Below, piece after piece: positions 1 to 64,000 of a stretch of 64,000 nucleotides of DNA. How positions within the stretch are numbered: position 1 is the stretch's first letter; each line of letters opens with the position of its first letter. A program made the position numbers and the translations under genes. The notes under the pieces are model-generated. The model saw nothing but the letters and a program-made list of their open reading frames with translations, made no database searches and was not told the origin of the DNA. This stretch comes from Massilia putida (lineage in GTDB: Bacteria; Pseudomonadota; Gammaproteobacteria; Burkholderiales; Burkholderiaceae_D): positions 6,510,001 to 6,574,000 of the forward strand of contig NZ_CP019038.1 of the NCBI RefSeq assembly GCF_001941825.1, read 5' to 3'.

Positions 1-653
1 AACAGGCCGATCCGATGCGCACGAACGTCGCCATCCGCAAGGTCAATGAATGGTATGTCGGCGACGGCTGGATCAAGGATGGCGAGACGTTCCACTTCGA
101 CTACTACAACTCGTACGTGATGTACCCGATGCTGTTCGAGATCCTCGAGGTGCTGGAGCGGCACGACGCGCCGTTCTGGAACGGCAAGCCGGCGGACCTG
201 CGCGCCCAGGCGTTGAAACGCATGCAGCGCTACTGCGAGCACCTGGAGCGTTTCGTCTCGCCCACCGGCACCTATCCGCCGATCGGGCGCTCGCTCACCT
301 ACCGCACGGCCGTGTTCCAGCCGCTCGCGCTGCTGGCGTGGCGCAAGCAGCTGCCGGCCAGCCTGCCCGAAGGCCAGGTGCGCGCGGCCATGCAGGCCGT
401 CCACGACGCCGTGTGGTCGGACCCGACCAACTTCACGAAGGACGGCTATCTGACGATCGGCTTCGTCGGGCACCATCCGGAACTGGCCGACATCTATTCC
501 AACAACGGCAGCATGTACATCGCGTCGGAAAGCCTGCTGGCGCTGGGCCTGGCGCCGGGCGATTCCTATTGGACGAGTCCGGCGCAGGACTGGACGCAGA
601 AAAAGGCCTTCGCGGGCCGCGCCTTCCCTAAGGATTACGCCGTCGCTTACTGA
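1..653 (+). CDS. DUF2264 domain protein, C-terminal part (5' truncated by window edge)
   Basis: The reading frame is open from base 3 with no stop upstream, so the gene begins outside the window; 216 codons are visible. The visible part reads as the C-terminal half of a DUF2264 (PF10022) protein: an alpha-helical, Trp/Tyr-rich domain with YYNSYVMYPM, the PTGTYPPIGRS loop, SNNGSMY and SESLLALGLAP. The family is found in carbohydrate-utilisation loci, often near pectin or rhamnogalacturonan enzymes, but its reaction is not established. It ends 229 bp before a TonB-dependent receptor on the same strand. Family assignment is from recognised motifs; the function is inferred only from context. Confidence 0.75.
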   Translation, partial: QADPMRTNVAIRKVNEWYVGDGWIKDGETFHFDYYNSYVMYPMLFEILEVLERHDAPFWNGKPADLRAQALKRMQRYCEHLERFVSPTGTYPPIGRSLTYRTAVFQPLALLAWRKQLPASLPEGQVRAAMQAVHDAVWSDPTNFTKDGYLTIGFVGHHPELADIYSNNGSMYIASESLLALGLAPGDSYWTSPAQDWTQKKAFAGRAFPKDYAVAY

Positions 654-659
654 CGTCCC

Positions 660-699
660 GGCATGCCGTGCGCATCGTCCTATATGTTTATGGCATGCC
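660..699. repeat. Two GGCATGCC palindromes 32 bp apart
   Basis: The self-complementary octamer GGCATGCC occurs at 660-667 and again at 692-699, the second extended to TGGCATGCCA. The pair sits just after the DUF2264 stop codon. The start-to-start distance of 32 bp is about three helical turns, so both would face the same side of the DNA. It could be a protein-binding pair or could pair as a stem in the transcript; nothing in the sequence decides between these. Confidence 0.3.
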
Positions 700-719
700 A
701 GAGCGTAAAGAATCCATAG

Positions 720-747
720 TGGTATCGATTGCAGTGCTACGTACAAT
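720..747 (+). promoter_or_regulatory. Candidate promoter with LacI-like box, upstream of first TonB receptor
   Basis: TGGTATCGATTGCA (720-733) matches 11 of 14 positions of the TGTTATCGATAACA box found near 24.2-24.4 kb and 31.8 kb. A -10-like TACAAT lies at 742-747, which would put the box in the promoter spacer. The -35 is poor. The next good start codon is the receptor at 883. Low confidence because the box is degenerate. Confidence 0.3.
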
Positions 748-811
748 AATCCGGTACGGGCGTACAGACAGTGGCGATCCCGACGCGACAGCCCCCTTTT
801 TGCGTCGTTTT

Positions 812-827
812 GCGACAACGTTGTCGC
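812..827. promoter_or_regulatory. Perfect 16-bp palindrome, candidate LacI-family operator
   Basis: GCGACAACGTTGTCGC reads identically on both strands and has the central CG typical of LacI/GalR-family operators. It lies 55 bp upstream of the receptor start at 883, where a repressor would block transcription. It differs from the TGTTATCGATAACA boxes elsewhere in the window, so a different regulator may bind it. Confidence 0.45.
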
Positions 828-882
828 TTCCGCCCCGGACATAACGAGCAAACATTCATATAACGGAGAATGGGAGACAAGC

Positions 883-3651
883 ATGGAGAAAACCAGGATT
901 TGCAAGACCGTACTGGCGGCGCTGATCGCCGAACTGTGCGTGACGGCCTATGCCGGTGCGCAGACCACCAACGAACAACAGGCCCCGTCCGACGTCCAGC
1001 AGGTCGTCGTGAGCGGCATCCGTGCATCCCTGTCGTCTTCCTTGATGACGAAGCGGCTGCAGGAAGGCATCGTCGATGCCGTGTCGGCCGAGGATGCCGG
1101 CAAGTTCCCGGACACGAACATCGCCGAGTCGCTGCAGCGCGTCACGGGCGTGCAGATCCAGCGTAACAACGGCGAGGGCCGCTACATCTCCGTGCGCGGC
1201 CTGGGCCCGGAATTCAACAACGTCCTGATCAACGGCCGCACGATGACGAGCGATACGGGCGGACGCGAATTCTCGTTCGACGTGCTGTCGTCCGACCTGA
1301 TCTCCAAGGCCATCGTGTACAAGACGTCGCAGGCCTTCCTGCCGGAAGGCGGTATCGGTTCGACGGTCGACATCCAGACGATGCGCCCGCTGTCCGGAAA
1401 AACCGGGCAGTCCACCGTGGTCAACGTTTCGGATTCGTACGACAACAATTCGAAGAAGAACACGCCGAACGTCAGCGCCCTGTACAGCTACGCGAACGCG
1501 GAGAAGAATTTCGGCGTGTCCGGCTCGCTGTCGTACACGGACCGCGCATCGCGCCAATATAAGGCCCTCAACGACGCCTGGAACCTGCTGGACGTAAAGA
1601 CGATCAACGGCAACCTGAATTCCAAGGGGCTGACGGCCGCCGACGTCACGACCAAGAAGCTGCTCATGCCGCAAAGCTACGGCTTCCAGAACGAGGACGA
1701 GAGCCGCAAGCGTCTCGTCGCCAACACGACGGTGCAATACAATCCGTCGTCCACGTGGAAGATCACGGCCGACGCCTTGTATTCGCGCCTGAACCAGCGC
1801 AACAAGGTGATTGCCATCAGCGACTGGATGAATCCGACCCAGCTGAACGTGAAAGCCGACGCGAACGGCCAGGTGACGGGTTTCGACCGTCCCGGTTCGA
1901 TCTTCGTCGCCAACAATCCGGGCCTGAAGGCGGCGGGCATCCTGTCCGAGGCCAATTCGAACGACATGATCGTCAAGGGCGGCGACCGCCTGTCGACCAC
2001 GCTGGCCTATGGCTTGAATTCGAAGTGGACGCTGTCGCCGGACTGGAAGGTGGAAGCCGACCTGGCGACGTCGCGCACGGCGATCGGCTATCCCGACCTG
2101 TGGATCGTGGCCGGCATGGTGCCGAAGAATGGCGACGTGCTGACCTTCGGCTCGACGCCGACCGTGACCTTCGGCGATGGCATCGCGGACCCGACGGCCG
2201 TGCGCGCCCACGCCGTGGGCAACAACATCGACACCAACCACGACAACCTGCACGAAGGCCGCCTGAACGCGTCCTGGAATGCGGACATGGGCGTGTTCAA
2301 GGGCCTCGACTTCGGCACGGCGTATTCGCAGCGCAAGGTCGAGCACATTTCCTGGAGCTCCGATTCGTGGAACGCCTTCTCCGGCTACCACGTGTCGCTG
2401 CCGTCGTCGCTGTTCACGGTGACGCCGCTGGGCAATCCGTTCGGCAGCGGCGGCGGCGTGCCGGCGAACTTCCTGAGTTTCGATCCGTACGCCTACATGG
2501 CTTACCTGAACCAGCCGTCCCTGATCCCGCAATCGAACGACCCGGCCCATTATGCGGACAAGTCGATTTATCCGAACGGTCCGATGGCGATCGACTATAC
2601 CAAGCCGTCGCTGTGGGCCGTGCGCGAAAAGGTGGGGAACGCCTTCGTCCAATCGAAGTGGGAAGGCGAGGGCTGGTCCGGCGACCTGGGCCTGCGCTAC
2701 ATGCACGTGAAGTCGGAGTCCTCGGGCACCAGCCGCATCCTGCTGTCGGCCGTGCAAAGCCCGAACGACACGACCTATATCCAGAACTGGGGCCCGATGC
2801 AGACGAACACGGTCGGCAACAGCTATAACGCGTGGCTGCCGTCCGCCAACCTGAAATTCGACGTCACGTCCGACATGCTGCTGCGCTTCGGCGCATCGAA
2901 GACGCTGACCCGTCCGACGCTGAGCCAGATGGGCGTCAGCAACTGGTACGGCGGCCGTACCGGCTACGTGACGAGCGGCGGCGGCAACCCGTACCTGAAG
3001 CCGATGCGTTCGACGAACTACGACGTGTCGTACGAATGGTATCTCTCGAAGACGAACTACGTCAGCGGCGCCTTGTTCATGAAGAAGGTGGCCGACTTCC
3101 TGGAGACGTCGCTGCAGGACACCAAGGTGCCCCAGTATCCGAACGAGATCGTGCACGACACCCGTATCCGCAACGGCCAGACGGGCACGATCAAGGGTGC
3201 GGAACTGGCTGGCCAGTACGCGTTCGACAACATCCATCCGCTGCTGCAGGGCTTCGGCGTGACGGCCAACTACACCTACGTCGATGCGGAAGCGAACCGC
3301 GATACGGCCTCGGGTCCCGTGACCTGCGGTTATCCCGGCCTGTCGCGCCAGTCGTACAACGCGTCGCTGTTCTTCGAAAACAGCAAGTTCCAGGCACGGG
3401 CCAGCTATAACTGGCGCAATCACTTCTCCATCGATTGCGGCGGCGGCAGCACCTTGCAGCGCAACCGCGCGGCCTACGGCCAGACCGATGCGAGCCTGCG
3501 CTACAACCTGACCGCGCAACTGTCGCTGTACGTGGACGCGATCAACCTGACGAACGCCAAGGTGCACGAGTACGCCAACAACGACAGCCAGTTCCTCACG
3601 CTGGAAAACGACGGCCGCCGCGTCAACGTCGGCCTGCGGATGGCGTTCTGA
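883..3651 (+). CDS. TonB-dependent outer-membrane receptor, glycan-type (922 aa)
   Basis: Predicted outer-membrane beta-barrel importing an oligosaccharide with TonB/ExbBD energy. A signal peptide (about residues 1-27) ends near AYAGAQ. It is followed by a TonB-box-like QQVVVSG segment, a plug domain (about 50-170) with the IRASL start, ISVRGLGPEFNNVLINGR and EGGIGSTVDIQT motifs, and a barrel ending in a C-terminal Phe (RMAF), as outer-membrane proteins do. The plug signature is that of the TonB-Xanth-Caul group (TIGR01782), used by Caulobacter, Xanthomonas and relatives for sugars without SusD. ATG 883 follows GGGAGAC. A hairpin follows the stop and the GH27 gene has its own promoter. Substrate unknown; context suggests a galactose-rich glycan. 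Confidence 0.92.
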   Translation: MEKTRICKTVLAALIAELCVTAYAGAQTTNEQQAPSDVQQVVVSGIRASLSSSLMTKRLQEGIVDAVSAEDAGKFPDTNIAESLQRVTGVQIQRNNGEGRYISVRGLGPEFNNVLINGRTMTSDTGGREFSFDVLSSDLISKAIVYKTSQAFLPEGGIGSTVDIQTMRPLSGKTGQSTVVNVSDSYDNNSKKNTPNVSALYSYANAEKNFGVSGSLSYTDRASRQYKALNDAWNLLDVKTINGNLNSKGLTAADVTTKKLLMPQSYGFQNEDESRKRLVANTTVQYNPSSTWKITADALYSRLNQRNKVIAISDWMNPTQLNVKADANGQVTGFDRPGSIFVANNPGLKAAGILSEANSNDMIVKGGDRLSTTLAYGLNSKWTLSPDWKVEADLATSRTAIGYPDLWIVAGMVPKNGDVLTFGSTPTVTFGDGIADPTAVRAHAVGNNIDTNHDNLHEGRLNASWNADMGVFKGLDFGTAYSQRKVEHISWSSDSWNAFSGYHVSLPSSLFTVTPLGNPFGSGGGVPANFLSFDPYAYMAYLNQPSLIPQSNDPAHYADKSIYPNGPMAIDYTKPSLWAVREKVGNAFVQSKWEGEGWSGDLGLRYMHVKSESSGTSRILLSAVQSPNDTTYIQNWGPMQTNTVGNSYNAWLPSANLKFDVTSDMLLRFGASKTLTRPTLSQMGVSNWYGGRTGYVTSGGGNPYLKPMRSTNYDVSYEWYLSKTNYVSGALFMKKVADFLETSLQDTKVPQYPNEIVHDTRIRNGQTGTIKGAELAGQYAFDNIHPLLQGFGVTANYTYVDAEANRDTASGPVTCGYPGLSRQSYNASLFFENSKFQARASYNWRNHFSIDCGGGSTLQRNRAAYGQTDASLRYNLTAQLSLYVDAINLTNAKVHEYANNDSQFLTLENDGRRVNVGLRMAF

Positions 3652-3660
3652 CCGGATCCC

Positions 3661-3676
3661 GGCCGGGGAACCGGCC
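3661..3676 (+). terminator. Hairpin after first receptor (GGCCGG-GGAA-CCGGCC)
   Basis: A perfect 6-bp GC stem with a GGAA tetraloop begins 9 bp after the receptor stop codon. No T-run follows, so it is either a weak terminator or a 3'-end stabilising structure separating the receptor mRNA from the GH27 transcript. Confidence 0.4.
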
Positions 3677-3700
3677 TTGACCTTCGACCGGCCCGCGCAA

Positions 3701-3759
3701 TTTGATGCGCCGGCTGGTCATTTTCATTATTGCCGCAGTCGCCGGGCCACCCGGATAAT
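3701..3759 (+). promoter_or_regulatory. Shared-architecture promoter (copy 1) for GH27 gene
   Basis: Half-site A is TTTGAT (core TGAT 3703-3706). Half-site B is TTTTCATTATTG (core TCAT 3724-3727), 21 bp further on. The -35 TTGCCG (3730-3735) begins 6 bp after the half-site B core, and GATAAT (3754-3759) follows at 18 bp spacing. Transcription would start near 3766, which excludes the in-frame upstream ATG at 3765 and supports the GH27 start at 3810. This is the most degenerate copy in half-site A. Confidence 0.65.
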
Positions 3760-3809
3760 GTTGAGTGACTACGTCTGCCGCACCTGTTCAAACCACACTG
3801 GAATTCCCG

Positions 3810-5708
3810 ATGCAAAAGCCAAGGACTGTACGCCGGCTGCCACGCCTGGCATTGTTACCCCTGTTGTTCGCCACCGCCGCGGCGCACGCGGCGACCGATC
3901 CGCTTGCGCCGACGGCGCACTGGAGCGCGTACGCCGCCGGCCGCGCGGCGATGCCGCCGATGGGATGGAGCAGCTGGAACGCGTTCGGCACCGATATCGA
4001 CGAAGCCAAGATACTCGGCGCCGCCCAGCGCATCGTCGACAGCGGACTGGCCGCCAAAGGCTACCGCTACATCAATATCGACGACGGCTGGGCGCTCCGC
4101 CGCCGGCAGCCGGACGGCCGGCTGGTCGCCCGCCCGGACCGCTTCCCGTCCACGGCCGCGGGCGGGTTCCGCCCGTTCACCGACAAGCTGCACGCGATGG
4201 GCCTGAAGGCCGGCATCTACTCGGACCTCGGCCGCAACACCTGCTCGCAGGCGTATGGCGGCGACGACCCCAACCTGCCGAAGGGCAGCGTGCTCGAGCG
4301 CGAAGTCGGCCTGTACGGCCACATCGACCAGGACATCGCCCTGTTCTTCCGCGACTGGGGCTTCGACTTCATCAAGGTCGACGGTTGCGGCCTGCGCGCG
4401 TATGGCGCGGACAGCCCGAAAGTCAAATCGGGCGACTATCGCGCGCTGAAGCCCGTGCTGGACCTGGAATCCGTCACCCGCTCCGACATCCCGGCCGTGC
4501 AGGCGGAATTCACGCAGATCAACGCGGCGCTGAAGCGCAACAATCCCGACGGCGACTTCCTGTTGTCCCTGTGCGTCTGGGGTGCCGCCGACGTGCGCGC
4601 CTGGGGCAAGGACTTCGGCAACATCTCGCGCACGAGCGACGACATCCGCCCGAACTGGCCCCGCCTGCTGAGCAACTACGACAGCGCGGCACGGCGCGAA
4701 CTGTACGCCCATCCGGGCAGCTGGAACGATCCGGACATGCTGTTCATCGGCGCCGGCGACTTCGACGCGAACCACCTGGTCGAAGCGAAGTCGCACTTCG
4801 CGCTGTGGGCCATGCTGAACGCGCCCCTGATGACGGGCGCCGACCTGCGCACGACGCCGCAGGCGCTGATGGACATTTTCGGCAATGCCGACATCATCGC
4901 GCTCAACCAGGACCCGGCCGGCAACCAGGCCGTGCTCGCGTACGACGCCGACGACGTGCAAATCCTCGTCAAGACGCTGGCCTCGGGCGAGAAGGCGGTC
5001 GCCATCTTCAACCGCGGCCTCGCGCCGGTCGACGCCGACCTGACGGCGCAGCACCTCAAGTTCCGCAAGGACGCGACGGTAACGCTCACCGATCTCTGGT
5101 CGAAGGAGAATAGCGCGTTCACGAACGAGACCAAGGTGCGCGTCGCGCCGCGCGAGACGAAGATCTTCCGCGCCCAGGGCACGCGCGAGCTGGCGCAAGG
5201 CCTCTACCTGTCCGAACAGCCGGGCAGCGTGAATCCGGCCGTCGACGGCGTGACGAAGCCGCAGGCCGACCCGACGATCTTCCGCTCGTCGTTCGGCTGG
5301 ACCGGTACCAAGGGCCAGGGCGAACGGCCCATGTATGCCGGCTGGGGCGGCGCGCGCGCCGACAGCACGCCGTACGGCCAGACGCTGCGGATCGCCGGGA
5401 CGACGTACGCTTCGGGCATCGGCATCCTGGCCAATTCCCGGCTGGAGGTGCGCAACCACGATTACCGCCGCTTGAACACCCTCGTCGGCGTCGACGATTC
5501 CGCGCAGGACCGCACGCACGCGGTGACGTTCATGGTCTACGGCGACGGCAAGCTGCTGGCGAAGAGCCGAGCCCTGCGCTGGGGCCAGCCGGCGCAGGCA
5601 TTGACGCTCGATGTGGCCGGCGTCAAGGTGATCGAACTGGTGGCGAAGAGCGCGGGGACGGCCAACGAGCAGTTGCCGGTCAGCTGGGGCAACGCCGCGC
5701 TGCAGTGA
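3810..5708 (+). CDS. Secreted GH27 alpha-galactosidase with C-terminal NPCBM-type module (632 aa)
   Basis: Hydrolyses terminal alpha-galactosyl residues with retention. A signal peptide ending at AAAHA (about residues 1-26) indicates export. The GH27 barrel begins with PPMGWSSWNAFG; the nucleophile Asp lies in FIKVDGCG (about D191) and the acid/base Asp in RTSDDIR (about 277-278). SWNDPDML is also typical. After the family's C-terminal beta domain, residues of about 475-632 resemble an NPCBM carbohydrate-binding module (TYASGIGILANS, VGVDD). ATG 3810 is preferred over 3765 because of the promoter position and the signal peptide. The stop abuts the stop of the opposite esterase gene with no spacer. 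Confidence 0.9.
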   Translation: MQKPRTVRRLPRLALLPLLFATAAAHAATDPLAPTAHWSAYAAGRAAMPPMGWSSWNAFGTDIDEAKILGAAQRIVDSGLAAKGYRYINIDDGWALRRRQPDGRLVARPDRFPSTAAGGFRPFTDKLHAMGLKAGIYSDLGRNTCSQAYGGDDPNLPKGSVLEREVGLYGHIDQDIALFFRDWGFDFIKVDGCGLRAYGADSPKVKSGDYRALKPVLDLESVTRSDIPAVQAEFTQINAALKRNNPDGDFLLSLCVWGAADVRAWGKDFGNISRTSDDIRPNWPRLLSNYDSAARRELYAHPGSWNDPDMLFIGAGDFDANHLVEAKSHFALWAMLNAPLMTGADLRTTPQALMDIFGNADIIALNQDPAGNQAVLAYDADDVQILVKTLASGEKAVAIFNRGLAPVDADLTAQHLKFRKDATVTLTDLWSKENSAFTNETKVRVAPRETKIFRAQGTRELAQGLYLSEQPGSVNPAVDGVTKPQADPTIFRSSFGWTGTKGQGERPMYAGWGGARADSTPYGQTLRIAGTTYASGIGILANSRLEVRNHDYRRLNTLVGVDDSAQDRTHAVTFMVYGDGKLLAKSRALRWGQPAQALTLDVAGVKVIELVAKSAGTANEQLPVSWGNAALQ

Positions 5709-6605
5709 TCACTGGATCAGCTTGCGGTCCCGCAGCCATTCCTCGGCGCGCTTCGGCCACAGCGAGATGTCGCCGTGGCCGGCGCCCATGCCGATGCCGT
5801 GGCCGCCGCGTTCGAAGAGATGCATCTCGGCCGGCACATGGGCGCGGGTGAGGGCCTGGAAGAACAGGATGCTGTTGTCGACCGGGACGGCGCCGTCGTC
5901 CTGGGCGTGGACCAGGAACGTGGGGGGCGTGCGCGGGCCGACGCGGGTCTCGAGCGACATCGCCTTCACCATCTCCGGCGCCGGGTTCGCGCCCAGCAGC
6001 GCGTAGCGCGAACCTTCGTGCGCGGCGGGCGGCAGCAACGTGATCACCGGGTAGACCAGCAGCGCAAAGTCGGGCCGCGCGCTGACGGCGTCCAGCGCCG
6101 CGCCCGTGCGTCCGGCCGGATCGTCGAACAGCGTGGCCGCGCTGGCCGCCAGGTGGCCGCCGGCCGAGCTGCCCATCACGCCCACGCGGTCCGGCGCGAC
6201 GCCGTAGTCGGCCGCATGCGCGCGCACGGTGCGGACCGCGCGCAGGACGTCCTGCAGCGGCGCCGGATGGCCGTAATCCGCCAGCCGGTATTTGAGGACG
6301 AAGGCCGCGACGCCGAGGCTGGACAGCCACTGCGCGTACTGCCGGCCTTCATGGTCGACGGCCAGGAACTGGTAGCTGCCGCCGGGAGCGATGATCACGG
6401 CCGTCCGGGCCGGACGGTCGGTTGCGGCCGGGTAGTAGGTCAGCGTCGGCTGCGAGACATTGCTGATGAAGTCGCCGTTGAGCCTCTCCGGTCCGGGATC
6501 CGCCTTCGCGTTCGGCACGCCTTCCGGCCAGAGTGGAATCACGGCGGTCTGCGCCTGGGCGCCGGCGGCGACGCAGAAGAAGATTGTCAACAACAGTGTA
6601 CGCAT
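5709..6605 (-). CDS. Exported alpha/beta-hydrolase, acetyl (xylan) esterase-like (298 aa)
   Basis: A BD-FAE/Axe-type carbohydrate esterase, probably removing acetyl groups from glycan. It has a signal peptide (ends near GAQA), the oxyanion loop in IIAPGGSYQF, the nucleophile Ser in MGSSAGGHLA, the acid Asp in VHAQDDGAVP and the catalytic His in ERGGHGIG, a complete triad. It is transcribed towards the GH27 gene and divergently from the AraC-type regulator, with its own copy of the shared promoter. Substrate specificity cannot be read from the sequence. Confidence 0.85.
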   Translation of the reverse strand: MRTLLLTIFFCVAAGAQAQTAVIPLWPEGVPNAKADPGPERLNGDFISNVSQPTLTYYPAATDRPARTAVIIAPGGSYQFLAVDHEGRQYAQWLSSLGVAAFVLKYRLADYGHPAPLQDVLRAVRTVRAHAADYGVAPDRVGVMGSSAGGHLAASAATLFDDPAGRTGAALDAVSARPDFALLVYPVITLLPPAAHEGSRYALLGANPAPEMVKAMSLETRVGPRTPPTFLVHAQDDGAVPVDNSILFFQALTRAHVPAEMHLFERGGHGIGMGAGHGDISLWPKRAEEWLRDRKLIQ

Positions 6606-6637
6606 GGATGGACCTTGAAAAGAACGGGGGAGCCGGA

Positions 6638-6695
6638 ATTCTGGGTACCGCCGGGCGCGCGGCGCAATGATGAAATTGGCGAAGCGCCGTCATGA
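6638..6695 (-). promoter_or_regulatory. Shared-architecture promoter (copy 2) for esterase
   Basis: On the minus strand, the half-site A core TCAT is at 6692-6695 and the half-site B core TCAT, inside AATTTCATCATTG, at 6670-6673, 22 bp on. The -35 TTGCGC is at 6662-6667 and the -10 CAGAAT at 6638-6643 with an 18-bp spacer. The leader to the ATG at 6605 is about 25 nt. Confidence 0.7.
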
Positions 6696-6722
6696 TTTTT
6701 CCCTGGGCCGTCCCGTGCCGCG

Positions 6723-6782
6723 ATTTCATGTCGGCCGTTCGCGATTTTCGTAATTGCGGGGCCACGGCGATGTGCGGACAAT
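6723..6782 (+). promoter_or_regulatory. Shared-architecture promoter (copy 3) for membrane AraC regulator 1
   Basis: Half-site A is ATTTCATG (core TCAT 6726-6729). Half-site B is GATTTTCGTAATTG (core TCGT 6748-6751), exactly 22 bp later. The -35 is TTGCGG (6754-6759) and the -10 GACAAT (6777-6782) with a 17-bp spacer. It drives the regulator at 6944, which suggests positive autoregulation. Confidence 0.72.
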
Positions 6783-6943
6783 GTGTCCCTTTGCACGCGG
6801 CCGGCGCCATGTCGAGCGATCGCCGGTGCGTTGTGTACCTACAACGCGGCGGCGAAAATGCGACCCGGCGTGGGTGGGCTGTTATGATGCCAGCGACGTC
6901 CCCATGAGAGGTGACGGCTGGAGACAATCACCCGCCATGCCAT

Positions 6944-8146
6944 ATGCAAGAGTTTTATAAGAAGGCGCTGTACGTATTCATCCTGATCGTCCTCGCGGAC
7001 GCGCTGCTGGCGATTATGCTCGTCGACCGGAGCTATCTGTCGCAGCCGCTGCTGCCCGCGCAGCAGGGCGGCGACGAGCGGGCGGTCCGCTGGCGCTTCG
7101 GCTTTACGTCGTCGCCCTGGGACGCGCGGGCCATCCACGTCGACCAGTCGGCACGCGACCAGCTGCGTTTCGACCTGAACCTGCCGGCGGACGGCGCGGA
7201 CCCGATCGTGTCCGCGGACCTGCTGGCGGTCGACGGCAAGGGCAAGCCTGCCTTGGCGGACCTGTCGAAATACGGCACCGTCTCGTTCGTCGCGAAATGC
7301 TCCCCCGCCAATTCCATGATGTTCATCGCGTCGATCTACGACGAGCACCTGTCGCAGCCCGGGAATTACCTTACCTATCCGCCGGCGCTGACCTATTTCT
7401 CGTGCAACGAGCAGGGCGTGCCGGTGTCGCTCGACCTGACGCGCCTGACGATTCCCCAGTGGTGGTTCGACACGGTGCACCGCGACCTGTCGCGCCAGGA
7501 TTACGTGCTGGACCGCGTGGAGCGGCTCGTGTTCGGGGCGACGGGGCAGAGTCCCCGGGGCGTTCCGGCCCACGTCGAGATCAGCTGGATCACGCTGCAC
7601 GGCCGCGATTACCGCTACCTCGCCTGGCTGACCGGCCTCGTCGTCGCGGGCTGGATCGCTTTCGGCGTATGGTTCTTCCGGGCCCATGCGCGCGCGCTGC
7701 TCGCGAGCGTGGATACGCAGCTCAAGAAGGACCTGCCGCTCGTCGCCTACCGCCAGCTGACGCTGGAGCCTTACCGCGACAAGGAAAAGGCCGCGGTCCT
7801 GAAATTCATCGCGACGAATTACACCAACACGGAACTGGACCTGGAAGGCGTCGTCGCCGCGACGGGGACGAACCGGACCAAGGTCAACGACGTGCTGAAA
7901 TCGGAACTCGGCATGACGTTCACCAGTTACCTGAACAAGCTGCGCCTGACGGAAGCGGCGCGCCTCCTCACCGAGAAGACCGGCACGACCGTCGCGGAAA
8001 TCGCTTTCTCGGTCGGGTATGCCAACGTCTCGTATTTCAACAAGCTGTTCAAGGAAGAGTACGGATGCACCCCGAAGGCCTTCCGCACGCTGGCGGCGCA
8101 GCAGGAACCGCCGCCCGATCCCCACCAGCAAACGGCCGCGCCGTAA
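6944..8146 (+). CDS. Membrane-embedded AraC-family regulator 1 (400 aa)
   Basis: Predicted inner-membrane one-component transcription factor. TM1 spans about 8-27 and TM2 about 225-246. The 200 residues between them form an extracytoplasmic sensory domain homologous to the CIA30-like domain of its paralogue at 20299, though the DDVMGG signature is lost here. Residues 285-383 are a full AraC/XylS HTH domain with AEIAFSVGYANVSYFNKLFKEEYGCTPKAFR. Charged residues after TM2 (RAHAR) favour a cytoplasmic C-terminus. Start 6944 is chosen because the paralogue begins with the same MQEFYKK and both proteins are then exactly 400 aa. It has no PAS, kinase or arabinose-binding cupin domain. Likely activator of the eight shared promoters, by inference from the AraC-type direct repeat and the neighbourhood. 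Confidence 0.82.
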   Translation: MQEFYKKALYVFILIVLADALLAIMLVDRSYLSQPLLPAQQGGDERAVRWRFGFTSSPWDARAIHVDQSARDQLRFDLNLPADGADPIVSADLLAVDGKGKPALADLSKYGTVSFVAKCSPANSMMFIASIYDEHLSQPGNYLTYPPALTYFSCNEQGVPVSLDLTRLTIPQWWFDTVHRDLSRQDYVLDRVERLVFGATGQSPRGVPAHVEISWITLHGRDYRYLAWLTGLVVAGWIAFGVWFFRAHARALLASVDTQLKKDLPLVAYRQLTLEPYRDKEKAAVLKFIATNYTNTELDLEGVVAATGTNRTKVNDVLKSELGMTFTSYLNKLRLTEAARLLTEKTGTTVAEIAFSVGYANVSYFNKLFKEEYGCTPKAFRTLAAQQEPPPDPHQQTAAP

Positions 8147-8222
8147 GCGCCGCCGCCCCTCGCCACGTCCTCCGGCACGACCGCGCACGCGCGCGGGCCG
8201 TTGTGCGCGCCATACACATCGC

Positions 8223-8284
8223 ATTTTTCATGTGCCCTGTTGGTGATTTTCGGAATTGTCCTGCCGGTTGCTGGCAATCACAAT
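8223..8284 (+). promoter_or_regulatory. Shared-architecture promoter (copy 4) for second TonB receptor
   Basis: Half-site A is TTTTTCAT (core 8228-8231). Half-site B is GATTTTCGGAATTG (core TCGG 8250-8253), 22 bp on. The -35 TTGTCC (8256-8261) and -10 CACAAT (8279-8284) are 17 bp apart. The start site near 8291 rules out translation from 8256 and supports the GTG at 8370. Confidence 0.72.
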
Positions 8285-8369
8285 GATTTCACCGCCATCA
8301 AGGCGCGCATGCCGCCGTTCGGCATTCCGACAAAAACGGACGTCCAAAAAGACGCAGAGGAGAAAATCA

Positions 8370-11300
8370 GTGAAGCAGTTTCAGAGAACAGCCATCGCCA
8401 CAGGCGCAGCCCAGTTCGTGCTGATGGCCAGCGGGGCCATGTTTGCGCACGGCGCGTATGCCGCAGACACCGCGAAGAAGGACGACACGAACACCGTGGT
8501 CGTCGTGGGCCAGCGCGCCGCGCTGGAATCGGCCGCCACCCGCAAGAGAACGGCGGACGAGATCATCGACTCCGTCGTCGCCGACGATATCGGCAAACTG
8601 CCGGACAAGTCGGTGACCGAAGTCCTGCAACGCATGCCGGGCGTGACCATCGACCGCGTGCTGGGCCGGGCAGACCCGCTGCAGGGCGTGGGCGAGGACA
8701 ATCGCTTCGCCGCGGAAGGCAGCGGCGTGTCGATCCGCGGCCTGAGCTACGTGCGTTCGGAACTGAACGGACGCGACTCGTTCTCCGCGAACGGCGGACG
8801 TGCACTGAGCTTCGAGGACGTGCCGCCCGAACTGTTGGCGGGCATCGACGTGTACAAGAACCCGTCCGCCGAGCGGATCGAGGGCGCCATCGGCGGCCTG
8901 GTCGACCTGCGCACCGCGATGCCGTTCGACTTCAAGGGATTCAAGGGCGGGGCGACGATGGAAGCCTCGCGTTCGCAGCTGCGCGGGACCACCGCGCCGG
9001 CGTTTTCCGGCATGCTGTCGAACCGCTGGAACACCAGCCTGGGCCAGGTCGGCGCGTTGATCGACGTGTCGCGTTCGAAGATCGCCACGCGCAGCAACGG
9101 CATGGGTGTCGGCCACTATTTCCCGCGCACCGATGCCGTGGTGGGCGACACCAGCGGCCAGGAGCGCTGGGTTCCCCCGGGCGTCAACTGGAACACGGGC
9201 GACTTCGATCGCACCCGCGAGGGCCTCTATGGCGCGCTGCAGTGGAAAAAGGGCGACTGGGTCTCCGGTCTCACCTATTTCAGGTCGAAATACAAGCTGG
9301 CGACGGCGGAGAACCAGCAGTTCATGCAGGTGAATCCGCGTAACGTCATGGTCTCCGACGCCACGTTCGACAGCCACGGCGCACTGTTGACCGGCACGCT
9401 GACCGATCCCCAGGACAAGGGCCTGTTGATCGGCTCCAACGCGCGCAGCGTGGGCCGCGAATCCGCGACGACCGACGTCGCATGGAACACGCAGTGGAAG
9501 GCTTCGGACCAGTGGTCCTTCGGCCTGGATCTGCAGCACACCCGGTCGACCACGGAAGGCTGGGACAACCTGGTGGCGTTGAACGCCCTGATGGCGAAGC
9601 AGGTCGTGGACCTGAGGGGGGACATCCCGCAGGTCACCTTCGACGCCTCGGACCGGGCTTTCCTGTCGAACACGGCCAACTACAACTGGGACTCCACGCA
9701 GCAGCACAGGGACGTGGCCACCGCCACCCAGAACTCGCTGAAACTGGACGCCAAGTACACGTTCGATCATCCGGTTCTCCAGGACCTGCGTTTCGGTTTC
9801 CGCCAGACCGAGCGTGATTCGCTCACGCAGGCGAATACGCCAAATGACCAGTGGAGCGGACTCGGCGCCGCGTGGGCGGTCGGGTCAAGCTGGCAGCCGC
9901 TGAGCTCGATGATCTCCCTGGGCGATCCTCGCTTCAACAAATTCAACACCACGCAGTTGTTCAGTGGCTTCTTCAACGGCAAGGCATCGGTGCCGACGCT
10001 CGTGGTGCCGACGACGGAGTTGACGGGTGGCGGCTCGCCGCCGCCCGGCTTCGCCACGCTGCACGAATTCGTCAAAGTGGTCTGCAAACCCAGCCACCTG
10101 AGCGACGGTATCTGCAACTGGACGCCTGCTCCGTTCGGCGACCCCATCGCACGCAACAAGCAGGGCGAGCGCACGCAGGCCATCTACGGCCAGCTTCGTT
10201 TCGGCTTCGATAACCTGCGCTTCCCGGTGGACGGCAACGTGGGCGTGCGCGTCGTCCGCACGAAGGAAATGGCGGAGGGCTACACGCTGCTCACCGCCAC
10301 GAAGCCGGAGGATGGCAGGGCTGGTGTTCCCGTCTTCGCCGGGATGTCGAACAAGCAGACATTCGATAACACCTATACGAATACCTTGCCGACGCTGAAC
10401 CTGAGGATGAAGGCCAGCGACGGGCTGCAGTTCCGCTTCGCGGCGTCGCAGGGCATGTCGCGGCCCGATTTCTACAAGATGCAGGCCTATACGACGCTGG
10501 GCGTGACGCCGAAGTTCGACCCCGATCCGGCGGACCCGACCAAACAGGTGCTCAAATCGGTCGCCTTCACCGGTAACGCCAACGGCAACACGGCGCTCAA
10601 ACCGACCAGGTCGAACAATCTCGACCTGACGGCAGAGTACTACTTCGGCAAGGGCAGCTCGCTCACACTGGCGTTGTTCAACAAGAAGCTCAAGGACATC
10701 GTCATCGACAAGACGACGCTCCTTCCGATCAACGACGTGACCGGCCAGTCGCACGACTTCCTGCTCACCGCGCCGGTCAACGGGGCACGCGGTCGCGTCA
10801 GCGGCCTGGAGCTCGGTTACCAGCAGTATTTCGACATGCTGCCTGGCCTGCTGTCCGGCTTCGGCGTATCGGCCAACTACACCTACATCAACAGCAAACT
10901 CGACATGGGCTTGCCGGGGAACCGTAAATGGTGCACGCCGAGCACGAACGAGACGACGATCGTCAGCGCGCTGGGCGGGTGCGACACCGACGGCCGCTAC
11001 TTCAACGGCGACCTGCCCGTGATGGGCCTGTCGAAGAACGCGTACAACCTGGCGCTGCTGTACGACAAGGGACCGGTGTCGGCGCGTGTGGCGTACAGCT
11101 GGCGCTCGAGCGCGATGACGGCGATTCACACGTGGGGCACGTACGACTCCAGCGGCATCTCGATGAATCCGGACGACCCGAAATTCAATCAAGGCTACTC
11201 GGTGAACTACGTGCTGCCGGCGTGGAGCGGTGCCTACGGACAGGTTGACATGGGCGTCCAGTACAAGGCCACCGATAACCTGACCGTGAACTTCGACGTG

Positions 11301-11417
11301 TCGAACCTCACGGACCAGCTCTACAAGTCGTACAACCAGCAGGGCATCGGCATGAAGCTGAACGGCGTGTATTACACCGGACGGCGTTTCACGTTGTCGG
11401 CGCGCTACGCGTTCTAA
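8370..11417 (+). CDS. TonB-dependent outer-membrane receptor, glycan-type, GTG start (1015 aa)
   Basis: Outer-membrane sugar importer of the TonB-Xanth-Caul group. GTG 8370 has AGAGGAG 7 bp upstream and gives a clean signal peptide (MKQFQRTAIATGAAQ..., cut near AYAA); the longer in-frame ATG at 8256 would overlap the promoter. Plug motifs are DDIGKLPDKSVTEVLQRMPGV, VSIRGLSYVRSELNGRDSF and NPSAERIEGAIGGLVDLRT; the barrel ends in ARYAF. It is followed by a strong terminator and then the PrnA-like halogenase-family gene, a pairing known from sugar-uptake loci of Caulobacter and Xanthomonas relatives. Substrate not determinable. Confidence 0.92.
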   Translation: MKQFQRTAIATGAAQFVLMASGAMFAHGAYAADTAKKDDTNTVVVVGQRAALESAATRKRTADEIIDSVVADDIGKLPDKSVTEVLQRMPGVTIDRVLGRADPLQGVGEDNRFAAEGSGVSIRGLSYVRSELNGRDSFSANGGRALSFEDVPPELLAGIDVYKNPSAERIEGAIGGLVDLRTAMPFDFKGFKGGATMEASRSQLRGTTAPAFSGMLSNRWNTSLGQVGALIDVSRSKIATRSNGMGVGHYFPRTDAVVGDTSGQERWVPPGVNWNTGDFDRTREGLYGALQWKKGDWVSGLTYFRSKYKLATAENQQFMQVNPRNVMVSDATFDSHGALLTGTLTDPQDKGLLIGSNARSVGRESATTDVAWNTQWKASDQWSFGLDLQHTRSTTEGWDNLVALNALMAKQVVDLRGDIPQVTFDASDRAFLSNTANYNWDSTQQHRDVATATQNSLKLDAKYTFDHPVLQDLRFGFRQTERDSLTQANTPNDQWSGLGAAWAVGSSWQPLSSMISLGDPRFNKFNTTQLFSGFFNGKASVPTLVVPTTELTGGGSPPPGFATLHEFVKVVCKPSHLSDGICNWTPAPFGDPIARNKQGERTQAIYGQLRFGFDNLRFPVDGNVGVRVVRTKEMAEGYTLLTATKPEDGRAGVPVFAGMSNKQTFDNTYTNTLPTLNLRMKASDGLQFRFAASQGMSRPDFYKMQAYTTLGVTPKFDPDPADPTKQVLKSVAFTGNANGNTALKPTRSNNLDLTAEYYFGKGSSLTLALFNKKLKDIVIDKTTLLPINDVTGQSHDFLLTAPVNGARGRVSGLELGYQQYFDMLPGLLSGFGVSANYTYINSKLDMGLPGNRKWCTPSTNETTIVSALGGCDTDGRYFNGDLPVMGLSKNAYNLALLYDKGPVSARVAYSWRSSAMTAIHTWGTYDSSGISMNPDDPKFNQGYSVNYVLPAWSGAYGQVDMGVQYKATDNLTVNFDVSNLTDQLYKSYNQQGIGMKLNGVYYTGRRFTLSARYAF

Positions 11418-11435
11418 GATGTCGTAAGGCGTTTG

Positions 11436-11466
11436 CTCCTGCGGTTCGCAGTCGGGACCGCAGGAG
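11436..11466 (+). repeat. 9-bp inverted repeat after second receptor
   Basis: CTCCTGCGG (11436-11444) pairs perfectly with CCGCAGGAG (11458-11466) around a 13-nt loop, 19 bp after the receptor stop. It precedes a canonical terminator and may stabilise the mRNA 3' end. Confidence 0.5.
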
Positions 11467-11482
11467 GCGTCGCTGCAACCCA

Positions 11483-11510
11483 GCCGCCTAGTTGGCGGCC
11501 TTTTCTTTTT
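11483..11510 (+). terminator. Rho-independent terminator after second receptor
   Basis: Stem GCCGCC (11483-11488), loop TAGTT, stem GGCGGC (11494-11499), then a T-rich tail CCTTTTCTTTTT. It implies that the halogenase-family gene at 11626 is either a read-through gene or has its own weak promoter in the 115 bp that follow. Confidence 0.75.
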
Positions 11511-11625
11511 GCCGGCGGCCTGGTGCGGATGGGTACACTTTCCGACCGTCCGTCCGTCCGTGACTGCACCTCTCGCCAGCCGGACTGGCCGCGGGGGTAC
11601 TTGCGTTTCTGTACTGGAGAACACC

Positions 11626-13143
11626 ATGTCCGACAAGGCCATCCGTAAAATCGTCATCGTGGGCGGCGGCACCGCCGGCTGGATGACCGCGGCGCCGCTG
11701 GCGCTCAAGCTGGGCGGGTCGTGCGAGATCGTCCTCGTCGAGTCGCCGGAGATCGGCACCGTCGGCGTGGGGGAGTCGACGCTGCCGACGATCCGTTACT
11801 ACAACCACGCGCTCGGCATCGACGGGGCGGACTTCGTCCGGCGCACCAAGGCCACGTTCAAGCTGGGCATCGACTTCTGCGACTGGGGCCATCTCGGCAA
11901 CCGGTTCTTTCACGGCTTCAGCGATTTTGGCCCGACGATCGAGAACCGCCCGGCCTTCATGTACTGGCTGCGGCTGGCGCGCGACAACCCGGCCATGCCG
12001 TCGTACGAAGAATGGTCGATCTCGACGGCGATGGCGCACGAGAACCGGTTCGTGCCGCCGTACGGCGACCAACCGGGCCCCACCACTGCCTACACCTATG
12101 GGTTCCAGTTCGACGCGGGCCTGTATGCGCTGTACCTGCGCGACTATGCGACGGCGCGCGGTGTGCAGCGCGTCGAGGGCACGGTCGGCAACGTCGAGCA
12201 GCATCCGGAAACGGGCTTCATCACGGCCCTGAACCTCAATGACGGCCGCCGCATCGAGGGCGACCTGTTCGTCGACTGCACGGGCTTCCGCGGCCTGCTG
12301 ATCGAAGGCGTGTACAAGGCCGGCTACGAGGACTGGAGCGCCATGCTGCCCTGTGACAGCGCCCAGGCCGTGCCCAGCGCGCTGGCCGAGCGGCTCACGC
12401 CCTACACGCGGTCGACGGCGAAGAGCGCGGGGTGGCAGTGGCGCATCCCGCTGCAGCACCGCAACGGCAACGGCCACGTGTACTGCAATGCGTTCATGTC
12501 GGACGACGAGGCGGGGCGCGTGCTGCTCGACGGCCTGGACACCGAGCCGCTGGAACCGCCGCGCCAGCTGCGCTTTACGACGGGCCGGCGCCGCAAGTCG
12601 TGGGTCAAGAACTGCGTGGCGGTCGGCCTGTCGAGCGGCTTCCTCGAACCGCTCGAATCGACGAGCATCAACATCATCGAACTGGCGGTCGGCTGGCTGA
12701 TCCAGTATTTCCCGGACCGCGACTGCAACCCGGAACTGGCCGACGAATTCAACCGCCTCGTCTCGCAACGCTACGAATTCGTGCGCGACTTCATCGTCCT
12801 GCACTACAAGCTGACGAACCGCACCGATTCCGAATTCTGGCGCTATTGCGCGCACATGAAGGTGCCCGACACGCTGCAGCACCAGATCGACCTGTTCCGC
12901 ACCTCGGGCCGCATCACCATCTACGACCGTGAAGGGTTCCAGGCCGATTCGCACGCGTCGATCATGCTGGGCCACGGCATCCGCCCCGAGAGGACCGATC
13001 CGCTGATCGACCGCATGGACCTGGCGCGCCTGGCCGACCACTTCCGCAGGGTGCACGCGACGATCCGGCAGGTCGTCGGCGCGATGCCGACCCACGAGGC
13101 GCTCATCGGGCAGATCACTTCGGAGCCCATGCGAAAATCGTAA
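11626..13143 (+). CDS. Flavin-dependent tryptophan halogenase-family protein (PrnA-like, 505 aa)
   Basis: FADH2-dependent halogenase fold. Residues 12-19 carry the FAD motif GGGTAGW. Lys79 (TFKLGIDF) coincides with the catalytic Lys79 of PrnA. The WQWRIP motif and GFLEPLEST are both present. Start 11626 has CTGGAGA upstream. Soluble, with no signal peptide. It follows a glycan-type TonB receptor, as such proteins often do in sugar-utilisation loci of Caulobacter and Xanthomonas relatives, where their substrate is unknown. No halide-natural-product biosynthesis genes lie nearby, so a role in glycan or aromatic-side-chain metabolism is more likely than antibiotic synthesis; that is inference. 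Its 3' end overlaps half-site A of the next promoter. Confidence 0.88.
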   Translation: MSDKAIRKIVIVGGGTAGWMTAAPLALKLGGSCEIVLVESPEIGTVGVGESTLPTIRYYNHALGIDGADFVRRTKATFKLGIDFCDWGHLGNRFFHGFSDFGPTIENRPAFMYWLRLARDNPAMPSYEEWSISTAMAHENRFVPPYGDQPGPTTAYTYGFQFDAGLYALYLRDYATARGVQRVEGTVGNVEQHPETGFITALNLNDGRRIEGDLFVDCTGFRGLLIEGVYKAGYEDWSAMLPCDSAQAVPSALAERLTPYTRSTAKSAGWQWRIPLQHRNGNGHVYCNAFMSDDEAGRVLLDGLDTEPLEPPRQLRFTTGRRRKSWVKNCVAVGLSSGFLEPLESTSINIIELAVGWLIQYFPDRDCNPELADEFNRLVSQRYEFVRDFIVLHYKLTNRTDSEFWRYCAHMKVPDTLQHQIDLFRTSGRITIYDREGFQADSHASIMLGHGIRPERTDPLIDRMDLARLADHFRRVHATIRQVVGAMPTHEALIGQITSEPMRKS

Positions 13144-13194
13144 TCGCCAATGGTGGATTTCATAATTGCGGGCCACGGGGCCGGCGGGCACTAT
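13134..13194 (+). promoter_or_regulatory. Shared-architecture promoter (copy 5) for GH29-GH97-CE1 operon
   Basis: The half-site A core TCGT (13138-13141) overlaps the last codon and stop of the halogenase gene. Half-site B is GGATTTCATAATTG (core TCAT 13160-13163), 22 bp on. The -35 TTGCGG (13166-13171) and -10 CACTAT (13189-13194) have a 17-bp spacer. The leader to ATG 13256 is about 55 nt. Confidence 0.72.
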
Positions 13195-13255
13195 CCCGTG
13201 GATAACCGCGAAGAGCCGCCCCGCAGCGGCCATCATCTACCTTGGAAAGATACCG

Positions 13256-14887
13256 ATGAAACGACGTGAACTCCTGCAGCACATGGCGGCCGCCATCCCG
13301 GCGCTCGCCATCTCCCCCTATGCCGGCGCCGCCGGCGCCCGCGTTCCCATGGCGAGCGGCCCGTTCGAGCCGACCTGGCCCTCGCTGTCGAAATACGAGA
13401 CCCCGGACTGGTTCCGCAACGCGAAGTTCGGCATCTGGGCGCACTGGGGCCCGCAGTGCGAGCCCGAACACGGCGACTGGTACGCGCGTGGCATGTACGA
13501 GGAGGGCAGTGATCACTATAACTATCACGTCGCCACGTACGGCCATCCGTCGACGTTCGGCTTCAAGGACGTGATCCGCCGCTGGCGCGCCGAGCGCTGG
13601 AACCCGGACGAACTCGTGGGCCTGTACAAGAACGCGGGCGCGAAATACTTCGTCGCGCTCGCGAACCACCACGACAACTTCGACCTCTACAAAAGCCGCT
13701 ACCAGCCCGACTGGAACGCGACGAAACTGGGCCCGGGCAAGGACCTGGTCGGGGGCTGGCGCGATGCCGCGCGCAAGCTCGGCCTGCGCTTCGGCGTCTC
13801 CGTGCACGCGGCGCACGCGTGGTCGTGGTACGAGACGGCGCAGGGCGCCGACAAGACCGGCCCGCTGGCCGGCGTGCCGTACGACGGCCGCCTGAAGAAG
13901 TCCGACGGCCGTGGCCAGTGGTGGCGCGGGCTGGACCCGCAGGCGCTGTACGCGCAGAACCACCCGCTCAGCAAGGACGGCGGCAGCACCGACCAGCGCT
14001 GGGCCTGGGGCGGCGGCGAGTCCACGCCGGACAAGGCCTATGCGGACAAGCTGTACAACCGCACCGTCGACCTGATCGACAACTACGATCCCGACCTGGT
14101 CTATTACGACGACACGGTGCTGCCCCTCTATCCGGTCAGCGACATCGGCCCGCGCCTGGCCGCGCACATGTACAACCGCAGCGTCGCCAAGCACGGCAAG
14201 GTGGAAGCGGTCGTCAACGGCAAGATCCTCGACGACGTGCAGCGCCGGTCGATGGTGTGGGACATCGAGCGGGGCCAGAGCCCGCGCATCGAACCGCTGC
14301 CCTGGCAGACCTGCACCTGCATCGGCAGCTGGCATTACGACCGCCGCGTCTACGACAACAAGGGCTACAAGAGCGCGCAGACGGTCGTGCACACCTTGAT
14401 CGACGTCGTCAGCAAGAACGGCAACCTGCTGCTGTCCGTGCCCGTGCGCGGCGACGGCACCATCGACGAGCAGGAACGCGCCATCGTCGAGGAGATCGGC
14501 CGCTGGATGGCCGTCAACGGCGCGGGCATCTACGACAGCCGCCCGTGGTCGACGTTCGGCGAAGGCCCTGTGATGGAGGCGGCCGCGGCGCCGCTGGCGG
14601 GCCCCGGTTTCAACGAGGGCAAGGGCAAACCGTTCTCCGCCGCCGACATCCGCTTCACCGCCGGCAAGGATGCCGTCTACGCGTTCGTGATGGGCTGGCC
14701 GGAAGACGGCACCGTCACCATCAAGTCGATGCGCGCCGGCGGCGAGCATCTCAAGCACGAGGTGTCGCGCGTCGAGCTCGTGGGCGCCGGCGCGGTCGCG
14801 TTCCGCCAGACCCCCGACGGCCTCCAGGTCACGCTGCCGCGCGAGCGGCCCGCACTTCCGTACGCAATCACTCTGAAAGTCGCTTAA
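13256..14887 (+). CDS. Exported GH29 alpha-L-fucosidase (543 aa)
   Basis: Retaining glycosidase releasing alpha-L-fucose. The N-terminus MKRRELLQHMAAAIP looks like a Tat or Sec signal with paired Arg. The GH29 hallmarks are WFRNAKFGIWAHWGPQ, YFVALANHHDNFDLY, FGVSVHAAHAW and PDLVYYDDTV, where the nucleophile Asp normally lies. The catalytic domain is followed by a beta-sandwich from about 430. First gene of a three-gene operon; 2 bp separate its stop from the GH97 start. Together with GH27, GH42 and GH97 it suggests a fucosylated, galactose-bearing substrate. Confidence 0.88.
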   Translation: MKRRELLQHMAAAIPALAISPYAGAAGARVPMASGPFEPTWPSLSKYETPDWFRNAKFGIWAHWGPQCEPEHGDWYARGMYEEGSDHYNYHVATYGHPSTFGFKDVIRRWRAERWNPDELVGLYKNAGAKYFVALANHHDNFDLYKSRYQPDWNATKLGPGKDLVGGWRDAARKLGLRFGVSVHAAHAWSWYETAQGADKTGPLAGVPYDGRLKKSDGRGQWWRGLDPQALYAQNHPLSKDGGSTDQRWAWGGGESTPDKAYADKLYNRTVDLIDNYDPDLVYYDDTVLPLYPVSDIGPRLAAHMYNRSVAKHGKVEAVVNGKILDDVQRRSMVWDIERGQSPRIEPLPWQTCTCIGSWHYDRRVYDNKGYKSAQTVVHTLIDVVSKNGNLLLSVPVRGDGTIDEQERAIVEEIGRWMAVNGAGIYDSRPWSTFGEGPVMEAAAAPLAGPGFNEGKGKPFSAADIRFTAGKDAVYAFVMGWPEDGTVTIKSMRAGGEHLKHEVSRVELVGAGAVAFRQTPDGLQVTLPRERPALPYAITLKVA

Positions 14888-14889
14888 CC

Positions 14890-16920
14890 ATGAAGCACGC
14901 ACCACGACATCTGATCCCGAAGGTTTTCGCCATCGCCGCTGTCGCAGCCATCATGCCGGCACACGCCGCCTCGCCCTATACGGTCGTGTCGCCCGACCAC
15001 CGCACCCGCATCGAACTGACCGCCGCCGATGGCAATCTGGCGTACACGGTCATCCGCGACGGCGTGACCGTCATCGCGCAATCGCCCCTCGGCCTGAGCA
15101 CGACCCAGGGCGCGCTGGACGGCACCACCTTGCGTGTCACCGGTGTCGAGAACAAGACCGTCGACGAGACGTGGCGTCCCGTCGCCGGCAAGGCGGCCAG
15201 CGTGGCGGACCGCTACAGCCAGGTCGAGCTGCAACTGGCCGGCAAGGACAAGCCCATCAAGGTCAACCTCGTCGCCCGCGCCTACGACGACGGCGTCGCG
15301 TTCCGCTACGTGCTGCCGCGCCAGCCGATAGCGGGCGAACCCCGGGGCGATCTCGGCATCAACGGCGAGGCCACGCGCTTCGACTTCCCGGCCGCCTACC
15401 GCTGCTGGGGCTTCAATCCGGGCCGCTTCGACAGCTCGCACGAGGGCGAATTCGACCCGGTGCCGGCGTCCGCCATCCGTCCCCACCACACGTTCGACGC
15501 GCCCCTCGTGTGCAAGACCGGCAACAAGAAGACCACGTTCGCCATCGCGGAAGCGGACAAGCGCGGTTACGCCGGCGCGTACTACTCGGGCCGCGGCGAC
15601 GGCGGCCTGGGCGTGGCCGTCGTGCTCGCGCCGCACTACGAAGGCGACGTGCAGGTGCAGGGCCCGGCCGTGCGCGCCAACCTGGCCGACGCGCCGCTCG
15701 CCACGCCGTGGCGCGTGGTGATGGTGGCCGACACGCCGGGTGGCCTGACGGCATCGAGCCTGATCGCGACGCTGGGCAGCCCGTCGACGATCGCGGATAC
15801 GAGCTGGATCAAGCCGGGCAAGGCGTCGTGGGACTGGTGGAACGGCTGGGCCGTCGACATGCCGGGCGCCGGCATCAACACCGCGACGTACAAGGCCTAC
15901 ACGGATTTCGCGGCCAGCCTTGGCCTGCAGTATATCCTCATCGACGAGGGTTGGTACGAGGGCAGTTCGGAAAAGCCGCTGCCGTCCAATGCCTTGAAGC
16001 CGATCCGCGCGATGGACATGCTGGAAATCATCCGGCATGCGAAGGAGAAGGGCATCGGCGTGTGGGTCTGGCTGCAGTGGAAGCAGCTCGACCGCCAGAT
16101 GGATGACGCCTTCGCGCTGTACGAATCGTGGGGCATCAAGGGCGTCAAGGTCGACTTCATGGACCGCACCGACCAGGACATGGTCGACTTCTACCACAAG
16201 ATCCTGTCCAAGGCCGCCAAGCACCACCTGATGGTCGACCTGCACGGCGCCTACCCGCCGGACGGCCTCACGCGCACCTATCCGAACTACATGACGCAGG
16301 AAGGCGTGATGGGCGCGGAGTACAACAAGTGGAGCGCGCGCGTCACGGCCACGCACAACGTGACGCTGCCGTTCACGCGCATGATCCTGGGCCCGATCGA
16401 CTACACGCCGGGCGGCTTCCGCTCGCTCGCGCCGAAAGACTTCATGGCGCAGCGGCGCAACGTGAAGCCGTTCGTGCAGACGACGCGCGGCCAGGCCGTC
16501 GCGATGTACGTCGTGTACGATTCGCCGTTCGGCATGGTGGCGGACAGCCCGGACGCCTACCGCAACGCGGACGGCACCTGGGCCGACGGCGCGAAGTTCA
16601 TCGGCGCCGTGCCGACCACGTGGGACGAGACGCGCGTGCTGGACGGCGACATCGGCCAGTACATCGTGACGGCCCGCCGCAAGGGCGGCACCTGGTACAT
16701 CGGCGCGATGACCAACGAGTCGGGACGCACGGTCGACGTGCCGCTGGACTTCCTGGCGCCGGGTGTCGCTTATTCGGCCGAGATCCTGGAAGACGGCAAG
16801 GATCGCAACCACCTGGCCGCGCGCGGCGCACGCGTGACGGGCAAGAGCCGCCTGAAGCTGACGCTCGCCCCGTCCGGCGGCGCCGTGGCCGTGCTGACGG
16901 CCGGCGCGGACAAGCACTGA
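14890..16920 (+). CDS. Exported GH97 glycosidase, retaining alpha-galactosidase type (676 aa)
   Basis: The signal peptide ends near PAHA. The N-terminal beta-super-sandwich, TIM barrel and C-terminal beta domain follow GH97 order. The barrel carries GIKGVKVDFMD with Asp422 at the position of the nucleophile of retaining GH97 alpha-galactosidases (the BT1871 type), plus TQEGVMGAEY with the candidate acid/base Glu. It lies 2 bp behind the fucosidase and 10 bp ahead of the esterase, so it is co-transcribed. Compare the divergent paralogue at 29888-31786, which lacks this Asp. Confidence 0.88.
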   Translation: MKHAPRHLIPKVFAIAAVAAIMPAHAASPYTVVSPDHRTRIELTAADGNLAYTVIRDGVTVIAQSPLGLSTTQGALDGTTLRVTGVENKTVDETWRPVAGKAASVADRYSQVELQLAGKDKPIKVNLVARAYDDGVAFRYVLPRQPIAGEPRGDLGINGEATRFDFPAAYRCWGFNPGRFDSSHEGEFDPVPASAIRPHHTFDAPLVCKTGNKKTTFAIAEADKRGYAGAYYSGRGDGGLGVAVVLAPHYEGDVQVQGPAVRANLADAPLATPWRVVMVADTPGGLTASSLIATLGSPSTIADTSWIKPGKASWDWWNGWAVDMPGAGINTATYKAYTDFAASLGLQYILIDEGWYEGSSEKPLPSNALKPIRAMDMLEIIRHAKEKGIGVWVWLQWKQLDRQMDDAFALYESWGIKGVKVDFMDRTDQDMVDFYHKILSKAAKHHLMVDLHGAYPPDGLTRTYPNYMTQEGVMGAEYNKWSARVTATHNVTLPFTRMILGPIDYTPGGFRSLAPKDFMAQRRNVKPFVQTTRGQAVAMYVVYDSPFGMVADSPDAYRNADGTWADGAKFIGAVPTTWDETRVLDGDIGQYIVTARRKGGTWYIGAMTNESGRTVDVPLDFLAPGVAYSAEILEDGKDRNHLAARGARVTGKSRLKLTLAPSGGAVAVLTAGADKH

Positions 16921-16930
16921 GGAGCCGGCC

Positions 16931-17851
16931 ATGACCGACCATCTGTCCCGCGTCCTCATCGCCGCCGCGCTGTGCGCCGTCGGCACCGTCGCGCACGCGC
17001 AGGAGCTCGACGTCAACGCGGACAAGGCGCGCGCCGACTTCGCCCGCCCCGTCGTCCTCGCGGCGGACGACGTACGCGCGTTCGCGCCGCCGCCGGCCGG
17101 CTTTGCGGATGCTCGGCCCGGCGCCGCGCAGGGCAAGGTGGAGACGTTCACGTATGCGTCGGTCGTCACGGGCACGCGCCGTACGGCCAACGTCTGGCTG
17201 CCGCCCGGCTACGACAAGACCCGGCGCTATCCCGTGCTGTATCTGTTGCACGGCATCGGCGGCAACCAGGACGAGTGGTGCGGCTATGTGCGCGCGCAGG
17301 ACGTGCTCGACAACCTGACGGCCGCCGGCAAGGCCGTGCCGATGATCGTCGTGATGCCGAACGGCCGCGCGCTGGCGGACGACCGCTCGCCGCCGGAAAA
17401 CAAGGTCTTCACGCCGGAAAACGCGGCCGGTTTCGCGCGCTTCGAGCGCGACCTGCTCGATTCGCTCATCCCGGCCGTCGATGCCGCGTATCCGACGCAC
17501 GCGGACAGTGCCCACCGCGCGATCGGCGGGCTGTCGATGGGCGGCGGGCAGGCGCTGAACTTCGGCCTGGGCCATCCGGAGGCATTCAACTGGGTGGCGG
17601 GCTTCTCGCCGGCCCCCAACACGGAGCCACCGGCGAAACTGGCGGGCGAGGCGGCGCGGGCGAAGGGCAAGCTGAAACTGGTGTATCTGTCATGCGGCAA
17701 CCGCGATGGCCTGATCAACGTCGCGCAGGGCGTGCACCGCCAGCTGCGCGAGCAGGGCGTCGCCCACGTGTGGAACGTGGACGGGTATGGGCATGACCGG
17801 GACAGCTGGGCGGAAAACCTGTACCACTACGCCCAGCTGCTCTTCCGTTAA
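16931..17851 (+). CDS. Exported CE1/esterase-D-like alpha/beta-hydrolase (306 aa)
   Basis: The signal peptide ends at AHAQ. It is a feruloyl/acetyl-esterase-type hydrolase with PVLYLLHGIGGNQDEW, nucleophile Ser in IGGLSMGGGQ, Asp in CGNRDGLI and His in DGYGHDRDSW. GAGGAGCC precedes ATG 16931. Last gene of the fucosidase-GH97 operon; its stop overlaps the stop of the opposite GH42 gene by 3 bp. It probably removes ester decorations that block the glycosidases. Confidence 0.85.
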   Translation: MTDHLSRVLIAAALCAVGTVAHAQELDVNADKARADFARPVVLAADDVRAFAPPPAGFADARPGAAQGKVETFTYASVVTGTRRTANVWLPPGYDKTRRYPVLYLLHGIGGNQDEWCGYVRAQDVLDNLTAAGKAVPMIVVMPNGRALADDRSPPENKVFTPENAAGFARFERDLLDSLIPAVDAAYPTHADSAHRAIGGLSMGGGQALNFGLGHPEAFNWVAGFSPAPNTEPPAKLAGEAARAKGKLKLVYLSCGNRDGLINVAQGVHRQLREQGVAHVWNVDGYGHDRDSWAENLYHYAQLLFR

Positions 17852-19959
17852 TTTTCCTCGACGATGACGAGATCCCACGGCGCCAGCGTGACGGTCTCGT
17901 CGCGCTTCACGGCCCGCGACGTCAGCAGGTCCGTCCCCGCCTTGTGGCGGTACGTGAAGCTCGCGGGCGCGCCCGAATAATTGAAGTAGTAGCGGATCGT
18001 CTTGCCGAACCGGTTCACGCCCGTGCGCGCCTGGATGTGCGGCGGCAGTTGCTGGTCCGGCCCGATCAGGCCCCGTTCCTGCAGCACCGATCGCAGCACG
18101 GCCTTCTGCAGCTTGTCCGACAAATACGTGCCTTCGTAGACGGCCTTGCCCGTGCCGTACTGGTTGGCCGTGATGGCGGGCCAGCGGCCGAAGAACGGGT
18201 GGTCGTACCAGGCGAGGGCCTTCGCGGTGTCGAGCTGGAGGAACTCGGCCCAGTGGCGCACCTTGTTGTCGTCGCCGGCCTGGAACGGATCGCCCTTCAG
18301 CGCCAGGGGCTGCGCGAGGTTCGAGAATTCCTGGTAGTGGAAGCCGAGAACCTGGCGCAGCGGGCCCGGCGCCGTCGTCCAGCGCACGGCCGCGTTCTCG
18401 TTCGCGAAGCCGCTCTTGAAGCCCATCACGACATGGCCGCCCTTGCGCACGAAGTCCGAGATGCGCTGCAGCAGCGCGTCGTCCGCGATGTACAGCGAGG
18501 GCACGACCAGCACCTTGTACGCGGACAGGTCCTGCGTGTCCGGGAACACGAAGTCGGTGCCGACGTTCAGGTCGTACAGCGCGCGGTGGATCTGGCGCAC
18601 CTGCGAGCCGTAGTCGGCCTGGCTAGCCCCGCCGCCCCATTGCGACTGCTTCGCGAACGGCATGTCGTTGATGGCGTTCAGCGAATCGCGGCTCCACAGG
18701 ATCGCCACGTCGTTCTGGATGCGCAGGTCGACGAGGCGTTGGCCGATCTTCTGGAGTTCGCGGCCCGTGCGGCTCATCTCGGCGTACGCGCGGTTCGGCT
18801 CCAGGTCGTGTCCGAGGACGCCTTTCCAGTACGTCTCCTGGTTCGCGTGGATCGACGCCCAGTGCCAGTACTCGACCATGTTGGCGCCGTTGGACAGATG
18901 CGTGTAGACGTCCTCGCGGAACTGGCCGTCGTACGGCGGGTATTGGAACGACGAGCTCCAGTCGGTCGTCTGCGCATTCGTCTCCGTGACGAGGAAGTTG
19001 CCGCGCTTGAGCGAGCGCGTGAAGTCGGCGTCCAGCTTCTGGGCGGCACCGTTGTACTGGTCCTGCGTGCCCCAGTGGTAGATGTTCACGCCCGGGACGT
19101 CGAGCGCGCGCGCGACGGCTTCCTCGTTCACGTCCGCGTGCAGCGAGCCGGCGAAATCGTGCGTGACGAACTGGCGCGGCCCCGCGCACTCGCGGATGAG
19201 TTGCGCCTGCCAATGCAGGAAATCCGTGACGCGCATCTGGCTCCAGCGCGACCATTCGAGCTTGTAGCCCGTGCTCTGCGCGCCGTCCGGACGGGGCAGG
19301 TCCGTCCACGAATGCAGGTCCTGGCCCCAGTAGTTCAGGAACCACGTCTTGCTGAGATTCTCCGGCGTGCCGAATTTCTTTTCCAGGTAGTGCTGGAAGC
19401 GGATGAACACATCGTCGTTGGCGGCGCCGTAGCTGCCCGTCTCGTTGTCGACTTGCCAGCCGATGACGTTCGGGTTGTCCTTGTAGTGGGCGGCGATGCG
19501 GCGGATCAGGCGCTCCGCGTAGAAGCGGTACACGGGCGAATCCGTGTTCATGTTCTGGCGCATGCCGTACGTGTTTTTCGCGCCATTGAATTTCGTGGCC
19601 AGGATTTCCGGATGCTGGTGCGCCATCCACGCGGGAATCGAATACGTGGGCGTGCCCATGATGACCTTGATGCCGGCCTTGCCCATCGCGTCGACCACGC
19701 GGTCCATCCACGCGGTGTCGAAGCGGCCGTCCTCCGGCTCCCACAGGCTCCACGTCGATTCGCCCAGGCGCACGACGTTGAAGCCGGCCGCCTTGATCAT
19801 CCGGACGTCCTTGTCCAGCCGTTCGTAGGGCATGTATTCGTGATAGTACGCGGCGCCGTACAGGACGGTCGGGAAGTCGGGCTGCGCGGCCGCCCCGCGC
19901 GCGCCGGTGCAAGCGAGTGCGCACGCCAGCGCGAGCGGGAGGAGTCTCCGTGTGGACAT
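17848..19959 (-). CDS. Exported GH42 beta-galactosidase (703 aa)
   Basis: Retaining beta-galactosidase with a signal peptide (ends near GAAAQ), unusual in that many GH42 enzymes are cytoplasmic. The acid/base Glu lies in IGWQVDNETG and the candidate nucleophile Glu in LVTETNAQTTDW. A GATase-like trimerisation domain (about 405-610) and a C-terminal beta domain with an FNYSGAPA segment follow. Length fits the family. Transcribed leftward from its own copy of the shared promoter and divergent from the second membrane AraC regulator. Export implies that galactosides are cleaved in the periplasm or outside. Confidence 0.88.
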   Translation of the reverse strand: MSTRRLLPLALACALACTGARGAAAQPDFPTVLYGAAYYHEYMPYERLDKDVRMIKAAGFNVVRLGESTWSLWEPEDGRFDTAWMDRVVDAMGKAGIKVIMGTPTYSIPAWMAHQHPEILATKFNGAKNTYGMRQNMNTDSPVYRFYAERLIRRIAAHYKDNPNVIGWQVDNETGSYGAANDDVFIRFQHYLEKKFGTPENLSKTWFLNYWGQDLHSWTDLPRPDGAQSTGYKLEWSRWSQMRVTDFLHWQAQLIRECAGPRQFVTHDFAGSLHADVNEEAVARALDVPGVNIYHWGTQDQYNGAAQKLDADFTRSLKRGNFLVTETNAQTTDWSSSFQYPPYDGQFREDVYTHLSNGANMVEYWHWASIHANQETYWKGVLGHDLEPNRAYAEMSRTGRELQKIGQRLVDLRIQNDVAILWSRDSLNAINDMPFAKQSQWGGGASQADYGSQVRQIHRALYDLNVGTDFVFPDTQDLSAYKVLVVPSLYIADDALLQRISDFVRKGGHVVMGFKSGFANENAAVRWTTAPGPLRQVLGFHYQEFSNLAQPLALKGDPFQAGDDNKVRHWAEFLQLDTAKALAWYDHPFFGRWPAITANQYGTGKAVYEGTYLSDKLQKAVLRSVLQERGLIGPDQQLPPHIQARTGVNRFGKTIRYYFNYSGAPASFTYRHKAGTDLLTSRAVKRDETVTLAPWDLVIVEEN

Positions 19960-19999
19960 TCATTACCTTTCTTATGGATGCAGGTCTGGACAGTAAGCC

Positions 20000-20056
20000 A
20001 TTCTGCCGTGGCGCGGCAGGGGGACGCAATTATGAAATCCACCGTTCCGGAAACGA
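20000..20056 (-). promoter_or_regulatory. Shared-architecture promoter (copy 6) for GH42
   Basis: On the minus strand the half-site A core TCGT is at 20053-20056 and half-site B GGATTTCATAATTG (core TCAT) at 20032-20035, 21 bp on. The -35 is TTGCGT (20024-20029) and the -10 CAGAAT (20000-20005) with an 18-bp spacer. The ATG at 19959 follows about 35 nt later. Confidence 0.72.
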
Positions 20057-20083
20057 TATGTCGCAGGCGCGGGCGCTGTGCAA

Positions 20084-20142
20084 TTTCGTATCGGGGGCTG
20101 ACGTTTTTCACAATTGCGGCGGCGCGCGGCGGCTCTCACAAT
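20084..20142 (+). promoter_or_regulatory. Shared-architecture promoter (copy 7) for membrane AraC regulator 2
   Basis: Half-site A is ATTTCGTA (core TCGT 20086-20089). Half-site B is GTTTTTCACAATTG (core TCAC 20108-20111), 22 bp on. The -35 TTGCGG (20114-20119) and -10 CACAAT (20137-20142) have a 17-bp spacer. As with copy 3, the promoter belongs to a regulator gene, consistent with autoregulation. Confidence 0.72.
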
Positions 20143-20298
20143 GGCGGGGTAGTCTCCTACCGCCTGGCATGGTAGGTTTTGTGGGGCGGCCTCGTGCCGC
20201 CCCCTTTTTTTCGCCATTGTATTGACCGGGCTGCTATGATCGGTGCGCACGCGCCCGGGGAAGGCGGTGCGTGGAGACCAACAACCGGTTGTATGACA

Positions 20299-21501
20299 AT
20301 GCAAGAGTTTTACAAGAAGTCGCTGCTGCTTCTGATCGCGCTGCTGCTCGCCGATGCGCTGCTCGCGGTCCTGTTCGTCCACCTGAGCCAGCCGGCTTAT
20401 TCGCTGTCACCGGCGGCCAGGGACGGCATCCACTGGGAACGTGTGCCCACGTCGGACGACGTGATGGGCGGCACGTCGACGGTGAGGCTGCACGATGCCG
20501 CAGCGGGTGCGATGGTGTTCGATTACACGCTCACGAAAGTGGCCAAATACCCGTTCGCCGGCGCGCGCTTCGTGGCCAAGGATGCGAAGGGGGAACTGGC
20601 CCCGCTCGACCTGCGGAAATACGACACCATCACGTTCGTCGCGCGCTGCACGCCCGCCGATCCCATGTTGCTGGGTGTGACGACCTTCGACGACAAGGTG
20701 TCGGTCCCCGGCCAGCTCGTCACTTACCGATCGCCCGGCACTTTCTTCTCTTGCAACGAGCAGGGCGTGCACGTGTCCCTCGACATGCGGCGCCTGACCG
20801 TTCCCGACTGGTGGCTGTCGATGATGAAGCTGCCGCTGACGTCCCAGGATTACGAGCTGGACAAAGTGGTGCAGATTTCTTTCGGATCGAGTTCGCAAAC
20901 GCCGTTCGATGTCGATTCGCATGTGGAAATCAGCAATCTCGAATTGCGCGGACATGATTATCGATATATCGTCGCGCTCGCGCTTATTCTGGTATCCGGG
21001 TGGATTCTATTCGGCCTATGGTTTTTCCGCACCCACACGCGGACATTGGCCGCCAGCCTGAATGGCAGGCTGAAGACGGATTTGCCGCTCGTCGCTTATC
21101 GCCAATTAACCGTGCAACCTCATCGGGACGAGGAACAGGCATCGGTCCTGAAATTCCTCGCGACGAATTACACGAATCCCGAACTGGATCTGGAAAGCGT
21201 GGTGGCCGGTACCGGTGCGAACCGGAACAAGGTGAATGACGTGCTGAAAACGGAACTCGGCATGACATTCACCGGTTATGTGAATAAATTAAGGCTGACC
21301 GAAGCGGCGCGCCTGCTGACGGAAAAGAGCACCGCCACCGTGGCCGAAATCGCGTATTCGGTCGGCTACGCCAACGTCTCGTATTTCAATCGGCTGTTCA
21401 AGGAAGAGTACGGCTGCACGCCGAAGGCGTTCCGGACGCTCGCGCTCCAGCACCCGCCCGCGTCCGCCGACCCGCCGCCAAAAATGGTGGGAAACGGCTG
21501 A
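20299..21501 (+). CDS. Membrane-embedded AraC-family regulator 2 with CIA30-like sensor (400 aa)
   Basis: Paralogue of the protein at 6944 with the same length and layout: TM1 about 8-27, a CIA30-like extracytoplasmic domain about 40-220, TM2 about 225-246 and an AraC HTH domain 285-383. The sensor keeps WERVPTSDDVMGG (about 46-58), the signature of the CIA30 (PF08547) galactose-binding-like jelly roll. The HTH is nearly identical to its paralogue (AEIAYSVGYANVSYFNRLFKEEYGCTPKAFR), so both probably read the same DNA. ATG 20299 is chosen because it aligns with MQEFYKK; ATG 20293 two codons upstream is an alternative. Neighbours: GH42 (divergent) and a XylR-like regulator downstream. Confidence 0.85.
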   Translation: MQEFYKKSLLLLIALLLADALLAVLFVHLSQPAYSLSPAARDGIHWERVPTSDDVMGGTSTVRLHDAAAGAMVFDYTLTKVAKYPFAGARFVAKDAKGELAPLDLRKYDTITFVARCTPADPMLLGVTTFDDKVSVPGQLVTYRSPGTFFSCNEQGVHVSLDMRRLTVPDWWLSMMKLPLTSQDYELDKVVQISFGSSSQTPFDVDSHVEISNLELRGHDYRYIVALALILVSGWILFGLWFFRTHTRTLAASLNGRLKTDLPLVAYRQLTVQPHRDEEQASVLKFLATNYTNPELDLESVVAGTGANRNKVNDVLKTELGMTFTGYVNKLRLTEAARLLTEKSTATVAEIAYSVGYANVSYFNRLFKEEYGCTPKAFRTLALQHPPASADPPPKMVGNG

Positions 21502-21876
21502 TCCGGCCTTGCACTCCCTGCAAAACAGATCGTAATTTCTGCACGGTGATAGAAATCCGCGTGCTGACGTTATAGGCGCCCCGGGGTGGGCTCCTATCCT
21601 TGACGTGAAGGGGGCCGCCGCCGGCACCCGGTCACGCTACGAGGAACCATCCCATGACTGCGCATTTCCGATGCCCATCCTATTCCAGTCGCGTGCTCGC
21701 AATGAGCGCACCATACCGGCTGCCTGAAAAATCCTTTGTCGTTGCCATTCGGCGAACGCGCCTCCGGATTCCGGATTGATTCCGCTTTTTTTTCTCCTCG
21801 ACCGCTGTTTACTAAGCATGCCGCGCCGGGCCGGAAAGCCCGGAAACAAAACAAAAAAGATTCACAGGAGACGACA
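21502..21876. other. 375-bp gene-free stretch before XylR-like regulator
   Basis: No shared promoter copy, LacI box or convincing coding frame. A T-run (about 21785-21793) after an AT-rich stretch may be a weak end signal for the upstream gene. Base composition is visibly less GC-rich than the genes on either side, as in many leader regions. The promoter of the downstream gene should lie here but I cannot place it. Confidence 0.4.
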
Positions 21877-21906
21877 ATGATTCAGAAAGCGATGGGCGCG
21901 CGATGA
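21877..21906 (+). CDS. Nine-codon leader ORF overlapping the XylR-like start
   Basis: ATG 21877 is preceded by a good Shine-Dalgarno (CAGGAGACGACA) and encodes MIQKAMGAR, stopping with TGA 21904-21906. That stop overlaps the ATG (21903-21905) of the regulator, which has no comparable ribosome-binding site of its own. The arrangement suggests translational coupling: ribosomes ending the leader would restart on the regulator. The alternative is that it is chance. Confidence 0.45.
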   Translation: MIQKAMGAR

Positions 21907-23105
21907 AGACGACAAAAGCCTACCGTATCGCACTGCTTTTCAACGGCAACAAGACATTCGATCGCGAAGTGATCGCCGGTATTGCCGCTCACCTGGGCGG
22001 CACCCGCGTCGCTTGGGATTTATTTCTGGAAGAGGATTTCCGTCTGCGCCTGACCGGAATCGACCGCTGGCAGGGCGACGGCGTCATCGCCGATTTCGAC
22101 GACCCGGCCGTGGCCAAGGCCCTGGCCGATTGCCCGGTGCCCGTCGTGGCCGTGGGCGGGTCGTATGCGGACGAATCCGGGTATCCGTCCGGCGTGCCGT
22201 ATGTCGCGACCGACAACTTCAAACTCGTCAAGCTGGCCCGCGACCACCTGATCGACGTCGGCCTGCAGCGCTTCGCCATGTTCAGCCTCCCCGAGGCGCA
22301 GGAATGCCGCTGGGCCATCGAGCGCGAACGTGCGTTCCGCTGCTTGACGTCGGAGGACCGGATGGAAGCGGAAATCTTCCGCGGCTGCGCCACGAACGCG
22401 GCGTCGTGGGACAGCGCGGTGCAGGGGCAGATCGACTGGCTGCGCAGCCTGCCCAAGCCGGTGGGCGTCATCGCCGTCACGGACGCGCGCGCGCGCCAGC
22501 TGCTGCAGGCCTGCGCCATCGCCGGCATCTCGGTACCGGAACAGGTGGCGCTGATCGGCATCGACAACGACCCGCTCGTGCGCATGCTGACGCGGATCCC
22601 GCTCAGCTCCGTGATCCAGGGCGCGCACGAAATGGGGCGGACGGCGGCGCATCTGCTGGAGCAGATGCTGCACGGCGTAAGGCTGACGAACACGCGCATC
22701 CTCGTGCCGCCCGCGGGCATCAACGTGCTCGCGTCGAGCCTCTACCAGGACGTCAAGCATCCGCATGTGATGCGGGCCTGCCACTACATCCGCCAGTACG
22801 CGTGCCAAGGCATCAAGACGCACCAGGTGGCCGAATACGTGGGCGTGTCGCGCTCGTCGCTCGAAGTGTACTTCCGCCAGGAGCTGGGTTGCAGCGTGCA
22901 CGACATGATCCTGCGGTCCAAGCTGGATGCCGCCAAGGCCGGCCTGGAAAGCGGCGAGCGCAGTATCGCGGACGTGGCGCTGGGCTGCGGCTTCACGTCC
23001 ACCCAGTACATGCACCTCGTGTTCAAGCGCGAACTCGGTTGCACGCCGCGCGCGTGGCGCGACCGGGCACTGGGCGAGCGCACCGGCATGACCGCGGCGG
23101 CGTAA
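21903..23105 (+). CDS. XylR-like regulator: periplasmic-binding-protein-like sensor plus AraC HTH (400 aa)
   Basis: Cytoplasmic one-component regulator of the XylR type. Residues 7-270 form a LacI-like sugar-sensing domain (YRIALLFNGNKTFDREVIAGI, ALIGIDNDPLVRML, GINVLASS), and about 290-390 an AraC HTH (IADVALGCGFTSTQYMHLVFKRELGCTPRAWR). E. coli XylR senses xylose with this architecture; here the neighbours are a GH42, a CIA30-AraC regulator and an aldose epimerase, so the ligand may be another aldose. Start 21903 overlaps the stop of a nine-codon leader. No membrane segment, unlike the other two AraC proteins. Confidence 0.85.
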   Translation: MKTTKAYRIALLFNGNKTFDREVIAGIAAHLGGTRVAWDLFLEEDFRLRLTGIDRWQGDGVIADFDDPAVAKALADCPVPVVAVGGSYADESGYPSGVPYVATDNFKLVKLARDHLIDVGLQRFAMFSLPEAQECRWAIERERAFRCLTSEDRMEAEIFRGCATNAASWDSAVQGQIDWLRSLPKPVGVIAVTDARARQLLQACAIAGISVPEQVALIGIDNDPLVRMLTRIPLSSVIQGAHEMGRTAAHLLEQMLHGVRLTNTRILVPPAGINVLASSLYQDVKHPHVMRACHYIRQYACQGIKTHQVAEYVGVSRSSLEVYFRQELGCSVHDMILRSKLDAAKAGLESGERSIADVALGCGFTSTQYMHLVFKRELGCTPRAWRDRALGERTGMTAAA

Positions 23106-23131
23106 CGCGAAGGCAGGCGCGGGGCGTCGGC

Positions 23132-23192
23132 GAAATCGTTCGCCCCGTTGGTGATTTTCGTAATTGAAAGGCCATGCACGGGCCGGGAGAAT
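23132..23192 (+). promoter_or_regulatory. Shared-architecture promoter (copy 8) for aldose epimerase
   Basis: Half-site A is AAATCGTT (core TCGT 23136-23139). Half-site B is GATTTTCGTAATTG (core TCGT 23158-23161), 22 bp on. The -35 TTGAAA (23164-23169) and -10 GAGAAT (23187-23192) are 17 bp apart. Half-site B and its flank are identical to copy 3 over GATTTTCGTAATTG. The epimerase start at 23226 lies 34 bp beyond the -10. Confidence 0.72.
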
Positions 23193-23225
23193 GGCTTTCT
23201 ATCGACATCAGGAAGCCAGACCGCA

Positions 23226-24083
23226 ATGACGATCCATCTGATTCAGAGCGCCCCGGCCGCATCGGCCGGCGAGCGTTCGTTCGCGCTCGAGAATGCGGCC
23301 GGTATGACCGTGACGATCAGCGAGCGGGGCGCCCAACTGCGCGCCTGGCACGCGCCGGACCGCTACGGCCGCATGGCCGACGTGCTGAGACCCGGGCTGT
23401 CCGCGCCGCCCATCGGCCGCGCCGCCCGCTGGGAAGGGCGGCAGGCCGACGGCGTGGTCTCGCTGGCGCTGACCGCGGGCGGCAACGGCGCCGGCAGGCT
23501 GGTCCACTACCGGCTCGACGACGAGGGCGGCCTGACGATCGAGTACCAGTCCGTGGCCGGCGTGCCGGTCCCGCTCGCGGCGCTGGCTTACCCGTCCTTC
23601 AACCTGTCCGGCGGCGCGGGCGAGGTCGGCGACCACATGGTGCAGATCGACGCCGACTATTTCGAGGAAGCGGGCCCCGGCGGCGTGCCGGGCGGCGTGG
23701 CCGCGGTGGGCGGGACGGCGTTCGACTTCCGCCATCCGGCCGCCATCGGCCCGCGCCTGCGCTGGACCGACAGCCAGCTCCACCTGGCCGGCGGCTTCGA
23801 TCACTGTTTTTGCGTGCGCAACCACTTCGCCGGCGGGCAGGGCGCCCTGCGCGAAGTGGCCCGCGTGTTCGACCCGGCCTCCGGGCGCCGGCTGCAGGTG
23901 CACACGACCGAGGCCGCGGTCAGGTTCAGCAGCGGCCCGGGGACGCTCGCGCGCATGGACGCCTTTTGCGTCGAAGCCCTTGCCAGACCCGGCCTGATGA
24001 GCGCCGCCTGGCCGCGGGTGATGCTCGTGCCGGGGCAGGTCTATCGCCAGACGACGGTGTACCGCTTGTCGTTGCAGGCGTGA
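23226..24083 (+). CDS. Aldose 1-epimerase (galactose mutarotase)-family protein (285 aa)
   Basis: Interconverts alpha and beta anomers of free aldoses, typically galactose, feeding sugar released by the glycosidases into catabolism. Features are SERGAQLRAW near the N-terminus, YPSFNLSGG (family YFNLSG), an FDHCF segment matching the D-H region, and a late CVEAL with the conserved Glu. No signal peptide, so cytoplasmic. Start 23226 is chosen over the in-frame 23148 because the latter lies inside the promoter. Some expected mutarotase His residues are not obvious, so substrate and activity are less certain than the fold. Confidence 0.78.
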   Translation: MTIHLIQSAPAASAGERSFALENAAGMTVTISERGAQLRAWHAPDRYGRMADVLRPGLSAPPIGRAARWEGRQADGVVSLALTAGGNGAGRLVHYRLDDEGGLTIEYQSVAGVPVPLAALAYPSFNLSGGAGEVGDHMVQIDADYFEEAGPGGVPGGVAAVGGTAFDFRHPAAIGPRLRWTDSQLHLAGGFDHCFCVRNHFAGGQGALREVARVFDPASGRRLQVHTTEAAVRFSSGPGTLARMDAFCVEALARPGLMSAAWPRVMLVPGQVYRQTTVYRLSLQA

Positions 24084-24182
24084 TGATGCGCCTGGTTCAC
24101 CCTCATGCAAGGCAGCGTGATCGCGGCGCGAAGCCGCCGCGCTTGTCCTTCATGTGCGCGATCTCGTCACCCATAAAGGATT

Positions 24183-24196
24183 GGATATCGATAACA
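24183..24196. promoter_or_regulatory. LacI-type operator box 1 (distal)
   Basis: GGATATCGATAACA matches 12 of 14 positions of TGTTATCGATAACA. The core GATATCGATAACAA is the exact reverse complement of the sequence in the proximal box at 24364. Centre-to-centre distance to the proximal box is 181 bp. Confidence 0.55.
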
Positions 24197-24253
24197 AGGG
24201 GAGCGTGGACGGCGCCGGGGCGCCCCGGCCGTTGCCGCGCGTTCCTGCGGCCG

Positions 24254-24267
24254 CGTTAGCGATAACG
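24254..24267. promoter_or_regulatory. LacI-type operator box 2 (middle)
   Basis: CGTTAGCGATAACG matches 11 of 14 positions and is close to a perfect palindrome itself (CGTTA-GCGA-TAACG). It lies 71 bp from box 1 and 110 bp from box 3, centre to centre. Confidence 0.5.
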
Positions 24268-24363
24268 CCAGTCTCCACCGGGACTTACCGGCATCTCCGG
24301 TAAAAATCATAACGTTGATTGGTTGCTTTCATTACTCGGCCAACTCCTATAATCCACTCGCAT

Positions 24364-24377
24364 TGTTATCGATATCT
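24364..24377. promoter_or_regulatory. LacI-type operator box 3 (proximal, over start site)
   Basis: TGTTATCGATATCT lies directly downstream of TATAAT (24348-24353), covering about +4 to +18. The first ten bases are the full left half and centre of the consensus. Best candidate for direct repression of the receptor at 24463. Confidence 0.6.
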
Positions 24378-24462
24378 ACAACGGCATCCGGCTTCAGGCA
24401 TGCCTTAAAACCAGCGAAACAATAAGACAACAAGTCCATTCGGATTTTTGGAGGAGGAGAAG

Positions 24463-27420
24463 ATGAACCAGAAACACCACGTCGGCCCGCGCATGTCCCT
24501 CGTCGCGCTGGCCCTTGCCCAGGCCTTTGCCACCCAGGCGATGGCGCAGCAGGCGCCGGCCGAGACCAATACCGTCCTGGTCACGGGCATCCGCGCCAGC
24601 GCGCAATCGTCGCTGGCCGTCAAGCGGAACTCGATGGAAGTCGTGGACTCGATCTCGGCGGAAGACATCGGCAAACTGCCGGACCCGAACGTGGAAGAGA
24701 CGCTGACCCGCGTGCCGGGCGTGCAGGGTTACCGCTACGGTGGCGAAGGCGCGTCGCCGTCCGGCAACGGTTCCGGCCTGACGATCCGCGGCCTGTCCGG
24801 CCAGACGGCGTCGCAGGTCAACGGCCGCGCTTCCTTCACGGCCGGCTCGCGCGAGTTCAACCTCGAGGACGCGATTCCGGGCATGATCGCCGGCGTGGAT
24901 GTGTACAAGAACCCGTCCGCCGAACACATCGAGGGCGGCATCGGCGGCCTGGTGAACATCCGCACGCGCAAGCCGAGCGATTTCAAGGGCCCGACCGCCT
25001 CGATCAGCACCAATGCGCGCTATAACGACCTGGCCAAGAAAGTCGACCCTGAATTGTTCGGCCTGTTCGCCAACCGCTACGACCTGGGCGGCGGCTCGCG
25101 CATCGGCGTGATGGCCGCGTTCGCGTTCCAGAAGAGCACGGGCCGATCCGACAGCAATCCGGCCAACCGCGGTCCGGACTTCCGCCGCGTGATCGGTGCC
25201 GATACGCCCGAGTATGCGCAACTGGCGGCGGCCAACACGGGCAACAATCCGGGGCAACCGATGGCGAAGTACGTCGGCCGCAACGACGTCGGCTACCTGG
25301 CGCCCGTGACGATGCGTCCGACGTCGGCCACGGTCGGTGCCAACACGCCGGACACGTCGATATTGACGCCGGCCCAGGCGGCCAACATCATCTCCACGAC
25401 GGCCGTCAACGCGAACCTGTTCCAGGAAACGATCATGCGCCAGCGCAGGGGTCTCAACCTGGCGGCCGACTACCGCGTGGATAACACCTTGCGCTTCTAC
25501 GCCGAGAGCAATTACACGGGTTACCTGTACCACCAAAATTATCGTTTCGTCTGGGCCGATACCGGCAACAACCTGCGGAACCTGCAGACGGCGCCGTTCG
25601 CGGTCACCGAAAGCATGGTCAACCGCAATTTCAACGGCGGCAGCGACGACGTCCTGTCGTCCAGGCGCCTGCTGGGCGGCACCTGGCAGGATTCGGCGAT
25701 CCGTCTGTGGGGCGGCGACGAGCACAGCCCGTACACGACGTGGATCGCCGCCGGCGGCGCCGAGTGGAACCCGACCAGTGCGTTGTTCCTGAAGGCCGAT
25801 TTCTCGTACATCAAGTCCGATCGCCGGCAGGACAACCGTCGCGTGGAAATGGCCGGGGCAGCCGGCCTGGCGTGGGACGTGACGCGCTACGCGGACGGCG
25901 AGCCGCACAAGATGACGTACGGCGGCCCGAGCCTGTCGGACCCGAAGAATTTCGTGTTCAGCGGCTTCCCGCTCGGCTGGCAGCACTGGGACGACAAGGG
26001 CAACGCCACGGCGCTGGACGGTGCCTACACGCTGGAATCGGGCTTCTTCGACAAGATCAAGTTCGGCACGCGCTATGCGACGCAGCAAAGCCAGTACACG
26101 AACCGGGGCAACTTCTGGTCCCTGACGACGGACGGCAAGCCGCTGGCCGCCGACCGTTCGAACGCGATCCCGGTGCCGTCCAAGACGGACATGCTGCAGA
26201 CCTCCCCGACCAACTACATGCGCGGCCTGGCCGGCTATTCGGGGGGCTACATCGTCTGGAACCCGGACCGCTTGCTGGGCAACCAGGTCAAGGAGCAGTT
26301 CCCGGCCTCCAACATGCCTGACCAGGACAACTTCCCGGAAAACGTCGCGGCGCGCCGCTTCATGAAGGAGAGCACGCTGGCCGGCTACCTGGTCGGCGAT
26401 TTCTCCGCGTTCGACGAGAGCCTGAAAGGCAATGTGGGCGTACGCGTGGTCCGCACCCGCTCGACGGCCGTCGCGAAAAACCGGGACACGACGCAACCGG
26501 GTACGCCGCTGGTCGACTACTCGCGTACGACCACCTACACCAACGTCCTGCCGACGTTCAACGCCACCTACGACCTCGCGAAGGACTTCCTGGCCCGCTT
26601 CGGCTTCGGCCGCGGCATGACCCGTCCCGACCTGGGTTCGCTGAACCCGTCCATCGCCTACGACGCCGGCCTCGGCACCGCCAACATCGGCAACCCCGAC
26701 CTGCGTCCGCAGACGGCCGACAGCTACGACTTCTCGCTCGAGCGCTACTTCAGCGCGACGAACTTCGTATCGGCCGCCGTGTTCGACAAGCAGATCAAGG
26801 GCTTCTTCAGCCCGGTCGCGCAGTGCATGACGGTGCCGTTCGCGCCTCTGTACTCGGGCGCGACCTCGAACGGCTGCACGAACGGCCAGTACCTGACCTC
26901 GAAGCAGGTGAACGCGGCGCCCGGCTATGCGCGCGGCGTGGAGGTGGCCGGCCAGTGGTTCTTCGGCGGCGACAACTGGTGGAAGAACTTCGGCGTCGCG
27001 GGCAACTACACGTACGTCAAGACGTCCAATCCGGTCAACTACGGCACCCCGGCGGCACCGGTCTGGATCACGTCGCAGCAGCCGTACACGTCCAAGAACA
27101 GCTACAGCATCTCGGGACTGTACGAGGACAACAAGCTGTCCGGCCGCCTCGTGTACACGTGGCGCTCGTCGCAGCTGCTCGGCGCCGTGAACCCGATCAA
27201 CCCGCTGGGCAGCGGCTATGTCGGCGCCTACGGCCTGCTCGACGCCTCGCTGAACTACGCCATCGACGACCGCCTGACGCTGTCGCTGAACGCCTCGAAC
27301 CTCACCGACAAGGCACCGAACCGCTACGTCGGCGAAGCGCCGTACTTCGAGCCGAGCCTGCTGGGCCAGTACTTCGACAACGGCCGCAACATCAGCGTGG
27401 GTCTGCGCTACAAGTTCTGA
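24463..27420 (+). CDS. TonB-dependent outer-membrane receptor, glycan-type (985 aa)
   Basis: Third large sugar-type TonB receptor. ATG 24463 follows a very strong GGAGGAGGAG. The signal peptide ends at AMAQQ. It has a TonB-box-like NTVLVTGIRAS, plug motifs EDIGKLPDPNVEETLTRVPGV, LTIRGLSGQTASQVNGR and NPSAEHIEGGIGGLVNIRT, and a barrel ending in LRYKF. It is closer to the 8370 receptor than to the 883 one in plug motifs. Control appears to differ from the other receptors: LacI-type boxes rather than the AraC-type promoter. A strong terminator follows. Confidence 0.93.
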   Translation: MNQKHHVGPRMSLVALALAQAFATQAMAQQAPAETNTVLVTGIRASAQSSLAVKRNSMEVVDSISAEDIGKLPDPNVEETLTRVPGVQGYRYGGEGASPSGNGSGLTIRGLSGQTASQVNGRASFTAGSREFNLEDAIPGMIAGVDVYKNPSAEHIEGGIGGLVNIRTRKPSDFKGPTASISTNARYNDLAKKVDPELFGLFANRYDLGGGSRIGVMAAFAFQKSTGRSDSNPANRGPDFRRVIGADTPEYAQLAAANTGNNPGQPMAKYVGRNDVGYLAPVTMRPTSATVGANTPDTSILTPAQAANIISTTAVNANLFQETIMRQRRGLNLAADYRVDNTLRFYAESNYTGYLYHQNYRFVWADTGNNLRNLQTAPFAVTESMVNRNFNGGSDDVLSSRRLLGGTWQDSAIRLWGGDEHSPYTTWIAAGGAEWNPTSALFLKADFSYIKSDRRQDNRRVEMAGAAGLAWDVTRYADGEPHKMTYGGPSLSDPKNFVFSGFPLGWQHWDDKGNATALDGAYTLESGFFDKIKFGTRYATQQSQYTNRGNFWSLTTDGKPLAADRSNAIPVPSKTDMLQTSPTNYMRGLAGYSGGYIVWNPDRLLGNQVKEQFPASNMPDQDNFPENVAARRFMKESTLAGYLVGDFSAFDESLKGNVGVRVVRTRSTAVAKNRDTTQPGTPLVDYSRTTTYTNVLPTFNATYDLAKDFLARFGFGRGMTRPDLGSLNPSIAYDAGLGTANIGNPDLRPQTADSYDFSLERYFSATNFVSAAVFDKQIKGFFSPVAQCMTVPFAPLYSGATSNGCTNGQYLTSKQVNAAPGYARGVEVAGQWFFGGDNWWKNFGVAGNYTYVKTSNPVNYGTPAAPVWITSQQPYTSKNSYSISGLYEDNKLSGRLVYTWRSSQLLGAVNPINPLGSGYVGAYGLLDASLNYAIDDRLTLSLNASNLTDKAPNRYVGEAPYFEPSLLGQYFDNGRNISVGLRYKF

Positions 27421-27431
27421 ACCCGGCAAGC

Positions 27432-27476
27432 ACCGGCACGACCGTCCGCGTCCGCGGCCGGCCGTGCCGGTTTTTT
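27432..27476 (+). terminator. Rho-independent terminator after third receptor
   Basis: ACCGGCACG (27432-27440) pairs perfectly with CGTGCCGGT (27463-27471), followed by a run of six T. It should end the receptor transcript before the GH43-LacI pair. Confidence 0.85.
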
Positions 27477-27490
27477 CGGATACCGACCAC

Positions 27491-27694
27491 ATGACCATCA
27501 GTTTCCAACGCCGGCGCCTGCTGCGGGGCGCAGCCTTGCTTCCGTTCAGCGGCGCCATCCACCCGGCGACCGGCCGCCAGCTCTGCCTGGAGGCGCTGGA
27601 CGCGTTCGACGGCGAGCCGTATGCTGCCGTGGCCGAGCTGGCCCTGCTGGACAGGGACGGGAAGCCGCTCGATCAATCTAAAGGGGACACGAAC
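27491..27694 (+). pseudogene. Remnant: Tat-like signal joined to tail of a sugar-binding module
   Basis: These 68 codons run in frame into the GH43 gene. They open with a Tat-like SFQRRRLLRGAALLP and, without a normal mature region, pass straight into RQLCLEALDAFDG and AVAELALLDRDGKPLD, which resembles the C-terminal strand of discoidin/NPCBM-type modules that end exported sulfatases and glycosidases. The simplest reading is a larger gene that lost its middle by an in-frame deletion. The GH43 start at 27695 has its own AAAGGGG site and signal peptide, so a fused product is less likely but not excluded. Confidence 0.5.
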
Positions 27695-28816
27695 ATGCCG
27701 AGCAAGACGAAAGCATTCCTGGCGGCGGCCCTGATGGGCGCCGCATTCCACGCCCAGTCGGCCGATACGTTCCGGCCCGGCGCGCTGTGGCCGGACGACA
27801 AGGGCGTGCACATCAACGCGCACGGCGGCGGCATCCTCGAGCACCGGGGCGTGTACTACTGGTTCGGCGAGCACAAGGTGTCGGGCGAGGCCGGCAACCG
27901 TGCCCAGGTCGGCGTGCACGTCTACAGTTCGCGCAACCTGACGGACTGGCATGACGAAGGCATCGCGCTGGCCGTCAGCGACGACCCGGCCAGCGACATC
28001 GTCAAGGGGGCGATCATCGAACGGCCGAAGGTCATCCACAATCCGAAGACGGGCAAGTTCGTGATGTGGTTCCACCTCGAGCTCAGGGGCAAGCGCTACG
28101 ACGCGGCGCGCGCCGGGGTGGCCGTCGCCGACAAGGTGACGGGGCCGTATGTCTACCAGGGCTCGTTCCGGCCGGACGCCGGCGCGTGGCCGGTCGACGT
28201 GACGCCGGCGGACAAGGACCCGGCCACGTCCTTCCTCGCGCGCGACCGCGCGGGCGGCCAGATGGCGCGCGACATGACGCTGTTCGTCGACGACGACGGC
28301 GCGGCCTACGACGTCTACGCGTCGGAGGAAAACCATACGATGCACATCTCGCGCCTGACGGACGACTACCTGCGCCCGGCCGGGCAGTATGCGCGCATGA
28401 CGCCGGACGGCGACGACGAAGCCCCGGCCATCTTCAAGCACGGCGGCAAGTACTATCTCGTGACGTCCGGCCTGACGGGCTGGGCGCCGAACGCGGCGAA
28501 GTCCTACGTCGCCGACCACATGTTCGGCCCGTGGCAGCCGCTCGGCAATCCGGTGCGCGGCACGCCGGAACAACAGAAGTTCACGTTCGGTGGCCAGTCG
28601 ACGTATGCGCTGACCTTGCGGCGCAACGGTTGCACGCGGCATATCCTGATGTTCGACATCTGGCGGAAGGAGGACGCCATCGACGGCCGCTACGTCTGGC
28701 TGCCCGTCGAGTGGGAGGCCGGCAAGCCCGTCGTGCGCTGGCGCGACAGCTGGACGCTGGGCGACCTGGACAAGCTGCCCTGCGACGGCCCCGGCGCCAC
28801 GGGAGACAAGACATGA
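27695..28816 (+). CDS. Exported GH43 glycosidase, exo-beta-1,3-galactanase-like (373 aa)
   Basis: Five-bladed propeller glycosidase. The signal peptide ends at AQSA. VHINAHGGGIL near the N-terminus, IIERPKVIHNPKTGKFVMWFH with the candidate acid Glu, and RDMTLFVDDDGAAYDVYASEEN are typical of the GH43 subfamilies 24/34, to which exo-beta-1,3-galactanases belong. In that group the usual N-terminal Asp base is replaced, which fits the HINAHGG motif here. Start 27695 has AAAGGGG upstream. Its stop overlaps the start of the LacI regulator (ATGA), so the two are translationally coupled. Substrate is inferred from subfamily resemblance. Confidence 0.85.
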   Translation: MPSKTKAFLAAALMGAAFHAQSADTFRPGALWPDDKGVHINAHGGGILEHRGVYYWFGEHKVSGEAGNRAQVGVHVYSSRNLTDWHDEGIALAVSDDPASDIVKGAIIERPKVIHNPKTGKFVMWFHLELRGKRYDAARAGVAVADKVTGPYVYQGSFRPDAGAWPVDVTPADKDPATSFLARDRAGGQMARDMTLFVDDDGAAYDVYASEENHTMHISRLTDDYLRPAGQYARMTPDGDDEAPAIFKHGGKYYLVTSGLTGWAPNAAKSYVADHMFGPWQPLGNPVRGTPEQQKFTFGGQSTYALTLRRNGCTRHILMFDIWRKEDAIDGRYVWLPVEWEAGKPVVRWRDSWTLGDLDKLPCDGPGATGDKT

Positions 28817-29868
28817 CAACACAGGGCGAAGGCGGCAGGAACGAGCGCGCCGCGGGCGGCGCGACGGTGTGGGACGTCGCCAGCCGGGCCGGGGTATCGG
28901 CCATGACGGTGTCGCGCGTCATCAACGGCATCACCAGCGTCGGCGCCAGGAACCGCGAAAAAGTCATGCGCGCGATCGACGAGCTCAATTACCAGGTCAA
29001 CGTGGCGGCGCGCGCGGCGCGCGTCGGTACTCTGCGCGTGGGCCTGTTGTACAGCAACCCCAGCGAGGCCTTCCTCAGCGCCTTCCTCGTCGGCGCGCTG
29101 ACCGAGTGCGGACAGAGCGGCGCCCAACTGATCCTCGAACACTGCGACAACCTGCGCAGCCAGCGCAAGGCGATCGACCGCCTGATCGACGACGGCGCCG
29201 ACGGCATCCTCGTGCCGCCACCACTCTGCGATTCGAAATCCGCCCTCAAGATGCTGGCGGAACTGGGCATCCCGTCCGTGGCGGTGGCCACGGCGAAACC
29301 GTCGCCGCGGATGTCGGCCGTGCGCATCGACGACTACGAAGGCGCGCTGACGATGACGAAGCACCTGCTGGCGCTGGGCCATACGGACATCGGCTTCATC
29401 AAGGGCGACCCGGAACACACGCCGGCCCAGCTGCGCTACCAGGCGTTCATCGACGCCATGCGCGCGGCCGGCCACAACGTGCCCGCCGAACGCGTGGCGC
29501 AGGGTATGTTCACGTACCGTTCCGGCCTGCTGGCGGCGCGCGAGCTGCTGTCCCGGCCGACGCGGCCCACGGCCATCTTCGCCAGCAACGACGACATGGC
29601 GGCCGCTGTCATCGCCGTCGCGCACGGGATGCATCTGCAGGTCCCGGACGACATGACCGTCTGCGGCTTCGACGACACGCCCGTCGCGACCACCGTGTGG
29701 CCGGAACTGACCACCATTCATCAACCGATCACCGAGATGGCGCGCAGCGCCGTGGCGCTGCTGATCGAGCATGTCCGCACGCAGCGTTCGGGCCACGCCT
29801 ACGACCCGCGGCACCAGCTGATGCCGTACACGCTGGTCGTGCGCGAATCCACGTCCCGGACCGAATGA
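28813..29868 (+). CDS. LacI-family transcriptional regulator (351 aa)
   Basis: The N-terminal LacI HTH (VWDVASRAGVSAMTVSRVINGI, about 18-39) with a hinge helix is followed by a sugar-binding core (IGFIKGDPEHTPAQLRYQAF, AIFASNDDMAAAVIAVA, CGFDDTPVATTVWPELTTI). ATG 28813 overlaps the GH43 stop by 4 bp. Candidate binder of the TGTTATCGATAACA-like boxes at 24.2-24.4 and 31.8 kb, since it is the only LacI protein in the window and lies between them; that link is inference. No box was found directly upstream of its own operon. Confidence 0.9.
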   Translation: MTTQGEGGRNERAAGGATVWDVASRAGVSAMTVSRVINGITSVGARNREKVMRAIDELNYQVNVAARAARVGTLRVGLLYSNPSEAFLSAFLVGALTECGQSGAQLILEHCDNLRSQRKAIDRLIDDGADGILVPPPLCDSKSALKMLAELGIPSVAVATAKPSPRMSAVRIDDYEGALTMTKHLLALGHTDIGFIKGDPEHTPAQLRYQAFIDAMRAAGHNVPAERVAQGMFTYRSGLLAARELLSRPTRPTAIFASNDDMAAAVIAVAHGMHLQVPDDMTVCGFDDTPVATTVWPELTTIHQPITEMARSAVALLIEHVRTQRSGHAYDPRHQLMPYTLVVRESTSRTE

Positions 29869-29887
29869 CGCCGCCGGCGCTGTCCGC

Positions 29888-31786
29888 TTAGCGCGCCGCC
29901 GCCACGGGACGCAGCCACAGCGCCTGGCCGCCGGACGGGGGCAGGTCGAGTTCCAGCGCCGTGCGCGCGTCCACCGTGCGCCGGCGGACGCCCACGTGCG
30001 TGGCCGTGGGCGCGGCCGCGTCGTCCGCGTAGATCGTCGCCTCGTAGCGCTGGCCCGGCGGCAGGAAGTCCAGGCGCAGGGTCACGCGGCGCGCATCGTC
30101 GTTGGTGATGCTGCCCACGAACCATTCGTCGCCCTTGCGCCGGGCGATCGTCACGTCGCGGCCGGGTGCGCCGTCGAGCACGCGCGTCTCGTCCCACGTG
30201 GTCGGGATGCGGTCCCAGAACGCTAGTTCCGGCTCGTCGTGCGAGCGTTCGGGCCGGTCGTACCAGTACAACGTCTGCAACGGACTGTAATAGACGACGG
30301 CCAGCGCCAGCTGGTGCGCGTGCGTGGTCTTGATGCGCGGGTCGTAGTAGCAGATCGTGTAGTCGGCGGGGCCGGCGAGGTAGCGCACGAAGGGCAGGAC
30401 CGTGTTGTGGGTGGCGTCCGGCATTTCTTCGTTGCCGCGGATGCCTTCCGCCGTCATCAGGTTGGGCCAGGTGCGCTGTTCGCCGGTGGGACGCCAGTCG
30501 TCGTGGATGTTGACCATGATGTGCGCGTCCGCGGCCTGCCGGATGGCTTTTTCGATCCACGTGGTCCAGCGGTGCGAGCCAGGCAGCACGAAGCCGAATT
30601 TCACGCCCTTGACGCCCCAGTCGCGGTAGGTCTGGAACAGCGTGTCCGATTGCGCCAGCAGGCCTTGCTGGTTCACGTACAGCCACACGCCGATGCCGCG
30701 CTCCTTGGCGTAGGCGATGATGCCGGGCAGGTCGAAGTCGGGAATCGCCACCTTGGTCGCGTCGGCGTCGAACGAGAAGGCGTTGCCGTACCACTTGAAG
30801 TCGAACAGCACGTATTGCAGGCGATGGCGGACGGCGAAATCGATATTGGCCTTGGCGTCCTTCGTGGTCAGCGACATCACGCGCATGATCTTGCCCGGCT
30901 GGATCCAGGACGTGTCCGCGATGCGCGCCGGGTCGTTCAGGTTCAGGATGAAGTGGTCGTTCTCGATCAGCTGGCCGGGGCGGCGCGCGATCATGATGCC
31001 CCGCCACGGGGTCGCGAACGGCGAGATCAGGTCGGCCGGATCGTGCATGGCGGTGACGATGGTGTCGGGCTTGTCCGCGCTCAGCTTGAACTTGGTGCGC
31101 GCATAATCGACCATCCGCGCTTCCAGCAGCGCGACGGAGAAGCCGTTCGGCAGGGCCAGCGTCAGCGGGCGCTCCGCCTGGTCGGGCCAGTCGGCGAGCG
31201 GCAGCAGCTTGTAGGGCCCCTGGGCCCAGCTGTGGAACCAGGCGCGCGTGCCGGCGGGCAGGGCGAATTCCACGTCCTCGCCGACCACGCGGTAGTACGT
31301 GCCTTTTTCGTTTTCGGGGAAGGCGAAGCGCAGCGCCACGCCCTCGTCGTAGGCGCGCACCTCGACGGACAGTTTGTAGATCGGGTTGTCGTCCTTGACC
31401 AGGTCGACGGTGAGCGCTTCGTAGTGGTCGCGGATGCGCGCGCGCTCGCCCGTGACGGGCGTCCACGTGCTGTCGTGGCTGGCGCGCCGCACGCCCGTCA
31501 CGCGCAGGTTCTCGAACCAGCGCGCATGGTGGTCGACGGGCAGCGCCATCGCGTTTTCGGACAGGTGGTTGTCGAGCCGCAGTTCCAGCAACGAGTCGCG
31601 GACGACGGGCTCGCCGTCGTAGCGCACGTTGTAGTACAGTGCGCGTTTGCCGGCGCCGTACGTCTTCTGCGTCAGTTCGAGGACGATGTGGCCGTCGGGC
31701 GAGGCGAGACGTCCGGCGAGGTCCGGCTCCGCGGCATGGGCAAGGGCTGCGCCCAGCAGGCACAGGACGGCTATCAGTTGACGCAT
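29888..31786 (-). CDS. Exported GH97-family protein lacking the usual Asp nucleophile (632 aa)
   Basis: Signal peptide to about AHAAE, then a complete GH97 layout: beta-sandwich, barrel and C-terminal beta domain (IPTTWDETRVLDG is shared with the 14890 paralogue). At the position of the retaining nucleophile (VKVD in the paralogue) it reads GVKFGFVLPGS, with Gly398. Glu residues in LMTAEGIRGNEE (447, 453-454) remain. This sequence type recurs in other GH97 proteins, so it may be an inverting or otherwise distinct subgroup rather than a dead enzyme. Convergent with the LacI gene; single LacI-type box at its promoter. Confidence 0.85.
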   Translation of the reverse strand: MRQLIAVLCLLGAALAHAAEPDLAGRLASPDGHIVLELTQKTYGAGKRALYYNVRYDGEPVVRDSLLELRLDNHLSENAMALPVDHHARWFENLRVTGVRRASHDSTWTPVTGERARIRDHYEALTVDLVKDDNPIYKLSVEVRAYDEGVALRFAFPENEKGTYYRVVGEDVEFALPAGTRAWFHSWAQGPYKLLPLADWPDQAERPLTLALPNGFSVALLEARMVDYARTKFKLSADKPDTIVTAMHDPADLISPFATPWRGIMIARRPGQLIENDHFILNLNDPARIADTSWIQPGKIMRVMSLTTKDAKANIDFAVRHRLQYVLFDFKWYGNAFSFDADATKVAIPDFDLPGIIAYAKERGIGVWLYVNQQGLLAQSDTLFQTYRDWGVKGVKFGFVLPGSHRWTTWIEKAIRQAADAHIMVNIHDDWRPTGEQRTWPNLMTAEGIRGNEEMPDATHNTVLPFVRYLAGPADYTICYYDPRIKTTHAHQLALAVVYYSPLQTLYWYDRPERSHDEPELAFWDRIPTTWDETRVLDGAPGRDVTIARRKGDEWFVGSITNDDARRVTLRLDFLPPGQRYEATIYADDAAAPTATHVGVRRRTVDARTALELDLPPSGGQALWLRPVAAAR

Positions 31787-31814
31787 GGGACAGGTCTCCG
31801 AAGTTGTTTGAATA

Positions 31815-31862
31815 TGTTATCGATCACATCCTAGCAGACTTTCTCGGGAAAACGCAAATAGT
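31815..31862 (-). promoter_or_regulatory. Promoter with LacI-type box for second GH97 gene
   Basis: On the minus strand, a -35-like TTGCGT and a -10-like TAGGAT (18-bp spacer) are followed at once by TGTGATCGATAACA (plus-strand 31815-31828), which matches 13 of 14 positions of the proposed consensus. The box would cover the transcription start, and the ATG (31786) lies 29 bp beyond it. Best single match of the five boxes. Confidence 0.6.
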
Positions 31863-31999
31863 CTCGATGCGCCGCGGTCGGCACATCGGCGTTTCCGATC
31901 GCGACGATCGCCATTTCCCGTTTCTCATCCGCGCCGCGCCGCACGACAATCGAAGCCTGCAAGCATGCAGTCCGGTAAACGATCGCGAAGGGAGAGGAC

Positions 32000-32740
32000 A
32001 TGAGCGAAGTGGTTGCACGTCAAAGGGAAAACGTCTTGATCGCCGGCGGCAGTTCCGGCATGGGCCTGAGCCTCGCGAGGTCGCTGCTCGCGGATGGCGC
32101 GGCCGTCGTCATCGCGGGCCGCTCGGCCGCGCGGCTGGCGCAGGCGCGGGCGGCGCTGGCCGGCGTCGGCGATGTGCGCACGATCGCGGCCGACATCACG
32201 CGGGAGGAGGACGTCGTCCGCCTGTTCGAGGAATGCGGCGGCGTGGACCACATCGTGTCCACCGCGGCCGACATCGGCGGCGCCTACGAGCTGCTGCCCG
32301 CGCTGGACCTGGCCGCCGCGCGCAAGGTCATCGACTCCAAGTTCATCGGGCCGCTGCTGCTGGCCAAGCACGGCAGCCCCCGGCTCGCGGCGGCCGGCTC
32401 CATCGTGTTCACGTCGGGGATCGCGGCCTATCGCCCGGCGCCGCGCGGGTCAGTCGTGGCTGGCGTCAACGGCGCGCTCGAGTCGCTCGCCTACGCGCTG
32501 GCCGTCGAACTGGCGCCCATCCGGGTCAACGTCGTGTCGCCCGGCTGGGTCGACACCCCCATCTGGCGGCAGGTCGCCGGCGACGAGGCGCGCGCCAAGC
32601 TGGATGCGATGGCGCAGAAGCTGCCCGTCGGCCGCATCGGCCAGGCCGCGGACATCGCCGACGGCATCCGCTTCCTGATGCGCAACAGCTTCGTCACGGG
32701 GGCGGTGCTGCATATCGATGGCGGCCATCGGCTGGTGTAG
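32000..32740 (+). CDS. SDR-family protein lacking canonical Tyr and Lys (246 aa)
   Basis: Rossmann fold with the cofactor motif AGGSSGMGLSLA and the NAG-equivalent STAAD segment, Ser139 in VFTSG, the SPGWVDTP loop and the IDGGHRLV ending expected of short-chain dehydrogenases. The YxxxK active-site pair is replaced by Val153 and Asn157 (SVVAGVNGAL). Similar A/N-type variants occur in other SDR proteins. GGGAGAGGA precedes ATG 32000. Convergent with the LysR gene, overlapping its 3' end by 47 bp. Cofactor binding is likely; catalysis is uncertain. Confidence 0.82.
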   Translation: MSEVVARQRENVLIAGGSSGMGLSLARSLLADGAAVVIAGRSAARLAQARAALAGVGDVRTIAADITREEDVVRLFEECGGVDHIVSTAADIGGAYELLPALDLAAARKVIDSKFIGPLLLAKHGSPRLAAAGSIVFTSGIAAYRPAPRGSVVAGVNGALESLAYALAVELAPIRVNVVSPGWVDTPIWRQVAGDEARAKLDAMAQKLPVGRIGQAADIADGIRFLMRNSFVTGAVLHIDGGHRLV

Positions 32741-33620
32741 CGCCGCTTGGCGCCGCCGGGAGGGCGGCCAGCAACGCCGCCACGGCGGCCGACGGCCGCT
32801 CGCGCCAGGCGACCGACACGGGGACCGTCGCCGCGGCGCCATGCCAGGGAACGATCGCCACGCGCGCGTCCGCGAGCGCGGGCACCATGCGCGGCACGAT
32901 GGCGCAGCCCAGGCCGCGTTCCACGAGGCCGACGATGGCGGCCACGCTGTCGAATTCGCCCGCGATCCGTGGCTGCCGCTCCGGCTGGGCGCGCAGGGCC
33001 GCCTCGAACATCCGGCGGTAGGCGCAGCCCCGGGCCGTCACGAGGAACCGCTCGTGCGCGATGTCGTCGTGGTTCGCGCCCGTCCGCCCGGCCAGCGGGT
33101 GGCCGGGCGGCACGACCAGCACGAGCGGCGCGTGGGCGATCACGCTGCACGCGAGGCCGTCCTCCGGCGCGAGCGTGCCGAAGAAGCAGGCCGCGTCGAG
33201 CGTGCCGTCCCTGACCCCGGCGTGCAGGGCCGATGTGGCGGCGACGGCCACGCGGACGCTCACGTGGGGATGCGTCGCCGCCATCCGCGCCACGACGTCG
33301 GGCAGGAACGCGGCCGCGATGGTCTCGATGCCGCCCACGGTCAATGCCTGCGCCGCGTTGCCGCCCGCCGCGCGGACGGCGGCACGTGCCGCGTCGGCCA
33401 GCTCGATCAGGCGCGTGGCGTGGTCGAGCAGACAGGTGCCCGCGGCCGTCAGCGCGAGCTTGCGGTTCGACCGGTCGAACAGCGCCACGCCGAGGTCGGC
33501 CTCGAGCGCCTGGATCTGCTCCGTGACGCTCGACTGCGTGCGGTGGATCTGGCGCGCGGCCTCGCTGATGTTCAGCGTGCCCGCCACGCGCACGAATGTC
33601 TTGAGTCGTTTCAGGTCCAT
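32694..33620 (-). CDS. LysR-family transcriptional regulator (308 aa)
   Basis: The N-terminal winged HTH reads LKTFVRVAGTLNISEAARQIHRTQSSVTEQIQALEADLGVALFDR (quoted here only as a position, residues 6-50), followed by a type-2 periplasmic-binding effector domain (ACFFGTLAPEDGL, LVLVVPPGHPLAG, IVGLVERGLGCAIVPRMV). It overlaps the 3' end of the convergent SDR gene, and LysR genes often control their neighbours; here the orientation is convergent rather than divergent, so the target is uncertain. Confidence 0.88.
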   Translation of the reverse strand: MDLKRLKTFVRVAGTLNISEAARQIHRTQSSVTEQIQALEADLGVALFDRSNRKLALTAAGTCLLDHATRLIELADAARAAVRAAGGNAAQALTVGGIETIAAAFLPDVVARMAATHPHVSVRVAVAATSALHAGVRDGTLDAACFFGTLAPEDGLACSVIAHAPLVLVVPPGHPLAGRTGANHDDIAHERFLVTARGCAYRRMFEAALRAQPERQPRIAGEFDSVAAIVGLVERGLGCAIVPRMVPALADARVAIVPWHGAAATVPVSVAWRERPSAAVAALLAALPAAPSGATPADGRHRYAAPPP

Positions 33621-33738
33621 GGTGGCCGGGGAAGGGGATGGACCCGATTTTACTGCGGACTCGCGCCGCGGGCGGCATCCGCAGCGGTATGTCCGGACGC
33701 GCCGGCGGCCCCGGGTCGTGCGCCCGATGACGAACGTG

Positions 33739-35874
33739 TCAGAACCGGTAGCGTGCCGTCAAAAGCGCGGAGCGCGGGGCGCCGGGGAGGTTCAGGTTGG
33801 GTGAGCTGCCGTGGCCCGACACGATGTAACGCCGGTCGGCCAGGTTCGTCACGTTCAGCTGGAGCTCCAGCCCCGCGACCAGGTAGCCGACCATGGCGTC
33901 GAGCGTCGCGTAGCCGGGCAGGGCGACGGTGTTGCCCGGGTTGGCGAATCGCTGGGCCACCGCGTTCACGCCCGCGCCGGCGCGCCATCGCGCCCCGATC
34001 GACCGGGTGATCCACAGGTTCGCGCTGTGGCGCGGCGTGAGCGTCGCCCGTTTGCCCTCGATGGGAACGCGCTTGATGACGTTGTCGCTGTTGTCCAGCG
34101 CCGGCGACACCCTCATGCGCGCGTCCAGGTACGCATAGCCGCCCCAGACCTGCCAGTCGCGCGCCACCTGGCCCGCCAGCGTCAGTTCCAGGCCATCGGT
34201 GCGCTGCACGCCGATGGGCAGCAGGCGGTTCGTGACCGGATCGGCGGATTTGATGTTCGTGCGTTCGAGCCGGAACAGGGACGCCGTCGCGGACAGCCGG
34301 CCGTTCAGGAAATCGAACTTTCCGCCCACTTCGCGATTCGTCGTTTCTTCCGGCGCGAGCTGCGCATTGTTGGCGGCCAGGGCGAAGTTCTCGGCCGACG
34401 GCTGGAACGATTTGCTGAAGGCGGCGTAGTAGGATCGGTCGGCGGCCGGCTGGTAGACCAGGCCCGCGCGCGGACTCCACGCGCGGTCGGTGCGTCCGAG
34501 ATCGGCTTGGCCGGCACGGCGCTCGCGGGTCTCCTGCTCGAAGCGGTCGTAGCGCACGCCGACGAGGGCTTTCCACGACGCGCTCAGCGCGACCAGGTCC
34601 TGTGCATAGGCGCTGCCGGTGGTCATGATGCCGCGGTTGTCGGTCGACGGCGCCGCCGCGACCTCGCGCGGCAGGACCGGCAGGACCGGCTGGAACAGCG
34701 ACACCGTCGCGACGGCGTTTTTCGAGCGGTTGACCTGGTCCTTGTCCTGCCTGCCGAACTCGACGCCGTACAGGACCTGGTGCGCCATCCCGCCCAGCCA
34801 GGCGTTCTGGGCCAATTCGGTCTGGTTGAACCAGCCGTTCTCCGCGCGGCGCAGGTTGGTGCGATTGAGGGACGCCGTCAGCGCCGTCTCGTTGACCGCA
34901 CCCACCAGGGTATTGTTGCGGTCGAGCGTGTACTCGTAGTGGCGGAAGGCGTTGCGCAGCTTGAGGCGGTCGTCGAAGCGGTGTTCCAGGACGGCGCCGT
35001 ACGCCGTCACCTCGGCGTGGGAGTAATCGCTGGCGCGCGCATTGGCCGCGCCGTAGTAGGTGGACGCGGGCACGTCGACCGGACGGTCGTGATACGAAGG
35101 AATGCCGAAGTCGGTCACGCGCCGGTCCGACAAGTGCTCCGCCTGCAGCAGGACCGAGGTGGCGGCGCTCAGCTGGAACGACAACGAGGGGGCGAGGGCG
35201 TCGCGTTCCAGGAACTGCTGGCTGCGATAGCTGTCGGCGCGTTCGACGGCGCCGGTGACGCGGAACGCCAGGTCGCCGGCGGGCCGGGCGCGCGCCACGT
35301 CGATCTCGCCGCGCCACCGGTTCCGGCTACCGATCTGGGCGGAGATTTCGCTCTTGTCGATGCCGGGCTTCTTGGTGATGCGGTTGATCAGGCCTCCCGA
35401 CGAGCCGCGTCCGTACAGCACCGAAGCCGGGCCCTTGAGAACCTCGATGCGCTCGATGTTCGACAGGTCGCGGAAATACAGGGCATCGTCGCGCACGCCA
35501 TCGATGAACTGGTCCGAGATCGCGGAAAAGCCGCGCAGGGTCACCTGGTCGCGCTGGCCGTCGCCATGCGACAGGCCGACGCCGGGCACGGATTTCATGG
35601 CGGCTTCCATCGACAGGACGCCCTGGTCGCGCAAGAGTTCCTGCGGCACGACGTTGACGGTCTGCGGGATGTCGCGCAGCGGCGCGCCGAGTTTGGTGGC
35701 GCTGGTGGCCGACGCCGGGTTGTAGGGCGCCGCGCCGGCGCGCGTTCCGGTGATTTCCACGACCTGCATCGCAGCGGCAGGGGCCGAGTCGGGCGTGTCG
35801 GCCAGTGCCAGGCCGGGAAGTTGTTGGCCCGCCAATGCGGCGACGATCGTCAGTACTTTTTTGTTGGACTTCAT
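33739..35874 (-). CDS. TonB-dependent siderophore receptor (711 aa)
   Basis: Signal peptide to about ALADT, TonB-box-like QVVEITGTRA, then the siderophore-receptor plug (LRDIPQTVNVVPQELLRDQG, VTLRGFSAISDQFIDGVRDD, IERIEVLKGPASVLYGRGSSGGLINR) and a barrel ending in LTARYRF. The plug motifs place it with ferri-siderophore receptors of the FhuA/FhuE/Fiu type, not with the sugar receptors in this window. A Fur-like dyad lies upstream. No siderophore biosynthesis genes are nearby, so it may take up a foreign siderophore. Confidence 0.92.
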   Translation of the reverse strand: MKSNKKVLTIVAALAGQQLPGLALADTPDSAPAAAMQVVEITGTRAGAAPYNPASATSATKLGAPLRDIPQTVNVVPQELLRDQGVLSMEAAMKSVPGVGLSHGDGQRDQVTLRGFSAISDQFIDGVRDDALYFRDLSNIERIEVLKGPASVLYGRGSSGGLINRITKKPGIDKSEISAQIGSRNRWRGEIDVARARPAGDLAFRVTGAVERADSYRSQQFLERDALAPSLSFQLSAATSVLLQAEHLSDRRVTDFGIPSYHDRPVDVPASTYYGAANARASDYSHAEVTAYGAVLEHRFDDRLKLRNAFRHYEYTLDRNNTLVGAVNETALTASLNRTNLRRAENGWFNQTELAQNAWLGGMAHQVLYGVEFGRQDKDQVNRSKNAVATVSLFQPVLPVLPREVAAAPSTDNRGIMTTGSAYAQDLVALSASWKALVGVRYDRFEQETRERRAGQADLGRTDRAWSPRAGLVYQPAADRSYYAAFSKSFQPSAENFALAANNAQLAPEETTNREVGGKFDFLNGRLSATASLFRLERTNIKSADPVTNRLLPIGVQRTDGLELTLAGQVARDWQVWGGYAYLDARMRVSPALDNSDNVIKRVPIEGKRATLTPRHSANLWITRSIGARWRAGAGVNAVAQRFANPGNTVALPGYATLDAMVGYLVAGLELQLNVTNLADRRYIVSGHGSSPNLNLPGAPRSALLTARYRF

Positions 35875-35911
35875 GTTCTCTCTCTTGTGGCGTCGGGTGC
35901 AGACATCTTTA

Positions 35912-35936
35912 AATACGAATTATTCTCATTCGTATT
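35912..35936 (-). promoter_or_regulatory. Fur-box-like dyad upstream of siderophore receptor
   Basis: AATACGAA (35912-35919) and TTCGTATT (35929-35936) are perfect inverted repeats around an AT-rich centre. Read on the minus strand, AATGAGAATAATTCGTATT resembles the 19-bp Fur box with its AATGAGAAT half. It lies 38-62 bp upstream of the receptor start, where it would repress in iron excess. Confidence 0.65.
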
Positions 35937-36058
35937 ATGTTATGTGTTGACCGGAGTACACAAGCAAGGTCGCCCGGCGCCGGTGCCCGGACGGACCGCT
36001 GGCGCCGAAAAAATGGTAAAGTGCGGCCCCCGGGCATGTGCCGGCAGACCATCATCCA

Positions 36059-37324
36059 ATGAATCGCATGAGAGACTTCGCGAGCGGAACGCTCGACGCG
36101 CCGCCGTTCGACGCCGCCTTCCTGCACGATCCGTACCCCGTCTATCGCCAGCTGCGCGCGGCGGGACCGGTGCTGTGGCGCGACGACGTGTTCCAGGGCG
36201 CGTGGGTATTGACGCGCCACGAGGACGTGGAGCTGGCGCTGCGCGATGCGCGCTTTTCCTCGCAGCGCACGGGCGGCTGGGTCAAGCGCATTCCCGGCGT
36301 CGACGCGAGCCTGCAGGGCCGGCGCGCGCAGGCGGGGCTGGAAGCGTTCCAGCGCCTGTTCGGCAGCGCGATGGTCTTCCTCGACGGCGCCGACCACCAG
36401 CGCGTGCGCAAGGCGATGGCGGCGGGCTTCCATCCCACGTTCGTGAAGACCTTGCGCCTCGAGGTCGAACGGCTGACCGGCGAATTGCTCGACGGGCTCG
36501 ATGCGCGGGCCGGCTTCGACTTCATCGCCGAAGTCGCGCGCCCGCTGCCGTCGCGCGTCATCGGCCTGATGCTGGGCGTGGACCGCAAGGACGAGGCGCG
36601 CTTCATGGCGTGGTCGGACGACCTCGCCGCATTCATCGGCGCGCTGCAGCCCACGGCCGACCAGTTGCGCGCCGCCCAGCGCAGCCTGCTGCAGATGGTG
36701 CGTTACTTCGATGCGCTGCTGCCGGCACGCCGCCGGCAGCCCGGCACGGACCTCGTCAGCCGCCTGCTGCAGGCCGAGGCCGCGGGCGAGATCAAGGCCG
36801 ACGGCGAACTGCTGGCGCAATGCGCGATGCTGCTGTTCGCCGGCCACGAGACGACGCGCAACCTGCTCGGCAACGGTTTGTACACGCTGCTCACGCACCC
36901 GGAGGCGTGGGCGCGCCTGCGCGCGGACGAAGACGGGATGTCGCTGGCCGTGCGCGAACTGCTGCGCTACGACAGTCCCGTGCAGTACACGGGGCGCCGC
37001 GTCGCCGCGGACCTCACGCTGCACGGCACGCTGCTCCGACGCGGCGACCTCGTGATCGCCCTGATCGGCGCGGCCAACCGCGATCCCGACCGTTTTCCCG
37101 ATCCCGACACGTTCGACATCACGCGCCGCGCGGGCAGCCATCTGTCGTTCGGCAGCGGACCCCATGTGTGCATCGGCGCCGGGCTGTCGCTGCTGGAGGC
37201 GGACGTCGTGCTGCGCGCCGTCCTGCGGCGCTGGCCGGGGCTGGCGCTGGCCGATGCCGTTCCGCGCTGGAACGGCATCGCGGGCTTGCGCGGACTCGCC
37301 CGGCTACCCGTCAGCGCTTCGTGA
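36059..37324 (+). CDS. Cytochrome P450 (421 aa)
   Basis: Soluble bacterial P450. I-helix FAGHETTRN, K-helix ELLR (ExxR), a PERF-like DPDRFPDPDTFDI and the heme-thiolate loop LSFGSGPHVCIGAG are all present, so it should be catalytic. Length is normal for the class. No ferredoxin or reductase gene lies next to it. The start is uncertain: ATG 36059, ATG 36068 and GTG 36038 are all in frame and none has a clear Shine-Dalgarno. Divergent from the siderophore receptor; its 3' end overlaps the convergent lipoprotein gene by 14 bp. Substrate unknown. Confidence 0.88.
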   Translation: MNRMRDFASGTLDAPPFDAAFLHDPYPVYRQLRAAGPVLWRDDVFQGAWVLTRHEDVELALRDARFSSQRTGGWVKRIPGVDASLQGRRAQAGLEAFQRLFGSAMVFLDGADHQRVRKAMAAGFHPTFVKTLRLEVERLTGELLDGLDARAGFDFIAEVARPLPSRVIGLMLGVDRKDEARFMAWSDDLAAFIGALQPTADQLRAAQRSLLQMVRYFDALLPARRRQPGTDLVSRLLQAEAAGEIKADGELLAQCAMLLFAGHETTRNLLGNGLYTLLTHPEAWARLRADEDGMSLAVRELLRYDSPVQYTGRRVAADLTLHGTLLRRGDLVIALIGAANRDPDRFPDPDTFDITRRAGSHLSFGSGPHVCIGAGLSLLEADVVLRAVLRRWPGLALADAVPRWNGIAGLRGLARLPVSAS

Positions 37325-37934
37325 AATGCTCGACGGCGTCGAAATTGGTGCCGTTCGACTTGACCTCGTACAGATCGCCGCCGTGGGCGTACAGCCCGTC
37401 GAAGGGTGCCGTGCCGGACTCGTAGATCCGGTCCGGCACGCACACCGAGCCGCCCGCGTAATCGACGCACCAGTTGGGCTGGCCGTCGATGATCTTGTGG
37501 CTGACGAAGGTGCCCGTGAGCGTGACGCCGCGCTGGGGCACCTGCGTCGTCACCTTGTCCACGGTAGCCGCGATCGCCGCCTGGCCGGGGCCGGGGGTGA
37601 TGGATGAGGTCACGCTGCCGACATAGGTCGCCGTCGTGTCGGCGCTCCACACCTGGGTCGCGATCACGTCGCCCGTGCATGTCGTGTTGGCGTAGTAATT
37701 CGTCGTGACGCCGATCGTGAGCGCGGTGGTGGACCCGGGCACGCGCTGGATGACGGCCGTGTCGACCGCGTGCGACGTGCAGGCGGACGTCCACGTGCCG
37801 GCGTAGGCGTCGAGGTTGCCGCCGGTGGCCACCGGCGGCGTCGACGGGGCGCCGCCGGCGCCCGGGTTGCCGCCTCCGCCGCCGCAGGCGCTCAAGCACA
37901 ACGTCATGGCGGCGGTCAACAGTCTGGTTCGCAT
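37311..37934 (-). CDS. Lipoprotein of unknown function (207 aa)
   Basis: I do not recognise a family. An 18-residue signal ends in a lipobox LSAC, followed by a Gly/Pro-rich linker (about 18-38), then an all-beta-looking domain with YAGTWTSACTS and paired cysteines that could form disulfides. The motif AYAGTW is reminiscent of small secreted lipocalin-like or lipoprotein domains but not diagnostic. It is the last gene before the chemotaxis cluster, separated from cheB by 55 bp on the same strand. Confidence 0.72.
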   Translation of the reverse strand: MRTRLLTAAMTLCLSACGGGGGNPGAGGAPSTPPVATGGNLDAYAGTWTSACTSHAVDTAVIQRVPGSTTALTIGVTTNYYANTTCTGDVIATQVWSADTTATYVGSVTSSITPGPGQAAIAATVDKVTTQVPQRGVTLTGTFVSHKIIDGQPNWCVDYAGGSVCVPDRIYESGTAPFDGLYAHGGDLYEVKSNGTNFDAVEHFTKR

Positions 37935-37989
37935 CTCGCTCTCCTGGCATCAGCTTCCGGGTGGGCTGTTCAGGAGGAATGATACGCGA

Positions 37990-39075
37990 TCAGCGCACGC
38001 TCAGCTGCTGCAGGATCTCGCGGTCGATTGTCTTCAACGGCATGGACTTCTCCACGCCGCCGCGCTTGACGGCTTCCCTAGGCATGCCGTAGACGACGCA
38101 GCTGTCCTCGTCCTGCGCGACCGTGCGCGCGCCCGCCTTGCGCATTTCCAGCAGGCCGGCCGCGCCGTCGTCGCCCATGCCCGTCATGATGATGCCCAGC
38201 GCGTTGGCGCCCGCATGCTTGGCCACGGAGCGGAACAGCACGTCCACGGACGGCCGGTGGCGGTTCACGAGCGGGCCGTCGATGACGTCCACGCAGTACT
38301 GCGCGCCGTCGCGGCGCAGCAGCATGTGCTTGCCGCCCGGGGCGATGAGCGCGCGGCCCGGCAGCACGCGGTCGCCGTGGCGCGCCTCGCGCACCTCGAT
38401 CTGGCACAGGCCGTTCAGGCGTTCGGCGAAGGCGGCGGTGAATTTTTCCGGCATGTGCTGCACGATGACGATGCCGGGCGTCACCCTCGGCAGCTGCGTG
38501 AGCACTTCTTCCAGCGCCAGCGTGCCGCCCGTCGAGGTGCCCATCGCGACGACCCGTTCCGTCGTGCGCAGCAGGGCGCGCGTCTCGGGCGCGGCCGGCA
38601 GCACGGCATCGGCGCTGAGCTTCGCGGGCACGGGTGCCGACGGCACGCGCGCGGCGAGGCGCCGCACATTGACCTGGCTCGCCGCGCGCACGGCGGAAAT
38701 CAGCTCGTCCGCGCTCTCGCTGAGGAAGTCCGCGAGGCCCAGCTTCGGCTTGGTGATGATGGACACGGCGCCCGCGGCCATCGCCGCCATGGTCGTCTCC
38801 GCACCCTTTTCCGTCAGGGTGGAGCAGATCACGACGGGCGTCGGCCGCTCGGCCATGATCTTCCTGAGGAAGGTGATGCCGTCCATGCGCGGCATCTCGA
38901 CGTCCAGGACGATCACGTCGGGCCACGCCTGCTTCATGCGCTCGATCGCGAGCAGCGGGTCGGACACGGCGTGCAGCAGGCGGATGCCGGGCGCCTTCTC
39001 CAGGATCGCACCGACCACCTTGCGCACGACGGCGGAATCGTCGACCACCATCACATCGATCGCTGATTTTCCCAT
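37990..39075 (-). CDS. cheB: CheB: chemoreceptor methylesterase/deamidase response regulator (361 aa)
   Basis: N-terminal receiver ([10 protein letters not shown], phospho-acceptor Asp58 in [16 protein letters not shown]) and C-terminal methylesterase domain with the Ser in [13 protein letters not shown], His in [10 protein letters not shown] and Asp in MTGMGDDGA. It removes methyl groups from MCPs when phosphorylated by CheA. Start 39075 (MGKSAID) is preferred over the upstream in-frame ATG at 39117, which lies inside cheR; a 2-bp gap separates the genes. Last gene of the cluster. Confidence 0.93.
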
Positions 39076-39077
39076 GT

Positions 39078-39899
39078 TCACGCGGGCTTGCGGTAGACGG
39101 AGGGGATGACGGGGCAAACCATGTCGCCCAGTTCCTGCAGGCTCTCGGAATGGCCGATGAACAGGTGGGCGCCGGGCTTCATGCGGCCCAGCACGCGTGT
39201 GACGACCTGGCGCTTGGTCTCGCCGTTAAAGTAGATCATCACGTTGCGCAGGAAGACGACGTCGTACGTGCCCAGGTCGCCGGGCAGGGCCGTGTTCAGG
39301 TTCACCTGGCGGAACTGCACGCGCTCGCGCAGGGCGCGGTTGACGAGCAACGTGCCCTGCTGCTCGCGGATGCCCTTGAGGCAGTAGCGGCGCAGGTAGT
39401 CCTGCGGTACGTGCGCGGTGCGCTCCATCGGATAGTGCCCCGTGCGGGCGCGCTGCAGCACGCGCGTGCTGATGTCGGACGCCGTCACTTCCCACGGCTC
39501 CGCTTTCAACACGTCGGCCAGCACCATCGCGATGCTGTACGGTTCTTCGCCGGACGAGCACGCGGCGCTCCACACGCGGAACGGCGCGTCCGTGCGCAGG
39601 CCCGGACGCGCCGCCTGGGCGGCCTCGCGCAGCAGGTCGAAATGGCGCGACTCGCGGAAGAAATAGGTCTCGTTCGTCGTCAGCAGGTCGACGGCCAGCT
39701 GCACCTCGTCCTTGTGCGCGCCGTCGGTCAGCAGGCGGAAATAGGCGTCGTACGTGGGCAGGCCCAGATGCTGCAGGCGTTTGGCGAGGCGGCCGCTGAC
39801 CAGCGCCATCTTCGAATCGGACATCGTGATGCCGGCCATGTCGAAGATGAAGCGCTGGAAGCGCGCGAACTCGCCCTGGCTGATCGCACAGTGCTGCAT
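39078..39899 (-). CDS. cheR: CheR: chemoreceptor glutamate methyltransferase (273 aa)
   Basis: N-terminal all-helical domain and SAM-dependent methyltransferase domain with [18 protein letters not shown] (SAM site), [13 protein letters not shown] and FLRNVMIYF. It methylates MCP glutamates, opposing CheB. Seven bp behind cheW and 2 bp ahead of cheB, hence co-transcribed. Confidence 0.93.
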
Positions 39900-39906
39900 G
39901 GTTGCC

Positions 39907-40419
39907 TCAGGAAAGCAGCGCGGCGGCGTCGGTGGCCAGGTCGGTCAGGCCGCCCTGCGCCAGGACCGAGTCCACGTTGAGCAGGATGACGAAGCGGCCG
40001 TTCACCTTGCCCATGCCGGCGATGAAGTCGCCGTGGATGCGTGTGCCGAACGACGGCGCCGGCTCGATCTCCGACGCCGGGATGTCCAGCACGGCGCTGA
40101 CCGCATCGACGACGACGCCCGTCAGCTGGCGCGCGCCGTCCGACTCCAGTTCGACGATGACGATGCACGTGCGCTTGCCCGGCACCGACCGGGGCCGGCC
40201 GAAGCGGGCCGCAAGGTCCATCACGGGCACGACGGCGCCGCGCAGGTTGATCACGCCGCGGATCGAGTCGGGCATCATCGGCACCTCCGTGATGCCGGCG
40301 AATTCGATGATTTCCTTCACGGCCATGATGCCGATGCCGAAGGCTTCGCCGCCCAGCATGAAGGTGAGGTATTGGGCGGCCTGGCCGTCCGTGGTCGTTT
40401 CCTGGTTGGTGTGCTTCAT
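39907..40419 (-). CDS. cheW: CheW: chemotaxis coupling protein (170 aa)
   Basis: A single CheW domain (YLTFMLGGEAFGIGIMAVKEIIEF, IRGVINLRGAVVPVMDLAARFG). It bridges MCPs and CheA in the receptor array. Located between the intact MCP and cheR. The N-terminal NQETTTDGQAAQ stretch is unstructured. Confidence 0.93.
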   Translation of the reverse strand: MKHTNQETTTDGQAAQYLTFMLGGEAFGIGIMAVKEIIEFAGITEVPMMPDSIRGVINLRGAVVPVMDLAARFGRPRSVPGKRTCIVIVELESDGARQLTGVVVDAVSAVLDIPASEIEPAPSFGTRIHGDFIAGMGKVNGRFVILLNVDSVLAQGGLTDLATDAAALLS

Positions 40420-40434
40420 TCGGTGACCTCTGGA

Positions 40435-42354
40435 TCAGAAATTGGTGAAACTGCCTTCGTCCGGTTCGGCCTGGGCGGTCAGGGCGCCGGCCAGGCGCAG
40501 CGTGGAGCGTTTGGTGCGGGGCGCATGGCGCACCGCGGGCCGGCCGGCCGCGCCGGCGGCCAGGCGGAAGAAGCCCATCGTCTGCTGCAGCTGCTCGGCC
40601 TGGGAACTCATCTCCTCGGCCGTCGCCGCCAGCTCTTCCGAACTGGACGCGTTCTGCTGCGTCGTCTGGGACAGCTGGCCCACCGCCGCGTTGATCTGGG
40701 CCACGCCGGACGACTGTTCTTCCGACGCCGCCGTGATTTCCTGCACCAGGTCGGATGTCTTGCGGATGCTTGGCACCATCTCGTCGAGCAGCTTGCCCGC
40801 CTGTTCCGCCAGCGCCACGCTGTTGGTCGCCACTTCGCCGATCTCCTGCGCGGCCACCTGGCTGCGCTCGGCCAGTTCCCTCACCTCGGCCGCCACCACG
40901 GCGAAGCCCTTGCCATGCTCGCCGGCGCGCGCCGCCTCGATCGCGGCATTCAACGCCAGCAGATTGGTCTGGTACGCGATGTCGTCGATGATCCCGATCT
41001 TCCTGGCGATCTGGTTCATCACCGATACCGTTTCCTTCACGGCTACGCCGCCTTCCGCCGCTTCCTTCGCCGCCTTGGTCGCCATGCCGTCGGTGACTTT
41101 CGCGTTCTCGGTGTTTTGCGCGATCGAGGCCGTCATCTGTTCGATCGACGCGCTGGTCTCTTCGACGCCGGCCGCCTGTTCGCTCGATGCCTGCGACAGC
41201 GATTGCGCGGTGGCGCTCACCTGTTCGGACGCGCTGGCGAGGGAGTCGGCCGCGACGTTGACCTCGGCCACCACCTGCGCCAGCTTGTCGACCGTGTTGT
41301 TGGCGTATTCCTTGAGCCTGGCGAACTCGCCCTCGTAGTTCTTGTCGATCCGGCGGGTCAGGTCGCCCTCGGACATCGCGCCCATCACGCGCACCACGTC
41401 TTCGATGGAATCCCGCGTGGTCGACACCAGATTGTTCAATCCTTCGCCCATCTCTTTCTGGAAGCCCTGCAGGCCGGCCAAGTCGACGCGCTCGTCGAAG
41501 TTGCCGCGGTTGGCCGTTTCCACCACGCGGCGCTGCCCCTCGATGACCTGGGTCAGCTTGGCGATCATGTTCTTCATGGACCGCATTAATTGTCCGGTTT
41601 CATCCGTCGACGTCACTTCGATGTCGATCTTCAAGTCTCCTTCCGCCAGGCGATTGGCTGCCTGCACGGCGGTGTCGAGCGGACGGGTCACGCTGCGGCT
41701 GATGAAATAGCCGAGCGCGACGCCGACCAGGAGACCGACGGCAATGGCGGTAATCATGAGATTGCGGCTATTGTTGTACAGCACCGTGGTTTCGTCCGAC
41801 GTCGCCTTGGCATTGTCTTCCTTGAGCTTGGACAGCTCGGTCATCATGTCGTCGACCTTGTCCACGATCACGTGCACATCCTTCATCGCGTACTCGGCGG
41901 ACTTGCGGTTCTCCTGGCGCAAGCCGGCCGCTTCCTCTTTCTTGGCCATGACGAGGATCGTATCCTGCGCGTCCAGGTAGGTCTTGTAGTTGGCCTCCAG
42001 CGCGGCGAACTTCTGCTTGCCGGCCTCGGTATAGAACAATGGCCGGGCCTTGTCCAGGTTGGCGCGCGTCTGCTCGCGCGCCTTCATCAGCGCATCCAGG
42101 TAGGGTGCCGCGTCGACCGACGGCAGGGTTTGCGCGAGCAGATAGTTGCGGATGGCGCGCGCCTGGTAAATCAGGTCGATGTTGGCTTCCTTGATATAGG
42201 AAACGCCCTGCAGCTCCCTGACATACATGTTGTCCGCCATGTCGTTGATCTTGCTTGCATTCGTGATGCCGATCACGCCGACGACGGCGCTGATGGCAGC
42301 CACCAGCACGAAGCCGGCGATCAGGCGTACGCCGATTTTCATGTTCTTGAACAT
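40435..42354 (-). CDS. Methyl-accepting chemotaxis protein with 4HB-type sensor (639 aa)
   Basis: TM1 about 10-30, periplasmic four-helix-bundle ligand domain about 31-190, TM2 about 192-212 ([13 protein letters not shown]), HAMP, then a long cytoplasmic hairpin whose tip contains [32 protein letters not shown] (position about 470-500). An extra linker after HAMP makes it about 100 aa longer than Tsr-type receptors. The C-terminus lacks the NWETF-type CheR tether. AGAGGAAG precedes ATG 42354. It is a tandem paralogue of the broken MCP gene downstream of cheA. Confidence 0.9.
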
Positions 42355-42366
42355 GATGTCTTCCTC

Positions 42367-44006
42367 TTAAAACCTGGTGAAATTCGATTCGTCCGCCGCG
42401 TCGGTGGCGAATGCCAGCGCCCCGTGTCCCGGCGTCTTCACGGCGTTCCTCGGCGCGGGAGCGAGCCTGTTCCGCGCCCTCTGTGGAGCAGCCGCGCCCG
42501 CAGAGGGCGTATTCGCCAGTTTGAAAAACGACATGGCCTGTTGCAACTGCTCGGCCTGGGTACTCATTTCCTCGGCCGTCGCCGCCAGCTCTTCCGAACT
42601 CGATGCGTTCTGCTGCGTCGTCTTACTCATTTGGCTAACCGCCGCGTTGATCTGGCCGACGCCGGACGACTGTTCCTCCGACGCCGAGGTGATTCCTGCA
42701 CGAGGTCGGACGTCTTGCGGATGTTCGGCACCATCTGGTCGAGGAGGCTGCCCGCGCGCTCCGCCAGGTCGACGCTGTTCGTGGCCACCTCGCCGATTTC
42801 CTGCGCGGCGACCTGGCTGCGTTCGGCCAGCTTGCGCACCTCGGCGGCCACGACGGCGAATCCCTTGCCGTGTTCGCCCGCGCGTGCCGCCTCGATGGCG
42901 GCGTTCAGCGCCAGCAGGTTGGTCTGGTAGGCGATGTCGTCGATGATGCCGATTTGCTTGGCGATCTGTTTCATCGCGGCGACCGTGGCCTTGACGGCTT
43001 CGCCGCCCTCGGCGGCTTCGCGCGCCGCCTGGCCTGCCATCCCGTCGGTGACGCGGGCGTTCTCGGTGTTCTGCGCGATCGACGCCGTCATCTGTTCCAG
43101 CGAGGCGCTCGTCTCTTCGACGCCCGAGGCCTGTTCGGACGCCGAGTCCGACAGCGACTGCGCGGTGGCGCTGACCTGTTCCGAAGCCGATGCGAGCGCG
43201 TGCGCGCCGCTGTTCACGTCGCCGACGACCTGCGTCAGCTTCGCAATCATCTGCTTCATCGCCAAGAGCAGCAGACCCGCCTCATCGCGCCATTTGCTGT
43301 CGACCTGCACGGTCAGGTCGCCTTCGGCCAGGCGGTTCGCGGCATCGACGGCCTGGCGCAGCGGCCGGGTGATGGACAGCGTGATCGCCGCGGCGATGAC
43401 CAACGCGAACAGGATCGCGGTGCCGGTCATGACTGTAACGAGCGTGCGGGTCTGTTCGTAATCGCTTTGCGCCTGCTTCGACAGGTTGTCCATGCGTTCG
43501 CCCTGGAACCTGATCATGGCGTCGATGGCCTGGATCAGCTCTGCGTTCGCAGGACCGTATTCCTTGACGATGAAGTCCGGCGCCTGCGCGGACGCGCTGT
43601 CCACCAACCTGTAGAACTTCTCGTATTTCGCCTCGACGATGGTGCGCTTATCGGCGACGACCCGTATCAGCTCGCGGCCGCGCGGCGTATTCACGCGCTT
43701 CGTCAGTTCGTCGATGTGCTGCGCCGATTCGGCCCGCAGGCGCTCCACGGACTTGCGGAACCGGTCTGCCTCCGCCGCGTCCTTCGTCAGCAGGATGGAC
43801 CGCATCTGCCGTCCGATGTCGATCGAGTCGCGTGCCACCGTCTGGGCCAGGATCACCCTGGGATAGACGCCTCCCGTGATTTCGCCCTCCGCCTCGTTCA
43901 TTTTCGCCATGCGGGTGATGGCCAGCGTGGCGACGCTCACCATGAGCAGCAGGACGACGGCGAAACCCAGTCCCAGGCGTACGCCGATTTTCAGATTCTT
44001 AAGCAC
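42367..44006 (-). pseudogene. Methyl-accepting chemotaxis protein, frameshifted near 3' end
   Basis: GTG 44006 opens a normal MCP: TM1, 4HB sensor, TM2 (about 180-205), HAMP and the tip with [23 protein letters not shown]. At about 42693 one T is missing relative to the tandem paralogue (GTGATTCC versus GTGATTTCC), so the frame runs KTSDLVQES... into an Arg-rich end at 42627. The expected continuation ([22 protein letters not shown], then a tail ending SNFTRF) is intact in another frame to 42367. Signalling tip and sensor lie upstream of the lesion. Either a real recent mutation or a sequencing error in the T-run; the preserved tail favours either a very recent event or an error. Confidence 0.85.
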
Positions 44007-46173
44007 GATGGCTCTCCAGTTCAGGTAAAACAGTCGATGAGGTTGATGGGACGGCCGCGTTGCTGTCGGTTTCTACGCCGCTGAGCAGTGCCGCCATGTC
44101 GAGGATCAGTGCCACCTCGCCGTTGCCGAGGATCGACGACCCCGACAGGAAGCGCGCGCCGGCGAACACCTTGCCGAGCGGTTTGATCACGGTCTGGAAT
44201 TCGCCCAGCAGGCTGTCCACGACGAGGCCCGCCTTGCGGCCGCCGTAGCGCACGACGACGATGCTGCGGCGCCGGGCCGGCGCGCCGGCGACGCCGAAGC
44301 GCTCGCGCAGGCGCACGAAGGGCAGGGGCTGGCCGCGCAGGTCGACCCAGTCGCAGCCCGGCAGCTCGCGGAATTCGATGCATTCCTCGACCATCTCCAT
44401 CGGGATGACGAACACCGACTTGCCCACGCCCACCTGGAAGCCGTTGATGATCGCGAGCGTGAGGGGCAGGCGCACCGTGACGGTGGTGCCTTGCCCCTCG
44501 GTGCTGGCGATGTCCACGCTGCCGCGCAGTGCGACGATATTGCGCTTGACGACATCCATGCCCACGCCGCGGCCCGACAGGTTCGTCACCTGTTCCGCCG
44601 TCGAGAAGCCCGGTTCGAAGATCAGGTTGAAGGTTTCCTTGTCCGTCAGCAGGCGCCCCGGTTCGACGAGGCCGCGCTCGACGGCCTTGGCCAGGATGCG
44701 GTCCCGTTTCAGACCGCCGCCGTCGTCGGACACCTCGATCACGATGCTGCCCGAGTCGTGGTAGGCGTTCAGCGCCACGGTGCCCTGCGCGGGCTTGCCG
44801 CGCGCGGCGCGCACGTCGGCCGGCTCGATGCCGTGGTCCATCGCGTTGCGCACGAGGTGGGTGAGCGGGTCGCCGATCTTTTCGACGACGGTCTTGTCCA
44901 GTTCCGTGTCCTCGCCGCTGACGTCGAGGCGGATGTCCTTGCCGAGTTCCCGCGCGACGTCGTGCACGACGCGCTGGAAGCGGTTGAACGTGGCGCCGAT
45001 CTTCACCATGCGCAGCTGCAGGGCGCTGTCGCGCACTTCCTCCACGAGGCTGGACAAGGTCGACGTGCACTCCAGCAGCTCGGGGATCTGCGTGCGGCGC
45101 GCCACGAGGTTGGCGCCCGCGCCGGCGATGATGAGCTCTCCCACGAGGTTGATCAGCCGGTCCAGCTTGTCGGCATCCACGCGCACGGAGCGGTTTTCCT
45201 GCTGCGGGCGGGCTTCCGGCGCCTGGCGCTGCTTCGCCAGGGCCGCCTCGACGACGGGTGCGCGCACGGCGCCCTGGTCGACGAGGATGGCGCCGATCGG
45301 CCGGGGCGGCGCGGCGCTTGCCGCCTGCGTCGCCAGGGCCTGTTCCAGCTGGTGCGCCGTGACGCTGCCGCAGCGCACGAGCATCTCGCCGAGGCGTTCG
45401 CGCTGGGCGGGCGCTTCGTCCAGCCAGGCGAGGTATTCGGCGATGCGGTTCTCGGGCGGGAGGATGCGGATCTGGCAGTCGTCGCGCACGAAGTCGAACA
45501 CGCCGTCGATCGCCGCCTTGTCGGCCGTGCTGGCAAAGCCGATCTCGAAGCCGAGATAGCACGACTCGGGGTCGAATTCGTCCAGGGCCGGCAGCGCGTC
45601 GGCGATGGTCGCGATGCCGGTGACGGTTCCCAACTGGCCCAGGTAGCGGATGAACGACAGCGGGTCCATGCCGTTGCGCAGCACGTCGCGGCCGAAGCGC
45701 AGCGAGATATGCCAGTGGCCGCTGACGCCGTCAACGGCCGCAGCGGCGCCTGCCGCGTGGGCCGCGGCCGGCGCGCCGGTGCCGCCCAGATAGCCCTGCA
45801 GCGCGACGACGAGCGGCGCGCCGGCTTCCGCAAGGGCGGCATCGCCGTCCAGCGTGCCGCTTTCCACGGCGTCGACCAGCGCGCCGATGTGGTCGCGGCA
45901 TGCCAGCAGCAGCGCCACGAGCTCGTCGTCGATGGCGATGGCGCCGTCGCGCACCTTGTCCAGGACACTCTCGGCCACGTGCGTGAATGCGACGACGGGG
46001 TCGAGGCCGAACATGCCGGCCGAGCCCTTGATCGTGTGGGCCGCGCGGAAGATCGCGTTGACGGCATCGAGCCCGTCGCGCGTGACGGCGAGGAGGGCGG
46101 CCTCCATCTGCTCGAGCAGCTCGCGGCTCTCGGCGATGAAGGTGTGGGTCACCTGGTCGATGTCGATGCTCAT
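43999..46173 (-). CDS. cheA: CheA: chemotaxis histidine kinase (724 aa)
   Basis: P1 Hpt domain with phospho-His46 ([12 protein letters not shown]), a P2-like region about 150-260 ([21 protein letters not shown]), dimerisation P3 ([19 protein letters not shown]), ATPase P4 ([38 protein letters not shown]) and CheW-like P5 ([16 protein letters not shown]). Start 46173 (MSIDIDQ) overlaps the STAS stop by 4 bp, and the 3' end overlaps the MCP start by 8 bp. It phosphorylates the cluster's CheY and CheB. Confidence 0.94.
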
Positions 46174-46469
46174 GCGGCGTCTCCTTCGCAGGTCAGGCCG
46201 AGCAGCGCGAACGCGTCGCGCACGGCGGGGCTGGCGCCTTGCAGCACGAGCCGCTTGCCGAGGCGTCCGGCTTCGCGCCGCGCCACCAGCAGCAGCTGCA
46301 CGCCCGCGCTGTCGAATTCCGTGACGGCGGACAGGTCGAGCGCGGGCGTGTCGTGCGTGCGCACCGCGTCCAGCAGCGCGGGATGCAGCTCCGCGGCGCG
46401 GTAGATCGTCATCTCGCCTTCGACCGCCAGGCACGTGGCGGCCCCTTGGCTCGTTTCGCCAATACTCAT
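46170..46469 (-). CDS. STAS-domain protein in chemotaxis operon (99 aa)
   Basis: A single STAS domain of the SpoIIAA/MlaB-like type, with the conserved DSAGVQLLL loop; Ser54 matches the phosphorylatable serine of anti-anti-sigma factors. No partner serine kinase is adjacent. Lies between cheY and cheA with a 4-bp overlap into cheA, so its stoichiometry is coupled to the kinase. Its role in chemotaxis operons of this type is not established. Confidence 0.88.
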   Translation of the reverse strand: MSIGETSQGAATCLAVEGEMTIYRAAELHPALLDAVRTHDTPALDLSAVTEFDSAGVQLLLVARREAGRLGKRLVLQGASPAVRDAFALLGLTCEGDAA

Positions 46470-46508
46470 CTCATACTTCGGGAAAGGCCGGGGGTGCCGG
46501 CCGCAGGG

Positions 46509-46877
46509 TCAGGACAGGGTCAGTTTCTGGACGGCGGCGAGCAGGGCGTCGGGCTTGAACGGCTTGACCATCCAGGCGCGCGCGCCGGCGGCCTTGCCTT
46601 GCTCCTTCTTGTCTTCCTGCGATTCCGTGGTCAGCATCAGGACGGGCGTGAACTTGTAAGCGGGACGGGCCTTGAGTTCGCGTACGAAGGTGATGCCGTC
46701 CATGTTTGGCATGTTGACGTCGCTGATGATCAGGTTGACCTTCTGGCCCGTCAGCTTCGCCAGCGCGTCGCGGCCGTCGACGCCTTCGATGACGTCATAG
46801 CCGGCCTGCTTGAGGGCGAGGCTGACGACCTGGCGAATCGAGATCGAGTCGTCGACCACCATGATGGTTTTTGCCAT
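46509..46877 (-). CDS. cheY: CheY-like response regulator (122 aa)
   Basis: Stand-alone receiver domain: acidic pair in MVVDDSISIR, phospho-acceptor Asp53 (IISDVNMPNMDG), Thr-Thr in LMLTTESQ and Lys in MVKPFKPD. Single-domain length is normal. The longer in-frame ORF running upstream to 47789 is an artefact of GC-rich frames. Output of CheA towards the flagellar switch or another motility target. Confidence 0.92.
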   Translation of the reverse strand: MAKTIMVVDDSISIRQVVSLALKQAGYDVIEGVDGRDALAKLTGQKVNLIISDVNMPNMDGITFVRELKARPAYKFTPVLMLTTESQEDKKEQGKAAGARAWMVKPFKPDALLAAVQKLTLS

Positions 46878-46885
46878 GGATACTC

Positions 46886-48088
46886 CTAGAAAAATGTAAT
46901 GTCTTCGACCGGTTGCGGCGCGGATTTCGTGGTGCTCTTGTGGAGCGTGCGTTCTTCGGCCATCGCGTACGTGCTCTCCAGTTCGGCCAGCAGGCTGCGC
47001 GCATCGAGGCCGCGCGGGTTGTCGCCCTGCGCCTGCTCGTCCAGCCACGAGGGCAACCGGGCGATGTTGTCGCGCACGTGCGACAGGATCTGGCTGACGC
47101 GGTCCTGGAACTGCAGCTGCACGATCGCATCGCCCACTTCGGCCTGGATGCCGGCGCTCTCGCGGGCCAGCAGGTCGGACGAGGCGACGAGGGCGTCGGT
47201 GACGCCGCGCAGCGCGCCGAGCACGTTGCCGATCATCTGGCCCGACGCCTGCACGGCGCGGGTCTCTTCGCGCATCGAATCGCCGGCCGCGCGGCAGGTG
47301 ATGTCGATCGCGGCGCTGATCCGGCCCACCTGCGCCGCGATGTGCTTGCCCGCTTCGGCCGACCGGTTCGACAGCATGCGCACCTCGGTCGCGACGACGG
47401 CGAAGCCGCGTCCCGCCTCGCCCGCGCGCGCCGCCTCGATGGCCGCGTTCAGCGCGAGCAGGTTGGTCTGCCAGGCAATGCTGGCGACGTCCGCCGCCAT
47501 CTTCTGCAGGGTCGCGGTGACTTCCTGCAGGCCTTCGATCTTTTGCAGCATCTGCTGCTTGCTGGCGGCGGCGCCGGCCAGCATGTCCAGCAGCGAACGC
47601 AGTTCCTTTTCGCTGGCCGCGAACACGTCGACGATGTTCCCGCCCTCGGCGCTTTTCGCCGCTCCTCGGGCGGCGCCCGATGCGGCTAGAGCCTGCTCGA
47701 GGCGCACGACGATGCCGGAAAAGCGCTGGACGAGCGCGACGACGGCCGTTTCCATCTGTTCGCGCGACGCGTCGATGTGCGAGGTCCACACCTCGGCCAC
47801 GTCAAGGCTGAACGCGTGGTGGCTCGCGAGGGTGTCGTCCGCCGCCGGCGTGCCGGACGCCGACGTGCCGGCCGCGTGACCGCGCACCGCGGCGAACGCG
47901 CCCCCGGCGAGGAGCAAGGCGGCGAACAGCCAGCCATGCCACTGCCAGGCGGCGAGGGGGACGATGATGCAGGCCGCGGCCGCGGCCACGATCAGCGGGG
48001 AACAGGTTTGCAGGGGGCGGTGTCGCGTCACGCGGCGCTCCGTTTGGTCGGTCGGTGTTCGGATGGTTACGGCCTTCGAGGACCGCAT
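46886..48088 (-). CDS. MCP-like membrane chemoreceptor without ligand domain (400 aa)
   Basis: Two closely spaced hydrophobic segments (about 32-48 and 52-70) are followed directly by a cytoplasmic MCP hairpin; [32 protein letters not shown] (about 210-240) is the conserved tip. There is no periplasmic sensor and no HAMP, so it may sense internally or through the membrane. A C-terminal domain with [17 protein letters not shown] resembles the CheZ-like/dimerisation helices seen in some short MCPs. GTG 48031 with a nearby GGAG is an alternative start. First gene of the cluster. Confidence 0.82.
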
Positions 48089-48372
48089 GGGTGCAGATGA
48101 TTACAGAGCGAGTTGCCGTAGCGCAAGGATTTATGACACAAATATGCTGCCGGGTCGCATAAACGATACATCGTTGGCGAATCGCTAACTTGTTGTTATG
48201 GCAGGGTTTTTTTCGAGATTGACACGTTTTGACGCACGGATGACGCGGGGACGTCGGATTTGTCTTTGTCCAAATATTTAACAAGACGTGCGGTTGTGGT
48301 TTCGGAATGGCCGAAGGAACATGCCGGGATTGCCAGATTGCGGCCGCCTGTTCCCGCGACTACCATCGATGC

Positions 48373-49125
48373 ATGAATACGATGATTCTCACTTGTGCAG
48401 GCGGCATGGTGGCCGGCGCGATGAACGCGCTGGCGGGCGGTGGTTCGTTCGTCAGTCTGCCGACGCTGATCGCGGCGGGCGTGCCTCCGGTGCTGGCGAA
48501 TACGTCCAGCACGGTCGCCCTGTTTCCGGGCGGACTGGCCAGCGCGTGGGCGTATCGCGACGGTCTGGGACCGGTCGGCGCCGTGCCGCTGCGCGCGCTG
48601 CTGGCCACGACCTTGTGTGGCGGGCTGGTGGGGGCGCTGCTGTTGCTGCGGACGTCATCCGCGGCGTTCGCGGTCGTGCTGCCCTGGCTGTTGCTGGTGG
48701 CGTCCATCGCGCTCGCGTTCGGACGCCGCATCGGCGAGGCATTGCGCGCGCGCTGGCGCATCCCTGCGCACGCGGTGGTGGCGGTGCAGTTCGCGCTGGG
48801 GATCTATGGGGGTTACTTCGGGGGCGCGGTGGGGATCATGATGATGGCGATGTGGGGCCTGCAGGGCAGCCGCGACCTCAAGCTTCTCAACGCGCCGCGC
48901 ACGCTGCTGGTCAGCGCGGCGAACACGGTGGCGGTACTGGCCTTCATCGCGGCGGGCGCGGTGCGCTGGCCCGAGACGCTGGCGATGCTGGCGGGCGCCG
49001 TCATCGGCGGCTACGGCGGCGCGCATATCGGCCGGCGCGCGCCGCCTTCCTTCATCCGCGCCGTCACGTTGTGCACCACGGTGTGCATCACGCTCGCGTT
49101 CTTCGTGAAGACCTATTTCAGGTGA
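48373..49125 (+). CDS. TauE/SafE-family membrane exporter (250 aa)
   Basis: About eight hydrophobic segments and the family-typical AGGMVAGAMNALAGGGSFVSLPTLIAAGVPP (residues 9-39) repeated in weaker form at YGGYFGGAVGIMMMA. The family transports sulfite, sulfoacetate and other organic anions. Start 48373 (MNTMIL) is preferred over 48307, which lacks the membrane signature at its N-terminus. Divergent from the chemotaxis cluster. No sulfur genes lie nearby, so the substrate is open. Confidence 0.88.
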   Translation: MNTMILTCAGGMVAGAMNALAGGGSFVSLPTLIAAGVPPVLANTSSTVALFPGGLASAWAYRDGLGPVGAVPLRALLATTLCGGLVGALLLLRTSSAAFAVVLPWLLLVASIALAFGRRIGEALRARWRIPAHAVVAVQFALGIYGGYFGGAVGIMMMAMWGLQGSRDLKLLNAPRTLLVSAANTVAVLAFIAAGAVRWPETLAMLAGAVIGGYGGAHIGRRAPPSFIRAVTLCTTVCITLAFFVKTYFR

Positions 49126-49132
49126 GGACACC

Positions 49133-49507
49133 ATGCTCCAGGCCTTGCTCGCAACGTTAGGAACGCTCGCCATCGTGGCCAGCATCGCGGCGAAATTCGT
49201 CAAGCCGCCGGCCGGCGACGCGGCCGGCCGGGAGGCTCGCTCAGCGCTTCAGCTGCGACAGGTCGCGCACGGCGCCGCGGTCGGCCGACGTCGTCAGCGC
49301 CGCGTAGGCACGCAGCGCCTGCGACACTGCGCGCTCGCGGTTCACCGGCTGCCACGCGCCGGCACCGCGCGCATCCATCGCCGCGCGGCGCTGCGCCAGC
49401 TCGTCGGCGGTCACGCGCAGGTTGATGGTGCGGTTCGGGATGTCGATGTCGATCGTGTCGCCTTCCTCGACGAGGCCGATGGCGCCGCCTTCCGCCGCTT
49501 CCGGTGA
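49133..49507 (+). CDS. Possible small membrane protein overlapping ilvD (doubtful)
   Basis: ATG 49133 is preceded by GAGGA 7 bp behind the TauE stop, and the first 30 residues form one hydrophobic segment ([19 protein letters not shown]). The rest runs antisense through the 3' end of ilvD and has the Arg-rich composition of a shadow frame. If real, only a short product is likely and the gene may have lost its own stop. Confidence 0.25.
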
Positions 49508-51103
49508 GGCGTGGCCGATCACGAGGCCGGACGAACCGCCCGAGAAGCGGCCGTCGGTGAACAGGGCGCATGCCTTGCCGAGGCCTTTCGACTTGATGTA
49601 CGACGTCGGGTACAGCATCTCCTGCATGCCCGGGCCGCCTTTCGGGCCTTCGTAGCGGATGATGACGACGTCGCCCGCGTGCACGGTGTCGCCCAGGATG
49701 CCTTCGACCGCCGCGTCCTGGCTTTCGAACACGCGCGCGCGGCCCGAGAACTTCAGGATGCTTTCGTCCACGCCGGCGGTCTTCACGATGCAGCCCTTTT
49801 CGGCGATGTTCCCGTACAGGACCGCGAGGCCGCCGTCCTGCGAGTACGCGTGCGCGCGGTCGCGGATGCAGCCTTCGGCACGATCCAGATCGGCCGTGTC
49901 GAAACGCTCGGCCTGCGAGAACGCGACCTGCGTCGGCACGCCGCCCGGCGCGGCGCGGAACAGCTGATGGACGGCCTGGTCGTCGCTGCGTTTGATGTCG
50001 TACTTCTCGATCGCTGCTTCAAGCGTCGGCGAGTGCACGGTCGGCAGCGACGTGTCGAGCAGGCCGGCGCGCGCCAGTTCGCCGAGGATGGCGATGATGC
50101 CGCCGGCGCGGTGCACGTCTTCGATGTGGTATTTATTGGTCATCGGCGCGACCTTGCACAGGCACGGCACGTTGCGCGAGATGCGGTCGATGTCGGCCAT
50201 CGTGAACTCGACGCCCGCTTCGTGCGCGGCGGCCAGCAGGTGCAGCACGGTATTGGTGGAACCGCCCATCGACACGTCCAGCGCCATCGCGTTCTCGAAC
50301 GCGGTCTTGGTGGCGATGCTGCGCGGGAGGATCGTGTAGTCGTCGCCTTCGTAGTGGCGCTTCGCGAGGTCGACGATCAGGCGGCCGGCGCGCAGGAACA
50401 GTTCCTTGCGGTCGGCGTGCGTGGCGACGATGGTGCCGTTACCCGGCAGCGACAGGCCCAGCGCCTCGGTCAGGCAGTTCATCGAGTTCGCCGTGAACAT
50501 GCCCGAGCAGGAACCGCAGGTGGGGCAGGCCGAGCGCTCGACTTCCGCCACGTCGGCGTCCGAGATGTTCGAATCGCCGGCCTGGATCATCGCGTCGACG
50601 AGGTCCAGCTTGATGATTTTCTTGTCGTTGTTGACGACCTTGATCACCTTGCCCGCTTCCATCGGGCCGCCCGACACGAACACGGTCGGGATGTTGATGC
50701 GCATGGCGGCCATCAGCATGCCCGGGGTGATCTTGTCGCAGTTCGAGATGCAGACCATCGCGTCGGCGCAGTGGGCGTTGACCATGTACTCGACGGAGTC
50801 GGCGATCAGGTCGCGCGACGGCAGCGAGTACAGCATGCCGCCGTGGCCCATCGCGATGCCGTCGTCGACGGCGATGGTGTTGAATTCCTTGGCGACGCCG
50901 CCGGCCGCCTCGATCTCGCGCGCGACCAGCTGGCCCAGGTCCTTCAGGTGCACGTGGCCCGGCACGAACTGGGTGAACGAGTTGACGACGGCGATGATCG
51001 GTTTTTCGAAGTCGCCATCCTTCATGCCGGTCGCGCGCCACAGGGCGCGGGCGCCCGCCATGTTGCGGCCTTGGGTCGTGGTACGGGAACGGTAAGTGGG
51101 CAT
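49241..51103 (-). CDS. ilvD: Dihydroxy-acid dehydratase (620 aa)
   Basis: Fe-S dehydratase of the valine/isoleucine/leucine pathway, converting 2,3-dihydroxy acids to 2-oxo acids. Hallmarks: [16 protein letters not shown] and [20 protein letters not shown] supply the cluster cysteines; [19 protein letters not shown] near the C-terminus. Length is close to E. coli IlvD. Start 51103 (MPTYRSRTT) follows AGAGGAGACACC and is preferred over the in-frame 51163. Stands alone, not in an ilv operon. Confidence 0.96.
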
Positions 51104-51183
51104 GGTGTCTCCTCTGGAAATCTGAAAAACCTTAGAGTGCCGTGGGGGCGGCAAGTTGTCCAATATATGATTTGATGGGCTGT

Positions 51184-51200
51184 GATTCGTAATTCGAATC
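51184..51200. repeat. Short inverted repeat upstream of ilvD
   Basis: GATTCG and CGAATC flank a 5-bp AT spacer, about 80 bp upstream of the ilvD start. Candidate protein-binding site in the ilvD promoter region; no family assigned. Confidence 0.25.
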
Positions 51201-51211
51201 AGAGCGCGCGT

Positions 51212-51235
51212 AAAAAAGGCAGCCCGGAGGCTGCC
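51212..51235 (-). terminator. Rho-independent terminator of the sugar symporter gene
   Basis: Read leftward: GGCAGCC, a CCGG-type four-base loop, GGCTGCC, then six T (plus-strand A-run at 51212-51217). The stem is a perfect 7 bp. It lies 137 bp beyond the symporter stop and upstream of the ilvD promoter, insulating the two genes. Confidence 0.85.
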
Positions 51236-51371
51236 TTGATTTGATCGGTGACGCCGGCGTCTGGTAGGCTCGTTTCATTTGAGGCCCCGGCCTTGAATGC
51301 CCGCCCTACGACCATGTCGTACGGCGCGTCACGAGTACCGTGTGGTGGGCACCCGTGCCCACCACAACGCA

Positions 51372-53051
51372 TCACCACCACATGCCGTAGATGGTCGCCA
51401 GCACCACGCAGATGACGGCCGAGCCGAGGGCGAACGCGCCGTCGACCTTGAACAGCTTGGTATCGACGATCAGCGCCTTGACCTTGCCGCGGGCGAAGAC
51501 GGTGGAGAGCAGGACCATGCCGGCCACGACCAGCCAGAACACGATGAACATGCGGTCCAGGAACGGGATCTCGTACACGCCCGCGCCGTTGTCGTGGGCG
51601 AAGCCGATCGGCGCGAGGAAGGACAGGTCCATCATCGCCGGCAGGAATTTCAGGATGATCGAGAACACCAGGCCGCCGATGGTGGCGAACATCGCCGCGC
51701 TGGACGTCGTCTTTTTCCAGAAGAAGCCCAGCAGGAACATGGCCAGGATGCCCGGCGAGACGAAGCCCGTGTATTCCTGGATGTACTGGAAGCCGCCCTT
51801 CTTGTCGATGCCCATCAGCGGGGCGATCACGACGGCCAGCAGCATCGACACGATGACGGTCATGCGGCCGATCCACACCATCTTCTTCTCGCCGACGTCC
51901 GGGTGGAAGCGCTTCTGGTAGATGTCGAGGGTGAAGATGGTGGCGATCGAGTTGGCCTTGCCGGCCAGCGAGGCGACGACGGCGGCGGTCAGCGCGGCGA
52001 ACGCGATGCCTTTCAGGCCCGACGGCAGCAGCGCCAGCAGGGTCGGATACGCGCGGTCCGGATTCAGTTCGCCGCCCACGCGCATCGCGTCGCCCAGCAC
52101 GCCGGCACGGTCCAGCGCGAACGCGGCGATGCCGGGCATGACGACGATCATCGGCATCAACAGCTTCAGGAACGCGGCGAACAGCAGGCCCTTGCGCGCG
52201 GTCGGCAGGTCGGCGCCGAGGGCGCGCTGCGTGATGTACTGGTTGCAGCCCCAGTAGTTCAGGTTCACGATCCACATGCCGCCGATCAGCGTCGACAGGC
52301 CCGGCAGGTCCATGTAGTTCTTGTTGTCGCGGCCCAGCACCATTTCGAAGTGGTCGCGGGTCGTGTCGTACAGCGTCGAGAAGCCCTGCAGCGCGCCGTG
52401 GCCGTTGCCCAGTTTCGCGACCAGGTCCAGCGCCAGCCACGTGGTCACGAGGCCGCCGATGACGAGGCAGGTGACCTGGATGACGTCGGTGTAGCCGATG
52501 ACCTTCATGCCGCCCAGCGTGATGATGGCGGCGAACACGGCCAGGAACAGCATGCAGGGCAGCACCCCGATGCCGGTGACGCTGCCGATGGCCAGCGCGC
52601 CCAGGTACAGGATCGAGGTCAGGTTGACGACGACGTACAGGCCGAGCCAGAACAGCGCCATCGTCGTGGCGACGGCCTTGCCGTAGCGCTGCTCGAGGAA
52701 CTGGGGCATCGTGTAGATGTGGTTCTTCAAATAGACCGGCATGAAGAACACGGCGACGATGACGAGGGTGGCGGCGGCCATCAGTTCGTATACGGCAATG
52801 GCCATGCCGATGCGAAAGCCCGAGCCGCTCATGCCGATGAACTGCTCGGCCGAGATGTTGGACGCGATCAGCGAGGCGCCGATGGCCCACCACGTGAGCG
52901 AGCCTTCGGCCAGGAAGTAGTCGTGCGAGGCGGAGGTGTTCGCCCCGTGCCTGCCGAAATTCTTGCGGCGGTAGACCCACAGGCCGTAGCCGGCGACCAC
53001 GACGAAGTAGATGAGGAAGACGATGGAGTCTAGGCGGGAGATCAGGTTCAT
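51372..53051 (-). CDS. SSS-family sodium/sugar symporter, vSGLT-like (559 aa)
   Basis: Inner-membrane Na+-coupled solute symporter with about 14 hydrophobic segments. Motifs LAEGSLTWWAIGASLIASNISAEQFIGMSGSG (about 45-77), NLNYWGCNQYITQRAL and the late FVSPGILAMFLLGFFWKK match the bacterial glucose/galactose group of solute:sodium symporters. Start 53051 (MNLISRL) is preferred; the in-frame ATG at 53132 precedes it by 27 residues without membrane character. Only recognisable sugar transporter in the window and a plausible importer of sugars released by the 1-31 kb enzymes, though unlinked. A perfect palindrome lies 175 bp upstream. Confidence 0.9.
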   Translation of the reverse strand: MNLISRLDSIVFLIYFVVVAGYGLWVYRRKNFGRHGANTSASHDYFLAEGSLTWWAIGASLIASNISAEQFIGMSGSGFRIGMAIAVYELMAAATLVIVAVFFMPVYLKNHIYTMPQFLEQRYGKAVATTMALFWLGLYVVVNLTSILYLGALAIGSVTGIGVLPCMLFLAVFAAIITLGGMKVIGYTDVIQVTCLVIGGLVTTWLALDLVAKLGNGHGALQGFSTLYDTTRDHFEMVLGRDNKNYMDLPGLSTLIGGMWIVNLNYWGCNQYITQRALGADLPTARKGLLFAAFLKLLMPMIVVMPGIAAFALDRAGVLGDAMRVGGELNPDRAYPTLLALLPSGLKGIAFAALTAAVVASLAGKANSIATIFTLDIYQKRFHPDVGEKKMVWIGRMTVIVSMLLAVVIAPLMGIDKKGGFQYIQEYTGFVSPGILAMFLLGFFWKKTTSSAAMFATIGGLVFSIILKFLPAMMDLSFLAPIGFAHDNGAGVYEIPFLDRMFIVFWLVVAGMVLLSTVFARGKVKALIVDTKLFKVDGAFALGSAVICVVLATIYGMWW

Positions 53052-53432
53052 GAGATTGTCTCGTATGACGGCCGACGCTCGAACGAAGCGCCATCCGCTG
53101 GTTGTTATATCGTCCGCCGAAGCCGGTGACACCGACTTCGAGCTTCCAATTTACAAGAGACTATCGGAATCTCGGAAGAAACGCTATTCCAAAATGTGCT
53201 TTTTCAGAACTTATATAACACTATTTGTTTGCGCAAACATCACGTAGCGTGGGGCGTTTGAGGTCGCGGGCTCAAATGAAATGTGCCCACGCGTGACGTG
53301 TGCGGCGAGCTTGCGTTTCGTGTGGGCATGGGCCCCCGCCCGCGGTTGCCCGTAGGCGTGGCTGCGGTCGGGAACTGATGCGGAGAACCTGCGGAACGCA
53401 TGGCGCCGGGCGGCACCATGCAAAGGATGGAA
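53052..53432. other. 381-bp gene-free stretch between sugar symporter and MCP
   Basis: Holds the symporter promoter region and the 3' flank of the MCP gene. Its centre (53140-53240) is AT-rich with runs such as ACTTATATAACACTATTTG. A perfect palindrome is at 53226-53239. I could not place a convincing -35/-10 pair, and no hairpin with a T-run was found for the MCP transcript. Confidence 0.45.
53226..53239. promoter_or_regulatory. Perfect palindrome TGTTTGCGCAAACA upstream of sugar symporter
   Basis: Fourteen self-complementary bases resembling a LacI/GalR-type operator, 175 bp upstream of the symporter start. It does not match the TGTTATCGATAACA boxes in its centre, so another repressor is implied. 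Confidence 0.45.
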
Positions 53433-55034
53433 TCAGGCGACGACGAGGGCCCGGCCGCCGGACACGCGGCCCGTGCGGTCGTCGAGCTTGAACACGCTGA
53501 CCAGATGGTCGAGCGCTTCCGCCTGTTCGTGCAGGCTCTGGGCCGCCGTCGCGGCCTCTTCGACGAGACCGGCGTTCTGCTGCGTGACGGTGTCCATCTG
53601 CGAGATGGCCTGGTTGACCTGCTGGATGCCGGCGCTCTGTTCGCGGCCGGCGTGGCTGATCTCGACCATCAGCTCGTGCATCTGCTGCACGGTCTGCAGC
53701 ACTTCGCGCATCGTGGCGCCGGCTTCCGACACGAGTCCGGCGCCGCTTTCCACCTGCTGCACGGAGGCGCCGATCAATTCCTTGATTTCCTTGGCGGCCG
53801 CCGCCGACCGCTGGGCGAGCGTGCGCACTTCGCCCGCCACGACGGCGAAGCCGCGGCCCTGTTCACCCGCGCGCGCCGCTTCGACGGCCGCGTTCAGGGC
53901 CAGGATATTCGTCTGGAAGGCGATGCCGTCGATGACGGCGATGATGTCGACGATCTTCTGCGACGACGCGTGGATCGAGCCCATTGTGTCGACGACGCGT
54001 TCCACGGCCGTGCTGCCCTGCTGGGCGACGCCGGCCGCCGTGTCGGCGAGGGCGTTGGCCTGCTGTGCGTGTTCGGCGTTGTTGCGCACGGTCGCCGTCA
54101 GTTCTTCCATCGAGGCCGCCGTCTGCTGCAGCGCGCTGGCCTGCTGCTCGGTGCGCGAGGACAGGTCTATGTTGCCGGCCGCGATCTGCGTGGAGGCGCT
54201 GGAGATCGTGCCGGTGGCGGCACGCACATTGCCCACGATGTGCGCCAGATTGGCCTGCATCGCCTTCATGGCCGCGAGCAGGCTGGCGTCGTCGCCGGGG
54301 CGGGTCTGCACGTCCATCGACAGGTCGCCGGCCGCGATATGCTTGACGATGTCGGTCGCGTAATCCGGCTCGCCGCCCAGGCGGCGCATGAGCCAGCGCG
54401 TGAGCAGGGCGGCGCCGGCGGCGCCCAGCAGCACGCAGCCGCAGACGAGCGCGATGATCAGCGTGCGCGACGCCTCGTAGCGGTGCGAGCCGGCGACGGC
54501 GGCGGCGCGGCCGCCTTCCGTATACATGTCGACGGCCTTGTCGACGTTCTTGCGCAGGGCGACGATCAATTTGTTCGATTCGCCGCGGATCAGCGTCTTG
54601 GCCAGGTCATCGTCGTTCAGGCGCGCGGCGGCGCGGACCTTCGCGTCTTCCGCCATGTAGCGCTGCCACATGTCGAGGAATTCCGCGTAAACCTGTTTTT
54701 CTTCCGGCGCTTCGAGCAGCTTGACGTAGTCGTCCTGCATGCGCTTCAGGTCTTCGAGGTCTTGCGCGATGACCTTGTCGTACTTGTCCATCTCGGCCTG
54801 ATCGCTGGAGATGATGTATTGCAGCTCGCGCGTGCGGATGCGGGCGATCTGGGATTTGATGTCCTCGATGACGCGGATGCCCGGCATCCAGTGCGACGAC
54901 AGGCGCAGCGACGTGTCGTTGACCTGCGCGAGTTCATGGATGGAAATGGCGCCGACCAGCACGGTCAGTGCGAGGACGGCGGCAAACGTAATGCCCAGCT
55001 TGCTCGCCAGGCGGAGGCGGTTGAACCAGTTCAT
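53433..55034 (-). CDS. Methyl-accepting chemotaxis protein, 4HB type (533 aa)
   Basis: TM1 about 9-30, four-helix-bundle sensor about 31-190, TM2 about 195-217 ([21 protein letters not shown]), HAMP and a Tar/Tsr-length signalling hairpin with [32 protein letters not shown] (about 375-406). Methylation-region glutamines ([19 protein letters not shown]) are clear. Start 55034 (MNWFNRLRL) is preferred over 55145. Stands apart from the che cluster and divergent from the actA operon. Confidence 0.9.
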
Positions 55035-55213
55035 CTTGAAAGTATCTGTGATTGTCGGTGGGAGAGGGTTGTTTCCAAAAGTCAACAATGATAACCGACA
55101 TTCCACGTTGCCGTCATGAGGTGGTGCCATAAGTGATTTCCACAACGCAATTAGATTTGCACGAATTCATGCTGCCCGGCGGTAACGTGCGCAGTGTTGT
55201 AGGAATGACAGCA

Positions 55214-55219
55214 TATACT
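55214..55219 (+). promoter_or_regulatory. -10-like TATACT upstream of actA
   Basis: TATACT lies 38 bp upstream of the actA start in the 222-bp gap between the divergent MCP and actA. The -35 at 17 bp (GCAGTG) is poor. Probable promoter of the whole act-cox operon, since all downstream junctions overlap. Confidence 0.4.
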
Positions 55220-55256
55220 GGGCTCGTTTGTTCATAGACCGAGTCCTTGCGAATCG

Positions 55257-55907
55257 ATGGCGCCACCGTTTTCCCGTCCCGCGGTCCTGTTCGTCAAGCT
55301 GATCCTGCTGGGTCTGGTGGTCGGCGTCGCGGCCTGGATTGCGTTGGCACGCTGGACCATGACACCCCATAACGTGACCAATGCCCCCGTGGCCCAGCCC
55401 ATTCCTTTCAGTCACAAGCACCACGTGTCCGACGATGGCATCGATTGCCGCTATTGCCACACGTCGGTGGAAAATTCGGCCACGGCCGGCATGCCGTCGA
55501 CGTCCGTCTGCCTCAGTTGCCACTCCCAGCTCTTCCTCGATTCGCCCGCGCTGGCGCCGCTGCACGACAGCGCGCGCACGGGCAAGCCGATCCACTGGGT
55601 GCGCGTGCACGATCTGCCGGACTTCGTCTATTTCGAGCACGACATCCACGTGAGCAAGGGCGTCGCCTGCATCGAGTGCCATGGCCGCGTGGACCAGATG
55701 CCCATCACGTGGCGCACCGCGTCGCTGGAAATGCAGTGGTGCCTGCGCTGTCACCGCGACGCGCCGCATCACGTGCGGCCGCTGAGCGAGGTGTTGTCGA
55801 TGGCGCCCGCAAAGCCTTTGAGTGCGGACGAGGTCCGCCAGCTGAACCGCCTGTACCGCCTGCGCGACGCCCAGGCATTGACCAATTGCTCCACCTGCCA
55901 CCGCTAA
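55257..55907 (+). CDS. actA: ActA: pentaheme cytochrome c of alternative complex III (216 aa)
   Basis: An N-terminal membrane anchor (about 9-30) is followed by five CxxCH heme sites: CRYCH, CLSCH, CIECH, CLRCH and CSTCH, the last at the extreme C-terminus. Paired histidines (FSHKHHV, EHDIH) can serve as distal ligands. ActA of characterised alternative complex III enzymes also has five c hemes. First gene of the operon; it passes electrons from the iron-sulfur subunit to cytochrome carriers. Confidence 0.9.
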   Translation: MAPPFSRPAVLFVKLILLGLVVGVAAWIALARWTMTPHNVTNAPVAQPIPFSHKHHVSDDGIDCRYCHTSVENSATAGMPSTSVCLSCHSQLFLDSPALAPLHDSARTGKPIHWVRVHDLPDFVYFEHDIHVSKGVACIECHGRVDQMPITWRTASLEMQWCLRCHRDAPHHVRPLSEVLSMAPAKPLSADEVRQLNRLYRLRDAQALTNCSTCHR

Positions 55908-55917
55908 GTTGCTGAAA

Positions 55918-58701
55918 ATGATGGAGCACGATCATCCGATATTTCCGATTGCCCAGGACGAACCGGCCCGGCGCCGCTTCCTGAAGCTGATGGCCGCGTC
56001 GGCGGCGCTGGCGGGCGCAGGCTGCAGCGGGCCGCCGGCCGAGCCCATCGTCCCGTACGTGACGATGCCGGAACAGGGCGTGCCGGGGCTGCCGATGTTT
56101 TATGCGACCGCCTTCGTGCGCCGCGGTCTCGCCCACGGCGTGCTGGTGGAATCGAACATGGGGCGGCCGACGAAGGTCGAGGGCAATCCCGACCATCCCG
56201 TCGGTGCCGGCACGACCGACGTGTTCGCGCAGGCGTCGATCCTGCAGCTGTGGGACCCGGACCGCTCGCAGGCCGTGTTCCGCGGCGACGAGATGTCGAC
56301 ATGGGGCGCGTTCGAGGCCGCGCTGCAGGCGCGCCGCCCCCGCTTCGAACGGGACGGGGGAGCAGGCCTGCGCATCCTGACGGGCACCGTCACGTCGCCC
56401 ACGCTGGCGCACCAGATCGCGGCCCTGCAACAGCGCCTGCCGAACGCGCGCTGGCACGCGTGGGACCCGCTGCACGACGACGGCGCCGCGCAGGCGTCGC
56501 AGCTCGCGTTCGGCCGGCCGCTCGACGCCTTGTACCGGCTGGACGAGGCGAGCGTCGTGCTCGCGCTGGACGCCGACCTGTTCGGCTCCATGCCCGGCAG
56601 CCTGGCCCACGCGCGGACGTTCACGGCGCCGCGCCGGCTGGGCGCGCGCGCCGGCGCGAACCGCCTGTACGTGCTGGAAGCGACGCCGACGCTGACCGGG
56701 GCCTATGCCGACGCGCGCCTCGCCCGCGCCCCGCACGAGATCGAAGCCGCGCTGTGGCGCATCGCCGCGCGCCTCGGCGCCGCGCCGGACACGGGCCGCG
56801 CTGCCGACCCGGCCCTGGACCGGTGGGAAGCGGCGGTCGCGAAGGCGCTCGACGGCGCCCGCGGCCGGGCCCTCGTCGTCGCCGGCCCGGCCGTGAGCCC
56901 GGCGGGTCGTGCGCTGGCCTACGTATTGACGCGGCGCCTGAACGGCCCGCAGGCCTTCATCGATCCGGTCGAGCGCAGCCCGCTGAACCACGGCGAGTCC
57001 ATCGCCGCGCTGGCCGACGACATGCGCGCCGGCCGCGTCGACACACTGCTGATCCTGGACGCGAACCCCGCCTACGACGCGCCGGCCGACCTGGATTTTG
57101 CGACATTGCTGCAACGCGTGCCGCTCGGCGCGCACCTGGGCCTGTACCGCGACGAGACGGCGCGCGCGGCCGGCTGGCACCTGCCGATGGCGCATGGGTA
57201 CGAGGCGTGGAGCGACGCCCGCGCGCACGACGGCACGGCGACGATCGTGCAACCGCTGATCGCGCCGCTGTACGGCGGGCGCTCCACGCACGAGATCCTC
57301 GCGCTGCTGGCGGGCACGGACGCACGCGACGGCCACGCCCTCGTGCGCGCCTCCTGGCCGGACGGCGACGATGCGTGGCGCGACAGCCTGCGCCGGGGCA
57401 TCGTCGACGGCAGCGCATCGGTGCCGGTCGCACCGCCCGCCGCACGGCCCATCGCCGCGCCCGCCGCGGCGGCGGCGGCACCGCTCGTCGCATTGTTCGC
57501 GCCCGATCCGGCCGTCGACGGGGGCGCCTTCGCCAACAACGCCTGGCTGCAGGAATTGCCGCGCCCCCTCACGTCCCTTACGTGGGATAACGCGGCCCTC
57601 GTCGGTCCGGCCACGGCATCTCGTCTGCATCTCGCGGACGGCATGGTGGCGCGCCTGCGCGCGGAGGGCCGGACGATCGAAGCCCCGGTACTCGTCGTGG
57701 CGGGGCAGGCCGAGGGCGTCGTCACGCTGCCGCTGGGGTATGGACGCCGCGCGGCGGGCGGCGTCGGGGAGGGCGTCGGCTTCGACGCGTATCGTCTGCG
57801 CACCCGCGCCGCGCTGGCGGCCGCGCCCGCGCTGACGGTGGAGACGACCGGCCGCACGCACGATCTCGTGTTCCGCCAGCGCGAGGTCGACATGCACGGC
57901 CGCGATCCGGTCCACGTGCGTGAACTCGCACGCGGCGCGCCGCGCGGGCAGGAGAAGGAACGGCACGCGTCGATGTACCCGGAGCGCGAGGGCGATCGCG
58001 GCGAGTACAAATGGGGCATGGCCATCGACCTGAATACCTGCATCGGCTGCGCCTCGTGCACCGTCGCGTGCCAGGCCGAGAACAACATCCCCGTCGTCGG
58101 CAAGGAAGAAGTGCGGCGCGGGCGCAGCATGCACTGGATCCGGGTCGACCGCTACCAGGCCGGCGCGCGGACGCTATTTCAACCCGTGCCGTGCATGCAT
58201 TGCGAGCACGCGCCATGCGAGGAAGTGTGCCCCGTCGGCGCCACGATGCACGACAGCGAAGGCCTCAACGTGCAGGTCTATAACCGCTGCATCGGCACGC
58301 GCTTCTGCTCCAACAATTGCCCCTACAAGGTCCGGCGCTTCAACTTCCTGCAGTATTCGAACCAGAAGGTCGAGAGCCTGAAGGCGTTGCAGAATCCGGA
58401 GGTGACGGTGCGGCGGCGCGGCGTGATGGAGAAATGCAGCTACTGCCTGCAGAGGATCACCCGCGCCCGCATCGAGGCCGAGAAGGCCGGGCGGCGCATC
58501 CGCGACGGCGAGATGGTCACCGCCTGCCAGGCCGTGTGCCCCACGCGCGCGATCCGCTTCGGCGATTTGAACGATCCGTCCAGCGACGTCGTCGCGGCCA
58601 AGGCGTCGCCGCTCGACTACCACCTGCTGGAAGAACTCAACACGCGGCCGCGCACGAGCTACCTGACGCGCGTGCTGAATCCCGATCCGGAGCTGGAATG
58701 A
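55918..58701 (+). CDS. actB: ActB: molybdoprotein-like/iron-sulfur subunit of alternative complex III (927 aa)
   Basis: Fusion of a molybdopterin-oxidoreductase-like domain (about 30-650) with a ferredoxin-like domain. A Tat motif RRRFLK at about 18-23 directs folded export. The C-terminal part carries [35 protein letters not shown] and CSYCLQR...CQAVC, enough for four clusters. In known complexes this subunit holds three [4Fe-4S] and one [3Fe-4S] and no molybdenum. ATG 55918, ATG 55921 and TTG 55909 are in-frame starts, 10-14 bp after actA. Its stop overlaps actC (ATGA). Confidence 0.92.
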
Positions 58702-60095
58702 GCACGCCGGACACACGGGCCGGCAGCGACAGCCTGCACTCGCGCGGCAGCGACGTGCTGCGCCCGGGCTGGGGTTATGCGAGCGTCACGGACAAGATCG
58801 CGAACATCGTCCTGACGGACCATTTCGGCTGGCGCTGGTGGACGGCGTTCCTGTTCGCGTCCGCCGGCGTGTGCGCGCTGCTGCTCGCCGTCACATGGCT
58901 GCTCGTGAAGGGCATCGGCATCTGGGGCGTCGACATACCCGTCGCGTGGGGCTATGCCATCGGCAATTTCGTGTGGTGGATCGGGATCGGCCACGCGGGC
59001 ACGTTCATCTCCGCCGTCCTCCTGCTGCTGCGCCAGAAGTGGCGCACCTCCATCAACCGCTTCGCCGAGGCGATGACCCTGTTCGCGGCGTCCATCGCCG
59101 GCCTGTTCCCGATCCTGCACCTGGGCCGGCCGTGGTTCTTCTACTGGCTCGTGCCTTACCCGAACGTGATGAACGTGTGGCCGCAATGGCGCAGTCCCCT
59201 CGTGTGGGACTTCTTCGCCATCGCGACGTACCTGACGGTCTCGCTGCTGTTCTGGTACGTCGGCCTGATCCCCGACCTGGCCACGCTGCGCGACCGCGCG
59301 GGCCAGCGGGGCGAGCGCGCGGCGCAAATTGCGTACGGCCTGCTGGCGCTGGGCTGGCGCGGCGAGGCGCGGCACTGGGCGCGCTACGAATGGGCGTATC
59401 TGCTGCTGGCGGGACTCGCGACGCCGCTCGTCGTGTCGGTCCACACGATCGTCTCGCTCGACTTCGCCGTCGGGAACACGCCCGGCTACCACTCGACCAT
59501 CTTCCCGCCATACTTCGTCGCCGGCGCGTTGTTCTCCGGCTTCGCGATGGTGCTGACCCTGGCGATCCCGCTGCGCCGCGCGTTCGGCCTGCACGATTTC
59601 ATCACGGGCCGGCACCTGGCCAACGCGGCCAAGGTGCTGCTCGCGACGAGCTGGCTCGTGAGCTACGGCTACCTGGCCGAGATCTTCACGGCGTTCTACA
59701 GCGGCGACGTCTACGAGCGCTACATGACGGTGAACCGCTTCACGGGGCCGTATGCGCCGGTGTACTGGGCCATGCTGACCTGTAACGTGCTCGTGCCGCA
59801 GCTGTTCTGGTTCCGGCGCGTGCGCCACAGCGTGGCGCTGCTGTTCCTGCTCAGTCTCGTCATCAACTGCGGCATGTGGATGGAGCGCTTCCTCATCGTC
59901 GTCACGTCGCTGCATCGCGATTACCTGCCGTCCGCCTGGGGCATGTTCTACCCGACGCGCTGGGACTGGATCACGCTGTTCGGTTCCATCGCGCTGTTCG
60001 TCTGGCTGTTCCTGCTGTTCGTGCGCCTTTTGCCCGCCATCTCGATCGCCGAGATGCGCGAGCTCGTACGCGAATCCGCGCAGGGGGAAGCATGA
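58698..60095 (+). CDS. actC: ActC: NrfD-like quinol-binding membrane subunit (465 aa)
   Basis: About ten transmembrane helices with the NrfD/PsrC signature ([71 protein letters not shown]). It oxidises quinol in the membrane and hands electrons to ActB. ATG 58698 overlaps the actB stop by 4 bp; the stop overlaps actD. Confidence 0.92.
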
Positions 60096-60628
60096 GCGAC
60101 CATGCGCTCTACGGCCTGCTGGCGGAATTTCCCAGCGCGGACAGCCTGTGCGCGGCCGCGCGCCACGTGCGGGCGCGCGGCTGGACGAAGGTCGAGGCAT
60201 ATTCACCGTACGCCATCGAGGGGCTCGACGACATCATCGGTGCCGAAAAGGGCTGGATCGCGCCCCTCACGCTGCTGGGCGGGATCCTGGGCGGCGCGGG
60301 CACGTACTTCCTGCAATGGTATGCGGCCGTCGTCGACTATCCGATCAATATCGGCGGCCGGCCGTTGAACAGCTGGCCCGCGTTCATCCCGGCCACGTTC
60401 GAGATCACGATCCTCGGCGCCGCGCTGGCGGCGACGGTCGCGATGCTGGCATTGAACGGCTTGCCGCGCCTGTACCACCCGCTGTTCGAGGTCGAGGAAT
60501 TCGAGCTCGCGAGCCGCAACCGCTTCTTTTTGTGCCTGCCCGCGCGCGATCCCGTGTTCGCACCCGGCCCCGCGCGCGACCTGCTCGAAGAACTGCATCC
60601 GCTGCTGCTGCGCGAGGTGCCGGCATGA
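60092..60628 (+). CDS. actD: ActD: DUF3341 membrane subunit (178 aa)
   Basis: DUF3341 protein with two transmembrane helices (about 56-75 and 99-120) and a soluble N-terminal part with [13 protein letters not shown] and [16 protein letters not shown], the conserved start of the family. Structural subunit of alternative complex III. GGGGGAAG precedes ATG 60092, which overlaps actC. Confidence 0.9.
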
Positions 60629-61224
60629 TCCGCCTGCTGTCCACATTGACGGCGGCGTGCCTGCTGGCGGGCTGCGAAGGCGCCAAGCAGGACATGTACG
60701 ACCAGCCGCGTTATAAAACGTACGCACCGAGCCCGCTGTTCGAGGATGGCGCGGCGGCGCGGCCGCCCGTCGCGGGCACGGTGCCGCGCGCCCGCGGGGC
60801 GTTCGCCGACAGCTCCGGTGGAAGCAAGGGCGCCGACCTCGTGCAGCGCGACATCGAGGCCGAGCGGGCGCAGACGAACCCGTACCCCGTCGACATGACG
60901 TTGCTGAAGCGCGGCCAGGACCGCTACATGATCTATTGCATGCCTTGCCACAGCCCGGCCGGCGACGGCGACGGCCTCGTCGTGCGGCGCGGCTTCCCGG
61001 CGCCGCCGACGTACCACCAGGACCGCTTGCGCAACGTCCCCGACCGCCATATCTACGACGTGATCAGGAACGGCTACGGCGTGATGGTGCCGTACGGCGA
61101 CCGCGTCGAACCGGCCGACCGCTGGGCGATCGTCGCCTTCATCCGCGCACTGCAACTGAGCCAGCACGCGGAGGTGGCAACGCTTCCGCCGGACGTGCGC
61201 GCGCACCTGGGAGGGCAGCCATGA
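60625..61224 (+). CDS. actE: ActE: monoheme cytochrome c lipoprotein (199 aa)
   Basis: The lipobox LAGC (Cys17) anchors it to the membrane; the mature part begins KQDMYDQPRYKTYAPSPLF, typical of ActE. A single CxxCH (CMPCH) and a later Met (GVMVPYGDRV) fit a monoheme cytochrome c. It relays electrons from ActA to the terminal oxidase. Overlaps actD and actF by 4 bp each. Confidence 0.92.
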   Translation: MIRLLSTLTAACLLAGCEGAKQDMYDQPRYKTYAPSPLFEDGAAARPPVAGTVPRARGAFADSSGGSKGADLVQRDIEAERAQTNPYPVDMTLLKRGQDRYMIYCMPCHSPAGDGDGLVVRRGFPAPPTYHQDRLRNVPDRHIYDVIRNGYGVMVPYGDRVEPADRWAIVAFIRALQLSQHAEVATLPPDVRAHLGGQP

Positions 61225-62258
61225 AGCGACGGACATCCGCCCTGGCGGGGCTGGCGCTGCCGGTTGTCGCGCTGATTGCGGCCTGGGCGGGTTGGTATCT
61301 GGACCTGCGCGCGCTGCTGGCCAGCTATCTGGCCGCATGGTGGTTCGTGACGGGCGCGTTGCTGGGCGGCCTGGCGAACGTGTGGCTGCACCAGTTGACG
61401 GGCGGTGCATGGGGCGAGACGATCCGCGGCCCGTTGCTGCGCGCGGCGCGCTGGCTGCCGCTCGCCTGCATCCTGTTCCTGCCCGTGCTGCTCGGCGCGC
61501 CGCTGCTGTATCCGTGGCAGCACGGCGTTCCCGGCGCGCCGGACGCCGCGTTCCGCCACGCGTGGCTCGGCCCCGTGTTCTTCACGGTGCGCAGCATCGT
61601 CTACCTCGTGCTGTGGGCCGGCCTGGCCATCGTCGAGACGCGTGCCCGCACCCGCTCGCCGGCGCGCGCCGCGGCCTGCCTGCTCGTCTACGGCTTCTCG
61701 GTCAGCCTGGCGGCCGTCGACTGGATCATGTCGCTGCAGCCGGAATGGTATTCCAGCGTGTTCGGCTGGCTGGCCGCCACGGGCCAGATGCTGACGGGGC
61801 TTGCGCTGGCGGTCCTCCTGATCGACCGCGGCGCCGCGCGCAAGCGGCTGCCGGACCTCGGCAACCTGCTGATGATGTACGTGCTGACGTGGGCCTATCT
61901 CGCGTACGTGCAATTCCTGATCATCTGGGCGGCCGACCTGCCGCACGAAATCGCGTGGTATCTGCGCCGCGGCGCGGCGGGATGGCAGGCGGTGGCGTGG
62001 GTGCTCGTCGTCGGCCACTTCGCGGGGCCGCTGTGCATCCTGCTGTCGCGCCATGCGAAGTCCGCGCCCGCGCTGATGGGCGTGCTGGCCGGCGCCCTGC
62101 TGGCGGCGCACCTGCTCGATTGCTGGTGGCTCGTGCTGCCGTCCGTCCCGCACCTGACGCGCCACTGGCTGTGGCTCGCGCCGCTCGTCGCCGGCGGCTT
62201 CGGGCTGCTGGCGTGGACGGCGCTGGAACGCCACGGAAAGGAGAGGGCGCATGTCTGA
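61221..62258 (+). CDS. actF: ActF: quinol-binding-type membrane subunit (345 aa)
   Basis: About nine to ten hydrophobic segments; SVSLAAVDWIMSLQPEWYSSVFGW (about 162-185) is the ActF family signature. It resembles a shortened second NrfD-like subunit. It overlaps actE by 4 bp and the next gene by 8 bp. Confidence 0.9.
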   Translation: MKRRTSALAGLALPVVALIAAWAGWYLDLRALLASYLAAWWFVTGALLGGLANVWLHQLTGGAWGETIRGPLLRAARWLPLACILFLPVLLGAPLLYPWQHGVPGAPDAAFRHAWLGPVFFTVRSIVYLVLWAGLAIVETRARTRSPARAAACLLVYGFSVSLAAVDWIMSLQPEWYSSVFGWLAATGQMLTGLALAVLLIDRGAARKRLPDLGNLLMMYVLTWAYLAYVQFLIIWAADLPHEIAWYLRRGAAGWQAVAWVLVVGHFAGPLCILLSRHAKSAPALMGVLAGALLAAHLLDCWWLVLPSVPHLTRHWLWLAPLVAGGFGLLAWTALERHGKERAHV

Positions 62259-62655
62259 CTACACCGGCGGCGATCTCGACCTGCGCGGCCTGCGCCGCGG
62301 CGCCTATGTCATCGTGGGCGGCATCGCCTGCGCGCTCGTCGCGGGCGCGCTGATGCTGCGGGAGGAGGGACCGGCCGCGAACACGCCGCCGCATGCTTTC
62401 CAGGGTGCGACACCGCTGCTGCAGCCGGCGCCGCAGCCGGACCGCGTGAGCTATCTCGAGGAAAAGCGCCGCGTTCTCGCCGGCTACGGCTGGGTCGACC
62501 GCCAGGCCGGCATCGCGCGCATTCCGCTCGACGAGGCGATGAAGCTGATGGCCGCGCAGGGCGGCGCCACGCCGGCGCCGGCCGCAAAGCCGGCGCCCGC
62601 CACGAAGGCCGGGCGGACGCCGCCGATTCTCGCGTCCGGCAAGGAGGCGCGATGA
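62251..62655 (+). CDS. Small membrane protein between actF and SCO (134 aa)
   Basis: One transmembrane helix (about 19-36) and an exported domain with SYLEEKRRVLAGYGWVDRQ and GIARIPLDEAMKLMA, a motif I associate with proteins placed beside SCO and cytochrome oxidase genes. The C-terminal tail is Pro/Ala-rich. Overlaps actF by 8 bp and the SCO gene by 4 bp. Possibly an assembly factor of the complex III-oxidase unit; the reaction is unknown. Confidence 0.75.
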   Translation: MSDYTGGDLDLRGLRRGAYVIVGGIACALVAGALMLREEGPAANTPPHAFQGATPLLQPAPQPDRVSYLEEKRRVLAGYGWVDRQAGIARIPLDEAMKLMAAQGGATPAPAAKPAPATKAGRTPPILASGKEAR

Positions 62656-63428
62656 AAGCCGTCTTCGTCGTGCTCTTCGCGGCATTGCAGCTGGCCGGCG
62701 GCCCGGCCGGCGCCCAGGCGCTGGCATTGCCGCCCCCGCCGGCCGCGCGCTTCGACCCCGTGCCCGGCGCCCGGCTGCCGCTGACCGCCGTCCTGCGCGA
62801 CGACGCGGGCCGCGAGGTCCGCTTGGCCACGCTGTTCGACCGCCCGGTCGTGCTGGTGCCCGGCTATTACACCTGTCCGAACCTGTGCAGTACCCTGTTC
62901 GAAGGCGTGCTGCAGGCGCTGGCACTCTCCGGCCTGGCAAAGGGCGACTATCGCCTGGTCGGCCTGTCCGTCGACCCGCGCGACGGCGCCGCCGCGGCGG
63001 CATCGAGGAAGCGGGCCTATGCCGCGCTGCTGCCCGGCGGCGCGGCCGATCTCACCCTGCTGACGGGCGACGCGGCCACGCTCGCGCGGCTGCAGGCGGC
63101 GCTCGGCTACCGCGCCGTCGCGGATCGACAGACGGGCGAACTGGCGCACGCGGCCGGTTTCGTCGTGCTGGATGAGGACGGCCGCATCGTCCGCGCGTTC
63201 TCCGGCGTGCGCTTCGACCCGGCCGGTCTGCGCGACGCCGTGAAAGCGGCCGCGCGCGACGAACCCGCGCCATCGTTCGGGCAGCAGGTGCTGCTGCTGT
63301 GCGCGCATTACGCGCCGACGTCCGGCCGCCACACCGATCTCGCCATGGCCGCCGTCCGGGGAGGCGTCCTGCTGCTGCCGCTATTGTTCCTGGGCTGGCT
63401 GTGGCGCCGGCGGGGAGAACGGTCATGA
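62652..63428 (+). CDS. SCO1/SenC-family copper chaperone (258 aa)
   Basis: Signal peptide, then a thioredoxin-like fold with the copper site YYTCPNLCSTLF (CxxxC) and a His in DRQTGELAHAAGFVV. A C-terminal transmembrane helix (about 232-250) is unusual, since most SCO proteins are anchored at the N-terminus. It delivers copper to the CuA site of the oxidase subunit II encoded next. Overlaps both neighbours by 4 bp. Confidence 0.9.
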   Translation: MKAVFVVLFAALQLAGGPAGAQALALPPPPAARFDPVPGARLPLTAVLRDDAGREVRLATLFDRPVVLVPGYYTCPNLCSTLFEGVLQALALSGLAKGDYRLVGLSVDPRDGAAAAASRKRAYAALLPGGAADLTLLTGDAATLARLQAALGYRAVADRQTGELAHAAGFVVLDEDGRIVRAFSGVRFDPAGLRDAVKAAARDEPAPSFGQQVLLLCAHYAPTSGRHTDLAMAAVRGGVLLLPLLFLGWLWRRRGERS

Positions 63429-64000
63429 ACACGGACTTCCACCTGTTGCCGGCCGATGCGGCCGCCTCGGCCTCGCGCCTGGACAGCTTCGCATTGTGCC
63501 TGCTGCTGTTGACGGGAACCGTCGCGCTGGTGCTGCTCGCGCTGATGATCGGCTTCTCCATCCGCTACCGGGCCGGGTCGAACGCCGACCGCACGCACGT
63601 GCCGAAGCAGGGCCTGTCCGTCGAAATCGCATGGACCGTGATCCCGCTGCTGCTCTTCCTCGGCATCTACGCATGGGGCGCCATCGACTACGTGAAGCTG
63701 TACCAGGCGCCGGCCAATGCGATGCCCGTGTTCGTCGTGGCCAAGCAGTGGATGTGGGAGGCGGAGCACAGGAACGGCCGGCGCGAGATCGGCCAGCTGC
63801 ACCTGCCGCTGGGCCGGCCCGTGCGCATGGTGATGACGTCGCAGGACGTGATCCACAGCTTCTTCGTGCCGGACTTCCGGGTCAAGCAGGACGTCGTGCC
63901 GGGGCGCTACACGTCCATCGTGTTCACGCCGAGCCGCACGGGCGAGTACCGCCTGTACTGTGCCGAATACTGCGGCACGGAGCACGCGATGATGCTGGGC
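63425..64000 (+). CDS. coxB: Cytochrome c oxidase subunit II, 3' truncated by window edge
   Basis: 192 codons are visible and the frame is open at the window end. TM1 about 22-44 and TM2 about 68-90 are followed by the cupredoxin domain with KQWMWEAEH, SQDVIHSFFVPDFRVKQDVVPGR and the CuA ligand loop CAEYCGTEHAMM (Cys, Cys, His, Met). It accepts electrons from cytochrome c or directly from alternative complex III. The gene must continue downstream. Confidence 0.93.
   Translation, partial: MNTDFHLLPADAAASASRLDSFALCLLLLTGTVALVLLALMIGFSIRYRAGSNADRTHVPKQGLSVEIAWTVIPLLLFLGIYAWGAIDYVKLYQAPANAMPVFVVAKQWMWEAEHRNGRREIGQLHLPLGRPVRMVMTSQDVIHSFFVPDFRVKQDVVPGRYTSIVFTPSRTGEYRLYCAEYCGTEHAMMLG

Follow-up and report, generated by a model that had tools for sequence, protein, structure and literature searches.

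XylR as the very probable activator of eight direct-repeat promoters in a saccharification gene cluster of Massilia putida

The DNA analyzed here (the window) comprises 64,000 nucleotides of the Massilia putida contig NZ_CP019038.1 and holds a cluster of genes for glycoside hydrolases, esterases, a TonB-dependent receptor, and AraC-type regulators (Table 1). Eight promoters of this cluster contain a direct repeat, and all were found at the positions and on the strands given by the original prediction, a first reading of the sequence, together with their -35 elements and the -10 hexamers it had listed at 17 to 18 bp. Behind them lie, as it claimed, glycan genes together with two genes for AraC-type regulators, referred to as membrane AraC 1 and 2. 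All eight sites are intergenic by the gene limits used, three starts being inferred (8370, 13256, and 23226); the 13134 site runs into the final 10 bp of the halogenase gene, and the 23132 site begins 26 bp past the end of xylR. The sites at 6723 (+) and 6638 (-) stand back to back.

Table 1. Genes and repeat sites of the cluster, in window positions; the last column gives the whole-genome E-value of each site with profile R2
Feature	Positions	Strand	Details	E (R2)
Site	3701..3759	+	21 bp repeat; -35 TTGCCG, 18 bp, -10 GATAAT; upstream of GH27	1.1e-4
GH27 with NPCBM domain	3810..5708	+	proposed target	
BD-FAE type alpha/beta esterase	5709..6605	-	proposed target	
Site	6638..6695	-	22 bp repeat; -35 TTGCGC, 18 bp, -10 CAGAAT; upstream of BD-FAE esterase	4.4e-9
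Site	6723..6782	+	22 bp repeat; -35 TTGCGG, 17 bp, -10 GACAAT; upstream of membrane AraC 1	2.1e-10
Membrane AraC 1	6944..8146	+	proposed target, not binder	
Site	8223..8284	+	22 bp repeat; -35 TTGTCC, 17 bp, -10 CACAAT; upstream of TonB receptor and halogenase-like gene	8.3e-9
TonB-dependent receptor	8370..11417	+	start inferred because the longest ORF begins within the promoter	
Tryptophan-halogenase family gene	11626..13143	+	behind TonB receptor, same strand	
Site	13134..13194	+	22 bp repeat; -35 TTGCGG, 17 bp, -10 CACTAT; upstream of GH29-GH97-esterase	4.8e-10
GH29 alpha-L-fucosidase	13256..14887	+	start inferred	
GH97	14941..16920	+		
Putative esterase	16931..17851	+	Pfam Esterase; CE1 in the original prediction	
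GH42 beta-galactosidase	17848..19959	-		
Site	20000..20056	-	21 bp repeat; -35 TTGCGT, 18 bp, -10 CAGAAT; upstream of GH42	1.8e-7
Site	20084..20142	+	22 bp repeat; -35 TTGCGG, 17 bp, -10 CACAAT; upstream of membrane AraC 2	4.5e-10
Membrane AraC 2	20299..21501	+	56% identical to membrane AraC 1; proposed target	
XylR	21903..23105	+	PBP1_XylR and Peripla_BP_3 ligand part, AraC-type HTH (Pfam); proposed binder of the eight sites	
Site	23132..23192	+	22 bp repeat; -35 TTGAAA, 17 bp, -10 GAGAAT; upstream of aldose 1-epimerase	3.0e-11
Aldose 1-epimerase	23226..24083	+	start inferred	

The second half-site is the better conserved one, with TTTC and ATTG unchanged in all eight copies. The first had been described as a TTTCRT-like core, and its consensus is WTCRT: exact TTTCRT occurs in three sites (6723, 8223, and 20084), ATCRT in four, and TTTGAT at 3701, and most copies carry TTGGTGA between the half-sites. 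The repeat distance of 21 or 22 bp holds, with 22 bp in six sites and 21 bp in two (3701 and 20056). The TTG of the -35 had been placed 6 bp past the second core; it starts 8 bp from the first base of that core, and the fixed register itself is constant in 8/8 sites. A -10 of the form NANNAT follows TTGNNN in every case, at 17 bp in five sites and at 18 bp in three, compared to 13 of 432 control offsets. The window contains six exact copies of TTTCRNAATTG and four of TTTCRTAATTG, against 0.06 and 0.01, respectively, per dinucleotide shuffle (100 shuffles). In leave-one-out scoring, seven of the eight sites ranked first among 127,909 non-training window positions and the minus-strand site at 20056 ranked second, and no left-out score was reached in any of 20 window shuffles.

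The sites of this genome are made up of paired direct half-sites, spaced by about 21 bp, that touch the -35, and in all eight window sites the downstream half-site lies over the -35 at a fixed register. This is the class II activator geometry of araI, where direct half-sites two turns apart place the downstream one over the -35, and the AraC-type, class II-like assignment made at the outset stands. The likeness to AraC at araI is in the paired half-sites and in this overlap, whereas the regulator proposed here belongs to another subfamily with a LacI-type ligand domain, that of AraC being of the cupin type. Another direct repeat with its regulator is the PIP box of HrpX, TTCGB-N15-TTCGB; it was considered as an alternative, which the co-occurrence of the site with xylR left with no need.

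E. coli XylR is an AraC family protein with a LacI-type xylose-binding domain, and its ligand is D-xylose. The product of 21903-23105, homologous to it (4FE4/4FE7) over residues 4-387 (E 7e-112), combines PBP1_XylR with an AraC HTH and is the genome's single match at E<=1e-30. By eye, the region upstream of E. coli xylA reads CATAATTGAGC-N17-CAATAT and that preceding xylF reads AAAATCGTAATC...GTAATTG; AAAATCGTAATCG is common to the latter stretch and the 13134..13194 site. As read by eye, the E. coli XylR operators resemble those described here in having two half-sites about 21 bp apart that abut the -35. With the R1 and R2 profiles, the best R2 piece over xylA scored 2.7 bits (E 0.95, not significant), and the xylF operator was found by neither profile. 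Because these scans gave nothing significant, the E. coli link rests on the by-eye likeness, the protein homology, and PMC7567609, which describes activation by XylR with xylose and two XylR sites three bases apart at xylF.

A whole-genome scan with R1, which excludes the -10, returned nine matches at E<=4.4e-4, namely the eight sites and one upstream of a second GH29 gene. R2 added sites upstream of a GH74 gene (E 0.0011) and a GH97 gene (E 0.0098), both outside either training set, giving about 11 copies in 7.5 Mb. All three sites beyond the window precede glycoside hydrolase genes. The GH97 site (C3:4976302) shows no -10 that matches and is only tentatively regarded as a XylR-type site. Two further R1 matches, C3:2981137 (E 0.5) and C3:2112268 (E 1.5), are intragenic and were taken as chance, as were four R2 matches at E 0.286 to 0.797, of which C3:450803 and C3:1273706 are intragenic by coordinates. 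Control of xylose uptake or catabolism genes was not seen in this genome: the profile scan placed no site upstream of xylose genes, no R2 site at E<=1 lies within the stretch holding the dehydratase homologue, xylA was not found in a search run without a positive control alongside, and no close xylF was found, the best match having 27% identity.

A clear link emerges between the site and xylR across genomes. Among 195 genomes of the family, 51 have both the site (R1 E<=0.05) and xylR, 15 only the site, 3 only xylR, and 126 neither (P 1.6e-29). Thus, xylR occurs in 51/66 site-positive genomes and the site in 51/54 of those with xylR, and at E<=0.001 all 22 site-positive genomes possess xylR; the operator is present with xylR and, as a rule, absent without it. 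In the 51 genomes having both, the site is always on the xylR contig, within 10 kb of xylR in 49 and within 300 bp in 30. The site matches in 15 of the 141 genomes lacking xylR are about twice the number expected by chance, the best having E 0.0016. In the 368 other genomes of the class, no XylR was found at 1e-40 among the candidates scored, at most 5 from each genome. R2 matches at E<=0.01 occurred in 24 of them, all partial and none spanning more than 54 of 69 positions; against an expected 3.7, this makes the E-values too optimistic by several-fold at that level. A match equal in E to that of the GH74 site was present in 2/368 of these genomes, and one equal to that of the GH97 site in 24/368.

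This distribution bears on the possibility that the element is simply a sigma-70 promoter of strong or extended shape with no dedicated regulator. The conserved block does include the -35 and -10, but a second conserved block (WTCRT) lies two turns upstream, at 21 to 22 bp, strong sites are limited to xylR genomes, and the genome has about 11 copies, which makes this reading highly improbable.

The original prediction held that one type of activator controls all eight promoters and proposed footprinting or DAP-seq with the HTH domain of 6944 or 20299. An AraC-type activator with two half-sites is supported, whereas binding and autoregulation by the membrane AraC proteins appears very unlikely. 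Two of the eight sites stand upstream of their own genes, both proteins have a good HTH of the AraC type, and five of the six family genomes with a membrane AraC carry sites; however, those five also possess xylR. In 17 of the 22 strong-site genomes (E<=0.001) no membrane AraC matches at E<=1e-30, and the site follows XylR, which had not been named as binder, rather than membrane AraC. This type of protein is found in Massilia/Duganella and Cellvibrio-like bacteria, and 49 of 57 membrane-AraC loci with no xylR in the locus carry no site at E<0.001 (25/25 gammaproteobacterial and 24/32 Oxalobacteraceae loci); a looser cutoff of E<=0.1 adds weak matches in two more such Oxalobacteraceae loci (L217 and L224). 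Being neither needed nor enough for the site, the two proteins are not supported as its binder and were rejected on their co-occurrence across genomes and loci. Furthermore, their recognition helices differ from those of XylR in a comparison that leaves out row L145, which had been translated in a wrong frame, and a third paralogue and four orthologues share, by eye, a different upstream element, a candidate motif. We conclude that the eight promoters are very probably operators of XylR, which would control the saccharification genes and both membrane AraC genes, and the protein most likely to bind the sites is, from these comparisons, XylR itself.

In twenty stretches of relatives, R1 found 48 matches. 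Set A4 has 64 sites: 41 of these matches (omitting L137:17062 and six that scored below 16.5 bits), nine sites from this genome, and 14 from xylR loci. The ATTG could be located in 45 of the 48 matches, and 43 of these 45 carry a -10 at the right spacing, versus 77 of 2430 control offsets. The downstream gene was identified for 37 matches; the remainder are ten next genes without identification, of which L143:8733 and L137:8339 may be wrong ORF picks, and one site with no gene behind it. These 37 comprise genes for TonB receptors (8), dehydratase-like proteins (7), which are probably xylose-catabolic, and GH74-like proteins (4), xylR, xylF, GH31, and GDSL esterase genes (2 each), and once each xylA, GH3, GH5, GH29, GH42, SASA esterase, BD-FAE, epimerase, halogenase-like, and membrane AraC genes. 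Xylose uptake and catabolism genes lie behind the site in relatives L147, L149, and L153.

According to the XylR explanation, two XylR half-sites (WTCRT and TTTCRTAATTG), repeated directly at 21 to 22 bp, would end on the -35, so that ligand-bound XylR would contact RNA polymerase and switch on a weak sigma-70 promoter whose -10 is CANAAT-like. We infer that xylose may be the inducer here, that binding would lead to activation, and that xyloglucan would be the substrate. In relatives, xyloglucan enzymes and also the transport and catabolism of xylose would depend on the same site; here it would serve saccharification (GH29 twice, GH74, GH97, GH42, GH27, esterases, TonB receptor, and epimerase) and, in addition, drive the two membrane AraC regulators. 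Unlike those of E. coli XylR, the proposed targets here are enzymes acting on polysaccharides, the TonB receptor, and the two membrane AraC proteins, and none of the sites found stands at a xylose gene. It is likely that the XylR regulon has shifted from xylose catabolism to xyloglucan breakdown, which would be an example of a pentose-catabolism activator redirected to a whole polysaccharide.

Xyloglucan utilization loci are known from Bacteroides, Cellvibrio, and Xanthomonas. Like these Gram-negative loci, the XylR-site genes of this group include GH74/GH5, GH31, GH3, beta-galactosidase, alpha-fucosidase, and TonB receptor genes, but control would here be exerted by an AraC-type XylR activator. 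The xyloglucan two-component regulator XygS/XygR, named among the references of PMC10766802, is of a different kind, and searches of the open-license literature showed no xyloglucan regulon of an AraC-type XylR in Betaproteobacteria.

Membrane AraC 1 is predicted to consist of a transmembrane helix, an extracytoplasmic beta-sandwich, a second transmembrane helix, and the AraC HTH. Membrane-tethered one-component regulators are known as the ToxR/CadC type; 6944 and 20299 are predicted to resemble it in combining a DNA-binding domain with a membrane span and an outer sensor within a single polypeptide, and to differ in their C-terminal AraC-type HTH, two spans, and CBM-like outer domain. A literature search found no paper on receptors in which a CBM-like outer domain and an AraC HTH are fused across the membrane. 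An extension of the XylR explanation, which does not exclude it, keeps XylR as the binder of the sites and adds a second tier: the membrane AraC proteins would be made mainly under active XylR and would act on other operators. Each membrane AraC gene has its own XylR-type promoter, and the outer domain (residues about 31 to 221) takes the form of a CBM11/CBM30-like beta-sandwich in a model of moderate confidence (mean pLDDT 77, pTM 0.52); an operator was identified for neither paralogue 1 nor paralogue 2, and we consider a second tier slightly less than an even prospect. More speculatively, XylR may have been uncoupled from xylose catabolism to yield a two-tier xyloglucan switch, in which xylose released inside the cell would activate XylR and with it enzymes, uptake, and the two receptors, whose CBM-like outer domains, linked across the membrane to the AraC HTH, would sense periplasmic glycan and address a second set of operators. 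The receptor type thereby indicated lies, at this locus, under XylR-type promoters.

An anonymous repeat thus becomes a named, testable operator with about 11 targets genome-wide. The corrected regulator matters in practice: the footprint experiment initially proposed, on the HTH domain of 6944 or 20299, would probably not have succeeded. The back-to-back pair of a GH42 and a membrane AraC gene with two sites, as at 20000..20142, recurs in L141.

The eight promoters that the original prediction had described as sharing one repeat locked to the -35 are all present as described: in their alignment, WTCRT is followed at 21 or 22 bp by the second half-site TTTCRTAATTG, whose TTG is the -35, and a -10 lies at 17 or 18 bp. 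By the gene limits used, for which three gene starts were inferred, all eight are intergenic, the 13134 site having a 10-bp overlap with a gene end. The position-matrix scan with shuffled control proposed at that time was run with leave-one-out profiles: among 127,909 window positions the left-out site ranked best in seven cases of eight and second-best in one, and none of 20 dinucleotide-shuffled windows scored as high as any left-out site. Repeat geometry and the genes behind the sites (GH27, esterase, TonB receptor, GH29-GH97-esterase, GH42, epimerase) support the predicted AraC-type, class-II-like regulon.

The host genome comprises 7.52 Mb in three contigs; its closest named relatives by membrane AraC protein, among the matches listed, are Massilia strains. 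Profile R1 (44 columns, built from the eight window sites) gave nine genomic matches at E<=4.4e-4, namely these eight and a new one, and profile R2 (69 columns, 64 sites) gave eleven at E<=0.01, the next match having an E of 0.286. All three sites outside the window stand before glycoside hydrolase genes. Those before GH74 and GH97 are to be taken with caution, since R2 matches equalling their E values arise in 2 and 24, respectively, of 368 other class genomes.

Features discussed, in window positions unless a contig of the same genome (C3) or another examined stretch (L-numbers) is named
Feature	Location	Strand	Remarks
XylR	21903-23105	+	PBP1_XylR, Peripla_BP_3, HTH_18
Membrane AraC 1	6944-8146	+	Pfam: HTH only
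Membrane AraC 2	20299-21501	+	Pfam: HTH only
Third membrane AraC paralogue	L061:9212-10429		61% identical to 6944; beside GH74
AAATTTYTGCATYNTSATAKAAA-like element (by eye)	L061, about 9075-9125		upstream of third paralogue
Looser form of this element	L061, about 10595-10640		before GH74
New R1 site	C3:1645163-1645204	minus	before second GH29 fucosidase; -10 CACAAT at 17 bp
R2 site before GH74 xyloglucanase			E 0.0011; -10 CACAAT at 18 bp; absent from all training sets
R2 site before GH97			E 0.0098; no matching -10; absent from all training sets
Dehydratase-homologue stretch L171	C3:753001-770000		LacI-like gene (by eye) beside homologue
TonB receptor, GH43, LacI regulator, GH97	24466-31786		no XylR-type site by R2
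Tryptophan-halogenase family genes	11626-13143; L135:4309-5805; L135:12583-14145; L151:9966-11489
Sensor-kinase-like ORF (by eye)	L063:7288-9555	minus	755 aa

As binder, the HTH domain of either membrane AraC protein had been suggested. Both this candidate and XylR were subjected to a co-occurrence test in 195 family genomes, of which 66 have the R1 site (E<=0.05), 54 XylR and 6 the membrane AraC (both at E<=1e-30). Site and XylR occur together in 51 genomes, the site alone in 15, XylR alone in 3 and neither in 126 (Fisher P 1.6e-29), whereas the corresponding numbers for site and membrane AraC are 5, 61, 1 and 128 (P 0.018). At E<=0.001, all 22 site-bearing genomes possess XylR and 17 lack the membrane AraC. 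The membrane AraC proteins were thus rejected, and the binder is very probably XylR. In all 51 genomes with both, a site is on the xylR contig, at <=300 bp in 30 and <=10 kb in 49, counting the first-listed xylR copy where there are several. In the 368 other class genomes, which served as a broader control, XylR at E<=1e-40 was not found, with at most five candidates per genome being scored; R2 matches were only partial (24 genomes, <=22.2 bits).

Among the matches listed, 77 membrane-AraC loci were retained and compared. The 25 Cellvibrio-like and other gammaproteobacterial loci all lack xylR and a site at E<0.001; of the 52 Oxalobacteraceae loci, such a site is found in 17 of the 20 that include xylR within the locus and in 8 of the 32 that do not. 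The window's 6944 locus has its closest orthologues in five of these eight (L201-L205), whose xylR probably sits farther along, given the window synteny and the xylR genes of L218, L219 and L239 on the contigs of L201, L202 and L205. Four more distant membrane-AraC-like matches (L242, L244, L247, L250) adjoin an XylR 65-68% identical to that of the window; one has a site at E<0.001.

The window XylR aligns with E. coli XylR (4FE4/4FE7) over residues 4-387 (E 7e-112). It and five other family XylRs keep SRSSLE and QYM/QYL in the HTH ends, where E. coli XylR has SRSNLE and QYF and the window membrane AraCs have NRTKVN/NRNKVN and SYFN. Read by eye, the E. coli K-12 xylA promoter has CATAATTGAGC, 17 bp, CAATAT, and the first 13 bases of AAAATCGTAATCGAAAGATAAAAATCTGTAATTG, upstream of xylF, are identical to window 13134-13146. 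However, R1 and R2 scores on the xylA and xylF operators were not significant, which counts against this likeness. According to PMC7567609, the two xylF XylR sites stand three bases apart and XylR activates with xylose.

Scanning twenty sequence stretches from relatives with R1 yielded 48 matches at E<=0.1; ten lack an identified next gene and one has no gene. The other 37 precede genes for TonB receptors (8), a dehydratase-like family (7), GH74-like proteins (4), xylR, xylF, GH31 and GDSL esterase (2 each), and xylA, GH3, GH5, GH29, GH42, SASA esterase, BD-FAE esterase, epimerase, a halogenase-like protein and membrane AraC (1 each). ATTG could be located in 45 of the 48 matches, and 43 of these carry a -10, which lies outside the R1 columns, at the proper spacing, versus 77 of 2430 control offsets. 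L141 repeats the window's back-to-back GH42/membrane-AraC pair with two sites, and tryptophan-halogenase family genes near TonB receptors recur in these glycan loci. The seven dehydratase-like proteins, 69-76% identical to the L153 member (Pfam FAA_hydrolase slightly under cut-off), may be 2-keto-3-deoxyxylonate dehydratases.

The M. putida genome contains a 73% identical homologue with one TGA within the match; its stretch, L171, is probably the xylose-catabolic locus, and R2 run there without filters found no site at E<=1. A search without positive control found no xylA in this genome, nor was a close xylF found (best match, 27% identity). The sites found here therefore serve not xylose catabolism but enzymes acting on polysaccharides, uptake and the two membrane AraC regulators. 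We read the substrate as xyloglucan, judging from GH74 (phmmer to xyloglucanases), GH29 and GH42 here, and GH31, GH74, GH5 and GH3 in relatives; other glycans that bear galactose would likewise be compatible with GH27 and GH97. The block at 24466 is perhaps under its LacI protein. Our verdict is most likely an XylR regulon re-aimed from xylose to polysaccharide, which would also drive a set of membrane AraC receptors.

Both window membrane AraC genes are here proposed XylR-type targets. A structure model from nine aligned members (mean pLDDT 77, pTM 0.52) shows residues 2-30 as a helix and 31-221 as a beta-sandwich, then a long helix beginning at 223 and the AraC HTH; judged by sequence, the two helices are predicted membrane spans. 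Outside the HTH, the best Foldseek matches were to family 11, 30 and 29 carbohydrate-binding modules and to chains in NDUFAF1-containing assembly intermediates of complex I. In this model the proteins look like one-chain glycan receptors with a predicted extracytoplasmic CBM11/CBM30/CBM29-like beta-sandwich. Upstream of the third paralogue, the element differs from the XylR-type site; the AAATTTYTGCATYNTSATAKAAA-like element there, shared with four orthologues (L206, L212, L214, L215), is a candidate for the operator that this family of membrane AraC proteins uses. The N-terminal part of the L063 ORF matches the membrane AraC sensor domain (query residues 106-281, E 2.9e-5): one sensor, two output kinds.
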